From the NCBI RefSeq assembly GCF_014725735.1, contig NZ_CP061368.1:1813225-1877224 (forward strand): a stretch of 64,000 nt of DNA. Reading direction: 5' to 3'. Below are positions 1 through 64,000 of the stretch, in pieces. The notes beneath the pieces were generated by a model, which saw only the letters and a program-made list of their open reading frames with translations, was not told where the DNA came from and did no database searches. The translations under genes and the position numbers were made by a program. The stretch comes from Wenzhouxiangella sp. AB-CW3. Lineage in GTDB: Bacteria; Pseudomonadota; Gammaproteobacteria; Xanthomonadales; Wenzhouxiangellaceae. Each line of letters starts with the position of its first letter. The first letter of the stretch is position 1.

Positions 1-2
1 CC

Positions 3-464
3 ATCGCCGAGTGGGAACTGGCCGATTGGTGCGGCACCCAGGACTGGCGTGACAGCTACCGAACGGTTGGACAGTTCATGGCTACCGACCTGTTCACAGT
101 GCGCCCGGACGATATCGTTGATTTTGCCGCCAGCCTCATGGAGTGGCGGCATGTTCGCCATGTGCCGGTGGAAGACGATGCCGGGCAGCTACTGGGTCTG
201 GTTTCGCACAGACAATTGCTGCGCCTGGTCGCAAGAGGCGGACGGGGTGAGGATGCAGTCACCGTCCGTGACATCATGCGTTCCGATCCGGTAACGGTGT
301 CTCCCGACACCACCACGGTGGACGCCATTCGTCTGATGCGCGAGAGGCGGCTCAGCTGTCTGCCGGTCGCCGAGGCCGGCAAGTTGGTAGGCCTGGTCAC
401 CGAGTACGACCTGCTGGTGGTTGCCGGCCGGTTGCTGGAAACCTACCTGGAAACCGGTCGGTGA
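3..464 (+). CDS. CBS domain protein, C-terminal part (5' end outside window)
   Basis: The reading frame is open from the first bases of the window, so this is the C-terminal part of a longer protein. Two CBS domains are visible. The first begins near the segment FMATDLFTVRPDD and contains HVPVEDDAGQLLGLVSH. The second contains VRDIMRSDPVTVSPDT and LVGLVTEYDLL. CBS pairs usually bind adenosine nucleotides and regulate an attached enzyme or channel. The internal ATG at 78 is probably not the start, because similar coding sequence runs upstream of it. In related bacteria such a CBS pair can follow a glutamate-cysteine-ligase-like domain, but that part is not visible here. The stop codon overlaps the GTG start of the next gene (GTGA), suggesting translational coupling. 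Confidence 0.8.
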   Translation: MAEWELADWCGTQDWRDSYRTVGQFMATDLFTVRPDDIVDFAASLMEWRHVRHVPVEDDAGQLLGLVSHRQLLRLVARGGRGEDAVTVRDIMRSDPVTVSPDTTTVDAIRLMRERRLSCLPVAEAGKLVGLVTEYDLLVVAGRLLETYLETGR

Positions 465-919
465 GGATACTGCACCCGTCGCTGCGATGGCCGATCATGG
501 TCGCGACCATTGCCTTGCTGTCAGCCTGCTCAACTCCCGGCGCCGATGAAGATCAGATCGCGGCCACACTTCAAGAGATGGCAGCGGCCCTGGCTGACGG
601 CGATGTGCGTGGTGTGATTGCCCCCGTCGCCGAGGACTTCACGGGCATTTCCGGGGATTTCGACCGGCGCTCGGCCCGCCTGCTCCTGATGCGTGAGCAG
701 CAGGCAAGGGAACAACTCAATGCCAGGTTGTTCGATGTCGATGTGTCACTGCGTGGCGAGGGAAGGGCAGTGGCCAGTTTCCAGGTGGTGTTGACCGGTG
801 GCAGTGGTCTGATCCCGGAAACCGGGCGCTGGTACCGGGTGGAGAGCGGGTGGCGTCGTGACGGGGGTGAATGGATGCTGGTGTCGGCCGAGTGGGAAGC
901 GGTGGCGGGCCGTCAGTAA
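461..919 (+). CDS. Small lipoprotein, possibly NTF2-like fold
   Basis: This 152-residue protein has an N-terminal hydrophobic signal ending in the lipobox LLSAC, so it is probably a lipid-anchored periplasmic protein. The mature part has a helical start (DQIAATLQEMAAALADGD) followed by alternating strand-like segments and a tryptophan-rich end. This layout resembles the NTF2-like superfamily of small lipoproteins, but that fold is a guess. Its GTG start overlaps the stop of the upstream CBS gene by four bases. Its TAA stop lies in the loop of a strong hairpin that separates it from the convergent cytochrome oxidase operon. No specific function can be assigned. Confidence 0.75.
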   Translation: MRILHPSLRWPIMVATIALLSACSTPGADEDQIAATLQEMAAALADGDVRGVIAPVAEDFTGISGDFDRRSARLLLMREQQAREQLNARLFDVDVSLRGEGRAVASFQVVLTGGSGLIPETGRWYRVESGWRRDGGEWMLVSAEWEAVAGRQ

Positions 920-929
920 ACGGCCCGCC
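904..929. terminator. Bidirectional hairpin between convergent genes
   Basis: A perfect 10-bp stem (GGCGGGCCGT and its complement) encloses a six-base loop, CAGTAA. The loop contains the TAA stop of the upstream lipoprotein gene. It lies between that gene and the end of ctaE, 12 bases from the ctaE stop, so it could terminate both transcripts. There is no long T run on either side. Confidence 0.6.
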
Positions 930-940
930 CCGGGATTTCA

Positions 941-1801
941 TCAGACCACGTAGACAAAGATAAACAGTCCGAGCCAGACCACGTCGACGAAGTGCCAGTA
1001 CCAGGCAGCGGCTTCGAAGCCGAAGTGGTTCGCCTTCGTAAAGTGACCTGCCGCACAGCGAATCGTGATGACGATCAGCATGATGGCGCCGATGATGACG
1101 TGCAGTCCGTGGAAGCCGGTCAGCATAAAGAAGGTTGAGCCGTAAATGCCGGAACCCAGCGTCAGGCCCAGATCGCGGTAGGCATGAATGTACTCGTAGC
1201 CCTGAATGGTCAGGAAGATGAGACCCAGCACGACCGTGGCCACCATCCAGAACAGCAGGGCGGTACGGCGAGCCTTCTTCAGGGCCCAGTGCGCCAGCGT
1301 CAGCGTCACGCCCGAGGTGAGCAGAATCAGCGTGTTGATCAGCGGCAGGCCGAAACCGGGAATGGTCTGGAAGTCGCCACCGAGCTCGGCGGGACCATGG
1401 GTTGGCCAGGTTGCATCGTACTGGGGCCACAGGAATTGGTTGGTCATTGCTCCGGTGCCATCTCCACCCAGCCAGGGTACGGCGAACATCCGGGCATAGA
1501 ACAGCGCACCGAAGAAGGCGGCAAAGAACATGACCTCGGAGAAAATGAACCAGATCATGCCCTGGCGGAAAGAGCGGCTGACGGCATCGTTGTACAGGCC
1601 ACCTTCCGATTCACGAATGACTTCGGCAAACCAGCCGAACATCATGTAGATGATGGTTGCGCCACCCAGCGCAAACAGCCATGGGCCGGTGGGTCCACCA
1701 TTCAGCCAGTTGGCCGAACCGATGGCGAAAATGAACATCCCGACCGATCCGACGAGCGGCCATTTGGTGGAATGAGGTACGTAGTAAGCGCCTTGTGCCA
1801 T
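941..1801 (-). CDS. ctaE: Cytochrome c oxidase subunit III
   Basis: This 286-residue membrane protein is subunit III of the aa3-type haem-copper oxidase. Typical family segments include YYVPHSTKWPLVGS near the N-terminus, WFIFSEVMFFAAFFGALFYA with its conserved glutamate in the membrane, FHGLHVIIGAIML, and a C-terminal WYWHFVDVVWLGLF. Subunit III has no redox centre; in studied oxidases it stabilises subunit I and the proton uptake path. It is the last gene of the operon, 14 bases downstream of ctaG. The operon ends at a hairpin shared with a convergent gene. Confidence 0.97.
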   Translation of the reverse strand: MAQGAYYVPHSTKWPLVGSVGMFIFAIGSANWLNGGPTGPWLFALGGATIIYMMFGWFAEVIRESEGGLYNDAVSRSFRQGMIWFIFSEVMFFAAFFGALFYARMFAVPWLGGDGTGAMTNQFLWPQYDATWPTHGPAELGGDFQTIPGFGLPLINTLILLTSGVTLTLAHWALKKARRTALLFWMVATVVLGLIFLTIQGYEYIHAYRDLGLTLGSGIYGSTFFMLTGFHGLHVIIGAIMLIVITIRCAAGHFTKANHFGFEAAAWYWHFVDVVWLGLFIFVYVV

Positions 1802-1815
1802 TGATGACTCCCTGA

Positions 1816-2388
1816 TCAGTCCGCAGCGGCAAGTACTGCGGTGGCTTCTTCATTGTGATAGATGATATACGACAGCGTGACCATGTCGACCCGGTCTGGC
1901 AGGTTGGGGTCGACAATGAAACGCACGGGCATGTCCTGAGACTCACCTGCTCGCAGCAATTGCTCGGTAAAGCAGAAACACTCGGTCTTGTTGAAATACA
2001 ACGATGCCTGACCGGGTGCAACGGACGGTACGGCCTGTGCGACGACCGGCTGATCCGACTGGTTGCGGGCATAGTAGGTCGTTTCGTAGAGCTTGCCCGG
2101 GTGGACCTCCATCATGACTTCGGTGGGTCGGAACTCCCAAGGCAGTGACGAGTTGACGTTGGAGTCGAAATGCACCAGCACCGTGCGCGAGTAATCAATC
2201 TCGCTGCTCAGCGTCTCCTCGACCACGGCATCGCCGGTACGCCCGCCCAGCCCGGTGACTTCGCAAAACTTGTCATAAAGCGGCACCAGCAGGTAGCCGA
2301 AACCGAACATCACCACAGCCAGGCCGGCCAGTTTTCCGACCAGCAGGGGCAGGGACTGCTTGCGTTTGTCGATCGTCTTGTCAGTCAT
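1816..2388 (-). CDS. ctaG: Cytochrome c oxidase assembly protein CtaG/Cox11
   Basis: This 190-residue protein is a Cox11-type copper chaperone that delivers copper to the CuB site of subunit I. One N-terminal transmembrane helix (LAGLAVVMFGFGYLLVPLYD) leads into a periplasmic immunoglobulin-like domain. The copper-binding motif is the pair of cysteines in NKTECFCFTEQLL, and the family segment VDPNLPDRVDMVTLSYI follows. The ATG overlaps the TGA of the preceding 49-codon gene (ATGA), so the two are probably translated together. It sits between that small gene and ctaE, the common order in gammaproteobacterial oxidase operons. Confidence 0.96.
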   Translation of the reverse strand: MTDKTIDKRKQSLPLLVGKLAGLAVVMFGFGYLLVPLYDKFCEVTGLGGRTGDAVVEETLSSEIDYSRTVLVHFDSNVNSSLPWEFRPTEVMMEVHPGKLYETTYYARNQSDQPVVAQAVPSVAPGQASLYFNKTECFCFTEQLLRAGESQDMPVRFIVDPNLPDRVDMVTLSYIIYHNEEATAVLAAAD

Positions 2389-2534
2389 TGCGTGTAATAG
2401 CTCCAGATGCCCTGTCCGACGAAGAACAGATAAATCAGCACCACCACCGTAAACAGCGCGACGGCGGTGCGGATGATCGACTTGCGACGATGTCGCCGTC
2501 GATCATCCGGTTCTTGATCGTCATTCCCGGTCAT
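2385..2534 (-). CDS. 49-residue single-pass membrane protein of the cytochrome oxidase operon
   Basis: A short reading frame between ctaD and ctaG encodes 49 residues. A charged N-terminus (MTGNDDQEPDDRRRHRRKS) precedes one hydrophobic helix (AVALFTVVVLIYLFFVGQGI) and the end WSYYTQ. The arginine/lysine cluster before the helix predicts an inside N-terminus. The start lies 7 bases after the ctaD stop, and the TGA overlaps the ctaG ATG. Position, tight spacing and the four-base overlap support it as a real gene. Small single-helix proteins at this place are common in oxidase operons and may be assembly factors or minor subunits; this role is inferred from position only. Confidence 0.8.
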   Translation of the reverse strand: MTGNDDQEPDDRRRHRRKSIIRTAVALFTVVVLIYLFFVGQGIWSYYTQ

Positions 2535-2541
2535 TATCCAC

Positions 2542-4152
2542 TCAGCTCAGGTTGTCCTGGTGGACGGCCACGCTGTCATCGACCTTCGGCGGCTCGTCGA
2601 AGGTGTGCAGGGGCGCGGGGGAGGGCACGGTCCACTCCAGTCCACGCGCACCTTCCCACACCTGGGCGGTGGCCGGCGCGCCGCCGCGAGCACACTTCCA
2701 GACGATGTAGGCGAACAGCAGCTGGGCAAAGCCGAAGGCAAAGCCGCCGATCGAAGAGATCATGTTGAACTCGGTGAACTGGACGGCATAGTCAGGAATG
2801 CGTCGCGGCATGCCGGCAAGGCCCAGGTAGTGCTGCGGGAAGAACAGTACGTTGACCGAAATGGTCGACCACCAGAAGTGAATCTTGCCCAGTTTCTCGT
2901 CATACATGTGGCCGGTCCATTTTGGCAGCCAGTAGTAGACCCCGGCCATGATGGCAAACACGGCGCCGGTGACCAGCACGTAGTGGAAGTGGGCGACCAC
3001 GAAGTAGGAATCGTGGTACTGGTAGTCGGCCGGCACGATGGCCAGCATCAGCCCGGACAGCCCGCCAATGGTAAACATCACCAGGAAGCCCAGCGCAAAC
3101 AGCATGGGCGTTTCGAAAGTCATCGAACCGCGCCACATTGTCGATATCCAGTTGAAAATCTTCACGCCGGTGGGTACGGCAATGACCATGGTGGCGTACA
3201 TGAAGAACAGCTGCGCGCCCAGCGGCATGCCCACCGTGAACATGTGGTGGGCCCAGACGATGAACGACAGGAACGCGATGGTCGCGGTGGCGTAGACCAT
3301 GGCGGTATATCCGAACAGCCGCTTGCGCGAGAAGGTCGGAATGATCTCGGAGATGATCCCGAAGGCCGGCAGAATCAGGATATAGACTTCCGGGTGTCCG
3401 AAGAACCAGAAGATGTGCTGGTAGAGCACCGGATCACCGCCGCCGGCGGCATTGAAGAAGCTGGTGCCGAAGAAACGATCGGTCAGCAGCATGGTGACCG
3501 CGCCAGCCAGCACCGGCATGACGGCGATGATCAGGAATGCGGTGATCAGCCAGGTCCAGACGAACAGCGGCATGCGCAGCAGGGTCATGCCGGGTGCGCG
3601 CATGTTCAGGATGGTGGCGATCACGTTGATGGCGCCCATGATCGACGAAATGCCGAGCAGGTGGATCGACAGCACGACAAAGGCCAGCGAATTGCCACCC
3701 TGCAGCGACAGCGGCGGGTAGAGCGTCCACCCCGACGACGGGCCGCCCGACGGCATGAACAGAGTCGAGAGCAGAATGGCGAAGGCAAACGGCAGGATCC
3801 AGAATGACCAGTTGTTCATCCGTGGAAGTGCCATGTCGGGGCCACCGATCATCAGCGGAATCATCCAGTTGGCCAGGCCCACGAATGCGGGCATGACCGC
3901 ACCGAAGATCATCACCAGCGCATGCATGGTGGTCATCTGGTTGAAGAATTCCGGATTGACCAGCTGCAGCCCCGGAGCGAACAGCTCGGCGCGAATCACC
4001 AGCGCCATGGCGCCGCCGACCAGGAACATGATCAGCGAAAACACCAGGTAAAGGGTGCCGATCTCCTTGTGATTGGTTGTAAACAGCCACCGGGCCAGCC
4101 CGGTGGGGTGCTCATGATGTTCGTCGTGATGCGCAGTAGTAGCGTTGCTCAT
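2542..4152 (-). CDS. ctaD: Cytochrome c oxidase subunit I
   Basis: This 536-residue, twelve-helix protein is the catalytic subunit of the aa3-type oxidase, carrying haem a, haem a3 and CuB. Visible signatures are [17 protein letters not shown] with a haem-ligand histidine, the CuB loop [20 protein letters not shown] with the cross-linked His-Tyr pair, [10 protein letters not shown] with two copper histidines, and the haem ligands in [16 protein letters not shown]. The glutamate within FGHPEVY is the one expected in type A1 oxidases. It follows ctaC by 23 bases and precedes the 49-residue membrane protein. The enzyme reduces oxygen with electrons from cytochrome c and pumps protons across the inner membrane. 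Confidence 0.98.
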
Positions 4153-4175
4153 GATGATCCGTTCCTGATTCCTGC

Positions 4176-5087
4176 TTATCCCTGGTCGCTTGCGACGATA
4201 TCGAGATCGACCACAGCGGTGGTGTCCTCATCCTTGTCGGCGCTGTCGTTTCCGCCAACAAAGCTCGGGTGGCTTTCCGGGTCGGTGGCGGCGGTCCCGT
4301 TCTGCTCTTCAACCCAGCGACGATAGTCCTCGGGGGAAATCGCCTCGATGACGATGGGCATGAAGCCGTGGTCCTTGCCGCACAGCTCGGCACACTGGCC
4401 GCGGTAAACACCTTCTTCCTCGATGTACGTCCAGGCTTCATTGACCATGCCGGGGATGGCATCGCGCTTCCAGCCCAGATCGGGCACCCACCAGGAGTGA
4501 ATGACGTCATCGGCGGTCAGCAGGAAGCGAATCCGGGTGTTGGTGGGCAGCACCAGCCGGTTGTCGACCTCGAGCAGGTAGTTGTCGACATCGCGAGGGT
4601 CGATGCCCGATCCGATCTGGCGAGCACGGTTGCTTTCACGATCCAGGGCCGAGAAGAAACTGATGCCGTCTTCGATGTAGTCGTACTTCCAGAGCCACTG
4701 GTAGCCGGTGATCTTGACGTTCATCTCCGCACCACCGGTGTCTTCCATGTCGATAAGGACGGTGGTGGCCGGAATGGCAATCACGATAAGGATGAGCACC
4801 GGAATCGTCGTCCAGGTGATCTCGGCCTTGGTGGAGTGAGTGAACTTGGCCGGTTCGTACCCCTTGGACTTGCGATGAACGACGACCGATGTGAACATCG
4901 CGGTAAACACCAGTATCCCGATGACCGTGACAATGCCCATGACGGTGTTGTGCAGCTGGTAGACGCTCTGACTGAAGGGCGTGACACCACGCGGCATGTT
5001 GTCGCCAACGGCAAACAGGCCCCAGGTGATCACGGTGACCACGGCCAGCACTGCCAGTGCGACGATCAGTTCGTTGGTTCTCTTCAT
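4176..5087 (-). CDS. ctaC: Cytochrome c oxidase subunit II
   Basis: This 303-residue protein carries the binuclear CuA centre that accepts electrons from cytochrome c. Two N-terminal hydrophobic segments anchor it in the membrane, followed by the family segment [20 protein letters not shown]. The periplasmic cupredoxin domain shows the aromatic stretch [10 protein letters not shown], the copper histidine in [14 protein letters not shown] and the cluster [17 protein letters not shown], with both bridging cysteines, a histidine and a methionine. The tail after that is acidic and has no haem-binding CxxCH, so this is the plain form without a fused cytochrome c. It follows the DUF2244 gene by 22 bases and leads into ctaD. 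Confidence 0.97.
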
Positions 5088-5109
5088 CCTCGATTCACCA
5101 TGTCAATGT

Positions 5110-5604
5110 TCATTCATCGCTCCATGCCGATCGCGGCCGGAGACATTCTTTCAGCGCCCGTGCCAGGTCGAGCCGTTCCGGTACCGGCAGAAAGGAGCCG
5201 ATCACCTGACGTCGTCCCTGGCAACTGAGTACCACGTGCCGTTCACCCAGGGCACCCTCTTTGATCTTTACTCTCAGCCAGGAGGCCGGCCAGACCGTTC
5301 GTTTCTGCTGGCGGTGGTCATAATGCTCGACCACGACCTCTCGCCGGCCGACCAGGAAGCGCTCTCGTGCCCAGTTGCCGCGCCATGCCAGTCGCAGACA
5401 CCACCCGACCAGAACCAGGTGGGCAACGGCAACCAGCATGATGGGCCAGTAGCCCATGATGGTGGTCGCCAGGGCCAGCAACAGCACCACGGCGCTGAGA
5501 CCCAGAAAGACCGCGGCCAGCCTGTCCAGCGTCATCGACAGATTCGAGCGGGCTTCAATGACCGTCAGATCATCACCTGCCTTGCTGTGCTGCACCTCGA
5601 TCAC
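5110..5604 (-). CDS. DUF2244 membrane protein
   Basis: This 164-residue protein has the features of the DUF2244 family. Two adjacent hydrophobic helices (LAAVFLGLSAVVLLLALATT and PIMLVAVAHLVLVGWCLRLA) are followed by a soluble domain with EHYDHRQQKRTVWPASWLRV and SCQGRRQVIGSFL. DUF2244 genes are repeatedly found beside cytochrome c oxidase genes, and here it is the first gene of the operon, upstream of ctaC. Its molecular function is not established; a role in oxidase assembly or membrane integration would fit the neighbourhood. The upstream region is shared with the divergent putA gene. Confidence 0.85.
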   Translation of the reverse strand: MIEVQHSKAGDDLTVIEARSNLSMTLDRLAAVFLGLSAVVLLLALATTIMGYWPIMLVAVAHLVLVGWCLRLAWRGNWARERFLVGRREVVVEHYDHRQQKRTVWPASWLRVKIKEGALGERHVVLSCQGRRQVIGSFLPVPERLDLARALKECLRPRSAWSDE

Positions 5605-5793
5605 GATGGCGGGCCATGCCCGGTTTGATTTTGGTCAATATTCTAGCCCAAGCGGTCAGTCACGGGTAAGCCGAATTCCACTTTTGGGCAAAATCCGGTG
5701 CTGCGCTGGCCCTCTGGGCAGTAGCCCCGCACCTCGGTGCTTCGGTTACACTTGGCGGTTTGTTCAACACGCAACTCAGTAGAGCCTCTCAGC

Positions 5794-8700
5794 ATGACGC
5801 AGACCACCCCAGAATTTGTCGCATCGGACCTTCCCGAGCAGGACTCCCTTCGCACCGCCATGGACCGGGCCTGGCTGGTCGACGAGACTGAACACGTGCG
5901 CTTTTTGCTCGAGCAGGTACAGCTCAATCCGGGTCGCCGCAGCGCGGTGCGCGACCGGGCCGTGGAGCTGGTGCGACAGGTCCGCGAGCGCAGCCGTGAC
6001 GCCGGGGTCATGGAGGCCTTCATGCGCGAGTACGACCTGTCGTCGGAAGAGGGCGTGATTCTGATGTGCCTGGCCGAGGCCCTGCTGCGCATCCCGGACA
6101 ACGAAACGGCCGAAAAGCTGATTTCCGACAAGCTGTCCGATGCCGACTGGGAATCGCATCTGGGCAAGAGCAGTTCAGTATTTGTCAACGCTGGCACCTG
6201 GGGCTTGATGCTGACTGGACGCATGGTCAGCGTCAGCGATTCGGCCCGGCGTGATCTGGGATCGGCCTTGACCCGGATCGCCAACAAGTCCGGCGAGCCG
6301 GTGGTGCGGCTGGCCATTCGCCAGGCCATGCGCATCATGGGTCACCAGTACGTCATGGGGCGCAATATCGACAAGGCCCTGGAGCGCTCGCGCAAGAAGG
6401 CCAATCGCCGTTTCCGCTACTCCTTTGACATGCTCGGTGAGGCTGCCATGACTGCCGAGGATGCCGAGCGCTACCGTCACTCCTATAGTGAAGCGATCGA
6501 TTCAATCGGACGCTCCACCGACGACCCGGACATCTTTTCGGCACCGTCGATCTCGGTCAAGCTCTCGGCCCTGCACCCGCGATATGAGTTCACCAAACGT
6601 GATCGTTTGATGACCGAGCTGGTGCCGGTACTTCGGGATCTCGCCTGCCAGGCACGTGACCACAATATTGCCCTGACAGTCGATGCCGAGGAAGCCGACC
6701 GGCTGACCATTTCGCTCGACATCTTTGCCGAGGTGCTGCGTTCGCCCGAGCTGAAGGGCTGGGACGGATTCGGCCTGGCCCTGCAGGCCTACCAGAAGCG
6801 TGCCTGGGTGGCGATCGACTGGCTGGCCGAGCGGGCGCGGGAAACCGGCCACCGCATTCCCATTCGCCTGGTCAAGGGCGCCTACTGGGACACCGAGATC
6901 AAACTGGCCCAGATCGAGGGGCTGGATGGGTACCCGGTGTTTACCCGCAAGGTCAACACCGACCTCAGCTACATTGCCTGCGCCGCCAAGCTGCTGTCGA
7001 TGGGCGACGCCTTCTATCCGCAGTTCGCCACGCACAATGCCCACACCATTTCGATCATCACCGAACTGGCCGGCGACAACAGCGAGTTCGAGTACCAGCG
7101 CCTGCATGGCATGGGTCAGCAACTCTACGAAGAGGTGCTGGACAATGATGGCTTTAATGGCGAATGTCGGGTCTACGCTCCGGTCGGCAACCACAAGGAT
7201 CTGTTGCCCTACCTGGTGCGCCGGCTGCTGGAAAACGGTGCCAACACCTCGTTTGTCAATCGAATCGTCGACGAGAAGCTGCCGCCCGAGGAGGTCGTGG
7301 ATGACCCGATCGGCGAGGTCCAGGCCCTGGCCACGATCCCGCATCCGAAAATCCCCCTGCCGGCTGATATCTACGGCAAGGGCCGGACCAACAGCCGGGG
7401 CATCAATTTCCCCCAGGAGTCGGTGCTGGCTGCGCTGACTGCCGAGATGACCACGGCCGCCGGGCGCGACTGGGAAGCGCGTCCGCTGGGCCACGATGTG
7501 CCGAGCACGGGCGAGACCGTCGAGGCGCATTCTCCGGCCGATCTTGGCCGGCGGGTTGGCCAGGTTCGCTGGACGCCGGTCGAACATGCGGGCAAGGCCG
7601 TCGATGTCGCACTGGGCGCCCAGCTTGAGTGGGATCGACAGGGTGCCGAACATCGGGCCGACGTGCTCGATCGTATTGGAGATCTGTACGAGAAGCATGG
7701 CCCGGAGCTGATGGCCATGTGCGCGCGAGAAGCCGGCAAGACGTTGCATGACGGCATTGCCGAGGTGCGCGAAGCGGTGGATTTCCTGCGCTACTACGCC
7801 ATGCAGGCCAGGCAGCATATGGCCGAGCCCATGGTCATGCCCGGGCCGACGGGTGAGCACAACGAATTGCGCCTGCACGGACGCGGCGTGTTTGTCTGCA
7901 TCAGCCCCTGGAACTTTCCCCTGGCCATTTTTACAGGCCAGGTCTGTGCCGCGCTGGTGGCGGGCAACAGCGTCATTGCCAAGCCGGCTGAACAGACGCC
8001 CATCGTGGCCACGCGAGCCGTCGAGCTCATGCACGAAGCCGGGGTGCCGGCACAGGTCCTGCAGTGTCTGCCCGGCGATGGACGTCTGGGTGCGGCCCTG
8101 ACCAGCGATGAGCGCATCGCCGGAGTGGCCTTTACTGGCTCGACCGAAACGGCGCACCGCATCAACCGGACCCTGGCCGAACGCACCGGTTCACTGGCCA
8201 CCCTGATCGCCGAGACCGGCGGGCAGAATGCCATGATCGTGGACTCTTCGGCATTGCCCGAGCAGGTCGTCGATGATGTCATCCAGTCGGCGTTTCACAG
8301 TGCCGGACAGCGTTGCTCGGCGTTGCGAATTCTGTGTGTGCAGGCCGATGTGGCTGACCGGGTGACGGAAATGCTGGCCGGTGCCATGGCCCAGGTCAGG
8401 CTCGGTGATCCTGGCTTGCTGGAAACCGATGTCGGCCCGGTGATCGATCAGGATCAGCTCGACATGCTGAAGGCTCATGCCGACCGCATGGAGCGCGAGG
8501 GCCGCCTGATTGCTCGCACGCCGTTGCCGGAGGACTTGCCCAAAGGTTACTGGTTCGCGCCCTGCGCCTACGAAATTGAAAGCATCGACCAGCTCGAAGG
8601 CGAGGTGTTTGGCCCGGTGCTGCATGTCCTGCGCTACCGGGCACGCGATCTCGACAAGCTGCTGGATCGGATCAATGCCATCGGCTACGGCCTGACCGCC

Positions 8701-8955
8701 GGGGTGCACAGTCGCATCGACCGGGTCCAGCACCACATTGCCCACCGGCTGCATGTCGGCAACGCCTATGTCAATCGCAACATGACTGGCGCGGTGGTGG
8801 GCGTGCAGCCCTTTGGCGGCGAAGGCCTGTCGGGAACCGGCCCCAAGGCTGGTGGTCCGCATTATGTATTGCGGTTCTGCACCGAGCGCACCCTTACGGT
8901 CAATACGGCTGCGGTCGGGGGCAACGCATCCCTGCTCGCGTTGTCAGACAATTGA
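5794..8955 (+). CDS. putA: Bifunctional proline dehydrogenase / glutamate semialdehyde dehydrogenase PutA
   Basis: This 1053-residue enzyme oxidises proline to glutamate in two steps. The N-terminal half is the FAD-dependent proline dehydrogenase barrel, with LTVDAEEADRLTISLDIF, IPIRLVKGAYWDTEIK and the substrate segment YAPVGNHKDLLPYLVRRLLE. The C-terminal half is the NAD-dependent aldehyde dehydrogenase, with ISPWNFPLAIFTGQ, VAFTGSTETAHR, LIAETGGQNAMIVDSSALPE and the catalytic cysteine in SAGQRCSALR. The segment QPFGGEGLSGTGPKAGGPHY near the end is typical of PutA. There is no N-terminal ribbon-helix-helix domain, so this form should not act as its own repressor. The ATG at 5794 was preferred over an in-frame upstream codon at 5737, which adds 19 residues that do not look like PutA. 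Confidence 0.97.
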   Translation: MTQTTPEFVASDLPEQDSLRTAMDRAWLVDETEHVRFLLEQVQLNPGRRSAVRDRAVELVRQVRERSRDAGVMEAFMREYDLSSEEGVILMCLAEALLRIPDNETAEKLISDKLSDADWESHLGKSSSVFVNAGTWGLMLTGRMVSVSDSARRDLGSALTRIANKSGEPVVRLAIRQAMRIMGHQYVMGRNIDKALERSRKKANRRFRYSFDMLGEAAMTAEDAERYRHSYSEAIDSIGRSTDDPDIFSAPSISVKLSALHPRYEFTKRDRLMTELVPVLRDLACQARDHNIALTVDAEEADRLTISLDIFAEVLRSPELKGWDGFGLALQAYQKRAWVAIDWLAERARETGHRIPIRLVKGAYWDTEIKLAQIEGLDGYPVFTRKVNTDLSYIACAAKLLSMGDAFYPQFATHNAHTISIITELAGDNSEFEYQRLHGMGQQLYEEVLDNDGFNGECRVYAPVGNHKDLLPYLVRRLLENGANTSFVNRIVDEKLPPEEVVDDPIGEVQALATIPHPKIPLPADIYGKGRTNSRGINFPQESVLAALTAEMTTAAGRDWEARPLGHDVPSTGETVEAHSPADLGRRVGQVRWTPVEHAGKAVDVALGAQLEWDRQGAEHRADVLDRIGDLYEKHGPELMAMCAREAGKTLHDGIAEVREAVDFLRYYAMQARQHMAEPMVMPGPTGEHNELRLHGRGVFVCISPWNFPLAIFTGQVCAALVAGNSVIAKPAEQTPIVATRAVELMHEAGVPAQVLQCLPGDGRLGAALTSDERIAGVAFTGSTETAHRINRTLAERTGSLATLIAETGGQNAMIVDSSALPEQVVDDVIQSAFHSAGQRCSALRILCVQADVADRVTEMLAGAMAQVRLGDPGLLETDVGPVIDQDQLDMLKAHADRMEREGRLIARTPLPEDLPKGYWFAPCAYEIESIDQLEGEVFGPVLHVLRYRARDLDKLLDRINAIGYGLTAGVHSRIDRVQHHIAHRLHVGNAYVNRNMTGAVVGVQPFGGEGLSGTGPKAGGPHYVLRFCTERTLTVNTAAVGGNASLLALSDN

Positions 8956-9032
8956 GCCGGCACTCAGGCAGAGTGTCGGTCTGACCCATATTCGAGGGCA
9001 GCCCGGGTGGGCGATTTCGAAACCAGGTAGCC

Positions 9033-10583
9033 ATGTACGAACAATATTTCGGACTCAGCGAGCGCCCGTTCTCGATCACGCCCAACCCGCGCTTCGTCTA
9101 TCTCAGTCAGCGTCATCGCGATGCCCTGGCGCACCTGCTCTATGGCGTGGGGCAGGGCGGTAGCGGCGGTTTCGTGCAGCTGACCGGTGAGGTGGGGACC
9201 GGCAAGACCACGTTGTGCCGCGTGGTGCTGGAGCAGATTCCGGACAACACCCAGATTGCGCTGATTCTCAATCCCATGCTCAGCCCCGCCGAACTGTTGC
9301 GGGCCATCTGCGGCGAGCTGGAGATTGACCTGGCAGACAGTGATGGCAGCCTGCAGAGCATTCAGGACCATCTCAACCGTTTCCTGCTCGACAGGCACGC
9401 AGCCGGACAGAAAGTGGTCCTCATCATCGATGAGGCGCAGAACATGAACCGGGAAGCGCTGGAGCAGATCCGCCTGCTCACCAACCTGGAAACCGCCACT
9501 GACAAGTTGCTGCAGATCATCCTGATCGGACAGCCGGAACTGCGTGAGCTGCTGGCCCGGGCCGAATTGCGTCAGCTGGCACAGCGCATCACCGCCCGAT
9601 TCCATCTGGATCCGCTCAATCGCGACGAGACCGAACACTATATTCGCTATCGCCTTGAAGTCGCCGGTGCCGAACACTGCCCGTTTACCGATAAGGCACT
9701 GCGTGCCATTTTCGAGGCTTCGGAGGGCATACCGCGCCTGGTCAACATCATCGCCGACCGTTCCCTGATGGCCGGCTACGCCCGGGAGCAGGAGCGAGTG
9801 GGTGCCGGCCTGGTCTGGGCTGCCGCCCGCGAGGTGGCCGGCGAGGAGCCCGAGCCATCGGGTGGGTGGCTGCGCGGCACCGTGGCGGCACTGTCAGTCG
9901 GCCTGATTCTGGCCGCGGGTGGTGCGCTGGGCTGGGCCATCATGCATGAGCGCGAACCCGATGCCGGGCAGAGCATGGCCGCCTGGCAGAACATGCTTGC
10001 CGGACTGGGGCCGGATTCCGCCTGGGCCGAAATGGCCACCGTCTGGCCACGTGTCAATCGTGCCGAAATCGTGGAAGCCTGCACGGCGCGGGACTCGAAC
10101 CAGGCCGGTTTGGCCTGCCTGACACTGCGTGGTAGCTGGAATTATGTGGTCAGTATTGGCCTGCCCGTCATCCTCAGCCTGGAGCAACCCCATTCGGCCC
10201 GTGTGCTGATGGTGGGTATGGATGGTGACCATGTGGTCCTGCGTTACCACGGGCAGGACTACCGCGTGCCCGTGCGCCAGCTCGACCGGCGCTGGCTGGG
10301 CGATTTCTACGTTGTCTGGCCCGATGACGGCGGCCTGCTGCGCCTGGGAGATTCCGGCAGTGAGGTGGAGCGAATGAAGCGTCTGGCCGAGGAAGTCGGC
10401 GAGCCGGAATGGACGGGTGGAACCGGTGACCAGTATGATGAGGCTTTCCGTCAGTGGGTGGAGGCGTTTCAGCGTCGACATGGTCTGGCCGACGACGGCG
10501 TGATCGGGCCGGCCACGCGCTTGTTCCTCAAAGCGCCTCACGACGACGCACCCGCACTGCAGACAGATTTCAACGGAGGCTGA
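9033..10583 (+). CDS. ExeA/GspA-like AAA ATPase with C-terminal peptidoglycan-binding domain
   Basis: This 516-residue protein starts with MYEQYFGLSERPFSITPNPR, the hallmark of the ExeA/GspA family. The AAA domain has Walker A GEVGTGKTTL and Walker B VVLIIDEAQN. One transmembrane helix (AALSVGLILAAGGALGWAIM) follows at about residue 290. The periplasmic part has a middle domain resembling an inactive C39-type fold and ends in a peptidoglycan-binding domain (WVEAFQRRHGLADDGVIGPA). In Aeromonas, ExeA with ExeB helps place the type II secretion secretin through the cell wall. The next gene, gspB, starts 7 bases downstream, supporting that pairing. The rest of the secretion operon is not in the window. 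Confidence 0.92.
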   Translation: MYEQYFGLSERPFSITPNPRFVYLSQRHRDALAHLLYGVGQGGSGGFVQLTGEVGTGKTTLCRVVLEQIPDNTQIALILNPMLSPAELLRAICGELEIDLADSDGSLQSIQDHLNRFLLDRHAAGQKVVLIIDEAQNMNREALEQIRLLTNLETATDKLLQIILIGQPELRELLARAELRQLAQRITARFHLDPLNRDETEHYIRYRLEVAGAEHCPFTDKALRAIFEASEGIPRLVNIIADRSLMAGYAREQERVGAGLVWAAAREVAGEEPEPSGGWLRGTVAALSVGLILAAGGALGWAIMHEREPDAGQSMAAWQNMLAGLGPDSAWAEMATVWPRVNRAEIVEACTARDSNQAGLACLTLRGSWNYVVSIGLPVILSLEQPHSARVLMVGMDGDHVVLRYHGQDYRVPVRQLDRRWLGDFYVVWPDDGGLLRLGDSGSEVERMKRLAEEVGEPEWTGGTGDQYDEAFRQWVEAFQRRHGLADDGVIGPATRLFLKAPHDDAPALQTDFNGG

Positions 10584-10590
10584 AACCGGC

Positions 10591-11496
10591 GTGTCCTTCA
10601 TTCTCGATGCCCTGAGAAAGTCCGAAGCGCGTCGTCGTGCCGGCGAGGTGCCCGATCTGCACTCGTCGCAGGATGACGGACGCTACTCCCGTCGTCGATG
10701 GCGGCGCCCTTTTCGCCATCTGTTGTGGGTGGTGCCGTTGTTCCTGGTGATCGGCGGTGTTGGCGCCTACCTGACCCAGCCGGGCTGGCTGCCGCTCGTG
10801 CCGCAGCAGGAGCCGGCCGCGCCGGTGGCCGATGTTGCCGACGAGGAGCTGGCTGATCCCGAGCAAGCGCTGGCTGATGCCCGGTCGGCTGATGCGATCG
10901 ACACCCTCGACGAGGCGCCTGAGGAGGCCGCCGAACCCGAGACGGCCGATGTGACCGAGGATCGCCGGCGGCGCTCGCCACCCCGGGCATCTGAACGCGA
11001 CGTCAGTCGTCCGGCCGTGCAGCGGGAGCGTATCGTCACCGATCATGACGACGCCATGGCCGAGATCGAGCGCCAGGCGCGCGAGGTTGAACAGCGCGCC
11101 CGGGACGAGGCCACGGAAGAAACCACAGAAGAAACCAGGCCGGAAGATCTCACTCCCGCAACCGACGAGCCCGAGCAGGAGATCGCCGAGGCCGATCCCG
11201 ACGTCGACGAAGCGGCGGTTGAGGCGTTGACCGAGACCACCGACGGAGAATGGCGGCCGTCTGCCGCCGAGTATGTCAGGGCCTGGGAGTTGCCGCTGTC
11301 CGTGCGGCGAGAGCTTCCCGATCTCAACCTGAGCATTCATGTCTTTTCGCCGGAAGAGGGAAGCCGGTTCGTGCTGATCAACGGAGAACGCTACGTGCCC
11401 GGCGACCGCCTGGCAGATGGTGCGCGCTTGGTCGATATTCGGCGTGAAGGGGCCATCGTCGATTTTCGCGAGCACCGATTCCTGCTTGAACCGTGA
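10591..11496 (+). CDS. gspB: General secretion pathway protein B (ExeB/GspB-like)
   Basis: This 301-residue protein starts at a GTG with the family signature MSFILDALRKSEARRRAGEV. A single transmembrane helix (LLWVVPLFLVIGGVGAYL) is followed by a long, strongly acidic periplasmic linker rich in Glu, Ala and Asp, roughly residues 75-215. The conserved C-terminal GspB domain follows, with LPLSVRRELPDLNLSIHVFS and NGERYVPGDRLADGARLVDI. GspB works with ExeA/GspA in assembling the type II secretion secretin. It lies 7 bases after the ExeA-like gene, and its stop overlaps the GTG of the rhomboid gene (GTGA), indicating one coupled operon. Confidence 0.92.
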   Translation: MSFILDALRKSEARRRAGEVPDLHSSQDDGRYSRRRWRRPFRHLLWVVPLFLVIGGVGAYLTQPGWLPLVPQQEPAAPVADVADEELADPEQALADARSADAIDTLDEAPEEAAEPETADVTEDRRRRSPPRASERDVSRPAVQRERIVTDHDDAMAEIERQAREVEQRARDEATEETTEETRPEDLTPATDEPEQEIAEADPDVDEAAVEALTETTDGEWRPSAAEYVRAWELPLSVRRELPDLNLSIHVFSPEEGSRFVLINGERYVPGDRLADGARLVDIRREGAIVDFREHRFLLEP

Positions 11497-12197
11497 TTGT
11501 CCAGCGTCTGTCGCCGACGCGCCGGCAAGCGGCGACCTGGCCCCTGACCCTGCTGGGGCTGGGCATTACCTGCCTGTCGATGAAGGTCGCCTATTCGCTG
11601 CTTGAACCGCCCCTGGCCGAGGCCTGGCTGCACTTCTGGGGGTTCGTGCCCGCCGAAGTGATGTCCGTGCTGGCCGGTCCGGTGCGAGGCTGGCTGGACC
11701 AGCATCTGCTCGGGCTGGTCACGGCCCTGTTCATTCATGCCGAATGGCTGCACCTGGCCGGCAACCTGGCCTATCTTTGGGTCTTCGGATTTCCGGTCGA
11801 GCGGGCCCTGGGTCACTGGCGTTTCTTCATGCTCTTCCTGGCACTGGGCCTGCTGGCCAACCTGGCGGTGGCCTGGCAGATGGGTAGTGCCAGCACGCCG
11901 GTTATAGGCGCCAGCGGGGGTGTTTCCGCCATCATCGGCATTTACCTGGGCCTGTTCCCGCAGCGTCGGATGGGGCTGTGGATACCGCTGGGGCTTTTCC
12001 TGCAATTCGCCCGGGTCCCGGCTCTGCTGGTTATCGGCTCCTGGTTCGTCCTGCAGTTGCTCTACAGCCTGTTCGGCCCCATGTCCGGAGCGGTGGCCTG
12101 GTGGGCCCATATCGCCGGATTTATGGGCGGACTGGTCGCGGCGCTGAGCATGCGGCTGTTCGCCGGCCGGATCGATCAAACTTTCTACGACGACTGA
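11493..12197 (+). CDS. Rhomboid-family intramembrane serine protease
   Basis: This 234-residue multi-pass protein has the rhomboid dyad. The serine lies in GASGGVSAIIG and the histidine in WWAHIAGFMGGL. The loop FIHAEWLHLAGNLAYLWVFG carries the conserved His and Asn of the oxyanion region. About six or seven hydrophobic helices are visible. Rhomboids cleave transmembrane segments of other membrane proteins; the substrate is unknown. The GTG start overlaps the stop of gspB, so its production is tied to that of the secretion protein. A link to processing of type II secreted proteins, as for rhombosortases, is possible, but the sequence looks like an ordinary rhomboid. Confidence 0.9.
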   Translation: MIVQRLSPTRRQAATWPLTLLGLGITCLSMKVAYSLLEPPLAEAWLHFWGFVPAEVMSVLAGPVRGWLDQHLLGLVTALFIHAEWLHLAGNLAYLWVFGFPVERALGHWRFFMLFLALGLLANLAVAWQMGSASTPVIGASGGVSAIIGIYLGLFPQRRMGLWIPLGLFLQFARVPALLVIGSWFVLQLLYSLFGPMSGAVAWWAHIAGFMGGLVAALSMRLFAGRIDQTFYDD

Positions 12198-12208
12198 AAC
12201 AGGCAAGC

Positions 12209-12523
12209 ATGTACAAGGTATCTTTTCTCAATCAGGGCAAGGTCTACGAGCTGTTCGCCCGCAAGGTCAGCGGCAGCGACCTGTCCTACGGATTCATCGA
12301 GGTTTCGGAGCTGGTCTTCGAGGATGACAGCGGCATGGTCATCGATCCCACGGAAGAACGCCTGCGCGAGGAGTTTGCCGATGTCGAGGTTCTGCATGTG
12401 CCGATGCACTCGGTCATTCGGGTCGAGCAGGTCAAAAAACGGGGCACCTGTGTGATTCGCGACACCCAGACCGGCGAGAAGGTGACGCCGCTTCCGGTTG
12501 ACGGCCCCCGACGCAAGCGCTGA
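12209..12523 (+). CDS. DUF1820 family protein
   Basis: This 104-residue cytoplasmic protein begins MYKVSFLNQGKVYELFARKV and contains GFIEVSELVFED and HSVIRVEQVKKRGTCVIRD, matching the short DUF1820 family of gammaproteobacteria. The function of that family is not known. The protein looks like a compact beta-rich fold with a basic C-terminus (DGPRRKR). The start is the ATG at 12209, 11 bases after the rhomboid stop. The frame is open further upstream but overlaps the rhomboid gene there and shows no family similarity. Confidence 0.85.
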   Translation: MYKVSFLNQGKVYELFARKVSGSDLSYGFIEVSELVFEDDSGMVIDPTEERLREEFADVEVLHVPMHSVIRVEQVKKRGTCVIRDTQTGEKVTPLPVDGPRRKR

Positions 12524-12598
12524 GCGGTGCGCGCCGGAGTCTGGTCGCGCTGCGGGGGCTGTGCTAAGGTTCCCGGCTGTTGCAAAAGGGAATCAACC

Positions 12599-13198
12599 AT
12601 GCACTACAGAATTCGGCATTTGCTGTTGGGCCTGAGCACGCTGGTCCTGACCTCCCTGGCCATGGCCGGTCCCGATCACGACAATCCGGGCGAGCGTTTC
12701 TGGGAAGCGCTGACCGAGTTGTGCGGCAAGGCGTTTTCCGGCGAGATGACCGGTTTTGCCAGACCCTCGGATGATGGCTGGCTGGGTCGCGAAGTGATCA
12801 TGCACGTGCGTGAATGCAGTGAGGAAGAGATCCGCATTCCGCTGCACGTGGGCGAGAACCGGTCACGCACCTGGATCGTCAGCCGTACCGACGACGGCTT
12901 TCGCCTCAAGCACGATCATCGCTACGACGACGGCTCGGAAGAGTCGGTCACCTGGTACGGCGGGCAGACCACCGATCCCGGGCGCAGTTGGCGCCAGACC
13001 TTTCTGGTTGACGATTACTCCCGGGCCCTGTTTCTGGCCAACGGACTGGAAGCCTCGATCGACAACCTGTGGTCGATGGAGGTTCGGCCGGGCGAGCAGT
13101 TTGCCTACGAGCTGGTGCGCCCCGGTCGGGTGTTCCGCGCCGAGTTCGATCTGACCCGTTCAGTCGAGCCGCCGCCGGCACCGTGGGGCCACGAATAG
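12599..13198 (+). CDS. Secreted hypothetical protein
   Basis: This 199-residue protein has a signal peptide (HLLLGLSTLVLTSLAMA followed by GPDHDN). The mature part contains GERFWEALTELCGKAFSGEM and ends with a block containing GEQFAYELVRPGRVFRAEFD. Two cysteines in the mature N-terminal part may form a disulfide. I do not recognise a specific family; the strand-rich composition suggests a small periplasmic beta protein. The ATG at 12599 was chosen because the signal peptide begins there. It is probably the last gene of the ExeA-gspB-rhomboid run, 75 bases after the DUF1820 gene. Confidence 0.7.
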   Translation: MHYRIRHLLLGLSTLVLTSLAMAGPDHDNPGERFWEALTELCGKAFSGEMTGFARPSDDGWLGREVIMHVRECSEEEIRIPLHVGENRSRTWIVSRTDDGFRLKHDHRYDDGSEESVTWYGGQTTDPGRSWRQTFLVDDYSRALFLANGLEASIDNLWSMEVRPGEQFAYELVRPGRVFRAEFDLTRSVEPPPAPWGHE

Positions 13199-13264
13199 GC
13201 GGTCAGCAGTCGACAGAAACGACTCAAATAGCAAGTACAAAACCATTCGGGGAATCTACAAGTC

Positions 13265-14860
13265 ATGAGTCAGAACACCAACGAGGGGCAGGGCGCCTCA
13301 CCCAATCCAGACCTGCACAAGGTTTTGCCGGGCGAGCGGACCCGGCTCGAGCGGATCCTCGGCGGCATCGAAGTGGCTGGAAACAAGCTGCCTGACCCGG
13401 CCGTTCTGTTTTTCCTTCTGCTGATTTTTACCTGGGTGCTGTCCTGGCTGCTGTCCGGCATCAATTTCGGTATCGAACATCCAATGACTGGAGATCCGAT
13501 CCGGGTCATCAACCAGCTCGCCGGCGACGAAATGGCCAGTTTCCTGGCCAATATGGTTTCGACATTCGTCAATTTTGCACCATTGGGCGTGGTGTTGGTG
13601 GCCATGCTCGGAGTGGGCGTGGCCGAACACAGTGGTTTCATCAACGCCGGCCTGCGGGCGACGCTCAACGTCACCTCCGCGAAGCTGCTCACCCCGATCC
13701 TGATTTTGGTCGCGGTCATGAGCTCCACCGCCGTCGATGCCGGGTACGTGGTGGTCATTCCGCTTGGCGCGGTCATGTTCTATGCTGCCGGGCGCCATCC
13801 ACTGGCAGGCATTGCCGCCGCCTTCGCCGGCGTTTCCGGAGGATTCTCGGCCAACTTCATTCCCTCGGCGCTCGATCCCATGCTCGCCGGGATCACCCAG
13901 GAAGCGGCCCGGGTCATCGATTCGGACGTGGTGGTCAATCCGCTGGCCAACTGGGGCTTCATGGCCTCATCCTGCCTGCTGGTCGTCGTACTGGGCTGGT
14001 GGCTGACCGACCGGGTCATCGAGCCGCGCCTGATCAAGGACACGCCGGTCGACGGCGACATGTCCGATCAGCCGGAAATGAAGGCGCTGGAGCCTCACGA
14101 GCGGCGTGGCCTGACCTGGGCGTCAATCTCGATTGTCATCGGATTGCTTATCCTGGTGGCAGTTGCATTGCCGGAGGGATCGCCCTTGCGCGATGGCGAA
14201 GGCAATCTGGGCTCCTTTGATGCGCCCCTTATGGCCTCGATCGTGCCGCTGATCTTCCTACTGTTCGTCATTCCCGGCATTGTCTACGGCTATGTGGCAC
14301 AGACCATCAAGAGTCACCGCGACATCGTCGAGGGCATGTCCAAGGCGATGTCGTCACTGGGCTACTACGTGGTCATGGCATTTTTTGCCGCCCAGTTCAT
14401 CGCCGCGTTCGGCAACTCCAATATCGGACTGCTGCTGGCCATGTCGGGAGCCAGTGTGCTTGAAGCCTTGAACATGCCGGCGCAGATGACAGTCATCGGC
14501 ATCATGCTCCTGACCGTGGGCGTGAACATCTTCGTCGGCTCGGCATCGGCCAAGTGGCTGCTGATCGCACCCATTTTCGTGCCCATGCTCATGCAGCTCG
14601 GTATCTCGCCGGAGCTGACCCAGGCGGCCTATCGCATTGGTGACTCAGCATCGAACATCATCACGCCGCTGCTGCCGTACTTCCCGCTGATCGTGGTGTT
14701 CTGCAAACGCTACTACACCGAATCGGGAATTGGCACGCTGATCTCGCTGATGCTGCCGTACTCGGTCGTGCTTTTCCTGGGCTGGGCGGCCTTCCTGCTG
14801 CTCTACTGGTTCATCGGGCTGCCGCTGGGTCTGCAGGCTCCCTACACCTATCCCGGCTGA
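13265..14860 (+). CDS. AbgT family transporter
   Basis: This 531-residue multi-pass protein belongs to the AbgT family. The cytoplasmic N-terminus contains LERILGGIEVAGNKLPDPAV, and family segments include HPLAGIAAAFAGVSGGFSAN with FIPSALDPMLAGIT, AAFGNSNIGLLLAMSGASVL, SASAKWLLIAPIFVPMLMQL and GDSASNIITPLLPYFPLIV. AbgT proteins carry p-aminobenzoyl-glutamate into the cell in E. coli, and several homologues act as sulfonamide efflux pumps. The substrate here is unknown. It stands alone, with a hairpin separating it from the convergent yibQ gene. Confidence 0.93.
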   Translation: MSQNTNEGQGASPNPDLHKVLPGERTRLERILGGIEVAGNKLPDPAVLFFLLLIFTWVLSWLLSGINFGIEHPMTGDPIRVINQLAGDEMASFLANMVSTFVNFAPLGVVLVAMLGVGVAEHSGFINAGLRATLNVTSAKLLTPILILVAVMSSTAVDAGYVVVIPLGAVMFYAAGRHPLAGIAAAFAGVSGGFSANFIPSALDPMLAGITQEAARVIDSDVVVNPLANWGFMASSCLLVVVLGWWLTDRVIEPRLIKDTPVDGDMSDQPEMKALEPHERRGLTWASISIVIGLLILVAVALPEGSPLRDGEGNLGSFDAPLMASIVPLIFLLFVIPGIVYGYVAQTIKSHRDIVEGMSKAMSSLGYYVVMAFFAAQFIAAFGNSNIGLLLAMSGASVLEALNMPAQMTVIGIMLLTVGVNIFVGSASAKWLLIAPIFVPMLMQLGISPELTQAAYRIGDSASNIITPLLPYFPLIVVFCKRYYTESGIGTLISLMLPYSVVLFLGWAAFLLLYWFIGLPLGLQAPYTYPG

Positions 14861-14874
14861 CCGGTAGGGTCTGC

Positions 14875-14904
14875 CGCCCCCTGAGCGCCTTGCCTCAGGG
14901 GGCG
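14875..14904. terminator. Bidirectional hairpin between the AbgT gene and yibQ
   Basis: An 11-bp perfect stem (CGCCCCCTGAG and its complement) encloses an eight-base loop. It follows the AbgT stop by 14 bases and includes the TGA stop of the convergent yibQ gene. It is positioned to end both transcripts, although no T run follows. Confidence 0.6.
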
Positions 14905-15716
14905 CGATCGGCCGGCGGCACTGGCAGGCCGTTAGGCGAAGGCTCCATCAGGTGGCTGACCGGAACCAGCTCGACGCCTTGTTCGTCGAGCCGGGGAATG
15001 TGGTTTTCGAGAAACTCGACGGTGGTCTGGTGCGGATGCCCGATGGCAATGGCGCTACCGCGCTCGCGGGCCACCGCAATCAGGCTTTTCCAAGCCTTGG
15101 CAATGGCCTCGGGCTGCGGGTCGTGATCGAGAAACACGTGGCGTCGGCCTGATGGCAGTCCGGCCTTCCGGGCCTGTTGTTTCAGCAGCGAGCCCGGCAC
15201 CGTGTAGCTGTCGAGCACGAATAGCCGGGTGCCGTGCAACCTTTCCAGCAAGTCAATGCTGCCGACCAGGCGGTTCACGGCATCGCCGTCGGTGGTGAAA
15301 CGGCTGCCCTGGTGATTGTTCAGGCCGATGGCATGCTCGACGCGTTGCGTGGCCCATTGCAGATGGGCTGCCATGCGCATCGGTGTCCACTGGGGTTCGA
15401 TACAGGTCGCGCGATACTTGCAGTCGTCATGCAGGATGCCCGGCAGGGGCATGTGGATCAGCACCTCGCGTTGTTGCCCGGCGGCGTGGCGTGAAAGCGT
15501 CGGAGCCAGTGGGCCGTCGGGGATAATGGCCACGGCAACTCGCTCGTCCAGCCCAAGAACCCGTCGATCATTGGTCTGGAGGTATCCCAGATCATCGATG
15601 ACCACGGCCACCCGGGCTGGCTGGTCGGCCGTGGCCGGCAGGCAGAAGAGGATCAGTGCGACTGCAAGCACTTGCGCGTCAAGGTGCCGCAGTATCGATG
15701 TAGTCTGGCCGGGCAT
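14895..15716 (-). CDS. yibQ: Divergent polysaccharide deacetylase family protein (YibQ)
   Basis: This 273-residue protein has a signal peptide (VLAVALILFCLPATA) and the divergent polysaccharide deacetylase domain. Family segments include ARVAVVIDDLGYL, VAVAIIPDGPLAPT, REVLIHMPLPG and SAIAIGHPHQTTVEFLEN. The aspartates of VIDDLG and the histidine of LIHMPLPG correspond to the usual metal-site region. The E. coli homologue lies next to envC and gpmI, as here. The enzyme substrate has not been defined, but a periplasmic cell-wall or polysaccharide role fits. It begins 2 bases after the envC stop, so it is co-transcribed. Confidence 0.92.
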   Translation of the reverse strand: MPGQTTSILRHLDAQVLAVALILFCLPATADQPARVAVVIDDLGYLQTNDRRVLGLDERVAVAIIPDGPLAPTLSRHAAGQQREVLIHMPLPGILHDDCKYRATCIEPQWTPMRMAAHLQWATQRVEHAIGLNNHQGSRFTTDGDAVNRLVGSIDLLERLHGTRLFVLDSYTVPGSLLKQQARKAGLPSGRRHVFLDHDPQPEAIAKAWKSLIAVARERGSAIAIGHPHQTTVEFLENHIPRLDEQGVELVPVSHLMEPSPNGLPVPPADRAP

Positions 15717-15718
15717 GC

Positions 15719-16876
15719 TCAGCGCGCCACCCAGTTGACCGGGTCGACCGGCTGGCCGTCCCTGCGCAGTTCGAAGTAGACACCCGGCTGGTCATTGCCG
15801 CCACTGTTGCCCACTGTGGCAATGGTTTCACCCGGGTTGACCCAGTCACCGACGTCTCGCAGCAGGGACTCGCTGTGTGCATACAGGCTCATGAAACCGT
15901 CTCCGTGGTCGATGATCAGCATCAGGCCGTAGCCGCGTAGCCAGTCGGCATAGGCTACCCGCCCGTGGGCGATGGCCTGGATCGGCTCGCCGTGATCGGC
16001 CTGAATCAGCCACCCGCTCCACTGCATGTCGCCGCCCCGGCGGTCGCCAAAACTGCGTACCACGGGGCCGTCCACCGGGGTCGGCAACTCGCCGCGCAGC
16101 TCAGGAAAAGGCGCGACCTCAAAGTCGGGTGGTACATCGGCCAGGGCTGTGGCCAGTTCGTCCAGCAGCCGGCGCAGCTCCTCGGCGTTGGCTTCCAGGT
16201 CGGCCACGCGCTCACGATCGTCGCGAATCCTTTCTTCCAGCCGTGCCAGAGCCTGTTCACGTTCGGCGCGGGCCACTTCCAGTTCGGTCAGTTCAGCTTC
16301 CCGCCCGGCCAGCAGATCGGCCTGGCGGGATTCCTCATCGGCCAGGGCCAGGCGCGAGACCTGCAGTGATGCCATCGTGCGGTTGAGCTGCTCGATGGCA
16401 TCAAGGCGCGCCCGGGCCAGGTAGCCGTAGTAGGCCATTTGTCGGGACAGTCGCCGGGGATCATCCTGGTTGAGCAGCATCTTCAGGCGGGAGTCGCCGC
16501 CATGGCGGTAGGCAACGGCCAGTTGCCGGGCCAGCGCATGGCCGTGTTCCGCGGCATCTTTCTCCAGTTCGTCGATCTGTGCTTCCAGCGACGAGATATT
16601 GTCGCGGGTCTGTTCCAGTGCGGAGGCCGTCTCACGCACCTCGCGCTGGGCAGTGGAAACCCGGCGCTCGGCATTGGCCAGTGCTTCGAGGCGCCGGTCG
16701 CGCTCGCCCAGGTTGCGATCGATGCGCTGCTGGATACCCGAAATCTCCTCGCGCAGGGCTTCCAGGCGCGCCTCGATCTCTTCGGGCGTTTCGGCCGTGG
16801 CGGTCAGGGCCATCCCCAGAAAGAACAGTCCGAGACCGAGCACCCCGCAGGAGTGACTCAACGAACATCGTTGCAT
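15719..16876 (-). CDS. envC: Murein hydrolase activator EnvC
   Basis: This 385-residue periplasmic protein has a signal peptide, a long coiled coil of roughly 230 residues (for example ETPEEIEARLEALREEISGI) and a C-terminal LytM/M23 domain. That domain contains QADHGEPIQAIAHGRVAYAD, DHGDGFMSLYAHSESL and GVYFELRRDGQPV. The usual HxH metal ligands are not intact (GVYFELR replaces the common HLHFELR form), which fits EnvC as a non-catalytic activator of the division amidases AmiA and AmiB. The ATG at 16876 was chosen over an in-frame TTG at 16915, which would overlap gpmI. Gene order gpmI-envC-yibQ matches E. coli. Confidence 0.93.
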   Translation of the reverse strand: MQRCSLSHSCGVLGLGLFFLGMALTATAETPEEIEARLEALREEISGIQQRIDRNLGERDRRLEALANAERRVSTAQREVRETASALEQTRDNISSLEAQIDELEKDAAEHGHALARQLAVAYRHGGDSRLKMLLNQDDPRRLSRQMAYYGYLARARLDAIEQLNRTMASLQVSRLALADEESRQADLLAGREAELTELEVARAEREQALARLEERIRDDRERVADLEANAEELRRLLDELATALADVPPDFEVAPFPELRGELPTPVDGPVVRSFGDRRGGDMQWSGWLIQADHGEPIQAIAHGRVAYADWLRGYGLMLIIDHGDGFMSLYAHSESLLRDVGDWVNPGETIATVGNSGGNDQPGVYFELRRDGQPVDPVNWVAR

Positions 16877-16886
16877 TCGGGCAGGT

Positions 16887-18431
16887 TCAGTCACCGGCTC
16901 CCTGGCTGATATCAACCAGGGGGCGCCCGGTCATTGCCTCCGGAACTTCGAGATCCAGAAGAGACAGCATCGTTGGCGCGATGTCGCGCAGGCTGCCGCG
17001 CGCTTCCAGCCGGGCCGGGCGCGGGCCCACGTACAGGAACGGTACGGGGTTGGTAGTGTGCGAGGTATGGGGCTGGTGGTTCTCGGGATCGCTCATCTGT
17101 TCGACATTGCCATGGTCGGCGGTGACCAGCATCTCTCCACCCGCCCGGCGCACGGCCTCGTCGACACGGCCGAGGAGCTGGTCGACAGCCTCCACCGCCT
17201 GTACTGCCGCTTCGAACACCCCGCTGTGGCCGACCATGTCAGGGTTGGCCACATTGCAGACGATGACATCGAAGGTCCCGCTCTCGATGGCGGCGACCAG
17301 CTCGTCGCTCAGGCGCGGGGCGCTCATTTCCGGCTGCAGGTCGTAGGTCGCCACGTCCGGCGACGGGATGAGGCGGCGTTCCTCGCCGTCAAACACGGTT
17401 TCTTCACCGCCGTTGAAAAAGTAGGTGACATGAGCGTACTTCTCGGTCTCGGCAATGCGTAACTGACGCATGCCGGCGGCCGAAAGCTCGGCGCCCAGCA
17501 GGTGTTCGAGCGTGGACGGAGCAAATGCCACTTCGGTATCGAAATCTTCCTGGTAACGGGTCATCGTAACCATCGAGGCCAGCGCTGGTCGGCGAGCCTG
17601 GAAGCCGTCGAAATCGAGGCTGACGAATGCGCTTGTGAGCTGACGGGCCCGGTCGGCCCGAAAATTGATGAAAATGACGACATCCTGGTCCTCGACGCGC
17701 CGGCCACTGCCGATGACCGTGGGTTTGACGAACTCGTCGTCCTCGCCACGACCATAGGCCTGGCTCAGGGCCTCGGAGGCGGTGTCGCAGTTGAATTCCC
17801 CCTTTGCCTCGACGATGGCATCCCAGGCCGCGCGGGTTCGTTCCCAGCGCTTGTCCCGGTCCATTGCGTAGTAGCGACCGCTGACACTGGCCACGCAGGC
17901 CCGATCATGGTCCGCCACCGCCATTTCGAGTCTCTGGATTGAAGCCTCGGCGCTGCGTGGCGGCATGTCGCGCCCATCGAGAAAGGCGTGAACGGCGACT
18001 TCAGGAGCGCCCTGTTCCAGGCTCATGGCAAGGGTCGCCAGCAGGTGATCTTCATGGCTGTGTACGCCGCCGGGCGAAAGCAGCCCCATGATGTGTACGC
18101 AGCTACCGTGTTCCCGGGCCTTTGCCACGGCGCCGGACAGGGCCGGGTTGTCGGCCAGACTGCCATCGGCAATGGTCTTGCCAATCCGGGTCAGCTCCTG
18201 GTAGACGATTCGGCCGGCTCCGATATTGAGATGTCCGACCTCGGAGTTGCCCATCTGCCCCTCGGGAAGACCAACGGCCTCGCCGGCCGTATCGAGCAGA
18301 GCGTGCGGGCAGGATGTCCAGAGTCGGTCCCAGTTTGGGGTGCATCCGGTACTGATGGCATTGTCCGGGGCCGCCTCGCGATGACCCCAGCCATCGAGAA
18401 TCAGCAGAACCAGGGGCTGACATTGACTCAT
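16887..18431 (-). CDS. gpmI: 2,3-bisphosphoglycerate-independent phosphoglycerate mutase
   Basis: This 514-residue enzyme interconverts 3- and 2-phosphoglycerate in glycolysis. It shows the metal-binding start LVLLILDGWGHREAAPDNAI, the catalytic serine loop GQMGNSEVGHLNIGAGRIV, the substrate segments MGLLSPGGVHSHEDHL and HAFLDGRDMPPRSA, and the second metal cluster ETEKYAHVTYFFNGG with VTADHGNVEQM. Length is normal for the cofactor-independent type. It heads the gpmI-envC-yibQ cluster and is transcribed divergently from yibN. Confidence 0.97.
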   Translation of the reverse strand: MSQCQPLVLLILDGWGHREAAPDNAISTGCTPNWDRLWTSCPHALLDTAGEAVGLPEGQMGNSEVGHLNIGAGRIVYQELTRIGKTIADGSLADNPALSGAVAKAREHGSCVHIMGLLSPGGVHSHEDHLLATLAMSLEQGAPEVAVHAFLDGRDMPPRSAEASIQRLEMAVADHDRACVASVSGRYYAMDRDKRWERTRAAWDAIVEAKGEFNCDTASEALSQAYGRGEDDEFVKPTVIGSGRRVEDQDVVIFINFRADRARQLTSAFVSLDFDGFQARRPALASMVTMTRYQEDFDTEVAFAPSTLEHLLGAELSAAGMRQLRIAETEKYAHVTYFFNGGEETVFDGEERRLIPSPDVATYDLQPEMSAPRLSDELVAAIESGTFDVIVCNVANPDMVGHSGVFEAAVQAVEAVDQLLGRVDEAVRRAGGEMLVTADHGNVEQMSDPENHQPHTSHTTNPVPFLYVGPRPARLEARGSLRDIAPTMLSLLDLEVPEAMTGRPLVDISQGAGD

Positions 18432-18646
18432 CGGGCTTGTTTCCTCTTGAGAATCAGGTCTATCGCATCAATTATCCCATAGCTGCCGTTGCTGCAAGGG
18501 TGGAATTCCCTGCTCCCGAGCCGTCGGGCCCTGGCCGTAGTCAGCAAACCGCCGTGACTGCGGTTGTCCGAATATCGGACCGGGGTGCTGGCAACAAGAG
18601 CCAGTTTGCAGGATAATGGGCGGCTTTGACTCGAGCAGTTTAGGTG

Positions 18647-19150
18647 ATGGAGCGAATCTTCGAATTCATCGGCAACCACCCGGTATTGACCGGCATCTTT
18701 GGCGTCGTGCTGCTGGCCTGGATCATCTACGAAGTCAGCCGACTGACACGGCCCTGGAAGGAAGTGGACACGCTGGGAGCGGTGCGCATGATCAACCGCG
18801 AGGAGCCGATCATTCTCGATGTCTCCAACAGCACCGACTTTGCAAAAGGCCATATCCATGGCGCGCTGCATATGCCGCCTTCAAAGATCGAGGCGGGCAA
18901 TCAACAGTTGCTCAAGCACAAGGACCGGCCGGTTATCGTCTATTGCAAGAACGGCCAGGTGTCGCCGCAGATGGCCACCCGGCTGAGCCGGCTCGGGTTT
19001 GCCAGTGTCAGCCTGCTCAGTGGCGGTCTGACGCAATGGCAGGCGGACCAGCAGCCGGTTACCCGCCACAAGGGAGCGGCGAAACCGGATCGAAAAGAGC
19101 GCAAGAAGAAAAAGGACGCCAAGGGCAAGCAGGGCGACGAGGCCAACTGA
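18647..19150 (+). CDS. yibN: Membrane-anchored rhodanese-like protein (YibN)
   Basis: This 167-residue protein has one N-terminal transmembrane helix (LTGIFGVVLLAWIIYEV) and a rhodanese domain. The domain contains EPIILDVSNSTDFAKGHIHG and the active-site loop VIVYCKNGQVSPQMA with its cysteine, so sulfur transfer is possible. The C-terminus is very lysine-rich (KERKKKKDAKGK). In E. coli yibN precedes grxC, secB and gpsA; here secB follows after 60 bases and grxC is absent. A GTG lies directly before the ATG, which was chosen as the start. Confidence 0.92.
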   Translation: MERIFEFIGNHPVLTGIFGVVLLAWIIYEVSRLTRPWKEVDTLGAVRMINREEPIILDVSNSTDFAKGHIHGALHMPPSKIEAGNQQLLKHKDRPVIVYCKNGQVSPQMATRLSRLGFASVSLLSGGLTQWQADQQPVTRHKGAAKPDRKERKKKKDAKGKQGDEAN

Positions 19151-19210
19151 CCGCTTTCGTCGTCTGTTTTCATTTTCAACCCAACTTCATTCAAGGATAG
19201 AACTCAAGTC

Positions 19211-19789
19211 ATGGCAGAAGAAAACCAGGGCGCCGCGGGCGCCAACCAGGCCAATCAGCAGCAGGGCGCAAGAATGGGCGTTCAGCATGTCTACCTGCGC
19301 GATGCTTCCTTTGAAGCCCCCAATGTTCTCGAGCTGGACCAGAGCTCCGGCCAGCCCGACGTCAACCTGAACCTATCGCAGCGCTCCAACCAGATCGACG
19401 AGAATCGCTGGGAAGTGGTGCTGTCGATTACGGTGACTTCCAAGCAGGCCGGCAAGACCGCCTTTCTGTGCGAAGTGCACTATGGCGGTATTTTCCAGTT
19501 CGGTGGTTTCACCGAGCAGCAATTGCCATACGTCATCAACGTGCTCTGCCCGGATGTGCTGTTCCCTTATTGCCGGAATCAGATTTCCAGCATGGTCAGT
19601 GCCGGTGGCTTTTACATGCCGCCGCTGCAGCCGATCAACTTCGAGGCCATTTTCCGGCAGCGCCTGGAGCAGGCACAGCAGGAAGGTGATCAGAATCAGC
19701 AGGCAAACGGACAGGATCAGAGCGAAAGCGCGCAGGCCCAGCAAGGCAGCGGGCAGGGCGACGAAGCCCAGAGCGACGCCGACAACTGA
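19211..19789 (+). CDS. secB: Protein-export chaperone SecB
   Basis: This 192-residue protein is the SecB chaperone that holds preproteins unfolded and hands them to SecA. Diagnostic segments are VQHVYLRDASFEAPN, LFPYCRNQISSMVSAGGFYM and the end PLQPINFEAIFRQRL. It is longer than a typical SecB: a glutamine-rich, low-complexity N-terminus precedes the domain and an acidic Gln/Ser/Asp-rich tail of about 35 residues follows it. The acidic tail is in the position where SecB contacts the SecA zinc domain. It lies between yibN and gpsA. Confidence 0.96.
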   Translation: MAEENQGAAGANQANQQQGARMGVQHVYLRDASFEAPNVLELDQSSGQPDVNLNLSQRSNQIDENRWEVVLSITVTSKQAGKTAFLCEVHYGGIFQFGGFTEQQLPYVINVLCPDVLFPYCRNQISSMVSAGGFYMPPLQPINFEAIFRQRLEQAQQEGDQNQQANGQDQSESAQAQQGSGQGDEAQSDADN

Positions 19790-19792
19790 TTC

Positions 19793-20794
19793 ATGACCAC
19801 AACCGTTGCCGTACTCGGCGCCGGTTCCTGGGGAACGGCGCTTGCCATGCAGCTTTCGCGCATGGAGCATTCGGTCCGGCTTTGGGCGCGCGACGCCCGG
19901 CAGGCCGACGAAATGCAGCAGACGCGGGTCAATCGGCGCTACCTGCCGGACCTGGAGCTGGCCGGGAACATCAGTGTCTCGGCTGATTTCGACCGTTCCG
20001 TGTCGGGCGCCGACCGGGTACTGGTGGTCACGCCCAGTCATGCGTTTGCCGAAACGCTGGATCGTCTGAAGAGCCACCTGGACGAGCGCATGGGTCTGGC
20101 CTGGGCCAGCAAGGGGTTCGAGCCCGGCAGTGGCCGGCTGCTGCACGAGGTGGCCGTTGATCGGCTGGGCAAGGACTTTCCTCTGGCCCTGGTCACCGGT
20201 CCGTCGTTCGCCCGTGAGGTGGCCGAAGGTCTGCCAACGGCCGTGACCGTGGCCGCAAACTCGCCGGACTTCGGCCAGCGTTGGGCCGAAATGCTGCATG
20301 GCGTCAGCTTTCGTGCCTACTACACGGCCGATCTGGTGGGGGCTGAACTGGGCGGTGCGATCAAGAACGTGCTGGCCGTGGCCTGCGGCATGGTCGATGG
20401 CCTGGGCCTGGGCAGCAATACCCGGGCCGCCCTGATCACACGTGGACTGGCCGAGATGATGCGGCTGGGGCAGGCCCTGGGTGCCGACCCCCGCACCCTC
20501 ATGGGGCTGGCCGGCATCGGCGACCTGGTGCTGACCTGCACCGGCGACCTGTCGCGCAACCGACGACTGGGTCTGGCGCTGGGCCAGGGCAAGTCACGCG
20601 ACCAGGCCGTGGCCGAGATCGGTCAGGTGGTTGAAGGTATCAAGACCGCCGAAGAAGTCATGCGCCTGGCCGAGAAGGCGGGCGTCGAGATGCCGATATC
20701 CGAGCAGGTCCACGGCATCCTGTACAAGGGCTGGAGCGCGAAGAAGGGTGTTCAGGTCCTGATGGAGCGTGAACTCAAGCGCGAAACAGAGTAG
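19793..20794 (+). CDS. gpsA: Glycerol-3-phosphate dehydrogenase [NAD(P)+]
   Basis: This 333-residue enzyme reduces dihydroxyacetone phosphate to glycerol-3-phosphate for phospholipid synthesis. It has the dinucleotide-binding loop VAVLGAGSWGTALA, the segment LVTGPSFAREVAEGLPTAVT, the catalytic lysine region LGGAIKNVLAVACGMVDGLG and substrate-binding GLAGIGDLVLTCTGDLSRNR. It starts 3 bases after the secB stop, as in many gammaproteobacteria. A GC-rich hairpin follows its stop. Confidence 0.97.
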   Translation: MTTTVAVLGAGSWGTALAMQLSRMEHSVRLWARDARQADEMQQTRVNRRYLPDLELAGNISVSADFDRSVSGADRVLVVTPSHAFAETLDRLKSHLDERMGLAWASKGFEPGSGRLLHEVAVDRLGKDFPLALVTGPSFAREVAEGLPTAVTVAANSPDFGQRWAEMLHGVSFRAYYTADLVGAELGGAIKNVLAVACGMVDGLGLGSNTRAALITRGLAEMMRLGQALGADPRTLMGLAGIGDLVLTCTGDLSRNRRLGLALGQGKSRDQAVAEIGQVVEGIKTAEEVMRLAEKAGVEMPISEQVHGILYKGWSAKKGVQVLMERELKRETE

Positions 20795-20799
20795 TACGA

Positions 20800-20830
20800 C
20801 CGGGCCGTCCGGCCCGGCATTCTCCCTTTT
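20800..20830 (+). terminator. Probable rho-independent terminator after gpsA
   Basis: A 7-bp all-GC stem (CCGGGCC and GGCCCGG) with a four-base loop at 20800-20817 begins 5 bases after the gpsA stop. It is followed by the pyrimidine-rich stretch CATTCTCCCTTTT. This is the expected shape of an intrinsic terminator, although the T run is interrupted. Confidence 0.6.
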
Positions 20831-20968
20831 GTCCAAGCGACGATATGGCCGGCGCCGCATGCGCGCTGGTGCTGCGGCGTGTGCGCGCGCCAGGTCGGAG
20901 CACATTCACAGGAAAGATCGGGCTGTGCTCTTGAAAGGCGGGGCTTTAGGGCGTATCGTAGGCGCTCG

Positions 20969-21016
20969 GCACAATATCTTGTGCAACCGATCCATCTTCG
21001 ACACAATAGGTTGTGG
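20969..21016 (+). promoter_or_regulatory. Two NrdR-box-like sites upstream of nrdJ
   Basis: Two similar dyads precede nrdJ: CACAATATCTTGTG at 20970-20983 and CACAATAGGTTGTG at 21002-21015. Both resemble the 16-bp palindrome bound by NrdR, the ATP/dATP-sensing repressor of ribonucleotide reductase genes. Their starts are 32 bases apart, about three helical turns, the spacing seen for paired NrdR boxes. The downstream box ends 64 bases before the ATG. The nrdR gene itself is not in the window. Confidence 0.8.
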
Positions 21017-21079
21017 ATCGAGGGGTGGGTAACCTGTGAATAATCAAGACTATCGGATCATAATCAAGAGGTTGCGGGT

Positions 21080-24000
21080 ATGAGCGTTTCGGCAGAAGAC
21101 CTTTCGGCGGCGCTCCCGGAGATTGCATTCCAGGACGCTTCCCTGGACATCTGGGACAAGAAGTATCGGCTCAAGTCCAAGTCGGGCGAGGTGATCGATC
21201 GCGACATCGATGACACCTACAAGCGCGTGGCGCGGGCGCTGGCCGAAGTCGAGGAGACCCGGGACAAGCGGGAACACTGGTACCGGGAGTTCCTGTGGGC
21301 CCTGCGTCGGGGCGCGATTCCGGCCGGCCGGATCACCTCCAATGCCGGTGCGCGCGAACACAAGCCGGCCACATCGACCATCAACTGCACGGTTTCGGGC
21401 ACGATCCGGGATTCGATGAACGACATTCTGGGCAAGGTCCACGAAGCCGGACTGACCCTGAAGGCCGGGTGCGGTATCGGTTACGAGTTTTCCACGCTCA
21501 GGCCCAAGGGTGCCTACGTGTCTGGCGCCGGCGCCTATACCTCTGGGCCGCTGTCGTTCATGGATATCTACGACAAGATGTGCTTTACCGTCTCGTCTGC
21601 CGGGGGGCGGCGCGGGGCGCAGATGGCGACCTTCGACGTGTCGCATCCCGACGTGATGGATTTCATTCGGGCCAAGCGTTCCGATGGTGTGCTCAGGCAG
21701 TTCAACTGCTCGCTGCTGATCACCGATGATTTCGTGCGTGCGGTGGTGGATGATACCGAATGGCCGCTGGTCTTTCCCGTGCTTGAGTCGGAGGCTGACG
21801 AGCTGAACCTGGAAGATCCCGAGCAGGTGCTGTGGCGGGAATGGCCGGTCAGCCAGGGCTATGTCAGCAATGACGAAGGTCTGGTCGCCTGCAAGATCTA
21901 CCGCAAGGTGCCGGCACGGCGCCTGTGGAACATGATCATGACATCGACCTACGACTATGCCGAGCCGGGTTTCGTGCTGGTCGATCGCATCAATGAACAG
22001 AACAACAATTGGTGGTGCGAGAACATCCGTGCCACCAACCCGTGCGTGACAGCAGATACCTGGGTGCAGACCACGGACGGCCCGAGGCAGGTTGGGGATC
22101 TCGTCGGGCGGCCATTTTCGGCGGTTGTTGACGGCGCTGGTCACGCTAGTGGGCCGGAAGGCTTCTTCAAGACTGCAACCAAGGCGGTGGTGCGGCTTGT
22201 CACCGCTGAAGGCTATGAATTGAAACTGACCCGTGATCACCGCGTGCGTCGAGTAAGCGAGTTCACTCGTCACCAGACCGACACCGAGTGGTGCCAGGCA
22301 GGTGATCTGCAACCGGGTGATCGCGTACTGCTCAATGATCATCGTGATGCCCCGCAGTGGGACGGTGCGCTTGACGAGAACAAGGGCTACCTGCTCGGAC
22401 TGCTGGTCGGCGACGGCACTCTCAAGGAGGACACTGCGGTTTTGTCGGCCTGGCAGGAAGCAGCCATCGCAAACGGCGAATGTGCCAGCTCCGGTGTCAG
22501 TTCCATCATGCAGGTGGCAGAAGCTGCGGCACGATCACTTCCTCACCGGGCGGATTTCCAGGGTTGGGCCTTGGTTAAGGGAAGAAACGAGTTTCGTCTC
22601 AAGTCCGCAGCCGTCAGAAATCTTGCGCATGATATGGGAATGTCTCCGGGCAACAAGACCGTCACGCCGGAACTCGAAATGGCTTCGGCAGCCGGGTATC
22701 GCGGTTTTCTGCGTGGGTTCTTTGATGCGGATGGCAGCGTCCAGGGCAGTCAGGCCAAGGGCGTTAGCGTACGACTTAGCCAAAGTGACCTTGATTGTCT
22801 TCAGGCCGTTCAGCGAATGCTGTTGCGCCTGGGAATTGCCTCGAAGATCTACAAGGATCGACGCAAGAAGTCCCACAGCCTGTTGCCCGACGGCAAGGGT
22901 GGCCAACGGAGTTATCCGATTCGCGCGCAGCATGAACTGGTCATCAGCAATGAAAATCTGCTGCGATTCAATGAAATTATCGGGTTCGCTGACTCGGGCA
23001 AACAGGGGGTGCTCGATCAACTTCTTGAAGGCTATGCCCGCAGGCTCAACCGCGAACGCTTTACTGCCCGCGTCACGGCTATCGAAGAGGCTGGCACGCA
23101 AGACGTATTCGATGTACAGGTACCGGGGATCAATACATTTGATGCCAATGGTCTGCATGCGCACAACTGTGGCGAACAGCCGCTGCCGCCCTATGGCGCC
23201 TGTCTGCTCGGTTCGGTCAACCTGACCCGTTTTGTCGAAGACCCGTTCACCGAGAATGCCCGTTTCAACTGGGATGAGTATCGGCGCACGGTGCAGATCT
23301 TTACCCGCATGCTCGACAACGTCGTCGAGATCAACGGCTTGCCGCTCGATGAGCAGAAGCGCGAGATAATGTACAAGCGGCGTCACGGCATGGGCTTTCT
23401 TGGTCTCGGCTCGGCCCTGACCATGATGCGCATGCAGTACGGCCGTCCGGAATCGTTGGAGTTTGCCGAACGGGTAGCCCGGGAGATGGCCGTGGCTGGC
23501 TGGGAGACGGCCATCGAGCTGGCCGAGGAGAAGGGCCCGGCCCCGATCATGCTCGACGAGTTCGAGGTCACGCCCGAAATGCTGCGCAAGCGCCCGGAGA
23601 TGAAGCGCGATGGCTTCAAGCCGGGCGACCGTGTACCCGGTCGCATCCTGCATGCCCGCTACAGCCGATACATGCAGAGAGTGGCCGAAGTGGCGCCCGA
23701 AGTGGTTGAGCGCCTGGCCGAAACCGGGGCACGTTTCACCCATCACACCTCGATCGCGCCCACCGGCACGATTTCGCTGTCGCTGGCAAACAACGCGTCG
23801 AATGGTATCGAGCCGAGCTTTGCGCATCACTACAATCGCAACGTGATTCGTGAGGGCCGCAAGAGCAAGGAAAAGGTCAGCGTCTATTCCTATGAGCTCC
23901 TGGCCTATCGCACGCTGGTCAATTCGGCGGCCATGCCGTACTCCGAAGCAGCCGATGAACAGCTTCCGGATTATTTCGTGACCGCCGAAACCATCACGCC

Positions 24001-24349
24001 AAAAGAGCATGTTGGCATTCAGGCCGCGGCCCAGAAATGGATCGACAGCTCCATTTCAAAGACCGCCAACGTGCCGACCGACTATCCCTACGAGGACTTC
24101 AAGAACATCTATCTGTTCGCATGGGAACAGGATCTCAAAGGGTGCACGACCTTCCGCTTCAACCCTGAGGCATTCCAGGGTGTTCTGGTGACCGACAAGG
24201 ATCTGGAATCCACCACCTATGTCTTCGAGCTGGAAGATGGGTCGAAAGTGGAGCTCAGAGGCAATGAAGAAGTGGAGTATGACGGCGAGACACATACCGC
24301 CGCCAATCTTTTTGATGCCCTGAAAGAAGGCTACTACGGCAAGTTCTGA
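21080..24349 (+). CDS. nrdJ: Adenosylcobalamin-dependent ribonucleotide reductase NrdJ, intein-containing precursor
   Basis: The 1089-residue precursor is a class II reductase, which makes deoxynucleotides using adenosylcobalamin. The N-extein (residues 1-321) includes SNAGAREHKPATSTINC and GCGIGYEFSTLRPKGAY. The C-extein starts with CGEQPLPPYGACLLGSVNL and includes THHTSIAPTGTISLSLANNA. A 375-residue intein separates the two (residues 322-696). Splicing would leave a 714-residue enzyme with the junction NPCGEQPL, in which the joined cysteine corresponds to the thiyl-radical cysteine of the NxCxE motif. The C-terminal part ends in a short acidic domain (EYDGETHTAANLFDALKEGY). The redox-active C-terminal cysteines seem to be supplied by the next gene, nrdJb, 15 bases downstream. 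Confidence 0.95.
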   Translation: MSVSAEDLSAALPEIAFQDASLDIWDKKYRLKSKSGEVIDRDIDDTYKRVARALAEVEETRDKREHWYREFLWALRRGAIPAGRITSNAGAREHKPATSTINCTVSGTIRDSMNDILGKVHEAGLTLKAGCGIGYEFSTLRPKGAYVSGAGAYTSGPLSFMDIYDKMCFTVSSAGGRRGAQMATFDVSHPDVMDFIRAKRSDGVLRQFNCSLLITDDFVRAVVDDTEWPLVFPVLESEADELNLEDPEQVLWREWPVSQGYVSNDEGLVACKIYRKVPARRLWNMIMTSTYDYAEPGFVLVDRINEQNNNWWCENIRATNPCVTADTWVQTTDGPRQVGDLVGRPFSAVVDGAGHASGPEGFFKTATKAVVRLVTAEGYELKLTRDHRVRRVSEFTRHQTDTEWCQAGDLQPGDRVLLNDHRDAPQWDGALDENKGYLLGLLVGDGTLKEDTAVLSAWQEAAIANGECASSGVSSIMQVAEAAARSLPHRADFQGWALVKGRNEFRLKSAAVRNLAHDMGMSPGNKTVTPELEMASAAGYRGFLRGFFDADGSVQGSQAKGVSVRLSQSDLDCLQAVQRMLLRLGIASKIYKDRRKKSHSLLPDGKGGQRSYPIRAQHELVISNENLLRFNEIIGFADSGKQGVLDQLLEGYARRLNRERFTARVTAIEEAGTQDVFDVQVPGINTFDANGLHAHNCGEQPLPPYGACLLGSVNLTRFVEDPFTENARFNWDEYRRTVQIFTRMLDNVVEINGLPLDEQKREIMYKRRHGMGFLGLGSALTMMRMQYGRPESLEFAERVAREMAVAGWETAIELAEEKGPAPIMLDEFEVTPEMLRKRPEMKRDGFKPGDRVPGRILHARYSRYMQRVAEVAPEVVERLAETGARFTHHTSIAPTGTISLSLANNASNGIEPSFAHHYNRNVIREGRKSKEKVSVYSYELLAYRTLVNSAAMPYSEAADEQLPDYFVTAETITPKEHVGIQAAAQKWIDSSISKTANVPTDYPYEDFKNIYLFAWEQDLKGCTTFRFNPEAFQGVLVTDKDLESTTYVFELEDGSKVELRGNEEVEYDGETHTAANLFDALKEGYYGKF
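22043..23167 (+). mobile_element. Intein with LAGLIDADG homing endonuclease in nrdJ
   Basis: This in-frame insertion of 375 residues has all the landmarks of a full-size intein. Block A is CVTADTWVQTTDG, with the splicing cysteine at position 1. A TxxH-type block B is in LKLTRDHRVRRV. The two endonuclease motifs are YLLGLLVGDGTL and YRGFLRGFFDADGSV. Block F/G is VFDVQVPGINTFDANGLHAHN, ending in the His-Asn pair. The residue after the intein is Cys, as required. Both LAGLIDADG motifs keep an acidic residue, so the endonuclease may be active. The site is the conserved NP/CGE motif of the host enzyme, a known intein hotspot in ribonucleotide reductases. Confidence 0.95.
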
Positions 24350-24364
24350 TGCGGGAGCATTGAC

Positions 24365-25123
24365 ATGACGATCCGAATCGAAAAGAAGATCGTGAACTAC
24401 AAGGTTCGCGAAAAGGAGCAGGCGGAGAAGGACACGGCGGCCGAAGAGCAGCCCGTGGCCAAGAAGGCCGAGATCATCCGCATGCACGAAAAACTCGAGC
24501 GTCCGGAAGGTATGGAGTGTCTCGAAGGGGCGACCTACAAGATCCGGACCCCGCTGGACGATCACGCCCTGTACGTGACCATCAACGATATCGTGCTCAA
24601 CGCCGGCACGGAACATGAGCAGCGTCGACCCTTCGAGATTTTCATCAACTCGAAGAACATGGATCATTTCCAGTGGATCGTGGCGCTGACACGCGTGATG
24701 TCGGCCGTGTTTCGCAAGGGTGGCGATGTCACGTTCCTGTCGGAGGAGCTGCAGGCCGTCTTCGACCCCAAGGGTGGCTACTTCAAACCCGGCGGGCGCT
24801 TCGTGCCCTCCATCGTTGCCGACATCGGCGCGGTGCTTGAGCATCACCTGAAGCGGATCGGATTGCTGGAGCCCGATGAACTCAGCGAACAGCAGCAGCT
24901 GATTCTGGAACAGAAACGCGCCGAGGCCGAGGCGCGGGAGAAACAGGACGGACCGGCGGAAAAAAAAACGATAGGTGAGGTCGGCCGGGCCGATGCCGGG
25001 CAGGGGAGTGAGGCGTCCTACCCGGCATCGGCCACCCTGTGCTTCAAGTGCAACACCCGCGCCATGGTGCTTCTGGACGGCTGTCAGACCTGTCTGGCCT
25101 GCGGATACTCCAAATGTGGCTGA
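24365..25123 (+). CDS. nrdJb: Ribonucleotide reductase accessory/C-terminal subunit NrdJb
   Basis: This 252-residue protein corresponds to the NrdJb polypeptide found downstream of nrdJ in pseudomonads and relatives. It has the TSCPD-like domain with EIFINSKNMDHFQWIVALTR, a helical linker rich in Glu and Lys, and a C-terminal cysteine-rich tail. The tail has LCFKCNTRAMVLLDGCQTC and ends in CLACGYSKCG. Such a tail carries the thiols that re-reduce the active-site disulfide of class II reductase. It starts 15 bases after nrdJ and is expected to be co-expressed under the same NrdR-like sites. Confidence 0.9.
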   Translation: MTIRIEKKIVNYKVREKEQAEKDTAAEEQPVAKKAEIIRMHEKLERPEGMECLEGATYKIRTPLDDHALYVTINDIVLNAGTEHEQRRPFEIFINSKNMDHFQWIVALTRVMSAVFRKGGDVTFLSEELQAVFDPKGGYFKPGGRFVPSIVADIGAVLEHHLKRIGLLEPDELSEQQQLILEQKRAEAEAREKQDGPAEKKTIGEVGRADAGQGSEASYPASATLCFKCNTRAMVLLDGCQTCLACGYSKCG

Positions 25124-25228
25124 TAGTCGAGTTCTGATCCAAGTGCGTCAGGCTTGATCTGAGTCAACGGCAGCACCCGGCCGATTCCCTAGGATGGAAG
25201 TCTGTGACATCCCGGGGCTGCCAGGCTT

Positions 25229-26161
25229 ATGGTTTTCAGTCGGATTCTGTTGCCACTCGATGGATCGGTCCATGCCGAGAAATCCATCCTGCACGCCGGA
25301 CGCATCGCGCGTCAGTTCGGCAGTCGCGTGACCCTGCTCAGGGTGCTGGACGGAGACGCAGCCAACGGGCGCACCGGCAGCGAAAGCATCGACTGGCGTT
25401 TGCGTCGGGCCGAGGCCGAGCGCTATCTTGACGGACTTGGCTCGGATACGAGGCTGGACGATGTCGAAGTCAGGAAAGTACTGACGGAAGGCAAGCCGGC
25501 CGATCGCATTGCCGACCATGTCCGCCGCAACGATATCAACCTGGTGGTCATGTCCTCCTGGGGGGCGGGTGGCGAAAGTCGCTTCCCCCATGGCGGGACT
25601 GCGTTCAAAGTGCTGTCGAGCACCCCGGTCTCCTACCTGCTGGTGAATGAATCGGGCGCGAGGAATGATGCATCGACCTACGGCCGCATCCTGGTGCCAC
25701 TGGACGGCACCCACAAGTCGGAGGCGGCTGCACAGATTTCCGTAGCCCTGGCGGCTGGAACGGATGCCGAGATCCTCTTGTGTCACGTGTTCATCGAGCC
25801 ATCGATGCCAAGGCGCAGACCATTGACCGAAACGGAAGAGTCGATCAGGCAGCGGCTGATTGAATGCAATCAGCGCGTGGCGGCAAATTATCTGGAAGAG
25901 CTCAGGGACCATTTCTGCAATCAACACCGTGTTCGAACACGTCTCGAGGTGGCCAGTGATCCAGTGACCTGCCTTGGGGATGTCAGCCGGCAGGAAAGCC
26001 CGGACCTGATGGTCCTTACGGCATGGAGCGAAAGTGAACGCAACGGCTGGTGCCGCAAGTCCATACTTCAAACCTTGCTGGCCAGGGTCAGCCTGCCTAC
26101 CCTGGTTATTCAGGGTGCCATCGAGAAGTATGGAGATGTCACCAGCGCTGGCGGGCAATGA
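25229..26161 (+). CDS. Tandem universal stress protein (two UspA domains)
   Basis: This 310-residue protein has two UspA domains. The first begins VFSRILLPLDGSVHAEKSIL; the second begins near residue 150 with YGRILVPLDGTHKSEAAAQI. The first domain has VVMSSWGAGGESRFPHGGTA, close to the ATP-binding GxxG pattern of the family, and the second has LMVLTAWSESERNGWCRKSI, which departs from it. USP proteins are stress-related, often nucleotide-binding regulators. Its TGA overlaps the ATG of the cyclic glucan synthase gene (ATGA), so it is translationally coupled to that enzyme. Confidence 0.88.
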   Translation: MVFSRILLPLDGSVHAEKSILHAGRIARQFGSRVTLLRVLDGDAANGRTGSESIDWRLRRAEAERYLDGLGSDTRLDDVEVRKVLTEGKPADRIADHVRRNDINLVVMSSWGAGGESRFPHGGTAFKVLSSTPVSYLLVNESGARNDASTYGRILVPLDGTHKSEAAAQISVALAAGTDAEILLCHVFIEPSMPRRRPLTETEESIRQRLIECNQRVAANYLEELRDHFCNQHRVRTRLEVASDPVTCLGDVSRQESPDLMVLTAWSESERNGWCRKSILQTLLARVSLPTLVIQGAIEKYGDVTSAGGQ

Positions 26162-29100
26162 GCGACTACAGGGCGCCTGAATCCAACGCCACCGCGGTTC
26201 AGCCGGACCTTGAGCGGGACCTGCGAGAGCTGGCCCGGAAGGCTGGCAATGTCGTCACCGCCCGCGCCGTTCCCTTGCAGTTGCAGGATCGCCGCCAGCG
26301 TCTACAAGGCATTTACTCGATCATTGATCGCCTGCAGGTTGCCGGTCACACCGTCACCCGGGCCGAAGAGTGGCTGCTGGACAATCGCCATGTCATCGAG
26401 GATGCCATCTCGGGTCTTCGTTCGGACATGCCGGCAGGGTTTGTTCGCAGTCTGCCGCAGGTGTCAGTTTCACAGGGAAGCACTGAGCCGCTGGTCGCTT
26501 CGCTGGCCCGGATTCTGCTCACTCATGGCGGAGAGCCGGTCGAGCTTGACTGGATGGAAGGCAACGTCGAGCGCTTTCAGGACCACCGGGCGTTGACCAT
26601 CGGAGAGCTTTGGGCGCTACCCGCCTTCATCACGCTGGGTGTCATTGATCACCTGATCGAGGTTGGCGAGGAGCTGACGGCCGATATCGATGACACGGTG
26701 CAGGGCGACCGGGTCGATATCATCGACACGGTGGCCGGGGGCATACTCGGGCTGCGGGCCCTGGCTGCGCATGACTGGCCGGAGTCTTTCGAGCGCCTCA
26801 GTCGGGTCGATCGCATACTGGCAAGGGATCCGGCCGGTGCTTATGCCGACATGGATTTTCTCACCCGTGATCGATACCGCCGCCGCGTCGAGCAGCTTTC
26901 ACGTTACGGCAGCTTGTCCGAAACGGCTGTAGCCGAGCGCGCGGTCGCGCTCAGTGAATCAGCCAGCAGCAGCATGCAGCGTCACCGACATGTTGGATAC
27001 TGGCTGATCGGCGGCGGCTTCGAACGCCTGCGTCGGGAAGCCGGGTTTCGCCCCGGCTTGCGTCAGCGCGTGCTTGATCTGGCAGAGCGACGCCCAGGGG
27101 GCATCTATTTCGCGCTGATTGCAGGCTTTTCGGCAGTGCCCATTGCCGCCCTGGCGTCCGTGCTTCAGTATGGCTGCCCCGTCTGGGCCCTGGTCCTCGT
27201 GGTGCTTCTGGCCCTGGTGCCGGTCATTGGACTGTCCGTGGCGTTGGCCAACGGGCTTATCACCTGGCTGGTTCCGCCGCGCACGCTGGCGCGCATGGAT
27301 TTCGCACCCAATGGCATTCCCGAATCATTCCGCACGGCCGTGACGGTCCCCGTCATCTTTGCCGGCGTGGATGACGTCGAACCGGTGTTCGAGCGCCTGG
27401 AGGTCAACTACCTGGCCAACGACGACCCGTCTCTGGTCTATGTCGTGCTGGGCGATCTGCGCGATGCCGACCAGCCCGAAACCCCGGCGGATGCACACAT
27501 TCTCAAGCGTTGCATGGCCTGTATCCGTCGCCTGAATCGTCAGTACGGCGATCGCTTCGTGTTCATGTCGCGGCAGCGACTGTGGAACGACTCTGAAGGC
27601 TGCTGGATGGGCTGGGAACGCAAGCGCGGCAAGTTGATGGAGTTCAACCGCGTACTGGCAGGTGATGGAGACACAAGCTACTCCGTGGTCCATGGCGAAA
27701 AGCAGCTGCTGGAAGGTATCCGCTACGTTCTGACCCTGGATGCCGATACGCGACTGCCTCCGGGTACTGCTCGCCAGTTGGTTGGGACACTTGCCCACCC
27801 GCTCAGCCATGCGGTTTACGACAATGAAAGCCGTATGCTCAAGGCGGGCTACGGCATTATCCAGCCGCGGCTGGAGGTCGACCCCGACACCACCATGGCA
27901 ACGCTGTTCACCCGGATCTTCTCCGGTGACACCACCATGGACCTGTATACCCATGCCAGCTCGGACGTCTACCACGACCTGTTCGGCGAAGGTATTTTCA
28001 CCGGCAAGGGCATATACGACTGGCGCGCAGTCGAACATACCCTGGCCGGCAGAATCCCCGATAACTCCCTGCTCAGTCATGATCTGCTCGAAGGCGTTCA
28101 TGCGCGTGTCGGTCTGGCCTCCGATATCGTTCTGATGGAGCAGTTTCCGGCCAGTGTCGTGGCGTTCATGCGTCGGCAGCATCGCTGGACACGGGGCGAC
28201 TGGCAATTGCTGCCATGGCTCAGGCAGCGAGTGCGAGTTGCCGACAACAGCTGGCGCAGAAATCCACTCAGGCCGGTGCATCGCTGGAAGATCATCGATA
28301 ATCTGCGTCGCAGTCTGCAGCCACCGGTTGTACTTGCCCTGATACTGCTGAGCCTCTCGGGGTTGCTGCCCGGCATCGACTGGGTCTGGATGCTGCTGTT
28401 TGCCCTGTTGATGGGGCCCGGCTTGCTGACCGAATGGCTTGAAGCATTCGGGCGTGGTGCATTCTCGCCGCGTTCGGCCTGGCCCAGGCTGCGGCGGTTT
28501 CCCCGTGCCTTCCGTCTCCAGTTGCAGTACTGGTTGCTTAACCTGGTCTTGCTGCCATATCAGAGCGCCATGCTGCTTGATGCGGCCGCACGTGCACTGC
28601 TGCGCATGAGCCTGACCCGGCGACACCTTCTTGAGTGGACCAGCGCTGCCCATACCCAGCGCAGTCTGGGCAGTGCACGCCGGCACCTGTGGCGCGAGAT
28701 GTGGACTGCTCCATTGCTGGCAGTGCTGACCACGACAGGGATCTTGCTATTCAATCCATCCGTTCTTCTGCCCGCCGCACCATTGCTGCTGGGCTGGATG
28801 GTTGCCCCGATGATCGCCGGTGTTGTGGACCAGACTCGTGTCCGTCCCGCACCGGTACTGTCTGAATCTGACCGGGACCTTCTTCGGCGCATCGGCCGGC
28901 GCACTTGGCTTTTCTTCGAACGTTTTGTCGGGCCCGACACGCACTGGCTGCCGCCCGATAACTTTCAGGAAGACCCCCGGGTCATGCTGGCTGAACGGAC
29001 CTCGCCGACCAATATCGGTCTTGCCCTGAACTCCGCGCTGGCGGCACATGACATGGGCTGGCTGGACAGCCTGACGCTGGCCGCATGGCTTGGCAACCTG

Positions 29101-32100
29101 ATGGATGGCATGGCGCAGCTTGAACGTCACCGTGGTCACTGGTTGAACTGGTACGAGCTGCGCGACCTCAATCGACTTGAGCCGGCCTATGTGTCCACGG
29201 TCGACAGTGGCAATCTCGCTGTCGCCTTGAGCACTCTGGCGCAGGGTCTGGATGAACTGATCGTCTCGCCACTGGATGTTCCCCGACTGCTGAAGGGGGT
29301 ATCGGACACGCTGGGTGTCATTGCAGAAACCGTGGAGGCATTACCCGGCGCGGTGCCGGCCAATAAGCGCAGTCGTCACTTGCTGGTGCTGATCAACCAG
29401 CAACGCCAGGAGCTGGCGGGTGCAGGGCCGGAAGATACCCGCCGATTGCTTCAGCAATGGCAGCAACAATACTTCGATCGCCTGGCCGATGAAGTGATTG
29501 GTCTGGCTGAGGACCGGGAGGTAGTGGTCAGTGCCGAGGCCATCAGGGAGCTGCGAATCTGGCTCGATGAACTACAGAGTCAGGCGCACCGTGCCACCCA
29601 TATGCTCGAATGTCTCCTGCCATGGGTTGACGACCTGTCCGACCTGGAGCAGGTGTGCGATTCGGTTGAATCGGACGTTGCTCCACAGTGGCAGCAATTG
29701 TTGAGTCTGTTGAAAGGACAATGGCGCCTGTCAACCTGGGTCAGTCGTTCACGTCGAGTGCTGACACTGATCGCTCAGTTGCAGGACAAGTCTGTAAAGG
29801 ATCAGTCACAGAGCACCATTATTGAACGGCTGGCGCGTCAGCTTGACCATGCCCAGAGTGTCGCAAGCAAACTGAGATCCGATTTTCAGGAGATCTCCCG
29901 GCAAGCCAGTGCATGGGCCGCGGAAATGGACTTCCGCTTCCTGTATGACAAGGAGCGACACCTGTTTCGCATCGGGTATGACGTCAGCAATGCCACGCCC
30001 GATCCCAACTTCTACGACTTGCTGGCCTCCGAGGCGCGACTCGCCAGCCTTTGGGCTATCGCGAACGGGCAGGTGCCGCCACGTCACTGGCTGTTTCTTG
30101 GGCGTCCATTTCGCCGCCGCCACGGGCGGAGCATTCTCATGTCATGGGGCGCAACACTGTTCGAATACATGATGCCCAGGCTTTATGCGCAAACTCCAAG
30201 CGGCAGCCTGCTCGATAACGCCAGCCGGGCAGCCATCGATCTGCATCGAAGCTTTGCCGATCGACACCAGATCCCCTGGGGGATCTCCGAGTCGGCCTAT
30301 TATCAGCTTGACGAGCAGCAGGTTTACGCCTACCGCGCCTTTGGCGTACCTGGCCTGGGTTTCAAGCGTGATCTGGGTGAGCGCCTGGTGGTTGCGCCTT
30401 ACTCATCCATCATGGCCCTACCGTTCGATCCGCTTGCAGTGGTCGACAACCTGCGCCGCATCAAGGCATTGCGGGGAATCGGGCTTTACGGCTGCTATGA
30501 AGCACTGGATTTCGGTCGACGCACCCGGCCGGAGCCGCGTCGGTTGCGGGTGGTCAAGGCATGGATGAGTCATCACCAGGGTATGGCGCTGGTTGCCATC
30601 GCCAACTACCTGAACAACGACATCATGGTCCACCGCTTTCACTCCGACCCACACGTGGCTGGCGTGAGCATGCTGTTGCACGAACGTTTGCCGCGCGTGG
30701 TTCCCGAGTTGCCGACCCCCTCTGGCGCCAGCAAGTCTCGCGCACCGCATGTCGCACCGGACCCGCTGAGCTGGTCTGTCGAACCACGTTCCGATGTGCC
30801 GAACTTCACCTTGCTGTCGAACGGGCAGTACAGCATCACTATCAACGCTGCAGGTGGCGGCGGCAGTCAATGGCAGGGCATCATGATCAGTCGCTGGCAG
30901 CCCGATGTCACGACCAATCGGTCGGGGCAGTGGGTGTACGTGCACGACCTGGATGCGGATCAGGGGTTTTCGATCAGTGCTGATCCCGCAGGCAATGACT
31001 CGGCTGATCGTCAGGTTCAATTTGGTGCGCATTTCGCCGAGTTTCGTTGCCGAAGTCAGAATCTACTTTGCCGCATGCGGTTGGGCGTAGCCGCACAACA
31101 TGATATCGAGGCACGCAAACTGCTCATCAGCAATGAGTCCGATCAGCCGCGCCGCCTGCTTGTCGCCAGTTTCGCCGAACTGGCCATGGCCAAGCCAGAC
31201 GAGTTTGAGCGACACCCGGCATTCGCACGACTGTTCATCGAGAGCGAGTGTCTCGACGAAGAGCAGATACTGCTGTTCCGTCGTCGCCCGCGCAGCTCCA
31301 ATGACCGTCCACTCTATGTCGCTCACGCCCTGGTGCCGCCGACAGGCCAGCCTGTGCGTTTTGGCTGGGATACAGATCGTCAGCAGTTCCTTGGGCGGGC
31401 GGGAAGCAGGCAACGGCCAGCCGGCCTGGAAAAGGGTGTTGCATCCATGGGTGCCAACGCCGGTGCCATCGTCGACCCGGTAATGGCCACGGCCCTGGAA
31501 ATCGAAATCGAGCCTTATGGTCGCGTGGAGATGGGACTGCTGGTCGGGGCAGGGCGGTCCCGTCGCGAACTGCTCGCCGCCATGCGCAGCTATCGGGCCA
31601 TTGCTCGCATCGACTGGATCTTCGAACAGGCAAGAATGCAGACCGGACTGGAGCTCCATCATCTGCAAATGCCACCGGAGAATATACGTGGTGCCATGCG
31701 ACTGGCATCGGCCGTGCATGCGCCACAGCGCCAATGGCGCCGCGCTGAATCCAGTCCCGCGCAAGCCCTGCAGGCACTGCTGTGGTCGCGTGGCATTTCG
31801 GGCGACTGGCCCATCATTGTCATGGAAGTGACCAGCAAGGACAGCCAGGAGCGAATCGAGGAACTGATCACCGCCCACACCTTCCTGTCCGGTCGTCGTC
31901 AGCGAACCGACCTAGTACTGCTGGATCTCAGCGCGGGTGGCTACGAACAGGCCAGTCGTGACCGCTTGCGCGAGATCAGCGAGTCGGTCCGATCTCGCAT
32001 TCAGCGAGTGCTGGTTGGGCAGATCAGCGTGATTCCTGCCCGCGAACTGTCCGCCGAGCAATACCAGGCCCTCATTGCAACAGCCTCGGTCATTCTGGAC

Positions 32101-34647
32101 GCCAGCGGACCCCCCATCGCCGAGCAGCTGGTACTGCAGCGCGACGGAGCGCACCTACCCCTGCTGGTACCCAGTCGCCAAGCGCCGGATGCACAGGCTT
32201 TCACGCCGCCCATGGAAGCATGCGAACAATTGCAGCACGACAATGGCTATGGGGCATTCAGTCAGGATGGCGGTGAATACATCATTCACTGGACCGAAGG
32301 TGCCGTCACCCCGGCACCCTGGTGCAACGTGCTGGCCAATCCTGACTTCGGCTGCCTGGTCACCGAGCGGGGCGCCTCATTCACCTGGGCCGGCAACAGC
32401 AGCGAGTACCGACTGACCCCCTGGTCCAACGATCCGGTGCTGGATGACTCCGGCGATGTGCTGTATGTTCGAGACGAGGAAACGGGCCTGTTCTGGTGCC
32501 CCACGCCGGGCCCCAGACCGGGGCAGGGCGAATATCGAGTGCACCATGGCATGGGCTACTCTCGTTTTGTTCATCATGGCAATGGCCTGGTTCATGACTA
32601 CCGGGTTCATGTCGACCCGGATCGAAACGCGCGGGTATGTCGCCTGCAGCTGACCAACCACTGCAACTGGACCCGTCGACTGACTGTCACGCGATACCTG
32701 GAATGGGTCATGGGCAACCGCCGCAGCGAACCGGCCGTTCATCTTGAATGCGGCATCTCGGTTGCCAGACAGGTGTTGCTGGCCCGCAATCGATTTGACC
32801 GCTTTGGGGGCTCGAAACATGCCTTCCTGGTCAGCAGCCTGCCGATGCACGGTTTCACCACTGACCGCACCGAGTTTCTGGGGCAGGGCGGCGATGTCGA
32901 CGATCCGGCCGCCATGCACCGGATCGGCCTGAGTGGGCAGGTGCAGCCAGGCACCGATCCGTGTGCGGCCCTGCAGGTACATCTCGATATTCCGCCTGGC
33001 GAAACCCTGTCGGTAGTCTTCATACTTGGCCACGCCGATTCCCGCGCCCAGGCACTGGAACTTGCAGCGGAACTGGCCGACGAGGACGCGGCCGAGAAAA
33101 GCTTCAGCCTGCTCAACGAGAACTGGCAAGAGTTGCTGGGCAACGTGCAGGTTTCCACGCCCGACAGTTCATTCAATCTTCTGCTCAACCGATGGCTGCC
33201 TTACCAGGCCATCAGCGCACGATTGAACGGACGTACCGGGTTCTACCAGTCCAGTGGCGGTTTCGGCTTTCGCGATCAACTGCAGGATTCCATGGCCATG
33301 GTCTGGCTGGATCCACAAGTGACCCGTCAGCAGATTCTTCGGGCCGCCTCGCGTCAGTTTGCAGAAGGCGATGTGCTGCACTGGTGGCATGAATCACCAT
33401 TGCGGGGCGTAAGAACACGCTGCTCGGATGACCTGTTATGGCTGCCATTGGTCACCGCGTGGTATGTGCGTTCTACTGGTGATACCGGCGTACTGGATGA
33501 ACAGGTTCGCTACTTGTCCGGTCAACCGCTGGCTGCCGAGGAAGTCGAGCGCTATGCAGAGTATGGAGAGGGCGAACGCGCCGGCAGCCTGTACGAGCAT
33601 TGTTGCCGAGCCCTCGATCGTGCCAGTACCGTGGGGCCGCACGGCCTGCCGATCATTGGCAATGGCGACTGGAATGATGGTTTCAACCGCATAAGTACCA
33701 CCGGACGTGGCGAAAGCGTTTGGCTGGCCTGGTTCATGATGCGGGTGCTTCTGGACTTTGCCGAGTGCTGCCGCCACAAGAACGATCCCGATATAGAGTC
33801 CCAGTACCGCGCCCTGGCCCGACAGTTGGGCGAGCGCGCGGATGCCCAGGCATGGGACGGTGACTGGTATCACCGCGCCTACTACGATGACGGCACAGCG
33901 ATTGGTTCCGCCCGGAACGAAGAATGCAGCATGGACCTGATTGCACAGGCCTGGTCGGTGTTAGGCCCGGACCAGCCCGGTGAACGGGCACAGGTAGCCA
34001 TGCGCTCAGCCCTTAAACGCCTGGTCGACGGCCGGAATCGCCTGATTTTGCTGCTGGACCCGCCATTCGACAAGACGCCACGCGACCCGGGATACATCAA
34101 GGGCTACCCGCCTGGAATTCGCGAAAATGGCGCGCAGTACACCCATGCTGCCACCTGGGCCGTCTGGGCCGCTGCACGTCTGGGCTGGAGAGACGAAGCG
34201 GCCCGCCTATTCAGGATTCTCGACCCCATACAGCGAGTGACCAGCCCGCAAGCCGCCCGGCATTACCGCGTTGAACCTTACGTGCTGGCCGGGGACGTCT
34301 ACAGTCAGGGAAGAAACCGCGGCCGGGGCGGGTGGTCCTGGTACACCGGCGCCGCCGCCTGGCTTTATCGTGCGGGCATCGAGGCCATGCTGGGCTTGCG
34401 AGTCGAGCACCACGCGCTGGTCGTCGACCCCTGTCTGCCGCCGGACTGGGACAGCTGTTCGGTCACGATCAAGGTCCGCGGCTGCGCCTACCGCATCCAA
34501 TATGAGCAGGAAAAGCCGGGCAAGGGGACCGAGCCCGGCCTCACGATCTACGAAAAGGGCCGCAAACTGGCCAGCAACCGGATCCCGATCGCCGACGAGG
34601 CCGGCGATCGGGAGATAACGGTGCGTGTTGTCCCTGAGCCTGAATAG
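26158..34647 (+). CDS. Cyclic beta-glucan synthase (NdvB/ChvB-like, GT84 and GH94)
   Basis: This 2829-residue membrane enzyme has the layout of cyclic beta-1,2-glucan synthases. An N-terminal helical region is followed by a hydrophobic pair near residue 325-375. The GT84 glycosyltransferase core has LTLDADTRLPPGTARQLV at about residue 525, LLSHDLLEGVHARVG and RRQHRWTRGDWQLLPW near 670. More transmembrane helices lie at about 735-890, then a glucoamylase-like domain to about residue 1520 and two beta-sandwich modules. The C-terminal GH94 domain includes IGNGDWNDGFNRISTTGRGE near 2500. The product would be a periplasmic cyclic glucan used in osmotic adaptation. The ATG at 26158 gives a four-base overlap with the preceding USP gene. 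Confidence 0.92.
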   Translation: MSDYRAPESNATAVQPDLERDLRELARKAGNVVTARAVPLQLQDRRQRLQGIYSIIDRLQVAGHTVTRAEEWLLDNRHVIEDAISGLRSDMPAGFVRSLPQVSVSQGSTEPLVASLARILLTHGGEPVELDWMEGNVERFQDHRALTIGELWALPAFITLGVIDHLIEVGEELTADIDDTVQGDRVDIIDTVAGGILGLRALAAHDWPESFERLSRVDRILARDPAGAYADMDFLTRDRYRRRVEQLSRYGSLSETAVAERAVALSESASSSMQRHRHVGYWLIGGGFERLRREAGFRPGLRQRVLDLAERRPGGIYFALIAGFSAVPIAALASVLQYGCPVWALVLVVLLALVPVIGLSVALANGLITWLVPPRTLARMDFAPNGIPESFRTAVTVPVIFAGVDDVEPVFERLEVNYLANDDPSLVYVVLGDLRDADQPETPADAHILKRCMACIRRLNRQYGDRFVFMSRQRLWNDSEGCWMGWERKRGKLMEFNRVLAGDGDTSYSVVHGEKQLLEGIRYVLTLDADTRLPPGTARQLVGTLAHPLSHAVYDNESRMLKAGYGIIQPRLEVDPDTTMATLFTRIFSGDTTMDLYTHASSDVYHDLFGEGIFTGKGIYDWRAVEHTLAGRIPDNSLLSHDLLEGVHARVGLASDIVLMEQFPASVVAFMRRQHRWTRGDWQLLPWLRQRVRVADNSWRRNPLRPVHRWKIIDNLRRSLQPPVVLALILLSLSGLLPGIDWVWMLLFALLMGPGLLTEWLEAFGRGAFSPRSAWPRLRRFPRAFRLQLQYWLLNLVLLPYQSAMLLDAAARALLRMSLTRRHLLEWTSAAHTQRSLGSARRHLWREMWTAPLLAVLTTTGILLFNPSVLLPAAPLLLGWMVAPMIAGVVDQTRVRPAPVLSESDRDLLRRIGRRTWLFFERFVGPDTHWLPPDNFQEDPRVMLAERTSPTNIGLALNSALAAHDMGWLDSLTLAAWLGNLMDGMAQLERHRGHWLNWYELRDLNRLEPAYVSTVDSGNLAVALSTLAQGLDELIVSPLDVPRLLKGVSDTLGVIAETVEALPGAVPANKRSRHLLVLINQQRQELAGAGPEDTRRLLQQWQQQYFDRLADEVIGLAEDREVVVSAEAIRELRIWLDELQSQAHRATHMLECLLPWVDDLSDLEQVCDSVESDVAPQWQQLLSLLKGQWRLSTWVSRSRRVLTLIAQLQDKSVKDQSQSTIIERLARQLDHAQSVASKLRSDFQEISRQASAWAAEMDFRFLYDKERHLFRIGYDVSNATPDPNFYDLLASEARLASLWAIANGQVPPRHWLFLGRPFRRRHGRSILMSWGATLFEYMMPRLYAQTPSGSLLDNASRAAIDLHRSFADRHQIPWGISESAYYQLDEQQVYAYRAFGVPGLGFKRDLGERLVVAPYSSIMALPFDPLAVVDNLRRIKALRGIGLYGCYEALDFGRRTRPEPRRLRVVKAWMSHHQGMALVAIANYLNNDIMVHRFHSDPHVAGVSMLLHERLPRVVPELPTPSGASKSRAPHVAPDPLSWSVEPRSDVPNFTLLSNGQYSITINAAGGGGSQWQGIMISRWQPDVTTNRSGQWVYVHDLDADQGFSISADPAGNDSADRQVQFGAHFAEFRCRSQNLLCRMRLGVAAQHDIEARKLLISNESDQPRRLLVASFAELAMAKPDEFERHPAFARLFIESECLDEEQILLFRRRPRSSNDRPLYVAHALVPPTGQPVRFGWDTDRQQFLGRAGSRQRPAGLEKGVASMGANAGAIVDPVMATALEIEIEPYGRVEMGLLVGAGRSRRELLAAMRSYRAIARIDWIFEQARMQTGLELHHLQMPPENIRGAMRLASAVHAPQRQWRRAESSPAQALQALLWSRGISGDWPIIVMEVTSKDSQERIEELITAHTFLSGRRQRTDLVLLDLSAGGYEQASRDRLREISESVRSRIQRVLVGQISVIPARELSAEQYQALIATASVILDASGPPIAEQLVLQRDGAHLPLLVPSRQAPDAQAFTPPMEACEQLQHDNGYGAFSQDGGEYIIHWTEGAVTPAPWCNVLANPDFGCLVTERGASFTWAGNSSEYRLTPWSNDPVLDDSGDVLYVRDEETGLFWCPTPGPRPGQGEYRVHHGMGYSRFVHHGNGLVHDYRVHVDPDRNARVCRLQLTNHCNWTRRLTVTRYLEWVMGNRRSEPAVHLECGISVARQVLLARNRFDRFGGSKHAFLVSSLPMHGFTTDRTEFLGQGGDVDDPAAMHRIGLSGQVQPGTDPCAALQVHLDIPPGETLSVVFILGHADSRAQALELAAELADEDAAEKSFSLLNENWQELLGNVQVSTPDSSFNLLLNRWLPYQAISARLNGRTGFYQSSGGFGFRDQLQDSMAMVWLDPQVTRQQILRAASRQFAEGDVLHWWHESPLRGVRTRCSDDLLWLPLVTAWYVRSTGDTGVLDEQVRYLSGQPLAAEEVERYAEYGEGERAGSLYEHCCRALDRASTVGPHGLPIIGNGDWNDGFNRISTTGRGESVWLAWFMMRVLLDFAECCRHKNDPDIESQYRALARQLGERADAQAWDGDWYHRAYYDDGTAIGSARNEECSMDLIAQAWSVLGPDQPGERAQVAMRSALKRLVDGRNRLILLLDPPFDKTPRDPGYIKGYPPGIRENGAQYTHAATWAVWAAARLGWRDEAARLFRILDPIQRVTSPQAARHYRVEPYVLAGDVYSQGRNRGRGGWSWYTGAAAWLYRAGIEAMLGLRVEHHALVVDPCLPPDWDSCSVTIKVRGCAYRIQYEQEKPGKGTEPGLTIYEKGRKLASNRIPIADEAGDREITVRVVPEPE

Positions 34648-34653
34648 GAACGG

Positions 34654-35091
34654 TCAGGACACCACGGTCACCAGGCCGGGCGCATGGCGTACGACCTTGT
34701 CACTGACACTTCCCATGACCAGGCGCTTCATCTTCGACATTCCGCGTCGTCCCATGACCAGGTGAGTGTCGGGGTGCGACTCCATGAACTCGATGATCTC
34801 CTCGGCCGGGTCACCCCAAAGCAAGTGCCGTTCAGACACCTTCTGACCCGAGCCCAGGCGACTTTCGGCTTCGGCAAACACCTCCTTGCCGGATTCCTTC
34901 TTCAACTCTTCAAGACTATCGCGCGTGACCTGATCCAGACCAGACATGGTGGCCGATACTGCCGGTGTGTGCGGATAGACATACAGAAGCGCCAGGTCGC
35001 GTCCCATGGCCTGTGCAAGACCCTTGGCCGTAGTCAGTGCCTCATAGGCGCCTTCCGATCCATCCAGTGCAACAACAATCTGCTTGCTCAT
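34654..35091 (-). CDS. Universal stress protein, single domain
   Basis: This 145-residue protein is a typical UspA-family member. It begins KQIVVALDGSEGAYEAL and carries the ATP-binding pattern VMGRRGMSKMKRLVMGSVSD near the end, with the conserved Gly-x2-Gly-x9-Gly-Ser spacing, so nucleotide binding is likely. It converges on the cyclic glucan synthase gene with only 6 bases between the two stops. Together with the tandem USP gene upstream, the glucan synthase is flanked by stress proteins on both sides. Confidence 0.92.
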   Translation of the reverse strand: MSKQIVVALDGSEGAYEALTTAKGLAQAMGRDLALLYVYPHTPAVSATMSGLDQVTRDSLEELKKESGKEVFAEAESRLGSGQKVSERHLLWGDPAEEIIEFMESHPDTHLVMGRRGMSKMKRLVMGSVSDKVVRHAPGLVTVVS

Positions 35092-35339
35092 GGTTTTTGA
35101 TTCCTTACGGTTGCAGGTGAGTTAATGCGATATACGAGAGTATGCCATCCATGAAAGCAGCCCAAGTTGATACCGATCATATCGGGAGATATGCGCACAA
35201 TCTATCAAGAAACAGGATAAGAAAAAGTATGTAACACGATGAAAAAGCACCAAAACGACCAATATCCAGGCGATCACACCGATTCGACGGCCTTTGTTCG
35301 GCTGCGCCTGCACCCACGCAAGTTTACATAATATACATT
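35092..35339. other. Intergenic region, AT-richer than its surroundings
   Basis: This 248-base stretch has no convincing gene. It is visibly more AT-rich than the flanking genes and marks the left edge of a short accessory segment that runs to about 36.8 kb. Near its right end is the palindrome CATAAT-ATAC-ATTATG (35327-35342), which overlaps the ATG of the decayed gene that follows and could have been its operator. Confidence 0.5.
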
Positions 35340-35574
35340 ATGCGAACTACTCTGACAGTGACAGAGGGAGAGAACTCTCGGGCGCAAATTGCAATCAAGC
35401 TGTTGCGACTATCCGAATGGTTGATGCTCGAAACGCAGTCTGGAGCTCCTTTACGGCCAGCCGGACCGCAGTTTCTATTTCAAGGAAATCCTGCGTAGAA
35501 CCGGTATGGGCGTGGCCACTATCAAGCGTGAGCTCGACCGTGAACAGCGCGCTGACCTGGGCCGGTTAATTTAG
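35340..35574 (+). pseudogene. Decayed winged-helix regulator gene
   Basis: One frame from the ATG at 35340 gives MRTTLTVTEGENSRAQIAIK and stops at 35498. In the next frame, from about 35443, the translation reads ELLYGQPDRSFYFKEILRRT and continues GMGVATIKRELDR to a TAG at 35572. The second segment resembles the winged-helix domain of small regulators that accompany minimal nucleotidyltransferases. The two frames overlap and neither is a complete protein, so this looks like a frameshifted and truncated remnant. It overlaps the 3' end of the convergent nucleotidyltransferase gene. Confidence 0.45.
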
Positions 35575-36156
35575 GTTGTGTTTGAACGATGACTCTGTGA
35601 TCAACTCCGTCGCTTCATCGATATTGATACGCACCATGGCCGGATCGGTGGCCATGTAGTCCAGTGCCTCGGTGGCACGTTGGCGGAACGATTCTGCGTC
35701 TAGCAGCCCGGCCTGCGCCATCAGTTCGATGTCCATCCTGTCATGGTCCTGGAAACGCCCGGACTTGGTTACGGCCAGGTCCAAAGGACTCAGGAGATAC
35801 AACCGGATGCGGCTGTTGGCACTCGTAAACAGGAGTTCGGCATCATCGAAACAATCTGGGTGCCGTAGACCGATGTCGATGGTGTAACTACCATCCAGCG
35901 CCAGTAACCGTTCCTTGCCCTCGGAGTCCGCGTATGCAACGACCGGCGGTTCGCTGAGAATCAGGGATCGCCCAAAATGAATGTCGGCATCCTCGGAATA
36001 CCTGGCAGATTCAGCCGGCTGACCACCTGCTTTCTGAAGATGCAGGTACGTTGCAACGCCGCCGGCCAGAAAAGCGTCGATCTCCTGACCCGCACGCACC
36101 TGAGCCGATATCCGGTCAACCAGTGTGTGCAACGCCTGTTCAAGCTTATCCCGCAT
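35566..36156 (-). CDS. Nucleotidyltransferase-fold protein (DUF6036/AbiEii-like), possible toxin
   Basis: This 196-residue protein has a segment typical of the nucleotidyltransferase fold used by AbiEii and DUF6036 proteins: IDAFLAGGVATYLHLQKAGG followed by SARYSEDADIHFGRS, giving a Gly-Gly helix start and an acidic D-x-D. The later LYLLSPLDLAVTKSGRFQDH is the conserved lysine-containing region of that group. The ATG at 36156 overlaps the TGA of the upstream regulator gene (TGATG). This two-gene layout, with a DNA-binding protein first, resembles nucleotidyltransferase toxin-antitoxin pairs, but toxicity is only an inference. Confidence 0.7.
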   Translation of the reverse strand: MRDKLEQALHTLVDRISAQVRAGQEIDAFLAGGVATYLHLQKAGGQPAESARYSEDADIHFGRSLILSEPPVVAYADSEGKERLLALDGSYTIDIGLRHPDCFDDAELLFTSANSRIRLYLLSPLDLAVTKSGRFQDHDRMDIELMAQAGLLDAESFRQRATEALDYMATDPAMVRINIDEATELITESSFKHNLN

Positions 36157-36755
36157 CAAACGTGACCGGTCAGTGCGAGTTGGCGAAATCTGCGAATATC
36201 GGCCCCCTTGGTCAGTTTCCACTTGCGTGCCAGATCATCCATGGTCTCTCCACGGACTTCGTCTCCCGAGCGAAGCGGGCCGGGCTCGGTGCGCTCATTC
36301 AACCGTTCCTGCAGGCGTGCGGCTTCATTGAGTAGCTGATCCCGCTGTGGTTTGAAGCGAGGCCCACCCAGTTGCGCAATCAGTTCCAGCAAGTACCCTG
36401 CGCGCTGCAACGCCAATGGCCGCGAGGATTTCGGGGTGCGCGGTAACTCCCCACCCGCGATACTCTCCAGAACCGATGCCAAGTCTGCTTCCAGCTCGCG
36501 CTGATCACGATATTCCAGAGTTTGCCGAATCAATCGCTGCCACGGGTCAGGGCGCCCTTCCCTGTCAGCAAGTTTCATCTCCAGCAGTTCCAGGGCCATG
36601 TCCGGAATCTGATTCCTGCCACTCAACCAGCGATCAACCGTCGAATTGCTGTATCCGCCAGCCGAATTCAGTGGCTTGCCCAGCAGCTCGGCCACATCGC
36701 GCCGACGCAAACCGTAGCGCAGCATCAGATCTTCAAGTTGAGCCGTGTTCTTCAT
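36156..36755 (-). CDS. Helix-turn-helix protein, possible antitoxin/autoregulator
   Basis: This 199-residue protein has an N-terminal helix-turn-helix: LEDLMLRYGLRRRDVAELLG followed by STVDRWLSGRNQIPDMALEL. The rest is helical and rich in Leu, Arg and Glu, with a second putative small domain at the C-terminus (TMDDLARKWKLTKGADIRRF). A perfect 8-bp inverted repeat lies directly upstream of the ATG, which fits autoregulation. Its TGA overlaps the ATG of the nucleotidyltransferase gene. The regulator-first, overlapping order is common in toxin-antitoxin operons. Confidence 0.7.
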   Translation of the reverse strand: MKNTAQLEDLMLRYGLRRRDVAELLGKPLNSAGGYSNSTVDRWLSGRNQIPDMALELLEMKLADREGRPDPWQRLIRQTLEYRDQRELEADLASVLESIAGGELPRTPKSSRPLALQRAGYLLELIAQLGGPRFKPQRDQLLNEAARLQERLNERTEPGPLRSGDEVRGETMDDLARKWKLTKGADIRRFRQLALTGHV

Positions 36756-36764
36756 GTGATTATT

Positions 36765-36783
36765 CTACGCATTGGATGCGTAG
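36765..36783. promoter_or_regulatory. Perfect inverted repeat upstream of the HTH/nucleotidyltransferase pair
   Basis: CTACGCAT and ATGCGTAG form a perfect 8-bp inverted repeat separated by TGG. It lies 9 bases upstream of the ATG of the HTH gene, close to where its promoter must be. The position makes it a strong candidate operator for that protein. Confidence 0.65.
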
Positions 36784-36872
36784 GTGGGCAACCATACGGA
36801 GTTGCGGCGAGCCCAATGCAGTCTTTTGGTCGTGTTGCAGAATCGATCTGCTGACCCCACGCGCGCGCCGAG

Positions 36873-37334
36873 CTACTCCTCCACCTCCTCGAACAGGCGC
36901 GCTCCGGGGCCTGCCTTGGCGGCGATGTCTTGTGGATTGCGCAGCGGGCAGCTTTGCAGTGACAGGCAGCCGCAGCCAATGCAGCCGTCGAGCTGATCGC
37001 GCAACCGGGTGAGCTGTTCGATGCGCACGCTAAGTTGCTTCTGCCAACTGCGCGAAAGCTGCTGCCAGTCTCGCTTGCCGGGGCTACGATGGGCCGGAAG
37101 CGTGGCGAAAGCGGCCTTGATCTCCTGCAGAGGTATGCCCAGTCGCTGGGCTGTCCTGATGACCGCCAGTCGGCGCAGCACATCGCGTTTGAAACGACGC
37201 TGCCCGCCCTGGCTGCGCTCGCTGTGTATCAGGCCCTCTGACTCGTAGTAGCGTAACGCCGAGGCAGCGATGCCGCTGCGACTGGCCACCTGCCCGATGC
37301 CCAGCATTCCATGACGTATCCGTGATTGACCCAT
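36873..37334 (-). CDS. soxR: Redox-sensitive transcriptional activator SoxR
   Basis: This 153-residue MerR-family protein has the DNA-binding start LGIGQVASRSGIAASALRYY, a dimerisation helix, and the [2Fe-2S] cysteine cluster CIGCGCLSLQSCPL, which matches SoxR in all four cysteines. SoxR senses superoxide or redox-cycling compounds through its cluster. The ATG at 37334 was chosen because AAGGA lies six bases upstream; an alternative ATG at 37367 would crowd the promoter. It is divergent from a metallo-hydrolase gene, with a SoxR-type dyad between them. Confidence 0.93.
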   Translation of the reverse strand: MGQSRIRHGMLGIGQVASRSGIAASALRYYESEGLIHSERSQGGQRRFKRDVLRRLAVIRTAQRLGIPLQEIKAAFATLPAHRSPGKRDWQQLSRSWQKQLSVRIEQLTRLRDQLDGCIGCGCLSLQSCPLRNPQDIAAKAGPGARLFEEVEE

Positions 37335-37374
37335 TCGCTTTCCTTCCGCGCTCACTGCAATTTTCATCTGGAGC

Positions 37375-37405
37375 TTGACGTAAAGTGTACTTTAACTATT
37401 AGCCT
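37375..37405 (+). promoter_or_regulatory. Candidate SoxR-binding promoter between soxR and the MBL gene
   Basis: A TTGACG -35 element (37375-37380) is followed by the dyad TAAAGT-GT-ACTTTA (37381-37394). This matches the geometry of the E. coli soxS promoter, where the SoxR dyad fills an overlong 19-base spacer. By that alignment the -10 is TAGCCT, which is weak; TATTAG three bases earlier is an alternative. The promoter points towards the metallo-hydrolase gene. Confidence 0.6.
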
Positions 37406-37442
37406 GGGTTTCCGCAATCGACAATCACGATAGGAAACCACC

Positions 37443-38090
37443 ATGAGACAAGTTAGACCCGACCTCTGGGAAACCGAAAGCTTCAGCCCGTTCAAAGGAC
37501 TGAAAACCCACGCCTACCTGCTCACACGGCCGGATGGCAATGTGCTTTTCTACAATACAGGTCATGCTGACGAACTGGACCATATCGCCCGGCTGGGCGG
37601 TGTGTCCTGGCAGTACCTGAGCCATGAAGACGAACTCGGAGATACTCTCAACACCATCGCCGAGCGATTCGGATCCAAACTGATCGGACATAGGGCCGAA
37701 CGAGAATCCTGGAGCAAGGTACGCGCTCCCGATGAAGTCTTCGACCAGCGCGGCATCCACCTGGGCAATATCGAGGTGATTCCAACGCCGGGCCACAGTC
37801 CCGGCAGCACATGCTTCCTGGTTGCATCGCCTACCGGAAAATCCTACCTGTTTACCGGTGACACCCTGTTCCTGGGCTCGGACAACCACTGGCGCGCCGG
37901 ATTTATCGGCGGCGTCCATGAAGAGGAGGACAAGGCCGTCCTGGCCGAAAGTCTGAAGCTGTTGCGCACACTCAATCCCGACCTGGTGTTCGGCAGCGCC
38001 TACACCGGCGACGAGGGGTTCGAGGATGTCTCCGACGGTAGCTGGCCGGACAAGGTCGATGCGGCACTCCGCACACTGAAGGATCTGTAA
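37443..38090 (+). CDS. MBL-fold metallo-hydrolase, probable SoxR target
   Basis: This 215-residue protein has the metallo-beta-lactamase fold. Later metal-site motifs are present: VIPTPGHSPGSTCFLV with its histidine and YLFTGDTLFLGSDNHW with the bridging aspartate. The usual first motif HxHxDH is replaced by LSHEDELGD, so the metal site is probably altered or mononuclear. Genes of this kind are often found next to soxR. The reaction is not known. The divergent soxR gene and the dyad between them suggest induction by redox stress. Confidence 0.85.
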   Translation: MRQVRPDLWETESFSPFKGLKTHAYLLTRPDGNVLFYNTGHADELDHIARLGGVSWQYLSHEDELGDTLNTIAERFGSKLIGHRAERESWSKVRAPDEVFDQRGIHLGNIEVIPTPGHSPGSTCFLVASPTGKSYLFTGDTLFLGSDNHWRAGFIGGVHEEEDKAVLAESLKLLRTLNPDLVFGSAYTGDEGFEDVSDGSWPDKVDAALRTLKDL

Positions 38091-38108
38091 TCTCTCGATG
38101 GTCAGCAA

Positions 38109-38127
38109 GGGGGGATCAAGTCCCCCC
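38109..38127 (+). terminator. Hairpin downstream of the MBL gene
   Basis: GGGGGGA and TCCCCCC form a perfect 7-bp stem around the loop TCAAG, 19 bases after the metallo-hydrolase stop. No T run follows directly, so it is a probable rather than certain terminator. The remaining bases to the next gene show nothing else. Confidence 0.55.
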
Positions 38128-38303
38128 GCCTCCCAATTTGGCGAAATCTGCCGGCCTCCGTGTCCCGCTGCAGCAGATCTTACGTAGGTAGGTAGTACAG
38201 CTCCATTGCATTAGTGCATCGAGCTTTTTCCCTGAAATGGCGTTTCAGGACATTTTTTTGAATAAAGCACCAAGTCGGTGGGGAGTCAAAAATGGAGGCA
38301 AGC

Positions 38304-41300
38304 ATGAAACGAATTCTGGTTGCGGGACGTGTGCCCGCAATGGCACTTATGGCGGGCGCCTTGTTGGTGGCCTGCGAGGTGCGCGATTACGATCCGAGCG
38401 TATCGGCCGAGGCTGCGGTTGCGCCCGTCGATTTATCCAGTCAGCACGGCTATCGCCTGATCCATATCGATGAGGAGTGGCAGTTGGAGCCCGATCAGCC
38501 GCCTGCCGTTCGTTTGAGCTACGAGTTTCCGATTCCGGAGACAAAAGGCCCGCTGATGGCCGGATTCAGCCTGATTACTGCCCCACGGCTGGCAGGCAAC
38601 GATGCTCCGGCCGGGCGTCCGCCCTCCCCGGAGGATCTGGCCTTGATGCAGACAGGCTATGAGCGGGTCAGTGATTTGCGGGAAGCGGACAGAACCGAAG
38701 TCGAGTTCCTCGGTGAACAGATAGAAGCACGCTTGTACCGCGGCACGGGAGTACAGCACACCGGCGCCTCGGTGCCTGTCGAACTGATGGTCGCTCGACA
38801 GTCAAGCGAGCGCGACATCATCACAATGGTGGCCGTCTATCCGTTGGCTCACGTTCTCGAGCTGGATGCCATACGAACGATTGCCCGGGAAGTCAGGCAC
38901 CCCTTCGAGCTCTATGATGAAGATGACGAGCTGCGCATCGCGCCCCTGGCGCTGGTATCCGAAGATCCGGATACGGGGGAACGCATCATCAACCACTATG
39001 TGCCGGAGCAATCGACAATGGTTGCGCGGAGCCATGCCGTAGCGGATTATCAAGGTTGCGTCGCCACCTGGGTTGGACCCAACACAGCTTTGACAGCCGC
39101 ACATTGCGGGAGCCGGAGTTCGGTCACGATGGAGGTCTATCCCGATGGTGATTTTGACCAGAAGTACAGCAAAACCTATAGCTGCAATGCCGACAAGGCA
39201 ACGGCATTCTGGGCATCCAACTCCGATCTTCGTGTCATCGAGTGCGGTCAAGGACAGTACCCTGCCCCGGGCGATATCTATGGCTGGGTGGACTACAGTA
39301 TTCTGGGCCATGAGCAGCCTGGCGATCCCGTCTATTCGGTCTGGACCAATCCGATTGACAACATAGACGGCGCAGGCTCTTCAACAAGGCTGTATTCAGA
39401 AGGTGAAGTCCTTGCCGATGATTCTCAGACATGGGCCAACCCGAACTGCGAACGACCCGATCACTGGTATGCACTGTATCCCGACAAGCCCGAACCGCCA
39501 TACGGACACCGCACCAGTGTGTACGGAGAATCGGGTGCCTCAGGCAGTCTGCAATTCAGTGCTCTGACTCACACAGCGGTTATTGCACCCCTATCCACTG
39601 CGCCCGGAGATGGCGGTAATCTGCGCTTTGCATCCAGCATCGGTCAGATTCTCGAAGTGGAAGGCTACATTCCACCTGGTGAGGTCTACTGGCTGGAAAC
39701 GGATGTAGACACTTCGCTCCAACGGCCGGAAGGCGAGGATCGAAATGAAGACACCGGGTGCATGCTCGAGGAGAATCAGGACCTGCTGCAGAACGTGGCA
39801 CGTTCGAATGCCAGCGGTAGCCTGGCGCTGGACGTGCACGAGGAGATCGACGACCAGATTACCCAGCGTCCGATCTACAACCTCGATTTCAATAGTGAAT
39901 GGCGGCGTCTTTTCTGGACCGGGCAGCCGGCTTTCGACGGCTTTCACCGTGAAATCGGCTACAGCAGTGAGGAACCCTGGCAGACCCATGCACGGCTGTC
40001 GACCAGTCAGCCTGGCGGCGCATCAGGTCTTGGTCATTCAGAACTGAACCTGGCGCTGGGCGAGATTTACGATGTGCGGATCGAGTACGCATGGAGTGGC
40101 GGCACGGCTAATCTCCCCGACCTCGAGTTCTCGATAGACGGATGTGCTGCCGAGACCGTTTCCACGTCGGATGTCGGCCAGGGGGGACAGAACCGCGGTT
40201 ACCACTGGGTCCACCTGATGCTGGATGCCAGCGGTTGCCCGGGCGCCAGCGGTGACATTTCGATCGATCTCGCTTCGGCCGGCACCATCGATCTCAGGCG
40301 GGTTGTCATTGCCCAGGAAGAAGCGACCTGGGACTTCGAGAGCTGGGATACCCGCGAGCCGTGGACTGAAAGCCGGCCGGGCGGACACTACGACAAGCAC
40401 GCCCTGACCCATGCCACCATTGGCAGTGGCCGGCGATTTGCGGCCTACATTGATCCCGAAAACGATTCGGATCGTGGCCTGGGACTCCCGGGTGCGCCTA
40501 TTCGGGCCGATGAGTGCTACAAGATGCACTTCGATGCACGAGCCGTGGATAGCACCGTTGGAAGCGTGACAGCCACTGTGGAGAGCGGAAGCACCCTCGG
40601 GTCCATCGCGCAAGACAACTTTTCTCTGGGCGGCGGCTGGTCGCAGCATTCCATTGCGTTCGATACCGAGGTTGGGCAAGCCGATGCCGTGCCACGTTTT
40701 ACGGCCGGTTCAGGCGGAAACGGCCGGATTGCGATCGACAATGTCCGCTTTGTGGCCGACCCCCACCAGGATGCCGATCTGGAAGTCCGGGTGGCCGGAA
40801 ACAACCCAAGGTACGTGCAACTCGGCCTGACGGCCGACGGTTTTGAAGCGCCGAACACATCGGTGGCTGCCCGAGCTGACCTACCCACCTGCGATGACCC
40901 GGACAGCAACCGGCTTGATCTGGAAACCATGGAGTGGCTGACCGACGATGGTCAATCACTTGCCGCTCCAGATGGCTCGCCCCAGCTTGGACAGAATGCC
41001 ACGATTCCCGGCAGCTATCTGTCTGATGGCCAGGGAGGCTTCCAGCCGCGCGTGGTCATGGTGACATACGCTGCCGAAGGCCGGCAGGACTCCGGCTCCG
41101 TCGAGCTGCGACCTTGCGTGCGCCAGGCCAATCTCGATGGTCCCGACCTGCCCATCGGTTCCGATTATCCGGCCTGTCCCCGGGCAGTTGTTGTCGGCGG
41201 GATGATTGACGATTTGATTGGCGCGTTCGGCACGGCAGACGTGCAGGACCTGGTAAGAAAAATACTGACCTTCCAGGATTACGTCGATCTGGTTCACGAT

Positions 41301-41840
41301 GACTATCCCGGTTGCCAGCCCACCTGGTGCCCCCTGCCCCACGGAGGTTCCTGGGATATTTCGAATGCACTGGAAAGAATTCTGGAGCAGGATCACTATC
41401 AACGAGTGTCGGTGGACTTTCTCGGGCAGATGGTAAATGTGCTGGAGCGGACGCAAACGCCTGACAGCGCACTTCAAGGACTAGAGCGCCTGATGACGGA
41501 AGCTTCGCGCTCAAGGTTGACTAGCAGCGAGCAGGAAATGCTGCTGGCAGCCTACAGCACAACACAGGCCGGGCTTGCGATGGGACGCCCGGGCGAGGCA
41601 TTCGACCAGGCGATCTGGAGTCGCGCCCTCACCGACTCCGAACGTCCGGAATTCTTCCGAAGCAACTTGGTCCTGCAGCCCGCGAAAGACGCCCTGGGCG
41701 GATTCATCAATGCAGTCGCTGACCAGGCCTATACCCCGCGCCACGACGATGTCGGAGAATGGCTGCACTATGGCAGCTTCGGCGCCGCGGTGGGTGTTGC
41801 GTCGGCGTATCGGCAGTTCCACGACGAACCGGTGCGGTGA
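38304..41840 (+). CDS. Large lipoprotein with trypsin-like domain and beta-sandwich modules
   Basis: This 1178-residue protein has a lipoprotein signal ending in ALLVACEVRD. After a region of about 220 residues, a trypsin-like domain appears. The histidine motif is WVGPNTALTAAHCGSRSS, a likely aspartate is in WASNSDLRVIEC, and the serine region is SVYGESGASGSLQF. The last replaces the usual GDSGGP, so activity is uncertain. The middle has two segments that look like carbohydrate-binding beta-sandwiches, including TWDFESWDTREPW and GRIAIDNVRFV. The C-terminal 200 residues are mostly helical. The ATG at 38304 was chosen over one at 38292 because GGAGG lies five bases before it. It is probably exported and anchored to the outer membrane. 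Confidence 0.75.
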   Translation: MKRILVAGRVPAMALMAGALLVACEVRDYDPSVSAEAAVAPVDLSSQHGYRLIHIDEEWQLEPDQPPAVRLSYEFPIPETKGPLMAGFSLITAPRLAGNDAPAGRPPSPEDLALMQTGYERVSDLREADRTEVEFLGEQIEARLYRGTGVQHTGASVPVELMVARQSSERDIITMVAVYPLAHVLELDAIRTIAREVRHPFELYDEDDELRIAPLALVSEDPDTGERIINHYVPEQSTMVARSHAVADYQGCVATWVGPNTALTAAHCGSRSSVTMEVYPDGDFDQKYSKTYSCNADKATAFWASNSDLRVIECGQGQYPAPGDIYGWVDYSILGHEQPGDPVYSVWTNPIDNIDGAGSSTRLYSEGEVLADDSQTWANPNCERPDHWYALYPDKPEPPYGHRTSVYGESGASGSLQFSALTHTAVIAPLSTAPGDGGNLRFASSIGQILEVEGYIPPGEVYWLETDVDTSLQRPEGEDRNEDTGCMLEENQDLLQNVARSNASGSLALDVHEEIDDQITQRPIYNLDFNSEWRRLFWTGQPAFDGFHREIGYSSEEPWQTHARLSTSQPGGASGLGHSELNLALGEIYDVRIEYAWSGGTANLPDLEFSIDGCAAETVSTSDVGQGGQNRGYHWVHLMLDASGCPGASGDISIDLASAGTIDLRRVVIAQEEATWDFESWDTREPWTESRPGGHYDKHALTHATIGSGRRFAAYIDPENDSDRGLGLPGAPIRADECYKMHFDARAVDSTVGSVTATVESGSTLGSIAQDNFSLGGGWSQHSIAFDTEVGQADAVPRFTAGSGGNGRIAIDNVRFVADPHQDADLEVRVAGNNPRYVQLGLTADGFEAPNTSVAARADLPTCDDPDSNRLDLETMEWLTDDGQSLAAPDGSPQLGQNATIPGSYLSDGQGGFQPRVVMVTYAAEGRQDSGSVELRPCVRQANLDGPDLPIGSDYPACPRAVVVGGMIDDLIGAFGTADVQDLVRKILTFQDYVDLVHDDYPGCQPTWCPLPHGGSWDISNALERILEQDHYQRVSVDFLGQMVNVLERTQTPDSALQGLERLMTEASRSRLTSSEQEMLLAAYSTTQAGLAMGRPGEAFDQAIWSRALTDSERPEFFRSNLVLQPAKDALGGFINAVADQAYTPRHDDVGEWLHYGSFGAAVGVASAYRQFHDEPVR

Positions 41841-41852
41841 TGATTCACTGGC

Positions 41853-41887
41853 CCGGCAGTAAGTGGCCTTGAGCCACTTACTGCCGG
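41853..41887. terminator. Strong hairpin after the lipoprotein gene
   Basis: A perfect 15-bp stem (CCGGCAGTAAGTGGC and its complement) encloses the loop CTTGA. It starts 12 bases after the stop of the large lipoprotein gene and is the clearest terminator-like hairpin of this region. It lies just before the palindromic element at 41933 but is separate from it. Confidence 0.7.
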
Positions 41888-41932
41888 CACCCTGCCGCAG
41901 TGTTCCGCTTCCGATTGGGAGTCACTGCACCA

Positions 41933-42267
41933 CTAGCGGGCCATGCGGTTAATAAGGTAACACTCAGCCGTCGCACAAGCGTCGTGGGCAAGGCGCGCGA
42001 GCGCAGAACTGGCCGTCGCAATTCAAGCGAGCGGAACACGTGCAGCGGCTCCACTCGCAAGGCTTCATTCGCTACGCGAAAGTCGCCATGCGGTTTCGCC
42101 TGCCCTGCCCACGGCGCTTGTGCGACGACCCTTCGGGAGTCATTGTGCTGGCGCGACTCGGCGTTGCGTTTCTTGGCAAGGACGCTGCCATTCCCTGCGA
42201 AACGCACCTTGATTCGCGCCAGCACAGTGGCTCTGAGCGTTACCGTATTAACCGCATGGCCCACTAG
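41933..42267. repeat. Nested palindromic element 1 (335 bp)
   Basis: The outer arms are 41933-41965 and 42235-42267, 33 bases each with three mismatches, starting and ending with CTAG. Inside are two successive hairpins. The first has arms 41970-41990 and 42106-42126 (21 bases, one mismatch). The second has arms 42145-42159 and 42211-42225 (15 bases, one mismatch). Each strand could fold into a three-way junction. A minus-strand frame runs through it but its translation follows the palindrome and shows no protein features. It lies between two convergent genes. Confidence 0.8.
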
Positions 42268-42403
42268 GCGGTTATCCACCGACTTGATCTTTCTGAATTC
42301 TTCATCGATGACTATTCCCCGTTGATTATCTCGCTTCTCGATGCGGTGCCAACGGTCCTGGTGCCATATTTCGGCGTAGTCCGCATCGAAGGGGATGCCG
42401 ATA

Positions 42404-42805
42404 TCAGTTTGGGTACATAACAAATCCCAGAATCATGATCAACATGATCCACAGCCAGGCCGGAATCGCAACCAGTGATTGGAGCGTCGAGTTCGCTGCT
42501 GCCTGATTGGGCAACATCCCTTCTGCAGTAAGCCGGGGAAAGATCGCGACAGAGTAAGCAATGCCGGAAACAAAGAAAATCAGGTAACCCCTGCTCGAAA
42601 AGTGCAGTTCCTTCAGAACCACTCCGATCTCCGTGCCCAGCAACGCAGCCACATTTGCAGACAAGAGAATTACGGCGGCTATCGGGAAGACACCCCACCC
42701 GTCTACGCTTCTGAAACTGAAACCATAATCGCACAGGTAGCGCGCAAAGAAATAGACAGTTGGAGCGATCAGCAAGACTATGGCAATGGTGATACTCATG
42801 GACAT
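42404..42805 (-). CDS. Small four-helix membrane protein, unknown
   Basis: This 133-residue protein consists of about four hydrophobic helices, for example ITIAIVLLIAPTVYFFARYL, GVFPIAAVILLSANVAALLG, GYLIFFVSGIAYSVAIF and LWIMLIMILGFVM. I do not recognise the family. The ATG at 42805 is preferred over a TTG eight codons upstream. No strong ribosome-binding site is visible. It belongs to a stretch of small membrane proteins with more AT-rich DNA than the window average. Confidence 0.55.
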   Translation of the reverse strand: MSMSITIAIVLLIAPTVYFFARYLCDYGFSFRSVDGWGVFPIAAVILLSANVAALLGTEIGVVLKELHFSSRGYLIFFVSGIAYSVAIFPRLTAEGMLPNQAAANSTLQSLVAIPAWLWIMLIMILGFVMYPN

Positions 42806-42877
42806 ATGATCAGGTGAGATTCCAGCCAATCAGTGCATGCACCAAACCCTTGAATAGTTTTCATCCAACATGTGCAT

Positions 42878-43150
42878 CTATCCGAAAAGGCTAGCGAAAA
42901 TACTCGCAATCGCCTCGAAGATGCTGAGGATGCCATCAAGAATCGCCTCGAAAATCTCTGTAATAACCTCCAGCACTCCATCCCCGTTGACTATAATCGG
43001 AGTTGCGACACCGGCTGCGGCCAGTAGCAGTCCTGCGACAGCTATGATCTGGAAACCGGAAAACAGAATAGCCAGACCTGAGGCGAGCAGTAGGAGTGCA
43101 CATACTGCATTGAGTGTCCTGAGATGTATCGATCTATTCTTTCGCTTCAT
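42878..43150 (-). CDS. Small membrane protein with amphipathic C-terminus
   Basis: This 90-residue protein has a basic start (MKRKNRSIHLRT), two closely spaced hydrophobic segments (VCALLLLASGLAILFSGF and AVAGLLLAAAGVATPIIV) and a C-terminal tail with the repeated theme ITEIFEAILDGILSIFEAIA. The tail would form an amphipathic helix with Phe/Ile on one face and acids on the other. AGGGG lies six bases before the ATG at 43150; another ATG is immediately upstream. The family is unknown to me; membrane association is the only safe statement. Confidence 0.55.
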   Translation of the reverse strand: MKRKNRSIHLRTLNAVCALLLLASGLAILFSGFQIIAVAGLLLAAAGVATPIIVNGDGVLEVITEIFEAILDGILSIFEAIASIFASLFG

Positions 43151-43197
43151 CATAAACCCCTCATTTCCATGGTGCTTCAAGTCAGTTTAGAAAGAGT

Positions 43198-43380
43198 TTA
43201 CTCAGCTTTTGCTATAAGCGGAGGAAGCAAGACAAGAATAAATGTTGCAACGGGTCCGAGCAGAATCGAGAGGAGCCACCAGTTCAGCCCGGAGCGTCCT
43301 TTTCCCTGCGCAAGCCCGGCATTAATCAGCGAAAGCGTTCCCCAGCCAGCAACCCATCTTCCAGTACCACCTACGTCCAT
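43198..43380 (-). CDS. 60-residue membrane protein
   Basis: This short protein has a glycine-rich N-terminal part (GGTGRWVAGWGTLSLINAGL) and one clear transmembrane segment, WLLSILLGPVATFILVLLPP. The segment SGLNWWLLSILLGPVATF resembles short conserved membrane proteins seen in several gammaproteobacteria, whose function is unknown. GGGAGG lies ten bases before the ATG at 43380. It is 47 bases upstream of the previous small membrane gene, so the two may form an operon. Confidence 0.6.
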   Translation of the reverse strand: MDVGGTGRWVAGWGTLSLINAGLAQGKGRSGLNWWLLSILLGPVATFILVLLPPLIAKAE

Positions 43381-43921
43381 GATCTTCAAACCTCCCTATG
43401 AAAAAACTAACAATGGACACAGTCTGAAACTGGACCATGAGAGCTGCCCTTGAGAAGGGGCCTCTGTCTGTAATGGCGCCGCTTAAGCTCAGGGCTGGGT
43501 GCTCGAGGCACACTCACTTGCCTGTCCCAAGCCTGGTGCGGGATTGAGATGCGGAAACATCGCATGAGCAAAAGGATCTATCGATGGACTCCGCCAACGC
43601 CAAAAGACTGTGTAGATCGCACGTATTCACGATCAAGCTCCCATGATCTGCCAAAACAATCCACCCTGCCCCTTCCCGTGTCGGGGTGGATTGTGGCTTA
43701 CTTTACCACCTTGGGGCCGGGCTTTCCAGCGGCACACAGGGCTGGATGAGGACTGGCCGTGACATGGCTGGAAATTGGCGATCTTCATAGCTTTCTTACC
43801 CTTCCTCGATCCAATTTCCTACGTTGATACGCGCGGATCGCCTATTGTGCTGATGTGCACGGGGTTCCATCATCAGGATTCAGGAGGCAGTCAATCGATT
43901 ACTGATGAGGAGAATTTCATC
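43381..43921. other. Intergenic region of about 540 bases with one hairpin
   Basis: No convincing gene was found between the small membrane protein and the unknown protein at 43922. A short open frame at 43549-43749 runs through the hairpin at 43656-43694 and has no recognisable features. The region probably holds the promoters of both divergent transcripts, but no clear -35/-10 pair stands out. Confidence 0.5.
43656..43694. repeat. Hairpin in a long intergenic region
   Basis: ACAATCCACCC and its perfect complement form an 11-bp stem around a 17-base loop that itself contains CCCGTGTCGGG. It is not next to a gene end, so a terminator role is unclear. Confidence 0.5.
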
Positions 43922-45544
43922 ATGACACAACGTCGACTAACCAATATAGCCAGACAGCGACTCCTGGAGCCGCTTCTGCGCCACCGCGATCTGGAGCTCA
44001 GGGAGCCCCAGCGATTCATTCCAAGGCTGCTTCGCCCCTGCCGAGTCAGGATTCTGATGGTGGCCGATGGTTCTCTCAACTTCGGCGACAGTTTCTTCGG
44101 CCTGTCTACACTGGTCCGAACCCTGCTGGACACACCGCCGGGCCCATGGGTCACGTTCGAGATCTCGCTTGCCCACATGGGCAATGGCACCCTGATGGAA
44201 GCAGACGGGATCAAGCGCAGGATCAACAACTTCCGGTTTGACGATTCCAGTCACTTCTCCAAAAGCGATTATGACCAGGTCTGGTTGTTCGGGATTCTGA
44301 CCAGCTACGCAAGCAGAAATGACAACGACGAGGAAACTCTGACAAGCGCAGAGCTCGATGTGCTCCATGAGTTCATGGATGATGGTGGTGGTGTATTCGC
44401 CACTGGCGACCATGGTGCTCTTGGGAGAGCAATGTGCTCTGGCATCAAGCGGGTCCGCGGGATGCGATTGTGGGAAGGCGATGAGAACAGCACAGTTAGC
44501 ATGGCCGGGGCAACTCGGAACGATACCAATGTCGTTCCCGAAAACGGAGAATGGGCCACAACCCTGGAAACAGACCATATTCCGCAGCGGATTCAGCCGA
44601 AGCTGTATACCTTCGGGTTCGGGATCACGCGACGCACGTATCCGCACCCGTTGCTATGCGGCCCGGACGGAAGGATCACCGCCATGCCCGACCATCCCCA
44701 TGAAGGAGAGTGCGTTCTGCCGGGCAATGAGTATGCCTCGGACTTTCCCGGTGAAAGTGATTCAGATGGCCCCTGGCCGGAAATCATCAGTCAATCTACC
44801 GTGGAGGAAGGATTGGGAGGACAGTTCAAGGATCCAACGAACTGCCAGGTGTTCGGAGGCATATGCGCCTATGACGGTCATGATGCCGAAGTGGGTCGAG
44901 TCGTCACCGATGCTACGTGGCACCATTTTGTGAACTACAATCTGAATGGCTTTATCGGGGACGATGAAGGTGAAGCCGCCCTCGATCAGATCCAGCACTA
45001 CTATCGCAACCTTGCAGTCTGGCTGTCGCCCTCGAACATGATTCGTTGCATGAACCGTCGCAAGACCCTGTTGATTCTGTTGCGCAGTCATGTGGTCGAA
45101 GCCGTGTCGAGCCGCTCTCACCCTCGCCTGCAGCAGCTTTCGACATCGTTCATATGGGATGTCGGTGTTCATGCCCGGGATGTGCTGGGCCGGGAAGCCA
45201 GTCAATGCCAGGCTTTCGAATGGATGCTGGATCTGATCAGGCCGAATGTGCCGGACCTGGTGCTGGATGTCCTTCACCCATGGCGGCGCAAGCCTCGGCC
45301 GATTCCCTCCGGCGACCCCATTCCCTGGATCAACCTGGAGCCCATGGCGGAAATCGGCTTTGGAGGCGCCCTGCTTGCGGTTCACGAGCAGCTCGACAAG
45401 CTTGATCCGAAGCGCCTCGAAAAGGACGAAAGTCAACTGGACAAAATCATGGCCCAGGGCGTGAGTGAGGCGCTGAGAAAGGCGACTCCCTCTCTTGCCG
45501 AATCCGTGAAAGCCCTGTCCGAAGTCGCGGGCAGAATACGCTAG
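43922..45544 (+). CDS. Unknown protein with ThuA/GATase-like N-terminal region
   Basis: This 540-residue protein begins at an ATG preceded by GAGGAG nine bases upstream; no signal peptide is visible. The N-terminal half has CRVRILMVADGSLNFGDSFF, YDQVWLFGILTSYAS and HEFMDDGGGVFATGDHGALG. That alternation of strand, acidic turn and the GGGVFATGDH segment resembles the class I glutamine amidotransferase fold of ThuA-like proteins. A later GGICAYDGHDAEVGRVVTDA and TWHHFVNYNLNGFIGDDEG fit the same idea. The C-terminal 150 residues are mostly helical. The function is unknown. It stands alone, after a long intergenic region. Confidence 0.65.
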   Translation: MTQRRLTNIARQRLLEPLLRHRDLELREPQRFIPRLLRPCRVRILMVADGSLNFGDSFFGLSTLVRTLLDTPPGPWVTFEISLAHMGNGTLMEADGIKRRINNFRFDDSSHFSKSDYDQVWLFGILTSYASRNDNDEETLTSAELDVLHEFMDDGGGVFATGDHGALGRAMCSGIKRVRGMRLWEGDENSTVSMAGATRNDTNVVPENGEWATTLETDHIPQRIQPKLYTFGFGITRRTYPHPLLCGPDGRITAMPDHPHEGECVLPGNEYASDFPGESDSDGPWPEIISQSTVEEGLGGQFKDPTNCQVFGGICAYDGHDAEVGRVVTDATWHHFVNYNLNGFIGDDEGEAALDQIQHYYRNLAVWLSPSNMIRCMNRRKTLLILLRSHVVEAVSSRSHPRLQQLSTSFIWDVGVHARDVLGREASQCQAFEWMLDLIRPNVPDLVLDVLHPWRRKPRPIPSGDPIPWINLEPMAEIGFGGALLAVHEQLDKLDPKRLEKDESQLDKIMAQGVSEALRKATPSLAESVKALSEVAGRIR

Positions 45545-45660
45545 GCCACACGAAGATTGCAGGCAGTCCGGTAAGCTCCGGGCTGTCCTGCCCCGTTGGG
45601 CAAACGACCGCAATAGCCTACCATCGCCAGATTGCGATCAGGCGCCTTTGCGCCCTGCAA

Positions 45661-45849
45661 TCAGAGATCGTTTACACGCTTCTCCAGCACTGCAAGCAGG
45701 TCATTGAGCACATCTTCTGGTATTTCATAAAGGGGCAGCACCTGACTCGTGCCTTCAAGGACGATCACTCGCTCGAGTCCAAACTGACGAGTCACTTTGA
45801 CCCCACTGAGTCTTGAAAGATCAGCTCTTATGCTTGACCCATACTTCAA
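45661..45849 (-). CDS. Small hypothetical protein (62 residues), uncertain
   Basis: The frame encodes a 62-residue soluble protein with strand-like ERVIVLEGTSQVLPLYEIP and an acidic helix at the end (VLNDLLAVLEKRVNDL). A TTG at 45849 is preceded by GAGGGAG at suitable spacing. The frame is open about 13 more codons upstream and that part also looks protein-like (TPKTRIILEGDVL), so it may be the remainder of a longer gene. No family recognised. Confidence 0.35.
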   Translation of the reverse strand: MKYGSSIRADLSRLSGVKVTRQFGLERVIVLEGTSQVLPLYEIPEDVLNDLLAVLEKRVNDL

Positions 45850-45961
45850 TACATCTCCCTCGAGTATGATGCGGGTCTTCGGTGTTCTTCGAATGGCAGT
45901 GGCTTACTGCTCTCCCACTTGAACTCAGGCATACTTTTGTCATCTGCAAACGGCCTTTGCT

Positions 45962-47314
45962 TCAACCCTGACCTACGGCTTTTTCATACAGGCCTGGAAA
46001 ACGGCCCTCGGGATCGCATTTCTGTTTTAGCTCCTGGTAGGCCTTCTGGTTGTATTCGGACCAGAAGGTTTCCTCGTCGTAGGTGCTGCTGGAATACAGG
46101 CTTTTCTTGCCGCCGTGTCTGGCCACCAGCGCCTCGACGCGGGCGTTGTAGTGGCCGTCCGGTTGGCGTGAACGCACCAGGTCCCAGAAACCAAAATTGA
46201 TATAGGCCGTGTCGGTACGCAGTTCGAACAGCGAGAAACGCCCGTCGGGTACCACGAATGGGCAGATCCAGACCGGGCGGATGCCGATCTCGGCCTCGAA
46301 GTCGGCCAGGAATGCAGCGGCGTTGGCGATGGGGATGTCGACGTCCTGGATGACCGATTCGGTGCGCGGACGAACGTGTTGCAGCAGGCTCAGTGGAAAG
46401 CGACGACTGGCGCGCATGATCTTCTGGTAGGTGATGCTGGACAGGCGCTTTCGTCCCAGCAGCAGGCGCACGGGCTTGAGGTGGGCGCCGATGTTCTTGC
46501 TGCACCAGAACCAGTCGGTGTCCCAGCGCCACAGGTAGTCGTGAATGCTCAGATAATCTTCGCCACGTTCGCGCAGGCTCTTCCAGTACTGGCGCATCCA
46601 GGTGTAGTCACTGGCTTCAATGCCGGCAGGCAGCGACTCTACAAGGTATGCACGCGTGAGCACCCAATCATCGGGCGCGAAGTAGACGCCGTCGAGATAA
46701 TCACAGCCCGGCTGTCCACATTCGGCCGCCATGGCCTCGAACAGGGCATCGGGGTCGCGGTAGCGCGTATGTTCCAGGCGCACCCAAGGCTGCACCGGAA
46801 TCAAATCAACGCGAACGCGGGTGGCATAGCCCAGACTGCCATAGGAGTTCGGAAACCCAAAGAACAGGTCCGATTCCCTGTCGGGTGAACAGGTGAGGAC
46901 ACGGCCATCGGCGACCAGCACGTCCAGCTCCCGAACGGTGTCATGGACCAGCCCGTAGCGAAAAGCACTGGATTCGATGCCCAGGCCGGTCACCGCCCCG
47001 CCCACGGTGATGCTCTTCAACTCCGGCACGATGGCCGGCGCGAAGCCGTGCGGCAAGGTGGCGTCGACCAGGTCGACGTAGGTGGTCATGCCTTCGACTT
47101 CGGCCACCCCTGCCCCGCTGTCGACATCAATGACATGGTTGAGATGGGTCACGTCGAGTTCGGTGCGCTTCAACTCCGCGCGCGGGCGAAACAGGTTGCT
47201 GGTTCGCTTTCTCAAACGGACCGGTCCGGTGGATTCTGACAGGGCGTTGGCAACGGCCCTGACTCGTGCATGATGCGCGGACCAGGTGGCGCCATGAGAT
47301 GAACGATCAGCCAT
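45962..47314 (-). CDS. FAD-binding oxidoreductase, possible 10-methylene fatty acid reductase
   Basis: This 450-residue protein has an FAD-binding type 4 domain: VIDVDSGAGVAEVEGMTTYV, then SITVGGAVTGLGIESSAFRY and YGSLGYATRVRVDLIPVQPW. The C-terminal half contains WFWCSKNIGAHLKPVRLLLG and SLYSSSTYDEETFWSEYNQK. The arrangement resembles actinobacterial FAD enzymes (BfaA/TmsA type) that work with a CFA-synthase-like methyltransferase to make 10-methyl fatty acids. Its ATG overlaps the TGA of such a methyltransferase gene (TGATG). The lipid role is inferred from this pairing; plain FAD oxidoreductase is certain enough. Confidence 0.8.
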   Translation of the reverse strand: MADRSSHGATWSAHHARVRAVANALSESTGPVRLRKRTSNLFRPRAELKRTELDVTHLNHVIDVDSGAGVAEVEGMTTYVDLVDATLPHGFAPAIVPELKSITVGGAVTGLGIESSAFRYGLVHDTVRELDVLVADGRVLTCSPDRESDLFFGFPNSYGSLGYATRVRVDLIPVQPWVRLEHTRYRDPDALFEAMAAECGQPGCDYLDGVYFAPDDWVLTRAYLVESLPAGIEASDYTWMRQYWKSLRERGEDYLSIHDYLWRWDTDWFWCSKNIGAHLKPVRLLLGRKRLSSITYQKIMRASRRFPLSLLQHVRPRTESVIQDVDIPIANAAAFLADFEAEIGIRPVWICPFVVPDGRFSLFELRTDTAYINFGFWDLVRSRQPDGHYNARVEALVARHGGKKSLYSSSTYDEETFWSEYNQKAYQELKQKCDPEGRFPGLYEKAVGQG

Positions 47315-48444
47315 CAGCGCACCGGCTCATAGCGAGACACATCGCCGAGGCTCAGGACCATCTGCCAAAGATTCAGACCACGGGCCCGGAAGGCGCCGGC
47401 GCAACTCAGCAGGTAATAGCGCCACATGCGGTAGAAGCGCTCGTCCAGCCCTTCCCTGTCAGACAGCTCCGGCCAGGCGGCACGAAAATTGGCCTCCCAG
47501 CCCCTGAGCGTGCGGTCATAGTCGGGTCCGAAGTTGTGCCAGTCTTCCAGCACGAAGCGGCCATCAAGGGCCGAGGCAAGCTGTGCGACGGAAGGAATCA
47601 CGCCGTAGGGAAAAATGTACTTGCCGATCCACGGGTCCACATCGTTGCGACTGACATTGCCGCCAATGGTGTGTATCAGCGCCAGCCCGCCCGGCTTGAG
47701 CCGCTCTCTGGCCAGGTCGAAGAAGCCGCGGTAGTTCTTCGGCCCGACATGTTCCATCAGGCCAATGCTCACCACGCGATCGTACTGAACGGAATCGCCG
47801 GCCGCGTCGCGATAGTCCTGCTCACGGATTTGCACCGGCAGACCGTCGCAGAGCCCGCGCGCATACTCCACCTGGCGCCTGCTGATGTTGTAACTGACGA
47901 CTTCGCAGTCATGCTCGGCGGCAAGATAGCGCGCCAGCTCACCGAAGCCGCCACCCAGCTCGAGCACCTTCATGCCCGGCTCCAGGTGCAGCTTGCGCGC
48001 AATCAGCGACAGCTTGGCCTGCTGCGCCTCGTCCAGCGTGGCCTTGCTGCCGTCGGGGCCATAGTAGGCACAGGTGTACTGCATGGTCGGCCCCAGCATG
48101 GCTTCGTAAAGCCGATTGGAAAGATCGTAATGCTGTTCGGCCACTTTCCGCGACCGGCGCCGGCTCTGGAGATTGCCCAGCCTGCTCAACAGCACCTGTC
48201 CGAGTACGGCCGGCGACCGCACTTTCCGATCCAGCCGCGCTTTCAAAAGCCGGCAGAAGAACTCGTCGAGCTCGTCGACATCCCACCAGCCGTCCATGTA
48301 AGCCTCGCCCGCGCCCAGCGAACCCTCGGCCATGATCCGATCGTAGAGACGCTCATCATGCACCTGGATGTCCCAGGGCCGTCCCCCGCCGACCTCGACG
48401 CCGGCGAACTCCAGTAAAGCAGTCACCTTTTCTCTTGCCGACAC
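47314..48444 (-). CDS. Cyclopropane-fatty-acyl-phospholipid synthase family methyltransferase
   Basis: This 376-residue enzyme uses S-adenosylmethionine to modify double bonds of membrane lipid acyl chains. Family motifs are PTMQYTCAYYGPDGSKATLD, the SAM-binding loop VLELGGGFGELARYLA, YDRVVSIGLMEHVGPKNYRG and the C-terminal YDRTLRGWEANFRAAW. The product could be a cyclopropane or, together with the overlapping FAD oxidoreductase, a 10-methyl branched chain. It is the first gene of a two-gene operon. A TetR-type regulator gene lies 107 bases upstream on the same strand. Confidence 0.93.
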   Translation of the reverse strand: MSAREKVTALLEFAGVEVGGGRPWDIQVHDERLYDRIMAEGSLGAGEAYMDGWWDVDELDEFFCRLLKARLDRKVRSPAVLGQVLLSRLGNLQSRRRSRKVAEQHYDLSNRLYEAMLGPTMQYTCAYYGPDGSKATLDEAQQAKLSLIARKLHLEPGMKVLELGGGFGELARYLAAEHDCEVVSYNISRRQVEYARGLCDGLPVQIREQDYRDAAGDSVQYDRVVSIGLMEHVGPKNYRGFFDLARERLKPGGLALIHTIGGNVSRNDVDPWIGKYIFPYGVIPSVAQLASALDGRFVLEDWHNFGPDYDRTLRGWEANFRAAWPELSDREGLDERFYRMWRYYLLSCAGAFRARGLNLWQMVLSLGDVSRYEPVR

Positions 48445-48551
48445 AGCCGAATCCTCGCTAGAAATCGTGTGTTCGGAACGGGACCTGCCGGGATGCCAGC
48501 CCGACAGACTTTCGGAAAGACTAAATCGCCAATAGTCACGCGGTCAAGACG

Positions 48552-49100
48552 TCAGGACTTCAATTCACCTGGCGCGGTCAGGGCGCGCTGCAACAGCTGG
48601 TCCATGGCTCGCCACTCTTCGGCGCTGACCAGTCCGTTCAACTGCTGTACCCCGACAAAGTGGGCGTACACCAGTTTCGCGACCAGTGCCGCTTGAGCGG
48701 AATCGCGCAGTTGCGCTGCAATCAGTCGGGTCAGAAAATCCACCCGCTCCTGGTCCACGGCCTCCAGGCGCACGGCCACGTCGTCGTCGTAACGAGCCCA
48801 GGCGCGGATGGCGTTCTCCGGGCCGGTATCTGCGCTGCGCACCAACTGCGATAGCGTAAAACTTTGCTTGTGAGAAGTTTCGATGGCTTCGACTGCCTCG
48901 ATAATGCTGCGCGTGTTGCGTTGCCGCCAGTAATCCATCAACGCTTCCACGTAAGCCTCGCGGTGCGCGAAATGGTGATAGAAAGATCCCTTGGTGACCT
49001 TCAGGTGGGCACAGAGCCGATCCACTTTCAGATGTTCCGGCCCCAGGCGAGCCAGGACGGTCAGCCCCCGCTCCAGCCAGTCGTCCCGCGACAGGGTCAC
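48552..49100 (-). CDS. TetR family transcriptional regulator
   Basis: This 182-residue regulator has the TetR helix-turn-helix at its N-terminus: LTVLARLGPEHLKVDRLCAH then VTKGSFYHHFAHREAYVEAL. The rest is a helical ligand-binding domain. The GTG at 49100 overlaps the TGA of the DUF6463 gene (GTGA), so the two are coupled. The frame is open upstream but that part overlaps DUF6463 in another frame. A 21-base palindrome before the DUF6463 gene is a likely operator for this protein. Confidence 0.9.
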   Translation of the reverse strand: MTLSRDDWLERGLTVLARLGPEHLKVDRLCAHLKVTKGSFYHHFAHREAYVEALMDYWRQRNTRSIIEAVEAIETSHKQSFTLSQLVRSADTGPENAIRAWARYDDDVAVRLEAVDQERVDFLTRLIAAQLRDSAQAALVAKLVYAHFVGVQQLNGLVSAEEWRAMDQLLQRALTAPGELKS

Positions 49101-49486
49101 CGCGCCGGCTCTGACTTGCGTCCACCCAGCAGGATCAACAAACCCTGTGCGATCACCAGCCAGGCACCGGAGGCCGGCAGCACCATGGCCACCAGGACAC
49201 CATTGGCCAGCAGTCCCCAGCCGATCTGGGCCGGCAGCGGACGGCCGGTGTGATTCAACCACTGCTGCATCAGGTGACCCAGCATCATCCAGAAAAAGCC
49301 CAGAACCAGAAACCACAGCATGGCACTGCGGGCAAAATCCATTTCACCACCGGTCTGGATGCTGTTCCACCAGCCATCGGCATGAATACCGGCGATGATG
49401 CCCCAGCCCGTCACCAATCCAATGGTGTTGTGAATGATGCCGGTCGCCAGAAGATACCAGCCGCTGTACTTGGCCAATGAAATCAC
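49097..49486 (-). CDS. DUF6463-like membrane protein
   Basis: This 129-residue protein has four hydrophobic segments, including YLLATGIIHNTIGLVTGWGI, SAMLWFLVLGFFWMMLGHLM and ASGAWLVIAQGLLILLGG. The first helix with its conserved His and Gly matches DUF6463. The function is unknown; such proteins are often encoded beside TetR regulators. The start is a GTG with AAGGA nine bases upstream. It is the first gene of an operon with the TetR gene. Confidence 0.8.
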   Translation of the reverse strand: MISLAKYSGWYLLATGIIHNTIGLVTGWGIIAGIHADGWWNSIQTGGEMDFARSAMLWFLVLGFFWMMLGHLMQQWLNHTGRPLPAQIGWGLLANGVLVAMVLPASGAWLVIAQGLLILLGGRKSEPAR

Positions 49487-49515
49487 GTATCCAATCCTTC
49501 GAGTTCACAAGAAAC

Positions 49516-49536
49516 AATACCATACGGTATGGTATT
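49516..49536. promoter_or_regulatory. Perfect palindrome, likely TetR-type operator
   Basis: AATACCATAC and GTATGGTATT form perfect 10-base arms around a central G. It lies 30 bases upstream of the DUF6463 start and 52 bases before the divergent membrane protein gene. Odd-centred palindromes of this size are typical of TetR-family operators, so the linked TetR protein probably controls one or both genes. Confidence 0.75.
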
Positions 49537-49588
49537 CTCCAGTGCCCGTCAAGAAATACGAAACCGACAAAGGACTGAAGAAAAGACC

Positions 49589-50296
49589 GTGAAGCCCTGG
49601 CGCTCAGCCCACATGATGATCCTCCCTGCCATGCTGGCACTTGTGCTGGCCTGGGGAGCATCGTTTCCAGACACCCTGATGGCAAGCGCCCAGGTTCACG
49701 GCCAGACCACGCCAATCCAGCCCCCACACGCCGGCGCGAAAGTCGTCATTGGCACCGGGAGCGATCATCCAGACACACCTCCACAGCAATCCGGACCCCG
49801 GGAACCCATGCACGAATTCAAGACGGTCAGACCCCCGAAAGAACCAAACCCACTGAACCAACTACTGCCACTGGCGTTCCTGCTGCTGATCGTCGCACTG
49901 GCCTTCTGGCTGGCTGAATGGCAGGTCGTCACCGCTTTTCTGGTCGCAGTGCTGGCCCTCCCGTTCTTGCTCATTATGGGAATCCATCTGTCCGAGATGT
50001 ACTTCAATGACGCCTCACTCGATCTCGAGGGCGTTTTCGGAATTTCCCTGGTTCTTTCCCTGGTCGGCTTGCCCATCTATCTGATTGGTCTGCTGCCCCT
50101 CTACTACCTACTCCAGTACACCCCGGCCCCGCTAACGGTCAGCTTCCCCATTGCCGTAACCGGCCTGATGCTTATTCTGCTGGCTTTCCTGATGGAACGA
50201 GACTGGTCATGGAGCGCGGCGGGCGTGGTGGTCGCCTGCAGCCTTGTCCACGCCTGGGTCATCCTGTACCTCGCGGAGAAGCTCAAGAGTCCGTGA
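49589..50296 (+). CDS. Membrane protein with four C-terminal helices, unknown
   Basis: This 235-residue protein starts with a signal-like hydrophobic segment (MMILPAMLALVLAWGASF). A polar, proline-rich stretch of about 60 residues follows, then four transmembrane helices such as LLPLAFLLLIVALAFWLAEW and FGISLVLSLVGLPIYLIGLL. The GTG at 49589 is a plausible start; an ATG eight codons later is an alternative. It is divergent from the DUF6463-TetR operon with the palindromic operator between. A degraded copy of its last 35 codons occurs at 51256-51361. Confidence 0.6.
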   Translation: MKPWRSAHMMILPAMLALVLAWGASFPDTLMASAQVHGQTTPIQPPHAGAKVVIGTGSDHPDTPPQQSGPREPMHEFKTVRPPKEPNPLNQLLPLAFLLLIVALAFWLAEWQVVTAFLVAVLALPFLLIMGIHLSEMYFNDASLDLEGVFGISLVLSLVGLPIYLIGLLPLYYLLQYTPAPLTVSFPIAVTGLMLILLAFLMERDWSWSAAGVVVACSLVHAWVILYLAEKLKSP

Positions 50297-50358
50297 ACTG
50301 TTGGGGAATGATTCGATGCCTGTTCCGGATTCGCCTGTTCCCGCACAGTGCGCTGCCT

Positions 50359-51243
50359 CTAATTCACTGACCGAGGCTGATGTCCGGCTGAACGGGAATC
50401 AGACTCTATGGGAACTTGCCAGCGTTCGAGCCCCTCGATGTGGCGGCTGAGCGTGGCGCCTGACAGCTCGCCAACGTGCTGGCGTCTGAGCCGACCGGAG
50501 GCGTCGTAGAACAGCGTCGTGGGCAGTGCACGCACACCCGCCAGCGGTGAGAAGAGGTTGTCACGATCGAGCAACACATAATCGAGTTCCAGTCCCTGGG
50601 TGTGCAGGAAATAGTCCACCGAGGCGTGGTCCTCGCCCTGATTGAGCAGGACAATGGCAATGTCGGAATGCGCACGCTGCGCTTCTTCGAGGACCGGCAT
50701 TTCGCGTCGACAGGGTGGGCACCACGTAGCCCAGACGTTTAGGACCAGCGGGCGGCCCTGTTCCGGACCCAGGGCCGCCAGGCTGACCGGTTCGCCGGCC
50801 AGGCTCATCGCATTGATTTCCGGTAGCCGTTCCACTTCGCCTGTTACCAAAATCGCGATGCCCACGGCCGAGCCCCACGCGAGCAGCCCCGTGCTGCCGG
50901 CCATCAGCACTGGCAAAAGCTGCCTGCGCTCGCGCCACGCCATCCAGGCCAGCACCATGGCGGCGGCCACGAGGCCGCCCAAGGGATCAAAGCCCCGGTC
51001 GCGGATGTCGATCATGTCAAGCGGGCCGCCAAAGCTGCCCCAGTAACGCAGCACGAATACGACTCGGGCGGCGACCAGGCTGACGAACATCAGGTTGAAC
51101 AAGGCGTTGTTGACCGGTAGCTCACGGCGACGACCCAACCAGGCTCCGGCAGCCAGCGCGAGGCTGGCCGCAACCAGGAACAGCAGGGTGCCGAGGCTGA
51201 AACCCAGCGGACCAATGGAGATGCCTTGGTCAAGGATATGCAT
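50359..51243 (-). CDS. TlpA-like thioredoxin with N-terminal multi-pass membrane domain
   Basis: This 294-residue protein has an N-terminal domain of about four helices, including LGTLLFLVAASLALAAGAWL and VNNALFNLMFVSLVAARVVF. That part resembles a shortened prolipoprotein diacylglyceryl transferase-like domain. The C-terminal half is a TlpA/thioredoxin domain with the redox motif NVWATWCPPCRREMPVL and the cis-proline segment VRALPTTLFYDASG. The thioredoxin part would face the periplasm and reduce or oxidise thiols there. The partner is unknown. It lies between the membrane protein gene and a decayed copy of that gene's end. Confidence 0.85.
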   Translation of the reverse strand: MHILDQGISIGPLGFSLGTLLFLVAASLALAAGAWLGRRRELPVNNALFNLMFVSLVAARVVFVLRYWGSFGGPLDMIDIRDRGFDPLGGLVAAAMVLAWMAWRERRQLLPVLMAGSTGLLAWGSAVGIAILVTGEVERLPEINAMSLAGEPVSLAALGPEQGRPLVLNVWATWCPPCRREMPVLEEAQRAHSDIAIVLLNQGEDHASVDYFLHTQGLELDYVLLDRDNLFSPLAGVRALPTTLFYDASGRLRRQHVGELSGATLSRHIEGLERWQVPIESDSRSAGHQPRSVN

Positions 51244-51255
51244 TGATTCTGCTCA

Positions 51256-51361
51256 CTTTCCCGATAGAACGAGACGGTTCATGGAGCCTGGCCGGGTTGT
51301 GGACGCCTGCAGATTTGCCCATGCCAGGATGATCCTGTGTCTCGCTGAGAAGCTGATTAGT
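51256..51361 (+). pseudogene. Decayed duplicate of the 3' end of the membrane protein gene at 49589
   Basis: This stretch aligns with 50184-50291, the last 35 codons of the intact gene. After one single-base deletion it still translates as VVDACRFAHARMILCLAEKL, against VVVACSLVHAWVILYLAEKL in the intact copy. Identity is high by eye over about 105 bases. Because of the frameshift and the missing rest of the gene it cannot be functional. It ends 10 bases before palindromic element 2. Confidence 0.75.
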
Positions 51362-51370
51362 GACCGCATT

Positions 51371-51653
51371 ATTAACCCGGCACGAATGTAGATCGCATTC
51401 AGCCGCAGTGTGCGCTTCGGCAGCAAGGCAGCGAAACGCCGCTGTAGCACTCCTACAGCAAGTTTCGATAACGCAGTCTGCCGAAGCGCACACTGCGGCC
51501 TGACTTTTTAGAATCAGATAGTTAGGGGCTTCAATCAGGGCCCGACTCTGCGTTCTCGCTCTTGCCAAGGGAATCACCCTTGGCGGCGAGCGACGCCTTG
51601 ATTCGGGCCCTGATTGAAGCCCTGAATGTGATCTACATTCGTGCCGGGTTAAT
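51371..51653. repeat. Nested palindromic element 2 (283 bp)
   Basis: The outer arms are 51371-51402 and 51622-51653, 32 bases with one mismatch. Inside are two successive perfect hairpins: arms 51402-51423 with 51478-51499 (22 bases) and arms 51526-51545 with 51603-51622 (20 bases). The loops contain smaller hairpins, such as GCTGTAG/CTACAGC and CCAAGG/CCTTGG. The arrangement repeats that of element 1. It lies between the decayed gene copy and the end of the beta-barrel gene, and no reading frame in it looks like a protein. Confidence 0.85.
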
Positions 51654-51685
51654 AGTAAGATTGAGGGTTGTAGAGGGCCGCACTG

Positions 51686-53017
51686 TCAGAAACTCAGCGA
51701 AAGCCCTGCAAACACGCGATCGTTATCTCGGTATGGCCATAGCATGGCCTCTTCCGAGCCGGCGCCATACCGAATGAATCCGGCAAAGACCCCCAGCTCA
51801 TCGCGTACTGCATAATCGAGTCTCATCCGGATCATTGAACCCGAACCCGATGTCCAGTACTGGTAGGCGAGACTCGCCACAAGATCGTCATTGAGCATCT
51901 CGTACTCGATACTTGCTGCTGCCCTGATGTTTGAGGCGCCTTCTGATCCGGATGCACCGGATGGGCTGATGCGCGAGCCCAGCAGTTCAATATCCAGGGT
52001 CAGGTTCGAGATGCCGGTATAGCGTCCACCCACCATCAGCTCATGGGCCTGCCCGTCGCGAACGGCATGATGGCTGGCATCATCACTGAATGCATACTCC
52101 GATTTCAGGAGCCAGTCGCCAAATACCCGATTGACACTGGCGCCCAGAATGGTAGCCCGTGAATAGTCCAGTACCAGCCGGCCTTCTGGCTGATGGGCCG
52201 GCACGGCGAGCCGGCTGTGCAGGCGGGAAGCGAACAGCCCGATGTCTCCCCACGGGCGAGACCAGAACAGTCGGGCGGCCAGATCGGGATTCGAGAGACT
52301 GATATCGGGCCGTTCTTTGTCAATCTGATCGGGGTGAAATTGACTGGGGTGAAATTGACCGGGATGAAGTGGATCGGGTAGCCCACGCTGCCCGATATAG
52401 GGATCGAAATCACCGTGCGGTTCATCGTAGCGATTGGACCGGAACTCATGCAGAACGACCACATCAAGCCCGCTACGGGCCTGGTAGTGGCTGAGTCGTG
52501 TTGCCGCCACGGGCACCAGGGTCTCGCGCAACTCGGCCAGTCCGAACACGCGCTCATCCACCGGATTGATCCGATCGGCCAACTGAAAGAAGGAAGACTC
52601 GCCCAGGGAAACCCGCTGCCGCCCGGTCTTGATATTCAACGAAGGCGTGATGCCCCACTCGACATAGCTCTGATCCACTTCCAGACGGGTGGTGTCCTGC
52701 AACTCGGCATCATGACTGGCCCGAGCGGCAAGCTGAACGCTCACATCGCTGCTCGGGCGATACCTCGCCTCCAGTTGCAGATCGTGACGACGTGAAGCCA
52801 TTCCCGCCCCATCCCGACGAAACGGGAAGGCATCGGGGGGATCGGCCAGCGCATAGTGAAAGCGCTGTGTGAGCCTGCCCGAAAAGCCCCAGATCCGGCT
52901 GGACTCCGAGTCGGATCGGGCCGGCTCGGCCTCGATTTTCTCGAAGAAGTCCTGGGCTGACACCGTACCGGCCCAGAACAACAGCAGCACGGGCAGGCCG
53001 AGTCGATAGCGTCTCAT
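51686..53017 (-). CDS. Outer membrane beta-barrel protein
   Basis: This 443-residue protein has a signal peptide (GLPVLLLFWAGTVSAQ) and many alternating strands of the outer-membrane type, for example HDLQLEARYRPSSDVSVQLA. It ends in a phenylalanine (DRVFAGLSLSF), the usual barrel insertion signal. A short repeat HPGQ-FHPSQ-FHPDQ occurs near the middle in a probable extracellular loop. Its ATG overlaps the TGA of the LolA-like gene (ATGA). In many proteobacteria a barrel of this kind sits with an MMPL pump and a LolA-like protein; the three probably form one export system. Confidence 0.82.
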   Translation of the reverse strand: MRRYRLGLPVLLLFWAGTVSAQDFFEKIEAEPARSDSESSRIWGFSGRLTQRFHYALADPPDAFPFRRDGAGMASRRHDLQLEARYRPSSDVSVQLAARASHDAELQDTTRLEVDQSYVEWGITPSLNIKTGRQRVSLGESSFFQLADRINPVDERVFGLAELRETLVPVAATRLSHYQARSGLDVVVLHEFRSNRYDEPHGDFDPYIGQRGLPDPLHPGQFHPSQFHPDQIDKERPDISLSNPDLAARLFWSRPWGDIGLFASRLHSRLAVPAHQPEGRLVLDYSRATILGASVNRVFGDWLLKSEYAFSDDASHHAVRDGQAHELMVGGRYTGISNLTLDIELLGSRISPSGASGSEGASNIRAAASIEYEMLNDDLVASLAYQYWTSGSGSMIRMRLDYAVRDELGVFAGFIRYGAGSEEAMLWPYRDNDRVFAGLSLSF

Positions 53018-53832
53018 TCAGCCGCCCGCTCCAACCCATGGGTTGTGAACGCGTTGTCGGGGATATCGAGATTGATGGTGGCATCACCACGCAGAATCAC
53101 GGTGGAATGGACCCGGCTGTCGTTGCGGGTCATGACCATCTGCTCTCTGGCCGACAGCCACACACCATCGATTATTTCGAAGTCGAACTGGCTGTAGTAT
53201 TTGATCCATCCTTCGTTCTTCATCCAGTACTTCGCCCGGACCACCACGTCTTTTTCCGTATCCACCCAGTACTGGATTCTCTGATAGCCGTACTTGTCCA
53301 CTATGTCTCTGTCGCGGGGAACGGCAATGACCACCATCTCATCATCGTTGCCGGCCTCCCGGTCCACTTCGTAGTCGAAATCCTCGACCTCCAGGCCTTC
53401 CAGATCGCCATAGGTGAAGTCCGTGCCGAGAAAATAGTCCGCGCGGTTGGCGGTGGTCAGTCGCGTCACCCGGCCCAGGTCAGGCAGGTAGAGCCAGGAC
53501 TCGTTATCGCGCGCCGGGTCGTCCCAGTCATAGGTCAGAATGCCGATGCCGCGCAGTCGCGACGGTGCGGTGACATAGGTCAGCGTGCGCTCGTCATCAC
53601 CAAACATCTTTCCCAGCATTCTCAGACTGCGACGCCTTTCCCTGCCCCGGTCGTCGGTCAGCAGCAGATCGACCTCCATGGACCAGGTCTCCCCGCGATA
53701 GCGGTTATCGACATCGGTCATGATGCGTCGGCCCTCGTCATCTTCAGCATGAGCGGGCAAGCTGAACACAAGGCCCGTCGCAATCAGCGGAGCCATCAGG
53801 GCCATCAGGATCATTGTTCTTGCGGTCAACAT
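53014..53832 (-). CDS. LolA-like outer membrane lipoprotein-sorting protein
   Basis: This 272-residue periplasmic protein has a signal peptide (MILMALMAPLIATGLVFSLP). Its fold resembles LolA: the segments GRRIMTDVDNRYRGETWSME, DWDDPARDNESWLYLPDLGR and IQYWVDTEKDVVVRAKYWMK are typical of the outer-membrane lipoprotein-sorting family found with MMPL pumps. It may carry a hydrophobic cargo between the pump and the barrel. It starts 24 bases after the pump gene, and its stop overlaps the barrel gene start. Confidence 0.88.
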   Translation of the reverse strand: MLTARTMILMALMAPLIATGLVFSLPAHAEDDEGRRIMTDVDNRYRGETWSMEVDLLLTDDRGRERRRSLRMLGKMFGDDERTLTYVTAPSRLRGIGILTYDWDDPARDNESWLYLPDLGRVTRLTTANRADYFLGTDFTYGDLEGLEVEDFDYEVDREAGNDDEMVVIAVPRDRDIVDKYGYQRIQYWVDTEKDVVVRAKYWMKNEGWIKYYSQFDFEIIDGVWLSAREQMVMTRNDSRVHSTVILRGDATINLDIPDNAFTTHGLERAAE

Positions 53833-53856
53833 GAGGTTCCTCGATGAGTTGTACTG

Positions 53857-56271
53857 TCAGAATCTGGATCTACCCGCACGAATCGACATCAGTGCAGGAA
53901 TGACGAAGAGGTCGAACAACAGGGCCAGCACAATGGTGAAGGCCAGCAAGACCCCGAAACTCTGAAGCGCCGACATCATCGACAGGGAAAACAGGGAAAA
54001 GCCGCCGGCAAGAACCAGGGTGGTCATCAGCAGCAAGGGCGCGATCACCCGGACTGTTTCATTCACGGCACGCTCCAGCGAGAGGTTTTCCTGCACCATT
54101 CGATTGCGGACGCCGTTGATCAGATGGACGGTATCGTCCACCGCCAGTCCGAGCGCGATGCCCCCCAGCAGCACGGTAATCAGATTGATGTCCATGCCGG
54201 TGTAGCCCATGACCGCCAGCGCCAGGTAGATCACGATGAAGTTGGGAATGATGGCCAGCACACCGAGGCTGATGGAGCGCCAGAGCACGATCAGCATCAG
54301 CGTGATGCTGATGGCGGCAAACAGATAGCTGTCGCTCATGCTTTCTATCAGATCGATCGTGCCCGTCGCCACCAGGTCCACGGTGCCGGTGACGGTCACC
54401 TCCCCATAATCGGAGAAAATCTCCGTGGCCATCGTTTCAATCGTCTCGCGCAGGGGCACCATGTCGCGCCCGTCGGCATAAGCCAGCCGCAGCGTGATTC
54501 TGGCAGTGGAATAGTCCCGGTCGACCAACCGGGTGATTTCCCTGGGGCCGGCGCTTTCATAAAGAACAAACTGTTGATGGATCAGGTTCTGGCTGGTCGG
54601 AAGGGTCTGATTCGAACCCATGTCGGCCAACTGCGAGTGAATTCTCTCCAGCACATCCACAATCGAGGTGGCACGCCCAACCTTCACCCCGGGCGATTCG
54701 ATCGATTCGGCCTGGTCCTGAAACTGCCTGAGTGCGGACATGAACTCAGGCGTCAGAATGCCGTCTTCGCGCTGCGTGTCGACAATCACTTCCAGGGGCA
54801 CGGTCGCCTGGATCCGCTCGTCGATGGCCAGCGTGTCGACCCTGATCGGTGTGTCTTCCGGAAACCAGTTGAGAACGTCGTAGGAGAACTCGACTTTCAT
54901 CACCCCGGGCAGTGCCCCGACGATCAGCACCACGACAACGGCCATGACCTTCAGGGGATGCCTCACCCCGATGCCGGCAAACCGCCGCATCCATCGTGTC
55001 GCCCCCGGCCACAGTGTACGGGTGGCCTGATCCGATGCCGAGATGCGACCGGGCAGCAGGCGGATCAGCGCGGGCATCAGCATCAGCGTATAGACGAACA
55101 CCAGCATGATGCCGAAGGCCGCGATCCAGCCGAAATCCGCAATCGGCTTCATGCGCGCCACGGTGAAGGCGAGAAATCCGGCTGCCGTGGTCAGGCTGGT
55201 GAACAGCACCGCCATGCCACTATGGGCAACGGAGTTCATGATGGCTTCGCGCGTGTCGACGCCGTTTCGCCTTTCGACATAAAACAACCCGAACAGGTGC
55301 ACGGCATCGAGTACGCCGGCCATGAGCAGCAGTGCCGGCAGGGCCTGAGTGACCGGGGTGAACGGCAGGCCGGCCCATCCCATCAGACCCAGCGTGCTGG
55401 TCACCGCCAGAGCAATGACGGCCACCGGAATAGCCACCGCGGTTACCCGCCTGAACAGCACGTACAGAGCCAGGGCAATGGTCAGGAATGCCGCGGACAT
55501 GAGAATGCCGACATCGTGATGGATCGCGTCGTGATACAATTTGTCCAGCAATGGCCCGCCTGCCGCCTTCACCTGCAGGCCCTGTTCCTTGTGCTCGGCC
55601 ACGATCGCCTGGATCGTGCCGGCGAATTCGTTGAGCTGGACACTGTTCAGCCCCCGCTGTCCGGCACCATGACTGGGCGCCTCCTCGAGCACAGTCGACT
55701 CGGGACTAAAAAAGTCCCGTGGCTCCGAACGGGAAGAATCCTCGGTGGGCTGGACCAGCGCGCGCACCACGAGCAACACCATCGAGCCGTCACTCGACAC
55801 CAGCGTATCCCGATACAGGGAAGCGGAGACAATCTCGTTCCACCGTGCGGCATCCAGCCGACCTTCTCTCGGCCACAGCTCACCGACATCGCCGACATGC
55901 AGGCTCTCGCCCTCGCCGGAGGCCATCCAATCGGCATTGACCAGGCTGGTGACATCATCCAGCCAGGGCACCCGATCTTCCAGATCGCGATGCAATTGCT
56001 CCAGCGTGGCCATGAAGTCGGCTGAAGCGGCCTTATCGGTGGTCACTGCCACCATCACCAGGTCATTACGACCGAACTGCTGCTGGAACGCCCGGTAGGC
56101 CTGCAATGTCGGATCATGGCGCTGAAACAGGGCTTCGTTACTGGAATCCATCTCCAATCGCACCAGCCCCATGCCCATGGCAAGCGACAGCCCCAGCACC
56201 AGGATCAGCGTGGAGACAGGATGGTCATGGGCCCAGATGGCCGTGGTGGGCAACCAGCGTTTCACGGTCAT
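53857..56271 (-). CDS. MMPL/RND-family transporter
   Basis: This 804-residue protein has the RND layout in two similar halves. One N-terminal helix and a periplasmic loop precede a group of five helices (for example VAVIALAVTSTLGLMGWAGL), then the pattern repeats. The second half has LGGIALGLAVDDTVHLINGV, the conserved MMPL segment with acidic residues in helix 4. MMPL proteins move lipids or other hydrophobic compounds using the proton gradient. It is the first gene of an operon with the LolA-like and barrel genes, and is divergent from an AraC-type regulator. Confidence 0.92.
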   Translation of the reverse strand: MTVKRWLPTTAIWAHDHPVSTLILVLGLSLAMGMGLVRLEMDSSNEALFQRHDPTLQAYRAFQQQFGRNDLVMVAVTTDKAASADFMATLEQLHRDLEDRVPWLDDVTSLVNADWMASGEGESLHVGDVGELWPREGRLDAARWNEIVSASLYRDTLVSSDGSMVLLVVRALVQPTEDSSRSEPRDFFSPESTVLEEAPSHGAGQRGLNSVQLNEFAGTIQAIVAEHKEQGLQVKAAGGPLLDKLYHDAIHHDVGILMSAAFLTIALALYVLFRRVTAVAIPVAVIALAVTSTLGLMGWAGLPFTPVTQALPALLLMAGVLDAVHLFGLFYVERRNGVDTREAIMNSVAHSGMAVLFTSLTTAAGFLAFTVARMKPIADFGWIAAFGIMLVFVYTLMLMPALIRLLPGRISASDQATRTLWPGATRWMRRFAGIGVRHPLKVMAVVVVLIVGALPGVMKVEFSYDVLNWFPEDTPIRVDTLAIDERIQATVPLEVIVDTQREDGILTPEFMSALRQFQDQAESIESPGVKVGRATSIVDVLERIHSQLADMGSNQTLPTSQNLIHQQFVLYESAGPREITRLVDRDYSTARITLRLAYADGRDMVPLRETIETMATEIFSDYGEVTVTGTVDLVATGTIDLIESMSDSYLFAAISITLMLIVLWRSISLGVLAIIPNFIVIYLALAVMGYTGMDINLITVLLGGIALGLAVDDTVHLINGVRNRMVQENLSLERAVNETVRVIAPLLLMTTLVLAGGFSLFSLSMMSALQSFGVLLAFTIVLALLFDLFVIPALMSIRAGRSRF

Positions 56272-56412
56272 GGATTGGCGTCATCAGCACTCGGGATGGG
56301 TGAATCAGACTACCGAGGCCTCACCGGTAAAGATTGATATCGTGCGGCCGAAAATTGATAATTCACGAACCTGACATCACGAACCCGATACCCCGAACCC
56401 GATGGAACCCAC

Positions 56413-57474
56413 ATGACTGGCAAACCGGCCACAGACCCGGCGATCTCCACCCGACCCGACGACTTAGAGGCAGCCTATCGCCGTTCCGCCCTGCAGATCA
56501 TCAGCGCCTATCACCACTTTGTGCGACACGGTACACAGCCCCCCGGAGAGCTACACCCGAGCCGCGACGTCGGGCACTCGGAGATCAATGCAGCCGGTAT
56601 CTGGAAACACGCACTTGAAATCGGCCAGGACGAGCACCTCGGTCTTCGGGCGGGCGTGGCGCTGGCGCAGCACATCAGCAGCGACTTCCTGGCCACCGTG
56701 GCAGTTAACAGCATGAGTGTGGGCGAGGCGCTGGAGAATCTGTGCCGGTACCACGCCCTGTATTCCAGCCCCCCTCACCCCGAATTCGAGAAGCTTGGTG
56801 ATGGCGCACGGGTCACCCTGCAGATGCCGGCCGGAGAGCCAGGCGGGGAATCAGACGGAGAGATCGACAGGGATGTCCATCGACACATGAGCGAATCTCT
56901 GTTCGCGGCCATCGTCACGACACTTTCGACCGTCTGCAGGCAAGGGGTATATCCAACCCGGGTCCGGTTTTCCTGGCCCGCGCCGGACGATACCGCTCGC
57001 CATCAGGCTATCTTCAGGGCAACGCCGCAATTCGCCGCAAACGACTGCTCGATGGCATTCTCCGCCAGCACACTCAAGACCACCATTCCATTCGCCGACC
57101 CTTCCCTGCTGTCCACACTGACCGGCCATGCCGACCGCCGGCTGGATGCCGTTCGACAAAACGAATCGTGGGGGGATCGGGTCCGGTCAGTGGTATCCCA
57201 AAGCGCACCGTCCGTCGACATCCGGGCCGTTGCCGCCAGCCTTTGCATTGGCCCGAGAACCCTTCAGCAAAGACTGCAATCCGAAGGCACCACGTTCCAG
57301 AACATCATTCGCGACGTCAAGCTGACAATGGCCAGGCAATTGATGACCGACGGTGCTCTGCCGTTGGCGGAGATTGCCCTGCTGTTGGGTTATTCAGAGC
57401 AAAGCGCATTCAATCACGCTTTCAAGCGGTGGACTGGTTTAACGCCGAAGCAATATCGTAATCGTCAGCAATGA
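56413..57474 (+). CDS. AraC family transcriptional regulator
   Basis: This 353-residue regulator has an N-terminal ligand-binding domain of the kind found in OruR/ArgR-type AraC proteins, with HISSDFLATVAVNSMSVGEA. The C-terminal DNA-binding domain has IRAVAASLCIGPRTLQQRLQ and ALPLAEIALLLGYSEQSAFN, followed by HAFKRWTGLTPKQYR. It is transcribed away from the MMPL-LolA-barrel operon with 141 bases between, so it probably controls that operon. No clear ribosome-binding site is visible before the ATG. Confidence 0.92.
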   Translation: MTGKPATDPAISTRPDDLEAAYRRSALQIISAYHHFVRHGTQPPGELHPSRDVGHSEINAAGIWKHALEIGQDEHLGLRAGVALAQHISSDFLATVAVNSMSVGEALENLCRYHALYSSPPHPEFEKLGDGARVTLQMPAGEPGGESDGEIDRDVHRHMSESLFAAIVTTLSTVCRQGVYPTRVRFSWPAPDDTARHQAIFRATPQFAANDCSMAFSASTLKTTIPFADPSLLSTLTGHADRRLDAVRQNESWGDRVRSVVSQSAPSVDIRAVAASLCIGPRTLQQRLQSEGTTFQNIIRDVKLTMARQLMTDGALPLAEIALLLGYSEQSAFNHAFKRWTGLTPKQYRNRQQ

Positions 57475-57513
57475 CGCATTGACTGGGCTTGAGTGGAACC
57501 TCCACGTGCGAGA

Positions 57514-57604
57514 TCCCGGATATCGCCTGCGGCGATTCCGGGACGACCTGTGGGGAGTTGCTCCTCGTGGCTCCGTATGCCTCCTGCGACCATTCCGGGA
57601 CGAC
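57514..57604. repeat. Short hairpin and direct repeat (REP-like)
   Basis: The 22-base unit CCTGCGGCGATTCCGGGACG plus AC (57526-57547) recurs at 57583-57604 with three differences. The first copy is also the right half of an imperfect hairpin starting at 57514 (TCCCGGATATCGCC against GGCGATTCCGGGA). It lies between the AraC and YdcF genes. Such short GC-rich palindromes resemble REP sequences. Confidence 0.45.
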
Positions 57605-57731
57605 GGGCCGGCAATACAGTTTGGAGAGAGTTGAATGGCTATTCAGGATCCTGCGCCTGCTTTTTGGCCTTAATTCATGGATAATCCTGTAAGCCAGCAA
57701 AGGATGAGCTACTCGACTAAGGAAATCAGGC

Positions 57732-58505
57732 ATGGAGATCTTTCTTTCCAAGTTCATTCCGCTGTTTCTCTACCCCATGGGGGTACTGAGCAGCGTGCTG
57801 GTTCTTGCTGCCGTACTACTATTCCTTGGGCGGGTTAGAGCTGCCCGAGCTGTGGTGATTGTTGCGCTGGTGATTGCTTTTGGTGCAGGCAACAGTTGCG
57901 TGTCTCACAGCCTGGTGCGGAGCCTGGAGAGGGAGTACGAGTCGCTGCCGGTTGAGGTTGTTGACAAGGCGGATGTGATGATCGTTCTGGGTGGCGGCCT
58001 GGGCTTGCCCTACCCACCTAGAGAATATGCACGCCTCTCCACCGGATCTGACCGCCTGCTACATGCGTTGCGTCTGTACCAGGCCGGCAAGGCTGAACAC
58101 ATTCTGCTGACCGGGGGCAATGTGTTTCCCCAGCCGGGGCTGGAGGCCGAATCCTGGTATGCGCGGGAACTTCTGATGCTCTGGGGCGTGCCGGACTCAG
58201 CCATCCACGTGGAGGCTGACAGCCGCAACACCCTGCAGAATGCACGGTTCAGTGCCAATACAATGTCCGAGCAAGGCTGGGAACGTGCCATTCTGGTGAC
58301 CTCGGCCACGCACATGCATCGCGCGGTTCTCACTTTCCGAAGTGTTGATATTGACGTGGTGCCGGTCGCGACAGACTTCATTGCCACCGAGGGACATGAC
58401 CCGGCAATCCTTGGCTGGGTACCCACTGCCGAGGCCATGGTGGGAACCACACATGCCCTGCGTGAATACCTGGGACGACTTTGGTACCGAGTGAGGCTTT
58501 CATAG
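57732..58505 (+). CDS. YdcF/ElyC family (DUF218) protein
   Basis: This 257-residue protein has two N-terminal helices (PLFLYPMGVLSSVLVLAAVL and AAVLLFLGRVRAARAVVIVA) followed by the DUF218 domain. Domain motifs are VMIVLGGGLGLPYPP, EHILLTGGNVFPQPGLEAES, AIHVEADSRNTLQNARFSAN and AILVTSATHMHRAVLTF. In E. coli, ElyC/YcbC of this family supports cell-envelope synthesis, while YdcF binds SAM. The reaction is not established. It stands between the AraC gene and the convergent GNAT gene. Confidence 0.9.
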   Translation: MEIFLSKFIPLFLYPMGVLSSVLVLAAVLLFLGRVRAARAVVIVALVIAFGAGNSCVSHSLVRSLEREYESLPVEVVDKADVMIVLGGGLGLPYPPREYARLSTGSDRLLHALRLYQAGKAEHILLTGGNVFPQPGLEAESWYARELLMLWGVPDSAIHVEADSRNTLQNARFSANTMSEQGWERAILVTSATHMHRAVLTFRSVDIDVVPVATDFIATEGHDPAILGWVPTAEAMVGTTHALREYLGRLWYRVRLS

Positions 58506-58919
58506 CCGGGTCGATTTGATCAGCTTCATGCCAACACAGGCCGGGCCTGTGAAGGTAAACCCGTACTTTCGATACAAGTGATGAGCTTCCCCGTCAGCCA
58601 GCAAGCTGACAAACCCGGATTCTGGAACCTCTCTGTCGATATAGTCGGCAATCGCCGCTATGATCGACTTTCCCAGGCCATGTCCCTGGTGTTCAGGAAG
58701 TATCGCGATGTCTACGACCTGAAAGAATGTGCCACCATCACCGATCACGCGGCCCATGCCAACCGGCTCACCCCTGAAAAGCACCTGAACCGCAAACAAG
58801 GTATTGGGCAGTCCACGCTCGGCTGCCTCCGCGCTCATGGGGCTCAGCCCCGTGGCCTGGCGGAGATGTCTATAGGTCTCAGTGCTCGGTGTCGATTGGA
58901 TCAGTTCGTATTCACTCAT
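58500..58919 (-). CDS. GNAT family N-acetyltransferase
   Basis: This 139-residue protein has the GNAT fold. The acetyl-CoA binding motif A is DIAILPEHQGHGLGKSIIAA, preceded by the strand VGMGRVIGDGGTFFQVV and followed by YRKYGFTFTGPACVGMKLI. The substrate is unknown. It lies 2 bases after the threonine dehydratase-like gene on the same strand and its end overlaps the end of the YdcF gene by six bases. Confidence 0.92.
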   Translation of the reverse strand: MSEYELIQSTPSTETYRHLRQATGLSPMSAEAAERGLPNTLFAVQVLFRGEPVGMGRVIGDGGTFFQVVDIAILPEHQGHGLGKSIIAAIADYIDREVPESGFVSLLADGEAHHLYRKYGFTFTGPACVGMKLIKSTRL

Positions 58920-58921
58920 GT

Positions 58922-59899
58922 TCAGTCAATTGGTGTGCTGGAGGAGCGCGCTAGCACTCCTGCGAATACCTCACGGTCTACATTGCCTCCGGAAAGCACC
59001 AGTGCGACTTTTCGGCCGGCATTTCTTTCACATTCCTGCATGGCGGCGGCAGTAGCGGCAGCTCCCGCGCCTTCGCTTACATTGTGTGTACACTCGAACA
59101 GAAGCCGCATGGCTGCTGCCACTTCGTCATCGGTCACCGTGACCACGCGATGAACACCCCGCCAGATTACTTCAAGGGCGTCCGGATCGGGGACACGGCA
59201 GGCCATGCCGTCGGCAAGTCTTGTTTCTGCATCTGATTCGATAGCTGTGCCGGAGGCAAACGATTCGGCATAGGCTCGGGCATGGGCGGACACCACGCCG
59301 ACGATCTCCGTGCGCAATCCAAGCGCATCGCGTGCAGCCACCATTGCACAGATTCCCGATCCGAGACCGATAGGCACATAAATGACATCAATGTCTCGGA
59401 CCGTCTGCATCAGTTCGTAGGCATAGGTCGCCACGCCGGCCACCAGTAGCGGGTGGAAGGAACCCATCATGTGAAGGCCCCGATCGCGGGCAATCTTTGC
59501 TGCCTGCTCGCGAGCCGACTGGAAGTCTTCTCCGTGCTCGATCAGCTCGACGCCCAGGGCGCGCATGGCAGCATTCTTCTCCACGCTGTTGCCGTGAGGG
59601 GCAAGCACGGTGGCTGGAACGCCGTAATGCCGTGCAGCGAACCCCAGAGATTGACCATGGTTGCCACGAGTCGCGCTGACGACCCCGTGCCTGAGTTCAT
59701 CGGTCTTTGCAAAGTGGGCAAAGTAAACCAGCCCGCCACGAATCTTGAAAGCGCCCACCGGAGTGTGATTCTCGTGTTTAACCCACACTTCGGTTCCAAG
59801 ACGCTCGCAAAGCAGTGGCCAGCAGTACTGGGGTGTTGGCGGCATATGGGAGTAAACGATCTCCGTTGCCGCCTGGATCTCCTCTATGCCCGGATTCAT
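58922..59899 (-). CDS. Threonine dehydratase-like PLP enzyme
   Basis: This 325-residue enzyme is a fold-type II pyridoxal-phosphate protein. The PLP lysine lies in HTPVGAFKIRGGLVYF, substrate binding in VVSATRGNHGQSLGFAARHY, and the phosphate loop in YVPIGLGSGICAMVAARDAL. A GGN segment near the end (ALVLSGGNVDREVF) completes the pattern. There is no ACT regulatory domain, so it is the catabolic or related type. It might act on threonine, serine or a similar hydroxy-amino acid. The ATG at 59899 is preferred over a TTG two codons upstream. Confidence 0.9.
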   Translation of the reverse strand: MNPGIEEIQAATEIVYSHMPPTPQYCWPLLCERLGTEVWVKHENHTPVGAFKIRGGLVYFAHFAKTDELRHGVVSATRGNHGQSLGFAARHYGVPATVLAPHGNSVEKNAAMRALGVELIEHGEDFQSAREQAAKIARDRGLHMMGSFHPLLVAGVATYAYELMQTVRDIDVIYVPIGLGSGICAMVAARDALGLRTEIVGVVSAHARAYAESFASGTAIESDAETRLADGMACRVPDPDALEVIWRGVHRVVTVTDDEVAAAMRLLFECTHNVSEGAGAAATAAAMQECERNAGRKVALVLSGGNVDREVFAGVLARSSSTPID

Positions 59900-59912
59900 G
59901 AACAAAGACCCG

Positions 59913-60821
59913 TCAGGTCCGCTCGATGCGACCGTCGATCCGGCCGTTCACGACCAGGTTCACGCGCTCGTCAATGCGCAGGTTGCCGAGCACATGCGAG
60001 TCGGCGTCGACTTCAACGGTTGGCAAGTCTTCAGTGTAGTCCTCGGGCAGAGTGATGACGATATCACCGCGAACCTCGCTGCCTCCAAGAATGCGGACAC
60101 TACCGGCTTCCGGGTAAGTGCGGGCGGAGCCCAGGCCGAAAAAACCACCGCGGCGCCCGCTATGATCAATGGTGATCTCGATAGTGACATCACCGTCCAC
60201 CCGGCTGTTGTCGCGCACGATCATGTCGCCACTCAGGGTTTGCAAGCTGGTGACATGAGCACCTTGTAGCTCTATATCACCATTGCGGGTGCTGACGGGA
60301 CCACTGACTTCGCTCCCGGACTTGATGTGGATGCGCCCATTGCGGGTCCTCACTTCTTCGGTGACCCGCACATTGGAATCGACTGAAATGCTGCCATTTC
60401 GGGTTCGCACTCCGTTGTCGATGATGCTGTCACGACCGATCGAAAGGCTGCCATTGCGCGTGCCAAGACGCTCGGCATGCGTACCGTCGCCGATGGAAAT
60501 TGAGCCGTTGCGGGTACTGATCCGACCGAATTGGCCGTCACGGCCAGTGCGCACCCCACCGTTGCGGGTGGAAATATCGCTGGCAACCACCTGATCACCC
60601 AGGGAGACGCTGCCATTCCGGCTTCGCACATCGCCATCGATGCGGGCGCCATCGTCAATGGAGATCGCACTGTTTCGGGTCTCCACCGTGCCCTCGTGGT
60701 GAGCGCCCGCGGAGATATTGATGCGCTCGGATGCCTGAAGCGGCAGCGCCAGGCTCATGGACACGACAAGTGCCACCAAAAGCCCGGTAGACCCCCTGAG
60801 AATGTTCTTGATGCCTTGCAT
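59913..60821 (-). CDS. Secreted beta-helix protein with asparagine ladder
   Basis: This 302-residue protein has a signal peptide (STGLLVALVVSMSLALPLQA) and a striking repeat. The motif Thr/Ser-Arg-Asn-Gly recurs eight times, with asparagines at residues 50, 69, 87, 105, 123, 142, 161 and 180, a period of 18-19. Each turn reads like TRNGSISIGDG plus a short loop. This is the pattern of a parallel beta-helix, possibly left-handed given 18-residue coils. The final third departs from the repeat. GGAGG lies before the ATG at 60821. It is divergent from a two-component system and lies 13 bases upstream of the threonine dehydratase-like gene. Confidence 0.8.
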   Translation of the reverse strand: MQGIKNILRGSTGLLVALVVSMSLALPLQASERINISAGAHHEGTVETRNSAISIDDGARIDGDVRSRNGSVSLGDQVVASDISTRNGGVRTGRDGQFGRISTRNGSISIGDGTHAERLGTRNGSLSIGRDSIIDNGVRTRNGSISVDSNVRVTEEVRTRNGRIHIKSGSEVSGPVSTRNGDIELQGAHVTSLQTLSGDMIVRDNSRVDGDVTIEITIDHSGRRGGFFGLGSARTYPEAGSVRILGGSEVRGDIVITLPEDYTEDLPTVEVDADSHVLGNLRIDERVNLVVNGRIDGRIERT

Positions 60822-61032
60822 GCTTACCTCCTGGAACAACGGTTGATCGATCGTGACAACCATTACACCATTATTGCAAGCCCCACGCATGTGCCGCAGG
60901 TCACCCATGGCCACCGGCACCGGCAGGTTCGCCGTGTTCATGGCACCGGAATTCAGCTCAAACGGGGTGCCGGAAGTCATGACTTCCGTGTTCAGGCTTG
61001 TCCGCAGACTTTCGCGGGGGTATACAGGGATC

Positions 61033-62187
61033 ATGCAACGCAACCCCGTCTTCCAGTGGCGTGAGCTGCTCTCGCCGCTTGCCCTGGCCTCCTACGCGGC
61101 CTGGCTGGCAGTGTATCTGACCAACAGTGGATGGGTCGGACTGCCCGACGGCGACTCCGGCCTGGCCGGCCAGGTACTGATGTGGACCTTTCTGGCCGCC
61201 TGGCTGGTGTTGCTGTCGCTGGAGTTTGGCCAGGGTCGGAAAGTGGCCGATGTTGGCATTGTGGTGCTGGCCGCCTGTGCGCTGGGCTTGCTGACCCTGG
61301 GGCATTCCAGCACCGGCGCCATCCTGCTGGTGCTGCTGGCCACCCAACTGGCAGGACGATTCGAGGGCCGCGGACTGCTCGTTTCGCTGGTGATCGTCAA
61401 CCTGGTCTTTGCCCTGATCATGTGGCAGATCTGGAACTATCCGCCGGTCTGGATCGTGCTGACGCTGGCCTCCTACGCTGCCTTCCAGGCTTTTGCCGCG
61501 CTGGTGATGCACTACGCGATCAAGGCCGAGTCCATGGCAGAGGAACTCCAGGAGGCCAATGCTCACCTGCTGGCCACCCGTTCTCTGCTCGGCGAAGCGG
61601 CCCGCGACCAGGAACGGCTGCGATTGTCGCGCGAACTGCACGATGTCGCCGGTCACAAGCTAACTGCGCTCAAGCTCAACCTGCGCCAGCTCTCGCGGCG
61701 ACCCGAACTCAATGACTGCCAGGAGCTGGAAACGGCTGCCAGCCTGGCCGACGAACTGCTCGGCGACTTGCGCGCCGTGGTGCGCCAGCTTCGTGATCAC
61801 GACGGAATCGACCTGGGCCATGGCATCCGACAACTTATCGAGCCGCTGCCCAGTCCGCGGGTCAAGCTGGCGCTGGAAGCGTCCCTACGCATCCCCGGCA
61901 CCTGCCAGGCCGAAACCCTGCTGCGAATCGTGCAGGAAGGCCTCACCAATGCCGTTCGCCACGGCCATGCCCGCAACGCCTGGCTTGGCCTGCAACGCAA
62001 TGGCAACGATATCCTGCTGCAACTCGAAGACGACGGCAGCCTGTCCTGGCCGATCCAGCCCGGCAACGGCCTGACCGGCATGCGCGAACGCTTGCAGGAG
62101 CTAGGGGGCAGCCTGCAACTCGAGCCTTCCTCGCGCGGCGGCCTGAGCCTCACCGCAAGATTGCCTGCCGCAACGGTGTCGTCATGA
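61033..62187 (+). CDS. NarL-type sensor histidine kinase
   Basis: This 384-residue kinase has about six N-terminal transmembrane helices and no large periplasmic domain, so it probably senses a membrane signal. The phospho-accepting histidine is His203 in SRELHDVAGHKLTALKL (HisKA_3 type). The ATPase has IVQEGLTNAVRHGHARNAWL and QLEDDGSLSWPIQPGNGLTG with MRERLQELGG. The ATG at 61033 begins just before the first helix. The stop overlaps the response regulator ATG (ATGA). The divergent beta-helix gene is a possible target. Confidence 0.92.
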   Translation: MQRNPVFQWRELLSPLALASYAAWLAVYLTNSGWVGLPDGDSGLAGQVLMWTFLAAWLVLLSLEFGQGRKVADVGIVVLAACALGLLTLGHSSTGAILLVLLATQLAGRFEGRGLLVSLVIVNLVFALIMWQIWNYPPVWIVLTLASYAAFQAFAALVMHYAIKAESMAEELQEANAHLLATRSLLGEAARDQERLRLSRELHDVAGHKLTALKLNLRQLSRRPELNDCQELETAASLADELLGDLRAVVRQLRDHDGIDLGHGIRQLIEPLPSPRVKLALEASLRIPGTCQAETLLRIVQEGLTNAVRHGHARNAWLGLQRNGNDILLQLEDDGSLSWPIQPGNGLTGMRERLQELGGSLQLEPSSRGGLSLTARLPAATVSS

Positions 62188-62816
62188 GCATTCGCATCGC
62201 TTTGGCCGACGACCAGGCCCTGGTACGCGAGGGCTTGAAGGCGCTCATCCGGGAGCTGGATGGCATTGATGTCGTCATCGAGGCAGAATCCGGCGAGGCC
62301 GTGCTGCAGGCGTTGGCCGACACCGCCATCGACCTGATTCTGTCGGACATCCGCATGCCCGGCATCGACGGCATCGCACTGACCCGAAAACTGGCCGAAA
62401 CGCACCCCGACCTGCCGGTACTGTTGCTGACCACCTTCGATGAAGATGCCTTGATGCTGGAAGCCGCCGAAGCCGGCGCGCGCGGGTTCTTGCTCAAGGA
62501 CGTCTCACCCGAGGAGCTGGAGTCGGCAATTCATGATGTGGCAGCGGGCAAGAGGCTGATGCAACCGGTCGCGACCGAGTCGGTGCGCCGCAACTTTCGC
62601 TATACAGACAACTCACCCACAATAGAGCAATTCACGGGTCGCGAGATCCAGATCCTGAGATTGCTGGCTGGCGGCTATTCCAACAAGGAGATCGCACGCA
62701 GCATCCACCTGGCCGAAGGCACAGTAAAGAACTACGTCTCCGACATCCTCGACAAACTCGACACCCGCGATCGCACCCGGGCAGTGCTCAAGGCCATAAC
62801 CCTCAAAATCATATAA
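62184..62816 (+). CDS. NarL/LuxR-type response regulator
   Basis: This 210-residue regulator has a receiver domain with the phospho-accepting Asp55 in IDLILSDIRMPGIDGIAL and the lysine in ARGFLLKDVSPEELESAI. The C-terminal LuxR-type helix-turn-helix is FTGREIQILRLLAGGYSNKE followed by IARSIHLAEGTVKNYVSDIL. It is coupled by a four-base overlap to the kinase gene and is its obvious partner. Confidence 0.95.
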   Translation: MSIRIALADDQALVREGLKALIRELDGIDVVIEAESGEAVLQALADTAIDLILSDIRMPGIDGIALTRKLAETHPDLPVLLLTTFDEDALMLEAAEAGARGFLLKDVSPEELESAIHDVAAGKRLMQPVATESVRRNFRYTDNSPTIEQFTGREIQILRLLAGGYSNKEIARSIHLAEGTVKNYVSDILDKLDTRDRTRAVLKAITLKII

Positions 62817-62870
62817 TGGGTTTAACGGAAAGGCTCTTTTCAATCCACACAAAACCAAGAAGAGCTGGCC

Positions 62871-63218
62871 TTAAGGAGCCTCTGAATAACTCTGCGCGGA
62901 GCGCGTTTCTGCCTCAAAAGCCGCAGATCGTGTGGTGCGACCCGAGTGACAGTAGCCGTAGCTACGGCCGAGGGGCGCAACGCGCGAGATGCGGCTTTTG
63001 AGGCGAAACCCGAATGGGACGGGCCTTTGCGGGCGACCCGCTGCGTTTCGACTCGCTCATTAGGAATGACCAAACCACACGCGCTAATCGTTTCTTACCC
63101 AGGCGCTTCTTGCCTTCGGCAAATCGCACCTGGCACGAAACGGCGCTCGCCGAAGCCACACCGGGTCATCCCGCAAAGACCCGTCGCGCCCGTGCAGAGT
63201 TATTCAGAGGCTCCTTAA
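62871..63218. repeat. Nested palindromic element 3 (348 bp)
   Basis: The outer arms are 62871-62895 and 63194-63218, 25 bases and perfect, starting and ending with TTAA. Inside are two successive hairpins: arms 62911-62925 with 62990-63004 (15 bases, perfect) and arms 63018-63033 with 63170-63185 (16 bases, one mismatch). The first loop holds the perfect palindrome GCCGTAGCTACGGC (62955-62968). The right edge supplies the TAA stop of the ABM gene. It lies between that gene and the end of the response regulator gene, which converge. Confidence 0.85.
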
Positions 63219-63535
63219 CCCATTCCATACTCACGCTCAACCCTGGCGATCCGAACCCGAAAACTGGAATACCACTGCCGGTGACCGAGTCGCTGGGCCT
63301 CTCGGTGCTCGGCGTTCTTTTTCCAATTGCTGATCGCCTGAAGACTTTCCCAGTACGACACGGTAATGCCTACACCCTCCCTGGCGGACTCAATACCTAG
63401 AAAGCCTGGTTGCTGAGACGCCAACTCGACCATTCGTGCAGCCATTTCATCGTATCCGTCGTCAACCTCTGTCCTGCAGCTGCTGAAAATCACCGCGAAG
63501 TACGGCGGTTCAGGGGTATTGGTAATCTCTGACAT
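63215..63535 (-). CDS. ABM-domain protein (antibiotic biosynthesis monooxygenase fold)
   Basis: This 106-residue protein has the small ferredoxin-like ABM fold. YFAVIFSSCRTEVDDGYDEM begins the domain and AARMVELASQQPGFLGIESA, VSYWESLQAISNWKKNAEHR and AQRLGHRQWYSSFRVRIARV follow. Such proteins include small oxygenases and related enzymes of unknown substrate. The ATG at 63535 begins the domain. The stop codon lies inside the terminal arm of palindromic element 3, so insertion of that element may have set the end of the gene. Confidence 0.88.
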   Translation of the reverse strand: MSEITNTPEPPYFAVIFSSCRTEVDDGYDEMAARMVELASQQPGFLGIESAREGVGITVSYWESLQAISNWKKNAEHREAQRLGHRQWYSSFRVRIARVEREYGMG

Positions 63536-63624
63536 GTTGGCCTCTTGTACTGCAAATCCAAGCAAATGAGATGATGCTGGCTGGGTCGGGGGAACGACAG
63601 TATCCGCTTATGCCAGTCATCTGC

Positions 63625-64000
63625 TCAGGCCCCTTCTTCTCCCCGATGACCCTGTGTTCCAGCAAAAACTGCCAACTGAGCATCAAATGCGCGCTTGAAG
63701 GCTGACCGTGCTTCGCCCCGGGCAACATAAGCGGACAGGGCCGGGAACTCCCCGAGCAAGTCAGTTCCTTTCAGTCTGCGTAGCACCTGGACCATCAGAA
63801 GATCGCCGGCGCTGAATGATCCATTGAGCCAATCGCTCCCTCCGAGCCGATGTGACAGGTCTTCCAGCCGGCTACGGATGAGATTCTCGAGCATTGGTAA
63901 TCGCTCATTGTGCCAAGGCTTGTCGCGCTCCAGATAGTGAGAGAACTCACGCTGCACAATTGGCGGCTCCACCGTACTGAGCGCGGCGAACATCCACATG
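63625..64000 (-). CDS. Glutathione S-transferase, C-terminal part (5' end outside window)
   Basis: The visible 125 residues are the helical C-terminal domain of a glutathione S-transferase. The segment WMFAALSTVEPPIVQREFSH and the core LNGSFSAGDLLMVQVLRRLK, with its conserved Ser/Thr-x-x-Asp N-capping box, are typical. The protein ends with a helix containing YVARGEARSAFKRAF. The frame runs off the window, so the glutathione-binding thioredoxin domain is not seen. The substrate is unknown. Confidence 0.88.
   Translation of the reverse strand, partial: MWMFAALSTVEPPIVQREFSHYLERDKPWHNERLPMLENLIRSRLEDLSHRLGGSDWLNGSFSAGDLLMVQVLRRLKGTDLLGEFPALSAYVARGEARSAFKRAFDAQLAVFAGTQGHRGEEGA

What the first reader, a model, noticed from the sequence alone, without database searches (positions are those of the whole stretch)
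41933..63218. Three intergenic elements with the same nested-palindrome architecture
Elements at 41933-42267, 51371-51653 and 62871-63218 each have an outer inverted repeat (33, 32 and 25 bp) that encloses exactly two successive inner stems (21+15, 22+20 and 15+16 bp). A single strand could fold into a three-way junction, and double-stranded DNA into a cruciform. Their sequences look mostly unrelated, but size (283-348 bp), layout and intergenic position agree. The stems remain nearly perfect, which suggests recent spread or selection on pairing. They could be non-autonomous transposons, structured RNAs or targets of a single-strand transposase.
Basis: partly seen in the sequence, partly recalled or inferred. 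Interest (0 to 1): 0.72.

Follow-up and report, generated by a model that had tools for sequence, protein, structure and literature searches.

The report
Folded mobile repeats with twin hairpins
The three palindromic elements belong to a widespread group of tiny, gene-less transposons that share a cloverleaf-like folded layout kept by matching changes on both sides of each stem, and what the fold does is not yet known.

Summary
All three elements fold far better than 100-200 shuffles (z -11.9, -21.7, -12.9), and each has further copies in its genome, a Wenzhouxiangella.

They are MITEs. E1's end agrees with the two ends of a 1.1-kb IS630 element of a Thiogranum MAG at 25 and 21 of 27 positions. 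Three E2-family copies sit inside E1-family arms, TA duplicated each time.

The new finding is the interior. The E1 and E2 families carry two facing copies of one ~97-nt hairpin (H): core letters conserved, stems free in sequence but paired. H was found in 41 of 61 genomes (own plus 60 relatives) and 82 of 274 drawn from the class, in elements with many end sequences and one geometry: outer stem, H, usually a 7-nt linker, inverted H, outer stem. H stems are paired in 95-97% of cells, 50-53% in shuffles.

E3 shares the layout; its H core is not shown. Verdict: MITEs with a conserved fold, IS630-type for E1; a new variant of a known kind. What H does is open. Seven library searches found no description.

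The parts
41933..41967 (+). E1 outer arm, left (C-TA flank plus IS630-type terminal repeat)
41968..42129 (+). E1 hairpin A, long-loop form of H (23 of the 26 rows have the short ~98-nt form)
   Evidence: partial model match 41967-42049, 33.8 bits
42130..42136 (.). E1 7-nt linker CCTTCGG
   Evidence: same linker class
42137..42233 (-). E1 hairpin B = H, 97 nt, 82.8 bits
42233..42267 (-). E1 outer arm, right
51370..51402 (+). E2 outer arm, left (TATTAACCCGGC end)
51402..51499 (+). E2 hairpin A = H, 98 nt, 85.3 bits (in the model's training set)
51500..51525 (.). E2 26-nt linker
51526..51622 (-). E2 hairpin B = H inverted, 97 nt, 87.8 bits (in the model's training set)
51622..51654 (-). E2 outer arm, right
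62871..62899 (+). E3 outer arm, left (GGAGCCTCTGA-type end)
62911..63004 (.). E3 hairpin A, 94 nt; stem pairs with the model at 15.1 bits, core letters not matched
63018..63185 (.). E3 hairpin B, 168 nt; no model match
63190..63218 (-). E3 outer arm, right

Best explanation
The elements are MITEs: gene-less transposons moved in trans. Shown: further copies of all three; for E1, ends shared with an IS630 element that carries a transposase; for the E2 family, TA duplication at three nested insertions. Shown: the interior of the E1 and E2 families and of a much wider group is a conserved fold, two facing ~97-nt hairpins (H) joined by a short linker inside paired outer arms, and pairing is kept while stem letters change. 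E3 is placed here by layout and copies only. Inferred (about 0.4): H works as folded DNA, a cruciform or single strand at the fork, that helps these very short elements bring their ends together or recruits a host factor, because H is kept with many different ends and so is not tied to one transposase. An RNA role (about 0.35) is the nearest rival.
For: Copies in the own genome: E1 family 8 near-full matches, E2 family 9 full, E3 family 2 full, each count with the window element included, plus fragments. 40 of 101 genomes match E1 and 20 of 101 match E2, own included. IS630: L219, 1,143 bp, 357-aa transposase, NF033545 280.3 bits, PF13358 86.1 bits; E1's end agrees with its left and right end at 25 and 21 of 27 positions, the end of L258 at 26 and 22. 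L254 (Microbulbifer): a 243-aa IS630 piece (203.1 bits) beside the same end, cut by the contig end. 42 of 54 distinct fam1-type sites, short variants included, are flanked C-TA-G. Nested insertions: TA on both sides in 3 of 3; joined flanks match a free arm at 36, 32 and 36 of 36. Pairing: changes on both sides in 30 of 119 pairs (E2 family, 21 sequences; shuffles 14.7) and 57 of 110 (E1 family, 26 sequences; shuffles 19.6), 0 of 500 shuffles as high. H stem across families: 94.9% (105 distinct rows) and 97.5% (52 distinct rows) of cells paired against 50.2% and 52.8% shuffled. Geometry: 33 of 39 facing H pairs have a 7- or 8-nt gap.
Against: No partner gene was seen in the own genus: all 14 genomes (of 299) that match the L219 protein lie outside it; PF13358 was found in 3 of 44 genomes, and the one copy in the own genome has, by eye, other ends. 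No empty site from a related strain was sought or found; the empty-site evidence comes from repeats within one genome. 12 of 54 fam1-type sites lack the C-TA-G flanks, and some E2-family copies lack the T or A flank. R1 found no H in 10 loci around transposase genes, so the transposase does not seem to need it. One-hairpin E1 copies sit at five sites (L056, L057, L059, L060, L062), so two H are not strictly needed, or B was lost in place. In the E1 family the cores are not more conserved than the linker (core A 0.215, core B 0.137, linker 0.125). E3 lacks a recognisable core. No partner is known for the E2 or E3 ends.
Confidence: 0.82

Rival explanations
1. H is an RNA device. Two inverted copies ensure that a transcript from either strand carries one H near its 5' side, whatever the orientation of insertion; it would act in RNA processing, termination or insulation.
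For: Some unpaired core letters are nearly invariant while stems vary. In the H reading G-T cells outnumber A-C cells 120:38 and 67:11, as expected if that strand folds alone; within the two families stem A has G-T 62 and A-C 8, stem B (read on the other strand) 17 and 47. Known MITE transcripts can act this way (Correia/NEMIS and RNase III, passages of PMC2229807).
Against: The excess of G-T sits mostly at two or three inner pairs: three pairs give 75 of 120, two give 38 of 67. The model itself may favour G-U over A-C. Over the six outer and stem helices of the two families G-T and A-C are 121 and 85 (summed). No transcript data. No Rfam family at gathering score in the window; over elements of 6 other loci only a plant microRNA family far below its gathering score (41.0 against 124 bits).
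Confidence: 0.35
2. No function: long inverted repeats are kept perfect by template switching at replication (quasi-palindrome correction), and copies spread only through their ends.
For: All stems, the outer one too, are kept paired; this process (recalled, not from a call) would produce two-sided changes without selection. In the E1 family core A (0.215) varies more than the stems (0.191, 0.186) and the linker (0.125).
Against: It does not explain core letters at 95-100% across families, nor the near-constant hairpin size and 7-8 nt linker (33 of 39 pairs). In the E2 family the linker varies three times as much as the cores (0.268 against 0.089 and 0.088).
Confidence: 0.15
3. Substrates of a single-strand (Y1/HUH) transposase, like REPINs.
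For: Facing hairpin doublets with compensatory changes resemble REPINs (passages of PMC3116915). One E2 copy holds an IS200-like Y1 gene between its hairpins (L054).
Against: TA duplications and IS630-type ends; no Y1 gene found in 20 of the 27 own-genus genomes searched. The L054 case reads as an insertion into a copy.
Confidence: 0.04

Closest known systems
IS630-derived MITEs such as RUP of pneumococcus (PMC2229807, passages seen)
   Same: Gene-less, intergenic, TA at the ends, terminal repeats like those of an IS630 element
   Different: RUP is 107 bp and no twin-hairpin interior is mentioned; here the interior is conserved across many end types
CIR repeats of Caulobacter and Brucella (PMC2229807, passages)
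   Same: Two long inverted repeats forming two arms joined by a linker, conserved exposed letters
   Different: No 5'-end to 3'-end stem enclosing the arms; GANTC motif; other bacteria
REPINs (PMC3116915, passages)
   Same: Inverted doublet, hairpin forming, compensatory changes, many extragenic copies
   Different: Short REP units linked to RAYT transposases; no outer terminal repeat with TA duplication in the passages
QMITEs of Coxiella (PMC5896051, passages)
   Same: Gammaproteobacterial MITEs with 21-28 nt ends (QMITE1) and very stable predicted folds
   Different: No facing pair of a conserved hairpin is described in the passages seen
MRSC-65-2 motif (PMC11109978, passages)
   Same: Covarying, multicopy, judged selfish, structure perhaps relevant as DNA
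   Different: A single long stem with a repeated UYCCGG

Membership tests
MITE | Short, terminal inverted repeats, no transposase | tested here: met
   335, 285 and 348 bp with 29-35 nt arms: too short for a transposase gene; overlapping ORFs were not searched for domains
MITE | Dispersed copies in the genome | tested here: met
   only two full copies for E3
MITE | Target duplication on insertion | tested here: met
   TA in 3 of 3 nested E2-family insertions; for E1 inferred from C-TA-G flanks in 42 of 54 sites; for E3 ambiguous
IS630-derived MITE | Ends shared with an IS630 element | tested here: met
   E1 only: L219. For E2 and E3 no partner found
IS630-derived MITE | Autonomous partner in the same genome | tested here: not met
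   Own genome: one DDE_3 gene whose ends look different by eye; L219 protein no match. Not required of a MITE whose partner was lost
Twin-H group described here | Two facing H hairpins with conserved core | tested here: met
   E1 (one hairpin strong, one weak) and E2 (both, but in the training set)
Twin-H group described here | Same, for E3 | tested here: inconclusive
   15.1 bits from one stem alone
REPIN | REP units with a RAYT/Y1 transposase in the genome | tested here: not met
   Y1 gene in 7 of 27 own-genus genomes; ends and TA duplication differ; REP motifs themselves were not searched
Rfam RNA family | Match at gathering score | tested here: not met
   0 in the window

The most novel reading that the evidence does not exclude
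H is one functional, folded nucleic-acid device that has been carried across the Gammaproteobacteria by many different transposon ends, mostly as two facing copies so that one H is presented by either strand. That would make it an orientation-independent cargo, or a host-factor docking site, shared by otherwise unrelated MITEs.
Probability: 0.35. Interest if true: 0.85.

Novelty: new variant of a known kind. Interest (0 to 1): 0.68.

Why it matters
MITEs are usually defined by their ends, with an interior of little account. Here the interior is a conserved part: one geometry and one hairpin core recur with many end sequences in about three in ten genomes sampled from the class (82 of 274). That points to a function of the fold and gives a defined, testable module for asking whether DNA cruciforms or transcripts help small transposons to spread. 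It also gives a model with which many unannotated intergenic palindromes could be named.

Tried and rejected
Rejected: IS5-type 4-bp duplication (CTAG/TTAA) as the rule: copies such as L050 and L051 have unequal 4-bp flanks but TA on both sides. No duplication at all cannot be told from TA duplication by letters alone at T|A sites; the IS630 ends favour duplication. Y1 transposase as mover. Two H-bearing elements in inverse order around a gene in L288 (and L353) as an autonomous element: I read them as separate insertions because each is a complete or contig-cut twin-H element; the ORFs between were listed for L288 but not searched for domains. Known RNA families (the other matches in L258 lie outside its element). 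IHF site in H: by eye the spacing of the recalled consensus does not fit; not scanned. Plasmids (two queries) and phages (one query): no match in distant mode. Viral contigs: two patterns, no match. A gene-context script that relies on GC3 bias missed real neighbours; kept only: no spanning ORF by its rule in 15 of 15 copies examined. In one search the L282 row was cut one base off; read by eye it shares 29 contiguous bases with the L219 left end.

Limits: A1 holds all 21 distinct E2-family sequences found; A2 holds 26 sequences: of 36 distinct found, 28 were prepared and L049, L227 and L252 were then left out and the window element added. The structures tested were folded from the first row of each alignment. 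L237 in A2 probably lies in the other orientation. A4 and A5 were fitted to the model, which leans towards its structure; six rows of A4 (E2, L228, L258) were in the training set, four are second readings of a hairpin on the other strand, and some loci overlap. Related sequences inflate shuffle tests. The class search scored at most 15 candidates a genome. Many loci were chosen for strong H matches or visible pairs. The 28% identity between arms is of arms as found, not put in register, so it is too low an estimate. The count of different ends (at least 14) is my grouping by eye.
Full report
Check of the observation. The three elements are present at the stated places and fold far beyond chance.

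Host. The genome is one contig of 3,844,697 bases. So the window is from that genus as the tool groups it; the species is not known.

Copies. E1 family: 8 near-full matches, plus truncated, one-hairpin and fam2-interrupted copies read. E2 family: 9 full copies at 99-100%, one copy interrupted by an IS200-like gene (L054), and many end remnants. E3 family: 2 full copies and fragments. Among own plus 100 relatives, 40 of 101 genomes match E1 and 20 of 101 match E2 at E up to 0.001. E3 was searched only in the own genome.

Mobility. An E1-end pattern recurs in 87 stretches of named genomes, 80 of them listed: Wenzhouxiangella, a Lysobacteraceae MAG and unnamed gammaproteobacterial MAGs for the most part, also Thiodiazotropha, Thiogranum, Thiohalomonas, Thioalkalivibrio, Microbulbifer and one Hydrogenedentota MAG. 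In the Thiogranum MAG (L219) such ends bound a 1,143-bp element with a 357-aa IS630 transposase. E1 agrees with its two ends at 25 and 21 of 27 positions. Two other candidates for long elements with this end (L207, L222) were chance right ends; L222 shows no transposase-sized ORF between. The flanks of fam1-type elements are C-TA-G in 42 of 54 distinct sites, which fits the CTAG preference of IS630 (recalled, not from a call). Three E2-family copies sit within E1-family arms with TA on both sides, and removing the element with one TA gives the free arm at 36, 32 and 36 of 36 positions. Against this, no partner gene was seen in the own genus, so present-day mobility there is inferred from near-identical copies.

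The fold. In the E2 family (21 sequences) 94.8% of pair cells are standard and 30 of 119 pairs show changes on both sides, 14.7 on average in shuffles. In the E1 family (26 sequences) it is 94.5% and 57 of 110, 19.6 in shuffles. No shuffle of 500 reached either count. Sliding the partners by 1-3 columns drops paired cells to 32-43%. Column variability cuts both ways: in the E2 family the cores vary least and the linker most (0.09 against 0.27), in the E1 family core A varies more than the stems and the linker.

The shared hairpin. The hairpins of the E1 and E2 families are 96-101 nt in their short form and share a core, CAAGGC ... CAAG ... AACGC. A covariance model of 30 of them (R1) finds 49 places in the own genome and 80 in G027 at E up to 0.01, matches in 41 of 61 genomes, and in 82 of 274 genomes drawn from the class at E up to 1e-4, 69 of 222 genera. 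64 sources gave 118 matches; 30 further loci, none in the training set, gave 59, at least two in 27 of 30; several of these loci had been picked because a pair was visible. Stem pairing across families: 94.9% and 97.5% against 50.2% and 52.8% shuffled.

Geometry. Of 39 facing pairs among the matches, 27 have a gap of 7 and 6 a gap of 8; the other six have 12 to 36. Four neighbouring pairs face apart (adjacent elements) and seven run the same way, four of those being second readings of one hairpin. Totals are mostly 264-275 bp, or 282-289 bp with a 25-26 nt linker and TATTAACCCGGC-type ends. All 11 class-level loci L375-L385 have an outer stem around hairpins. Of 117 loci examined by one script, 89 gave an outer stem around at least one hairpin, 84 of them distinct; arms are 93% complementary within an element. 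The outermost letters fall into a few types (AGTG..., TATTAACCCGGC, TAGCCCGCATATTTC, GGAACCTCTGA or GGGAAGCTCTGA, ACTAATG...), and the letters further in vary but stay paired.

Strand. In the H reading G-T cells exceed A-C cells 120:38 and 67:11, but a few inner pairs carry most of it, and over the outer and stem helices of the two families together the counts are 121 and 85. This hints that the H strand folds alone; it does not decide between RNA and DNA.

E3. Its ends (GGAGCCTCTGA) resemble those of L312, which has two model matches (48.2 and 22.3 bits), and it has the layout, but R1 sees only stem pairing in it. I file it with the others by layout and copies, not by core.

Literature. Searches (listings seen) and passages of seven papers (PMC4853749, PMC10969869, PMC3116915, PMC5896051, PMC3189936, PMC11109978, PMC2229807) gave no account of this twin-hairpin group. 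The library lacks most subscription journals and supplements could not be read, so an earlier description is possible.

Verdict. MITEs with a conserved folded interior, of IS630 type for E1; mobility and fold well supported for E1 and E2, weaker for E3; function of the fold open.

Noticed in passing
L054 (G000:C1:1202752-1204448): An E2-family copy is interrupted between its two hairpins by an IS200-like Y1 transposase gene; a gene with the same score lies at G000:C1:1518222-1518584.
   Followed up: partly
L056, L057, L059, L060, L062: E1-family copies that lack hairpin B and the linker at the junction, at different sites.
   Followed up: partly
L076 and L082: E2-type ends reduced to short palindromes (39- and 20-bp arms with a 5-6 nt loop) without the interior.
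   Followed up: no
L258 6312-6601 and 7001-7382: In Thioalkalivibrio ALMg11 an E1-type element lies between group II intron domains and a cspA thermoregulator match.
   Followed up: no
window 41853-41887: Perfect 15-bp inverted repeat with a 5-nt loop just after the end of the 38292-41840 ORF, terminator-like but without a clear T run.
   Followed up: no
window 63215-63218: The right end of E3 overlaps the stop codon of the ABM-domain ORF at 63215-63565 (-).
   Followed up: no
L323 and L325: Two different twin-H elements lie back to back with a CTAG between them.
   Followed up: no
window 26050-34647: An ORF of 2865 aa in the mechanical list, not examined.
   Followed up: no
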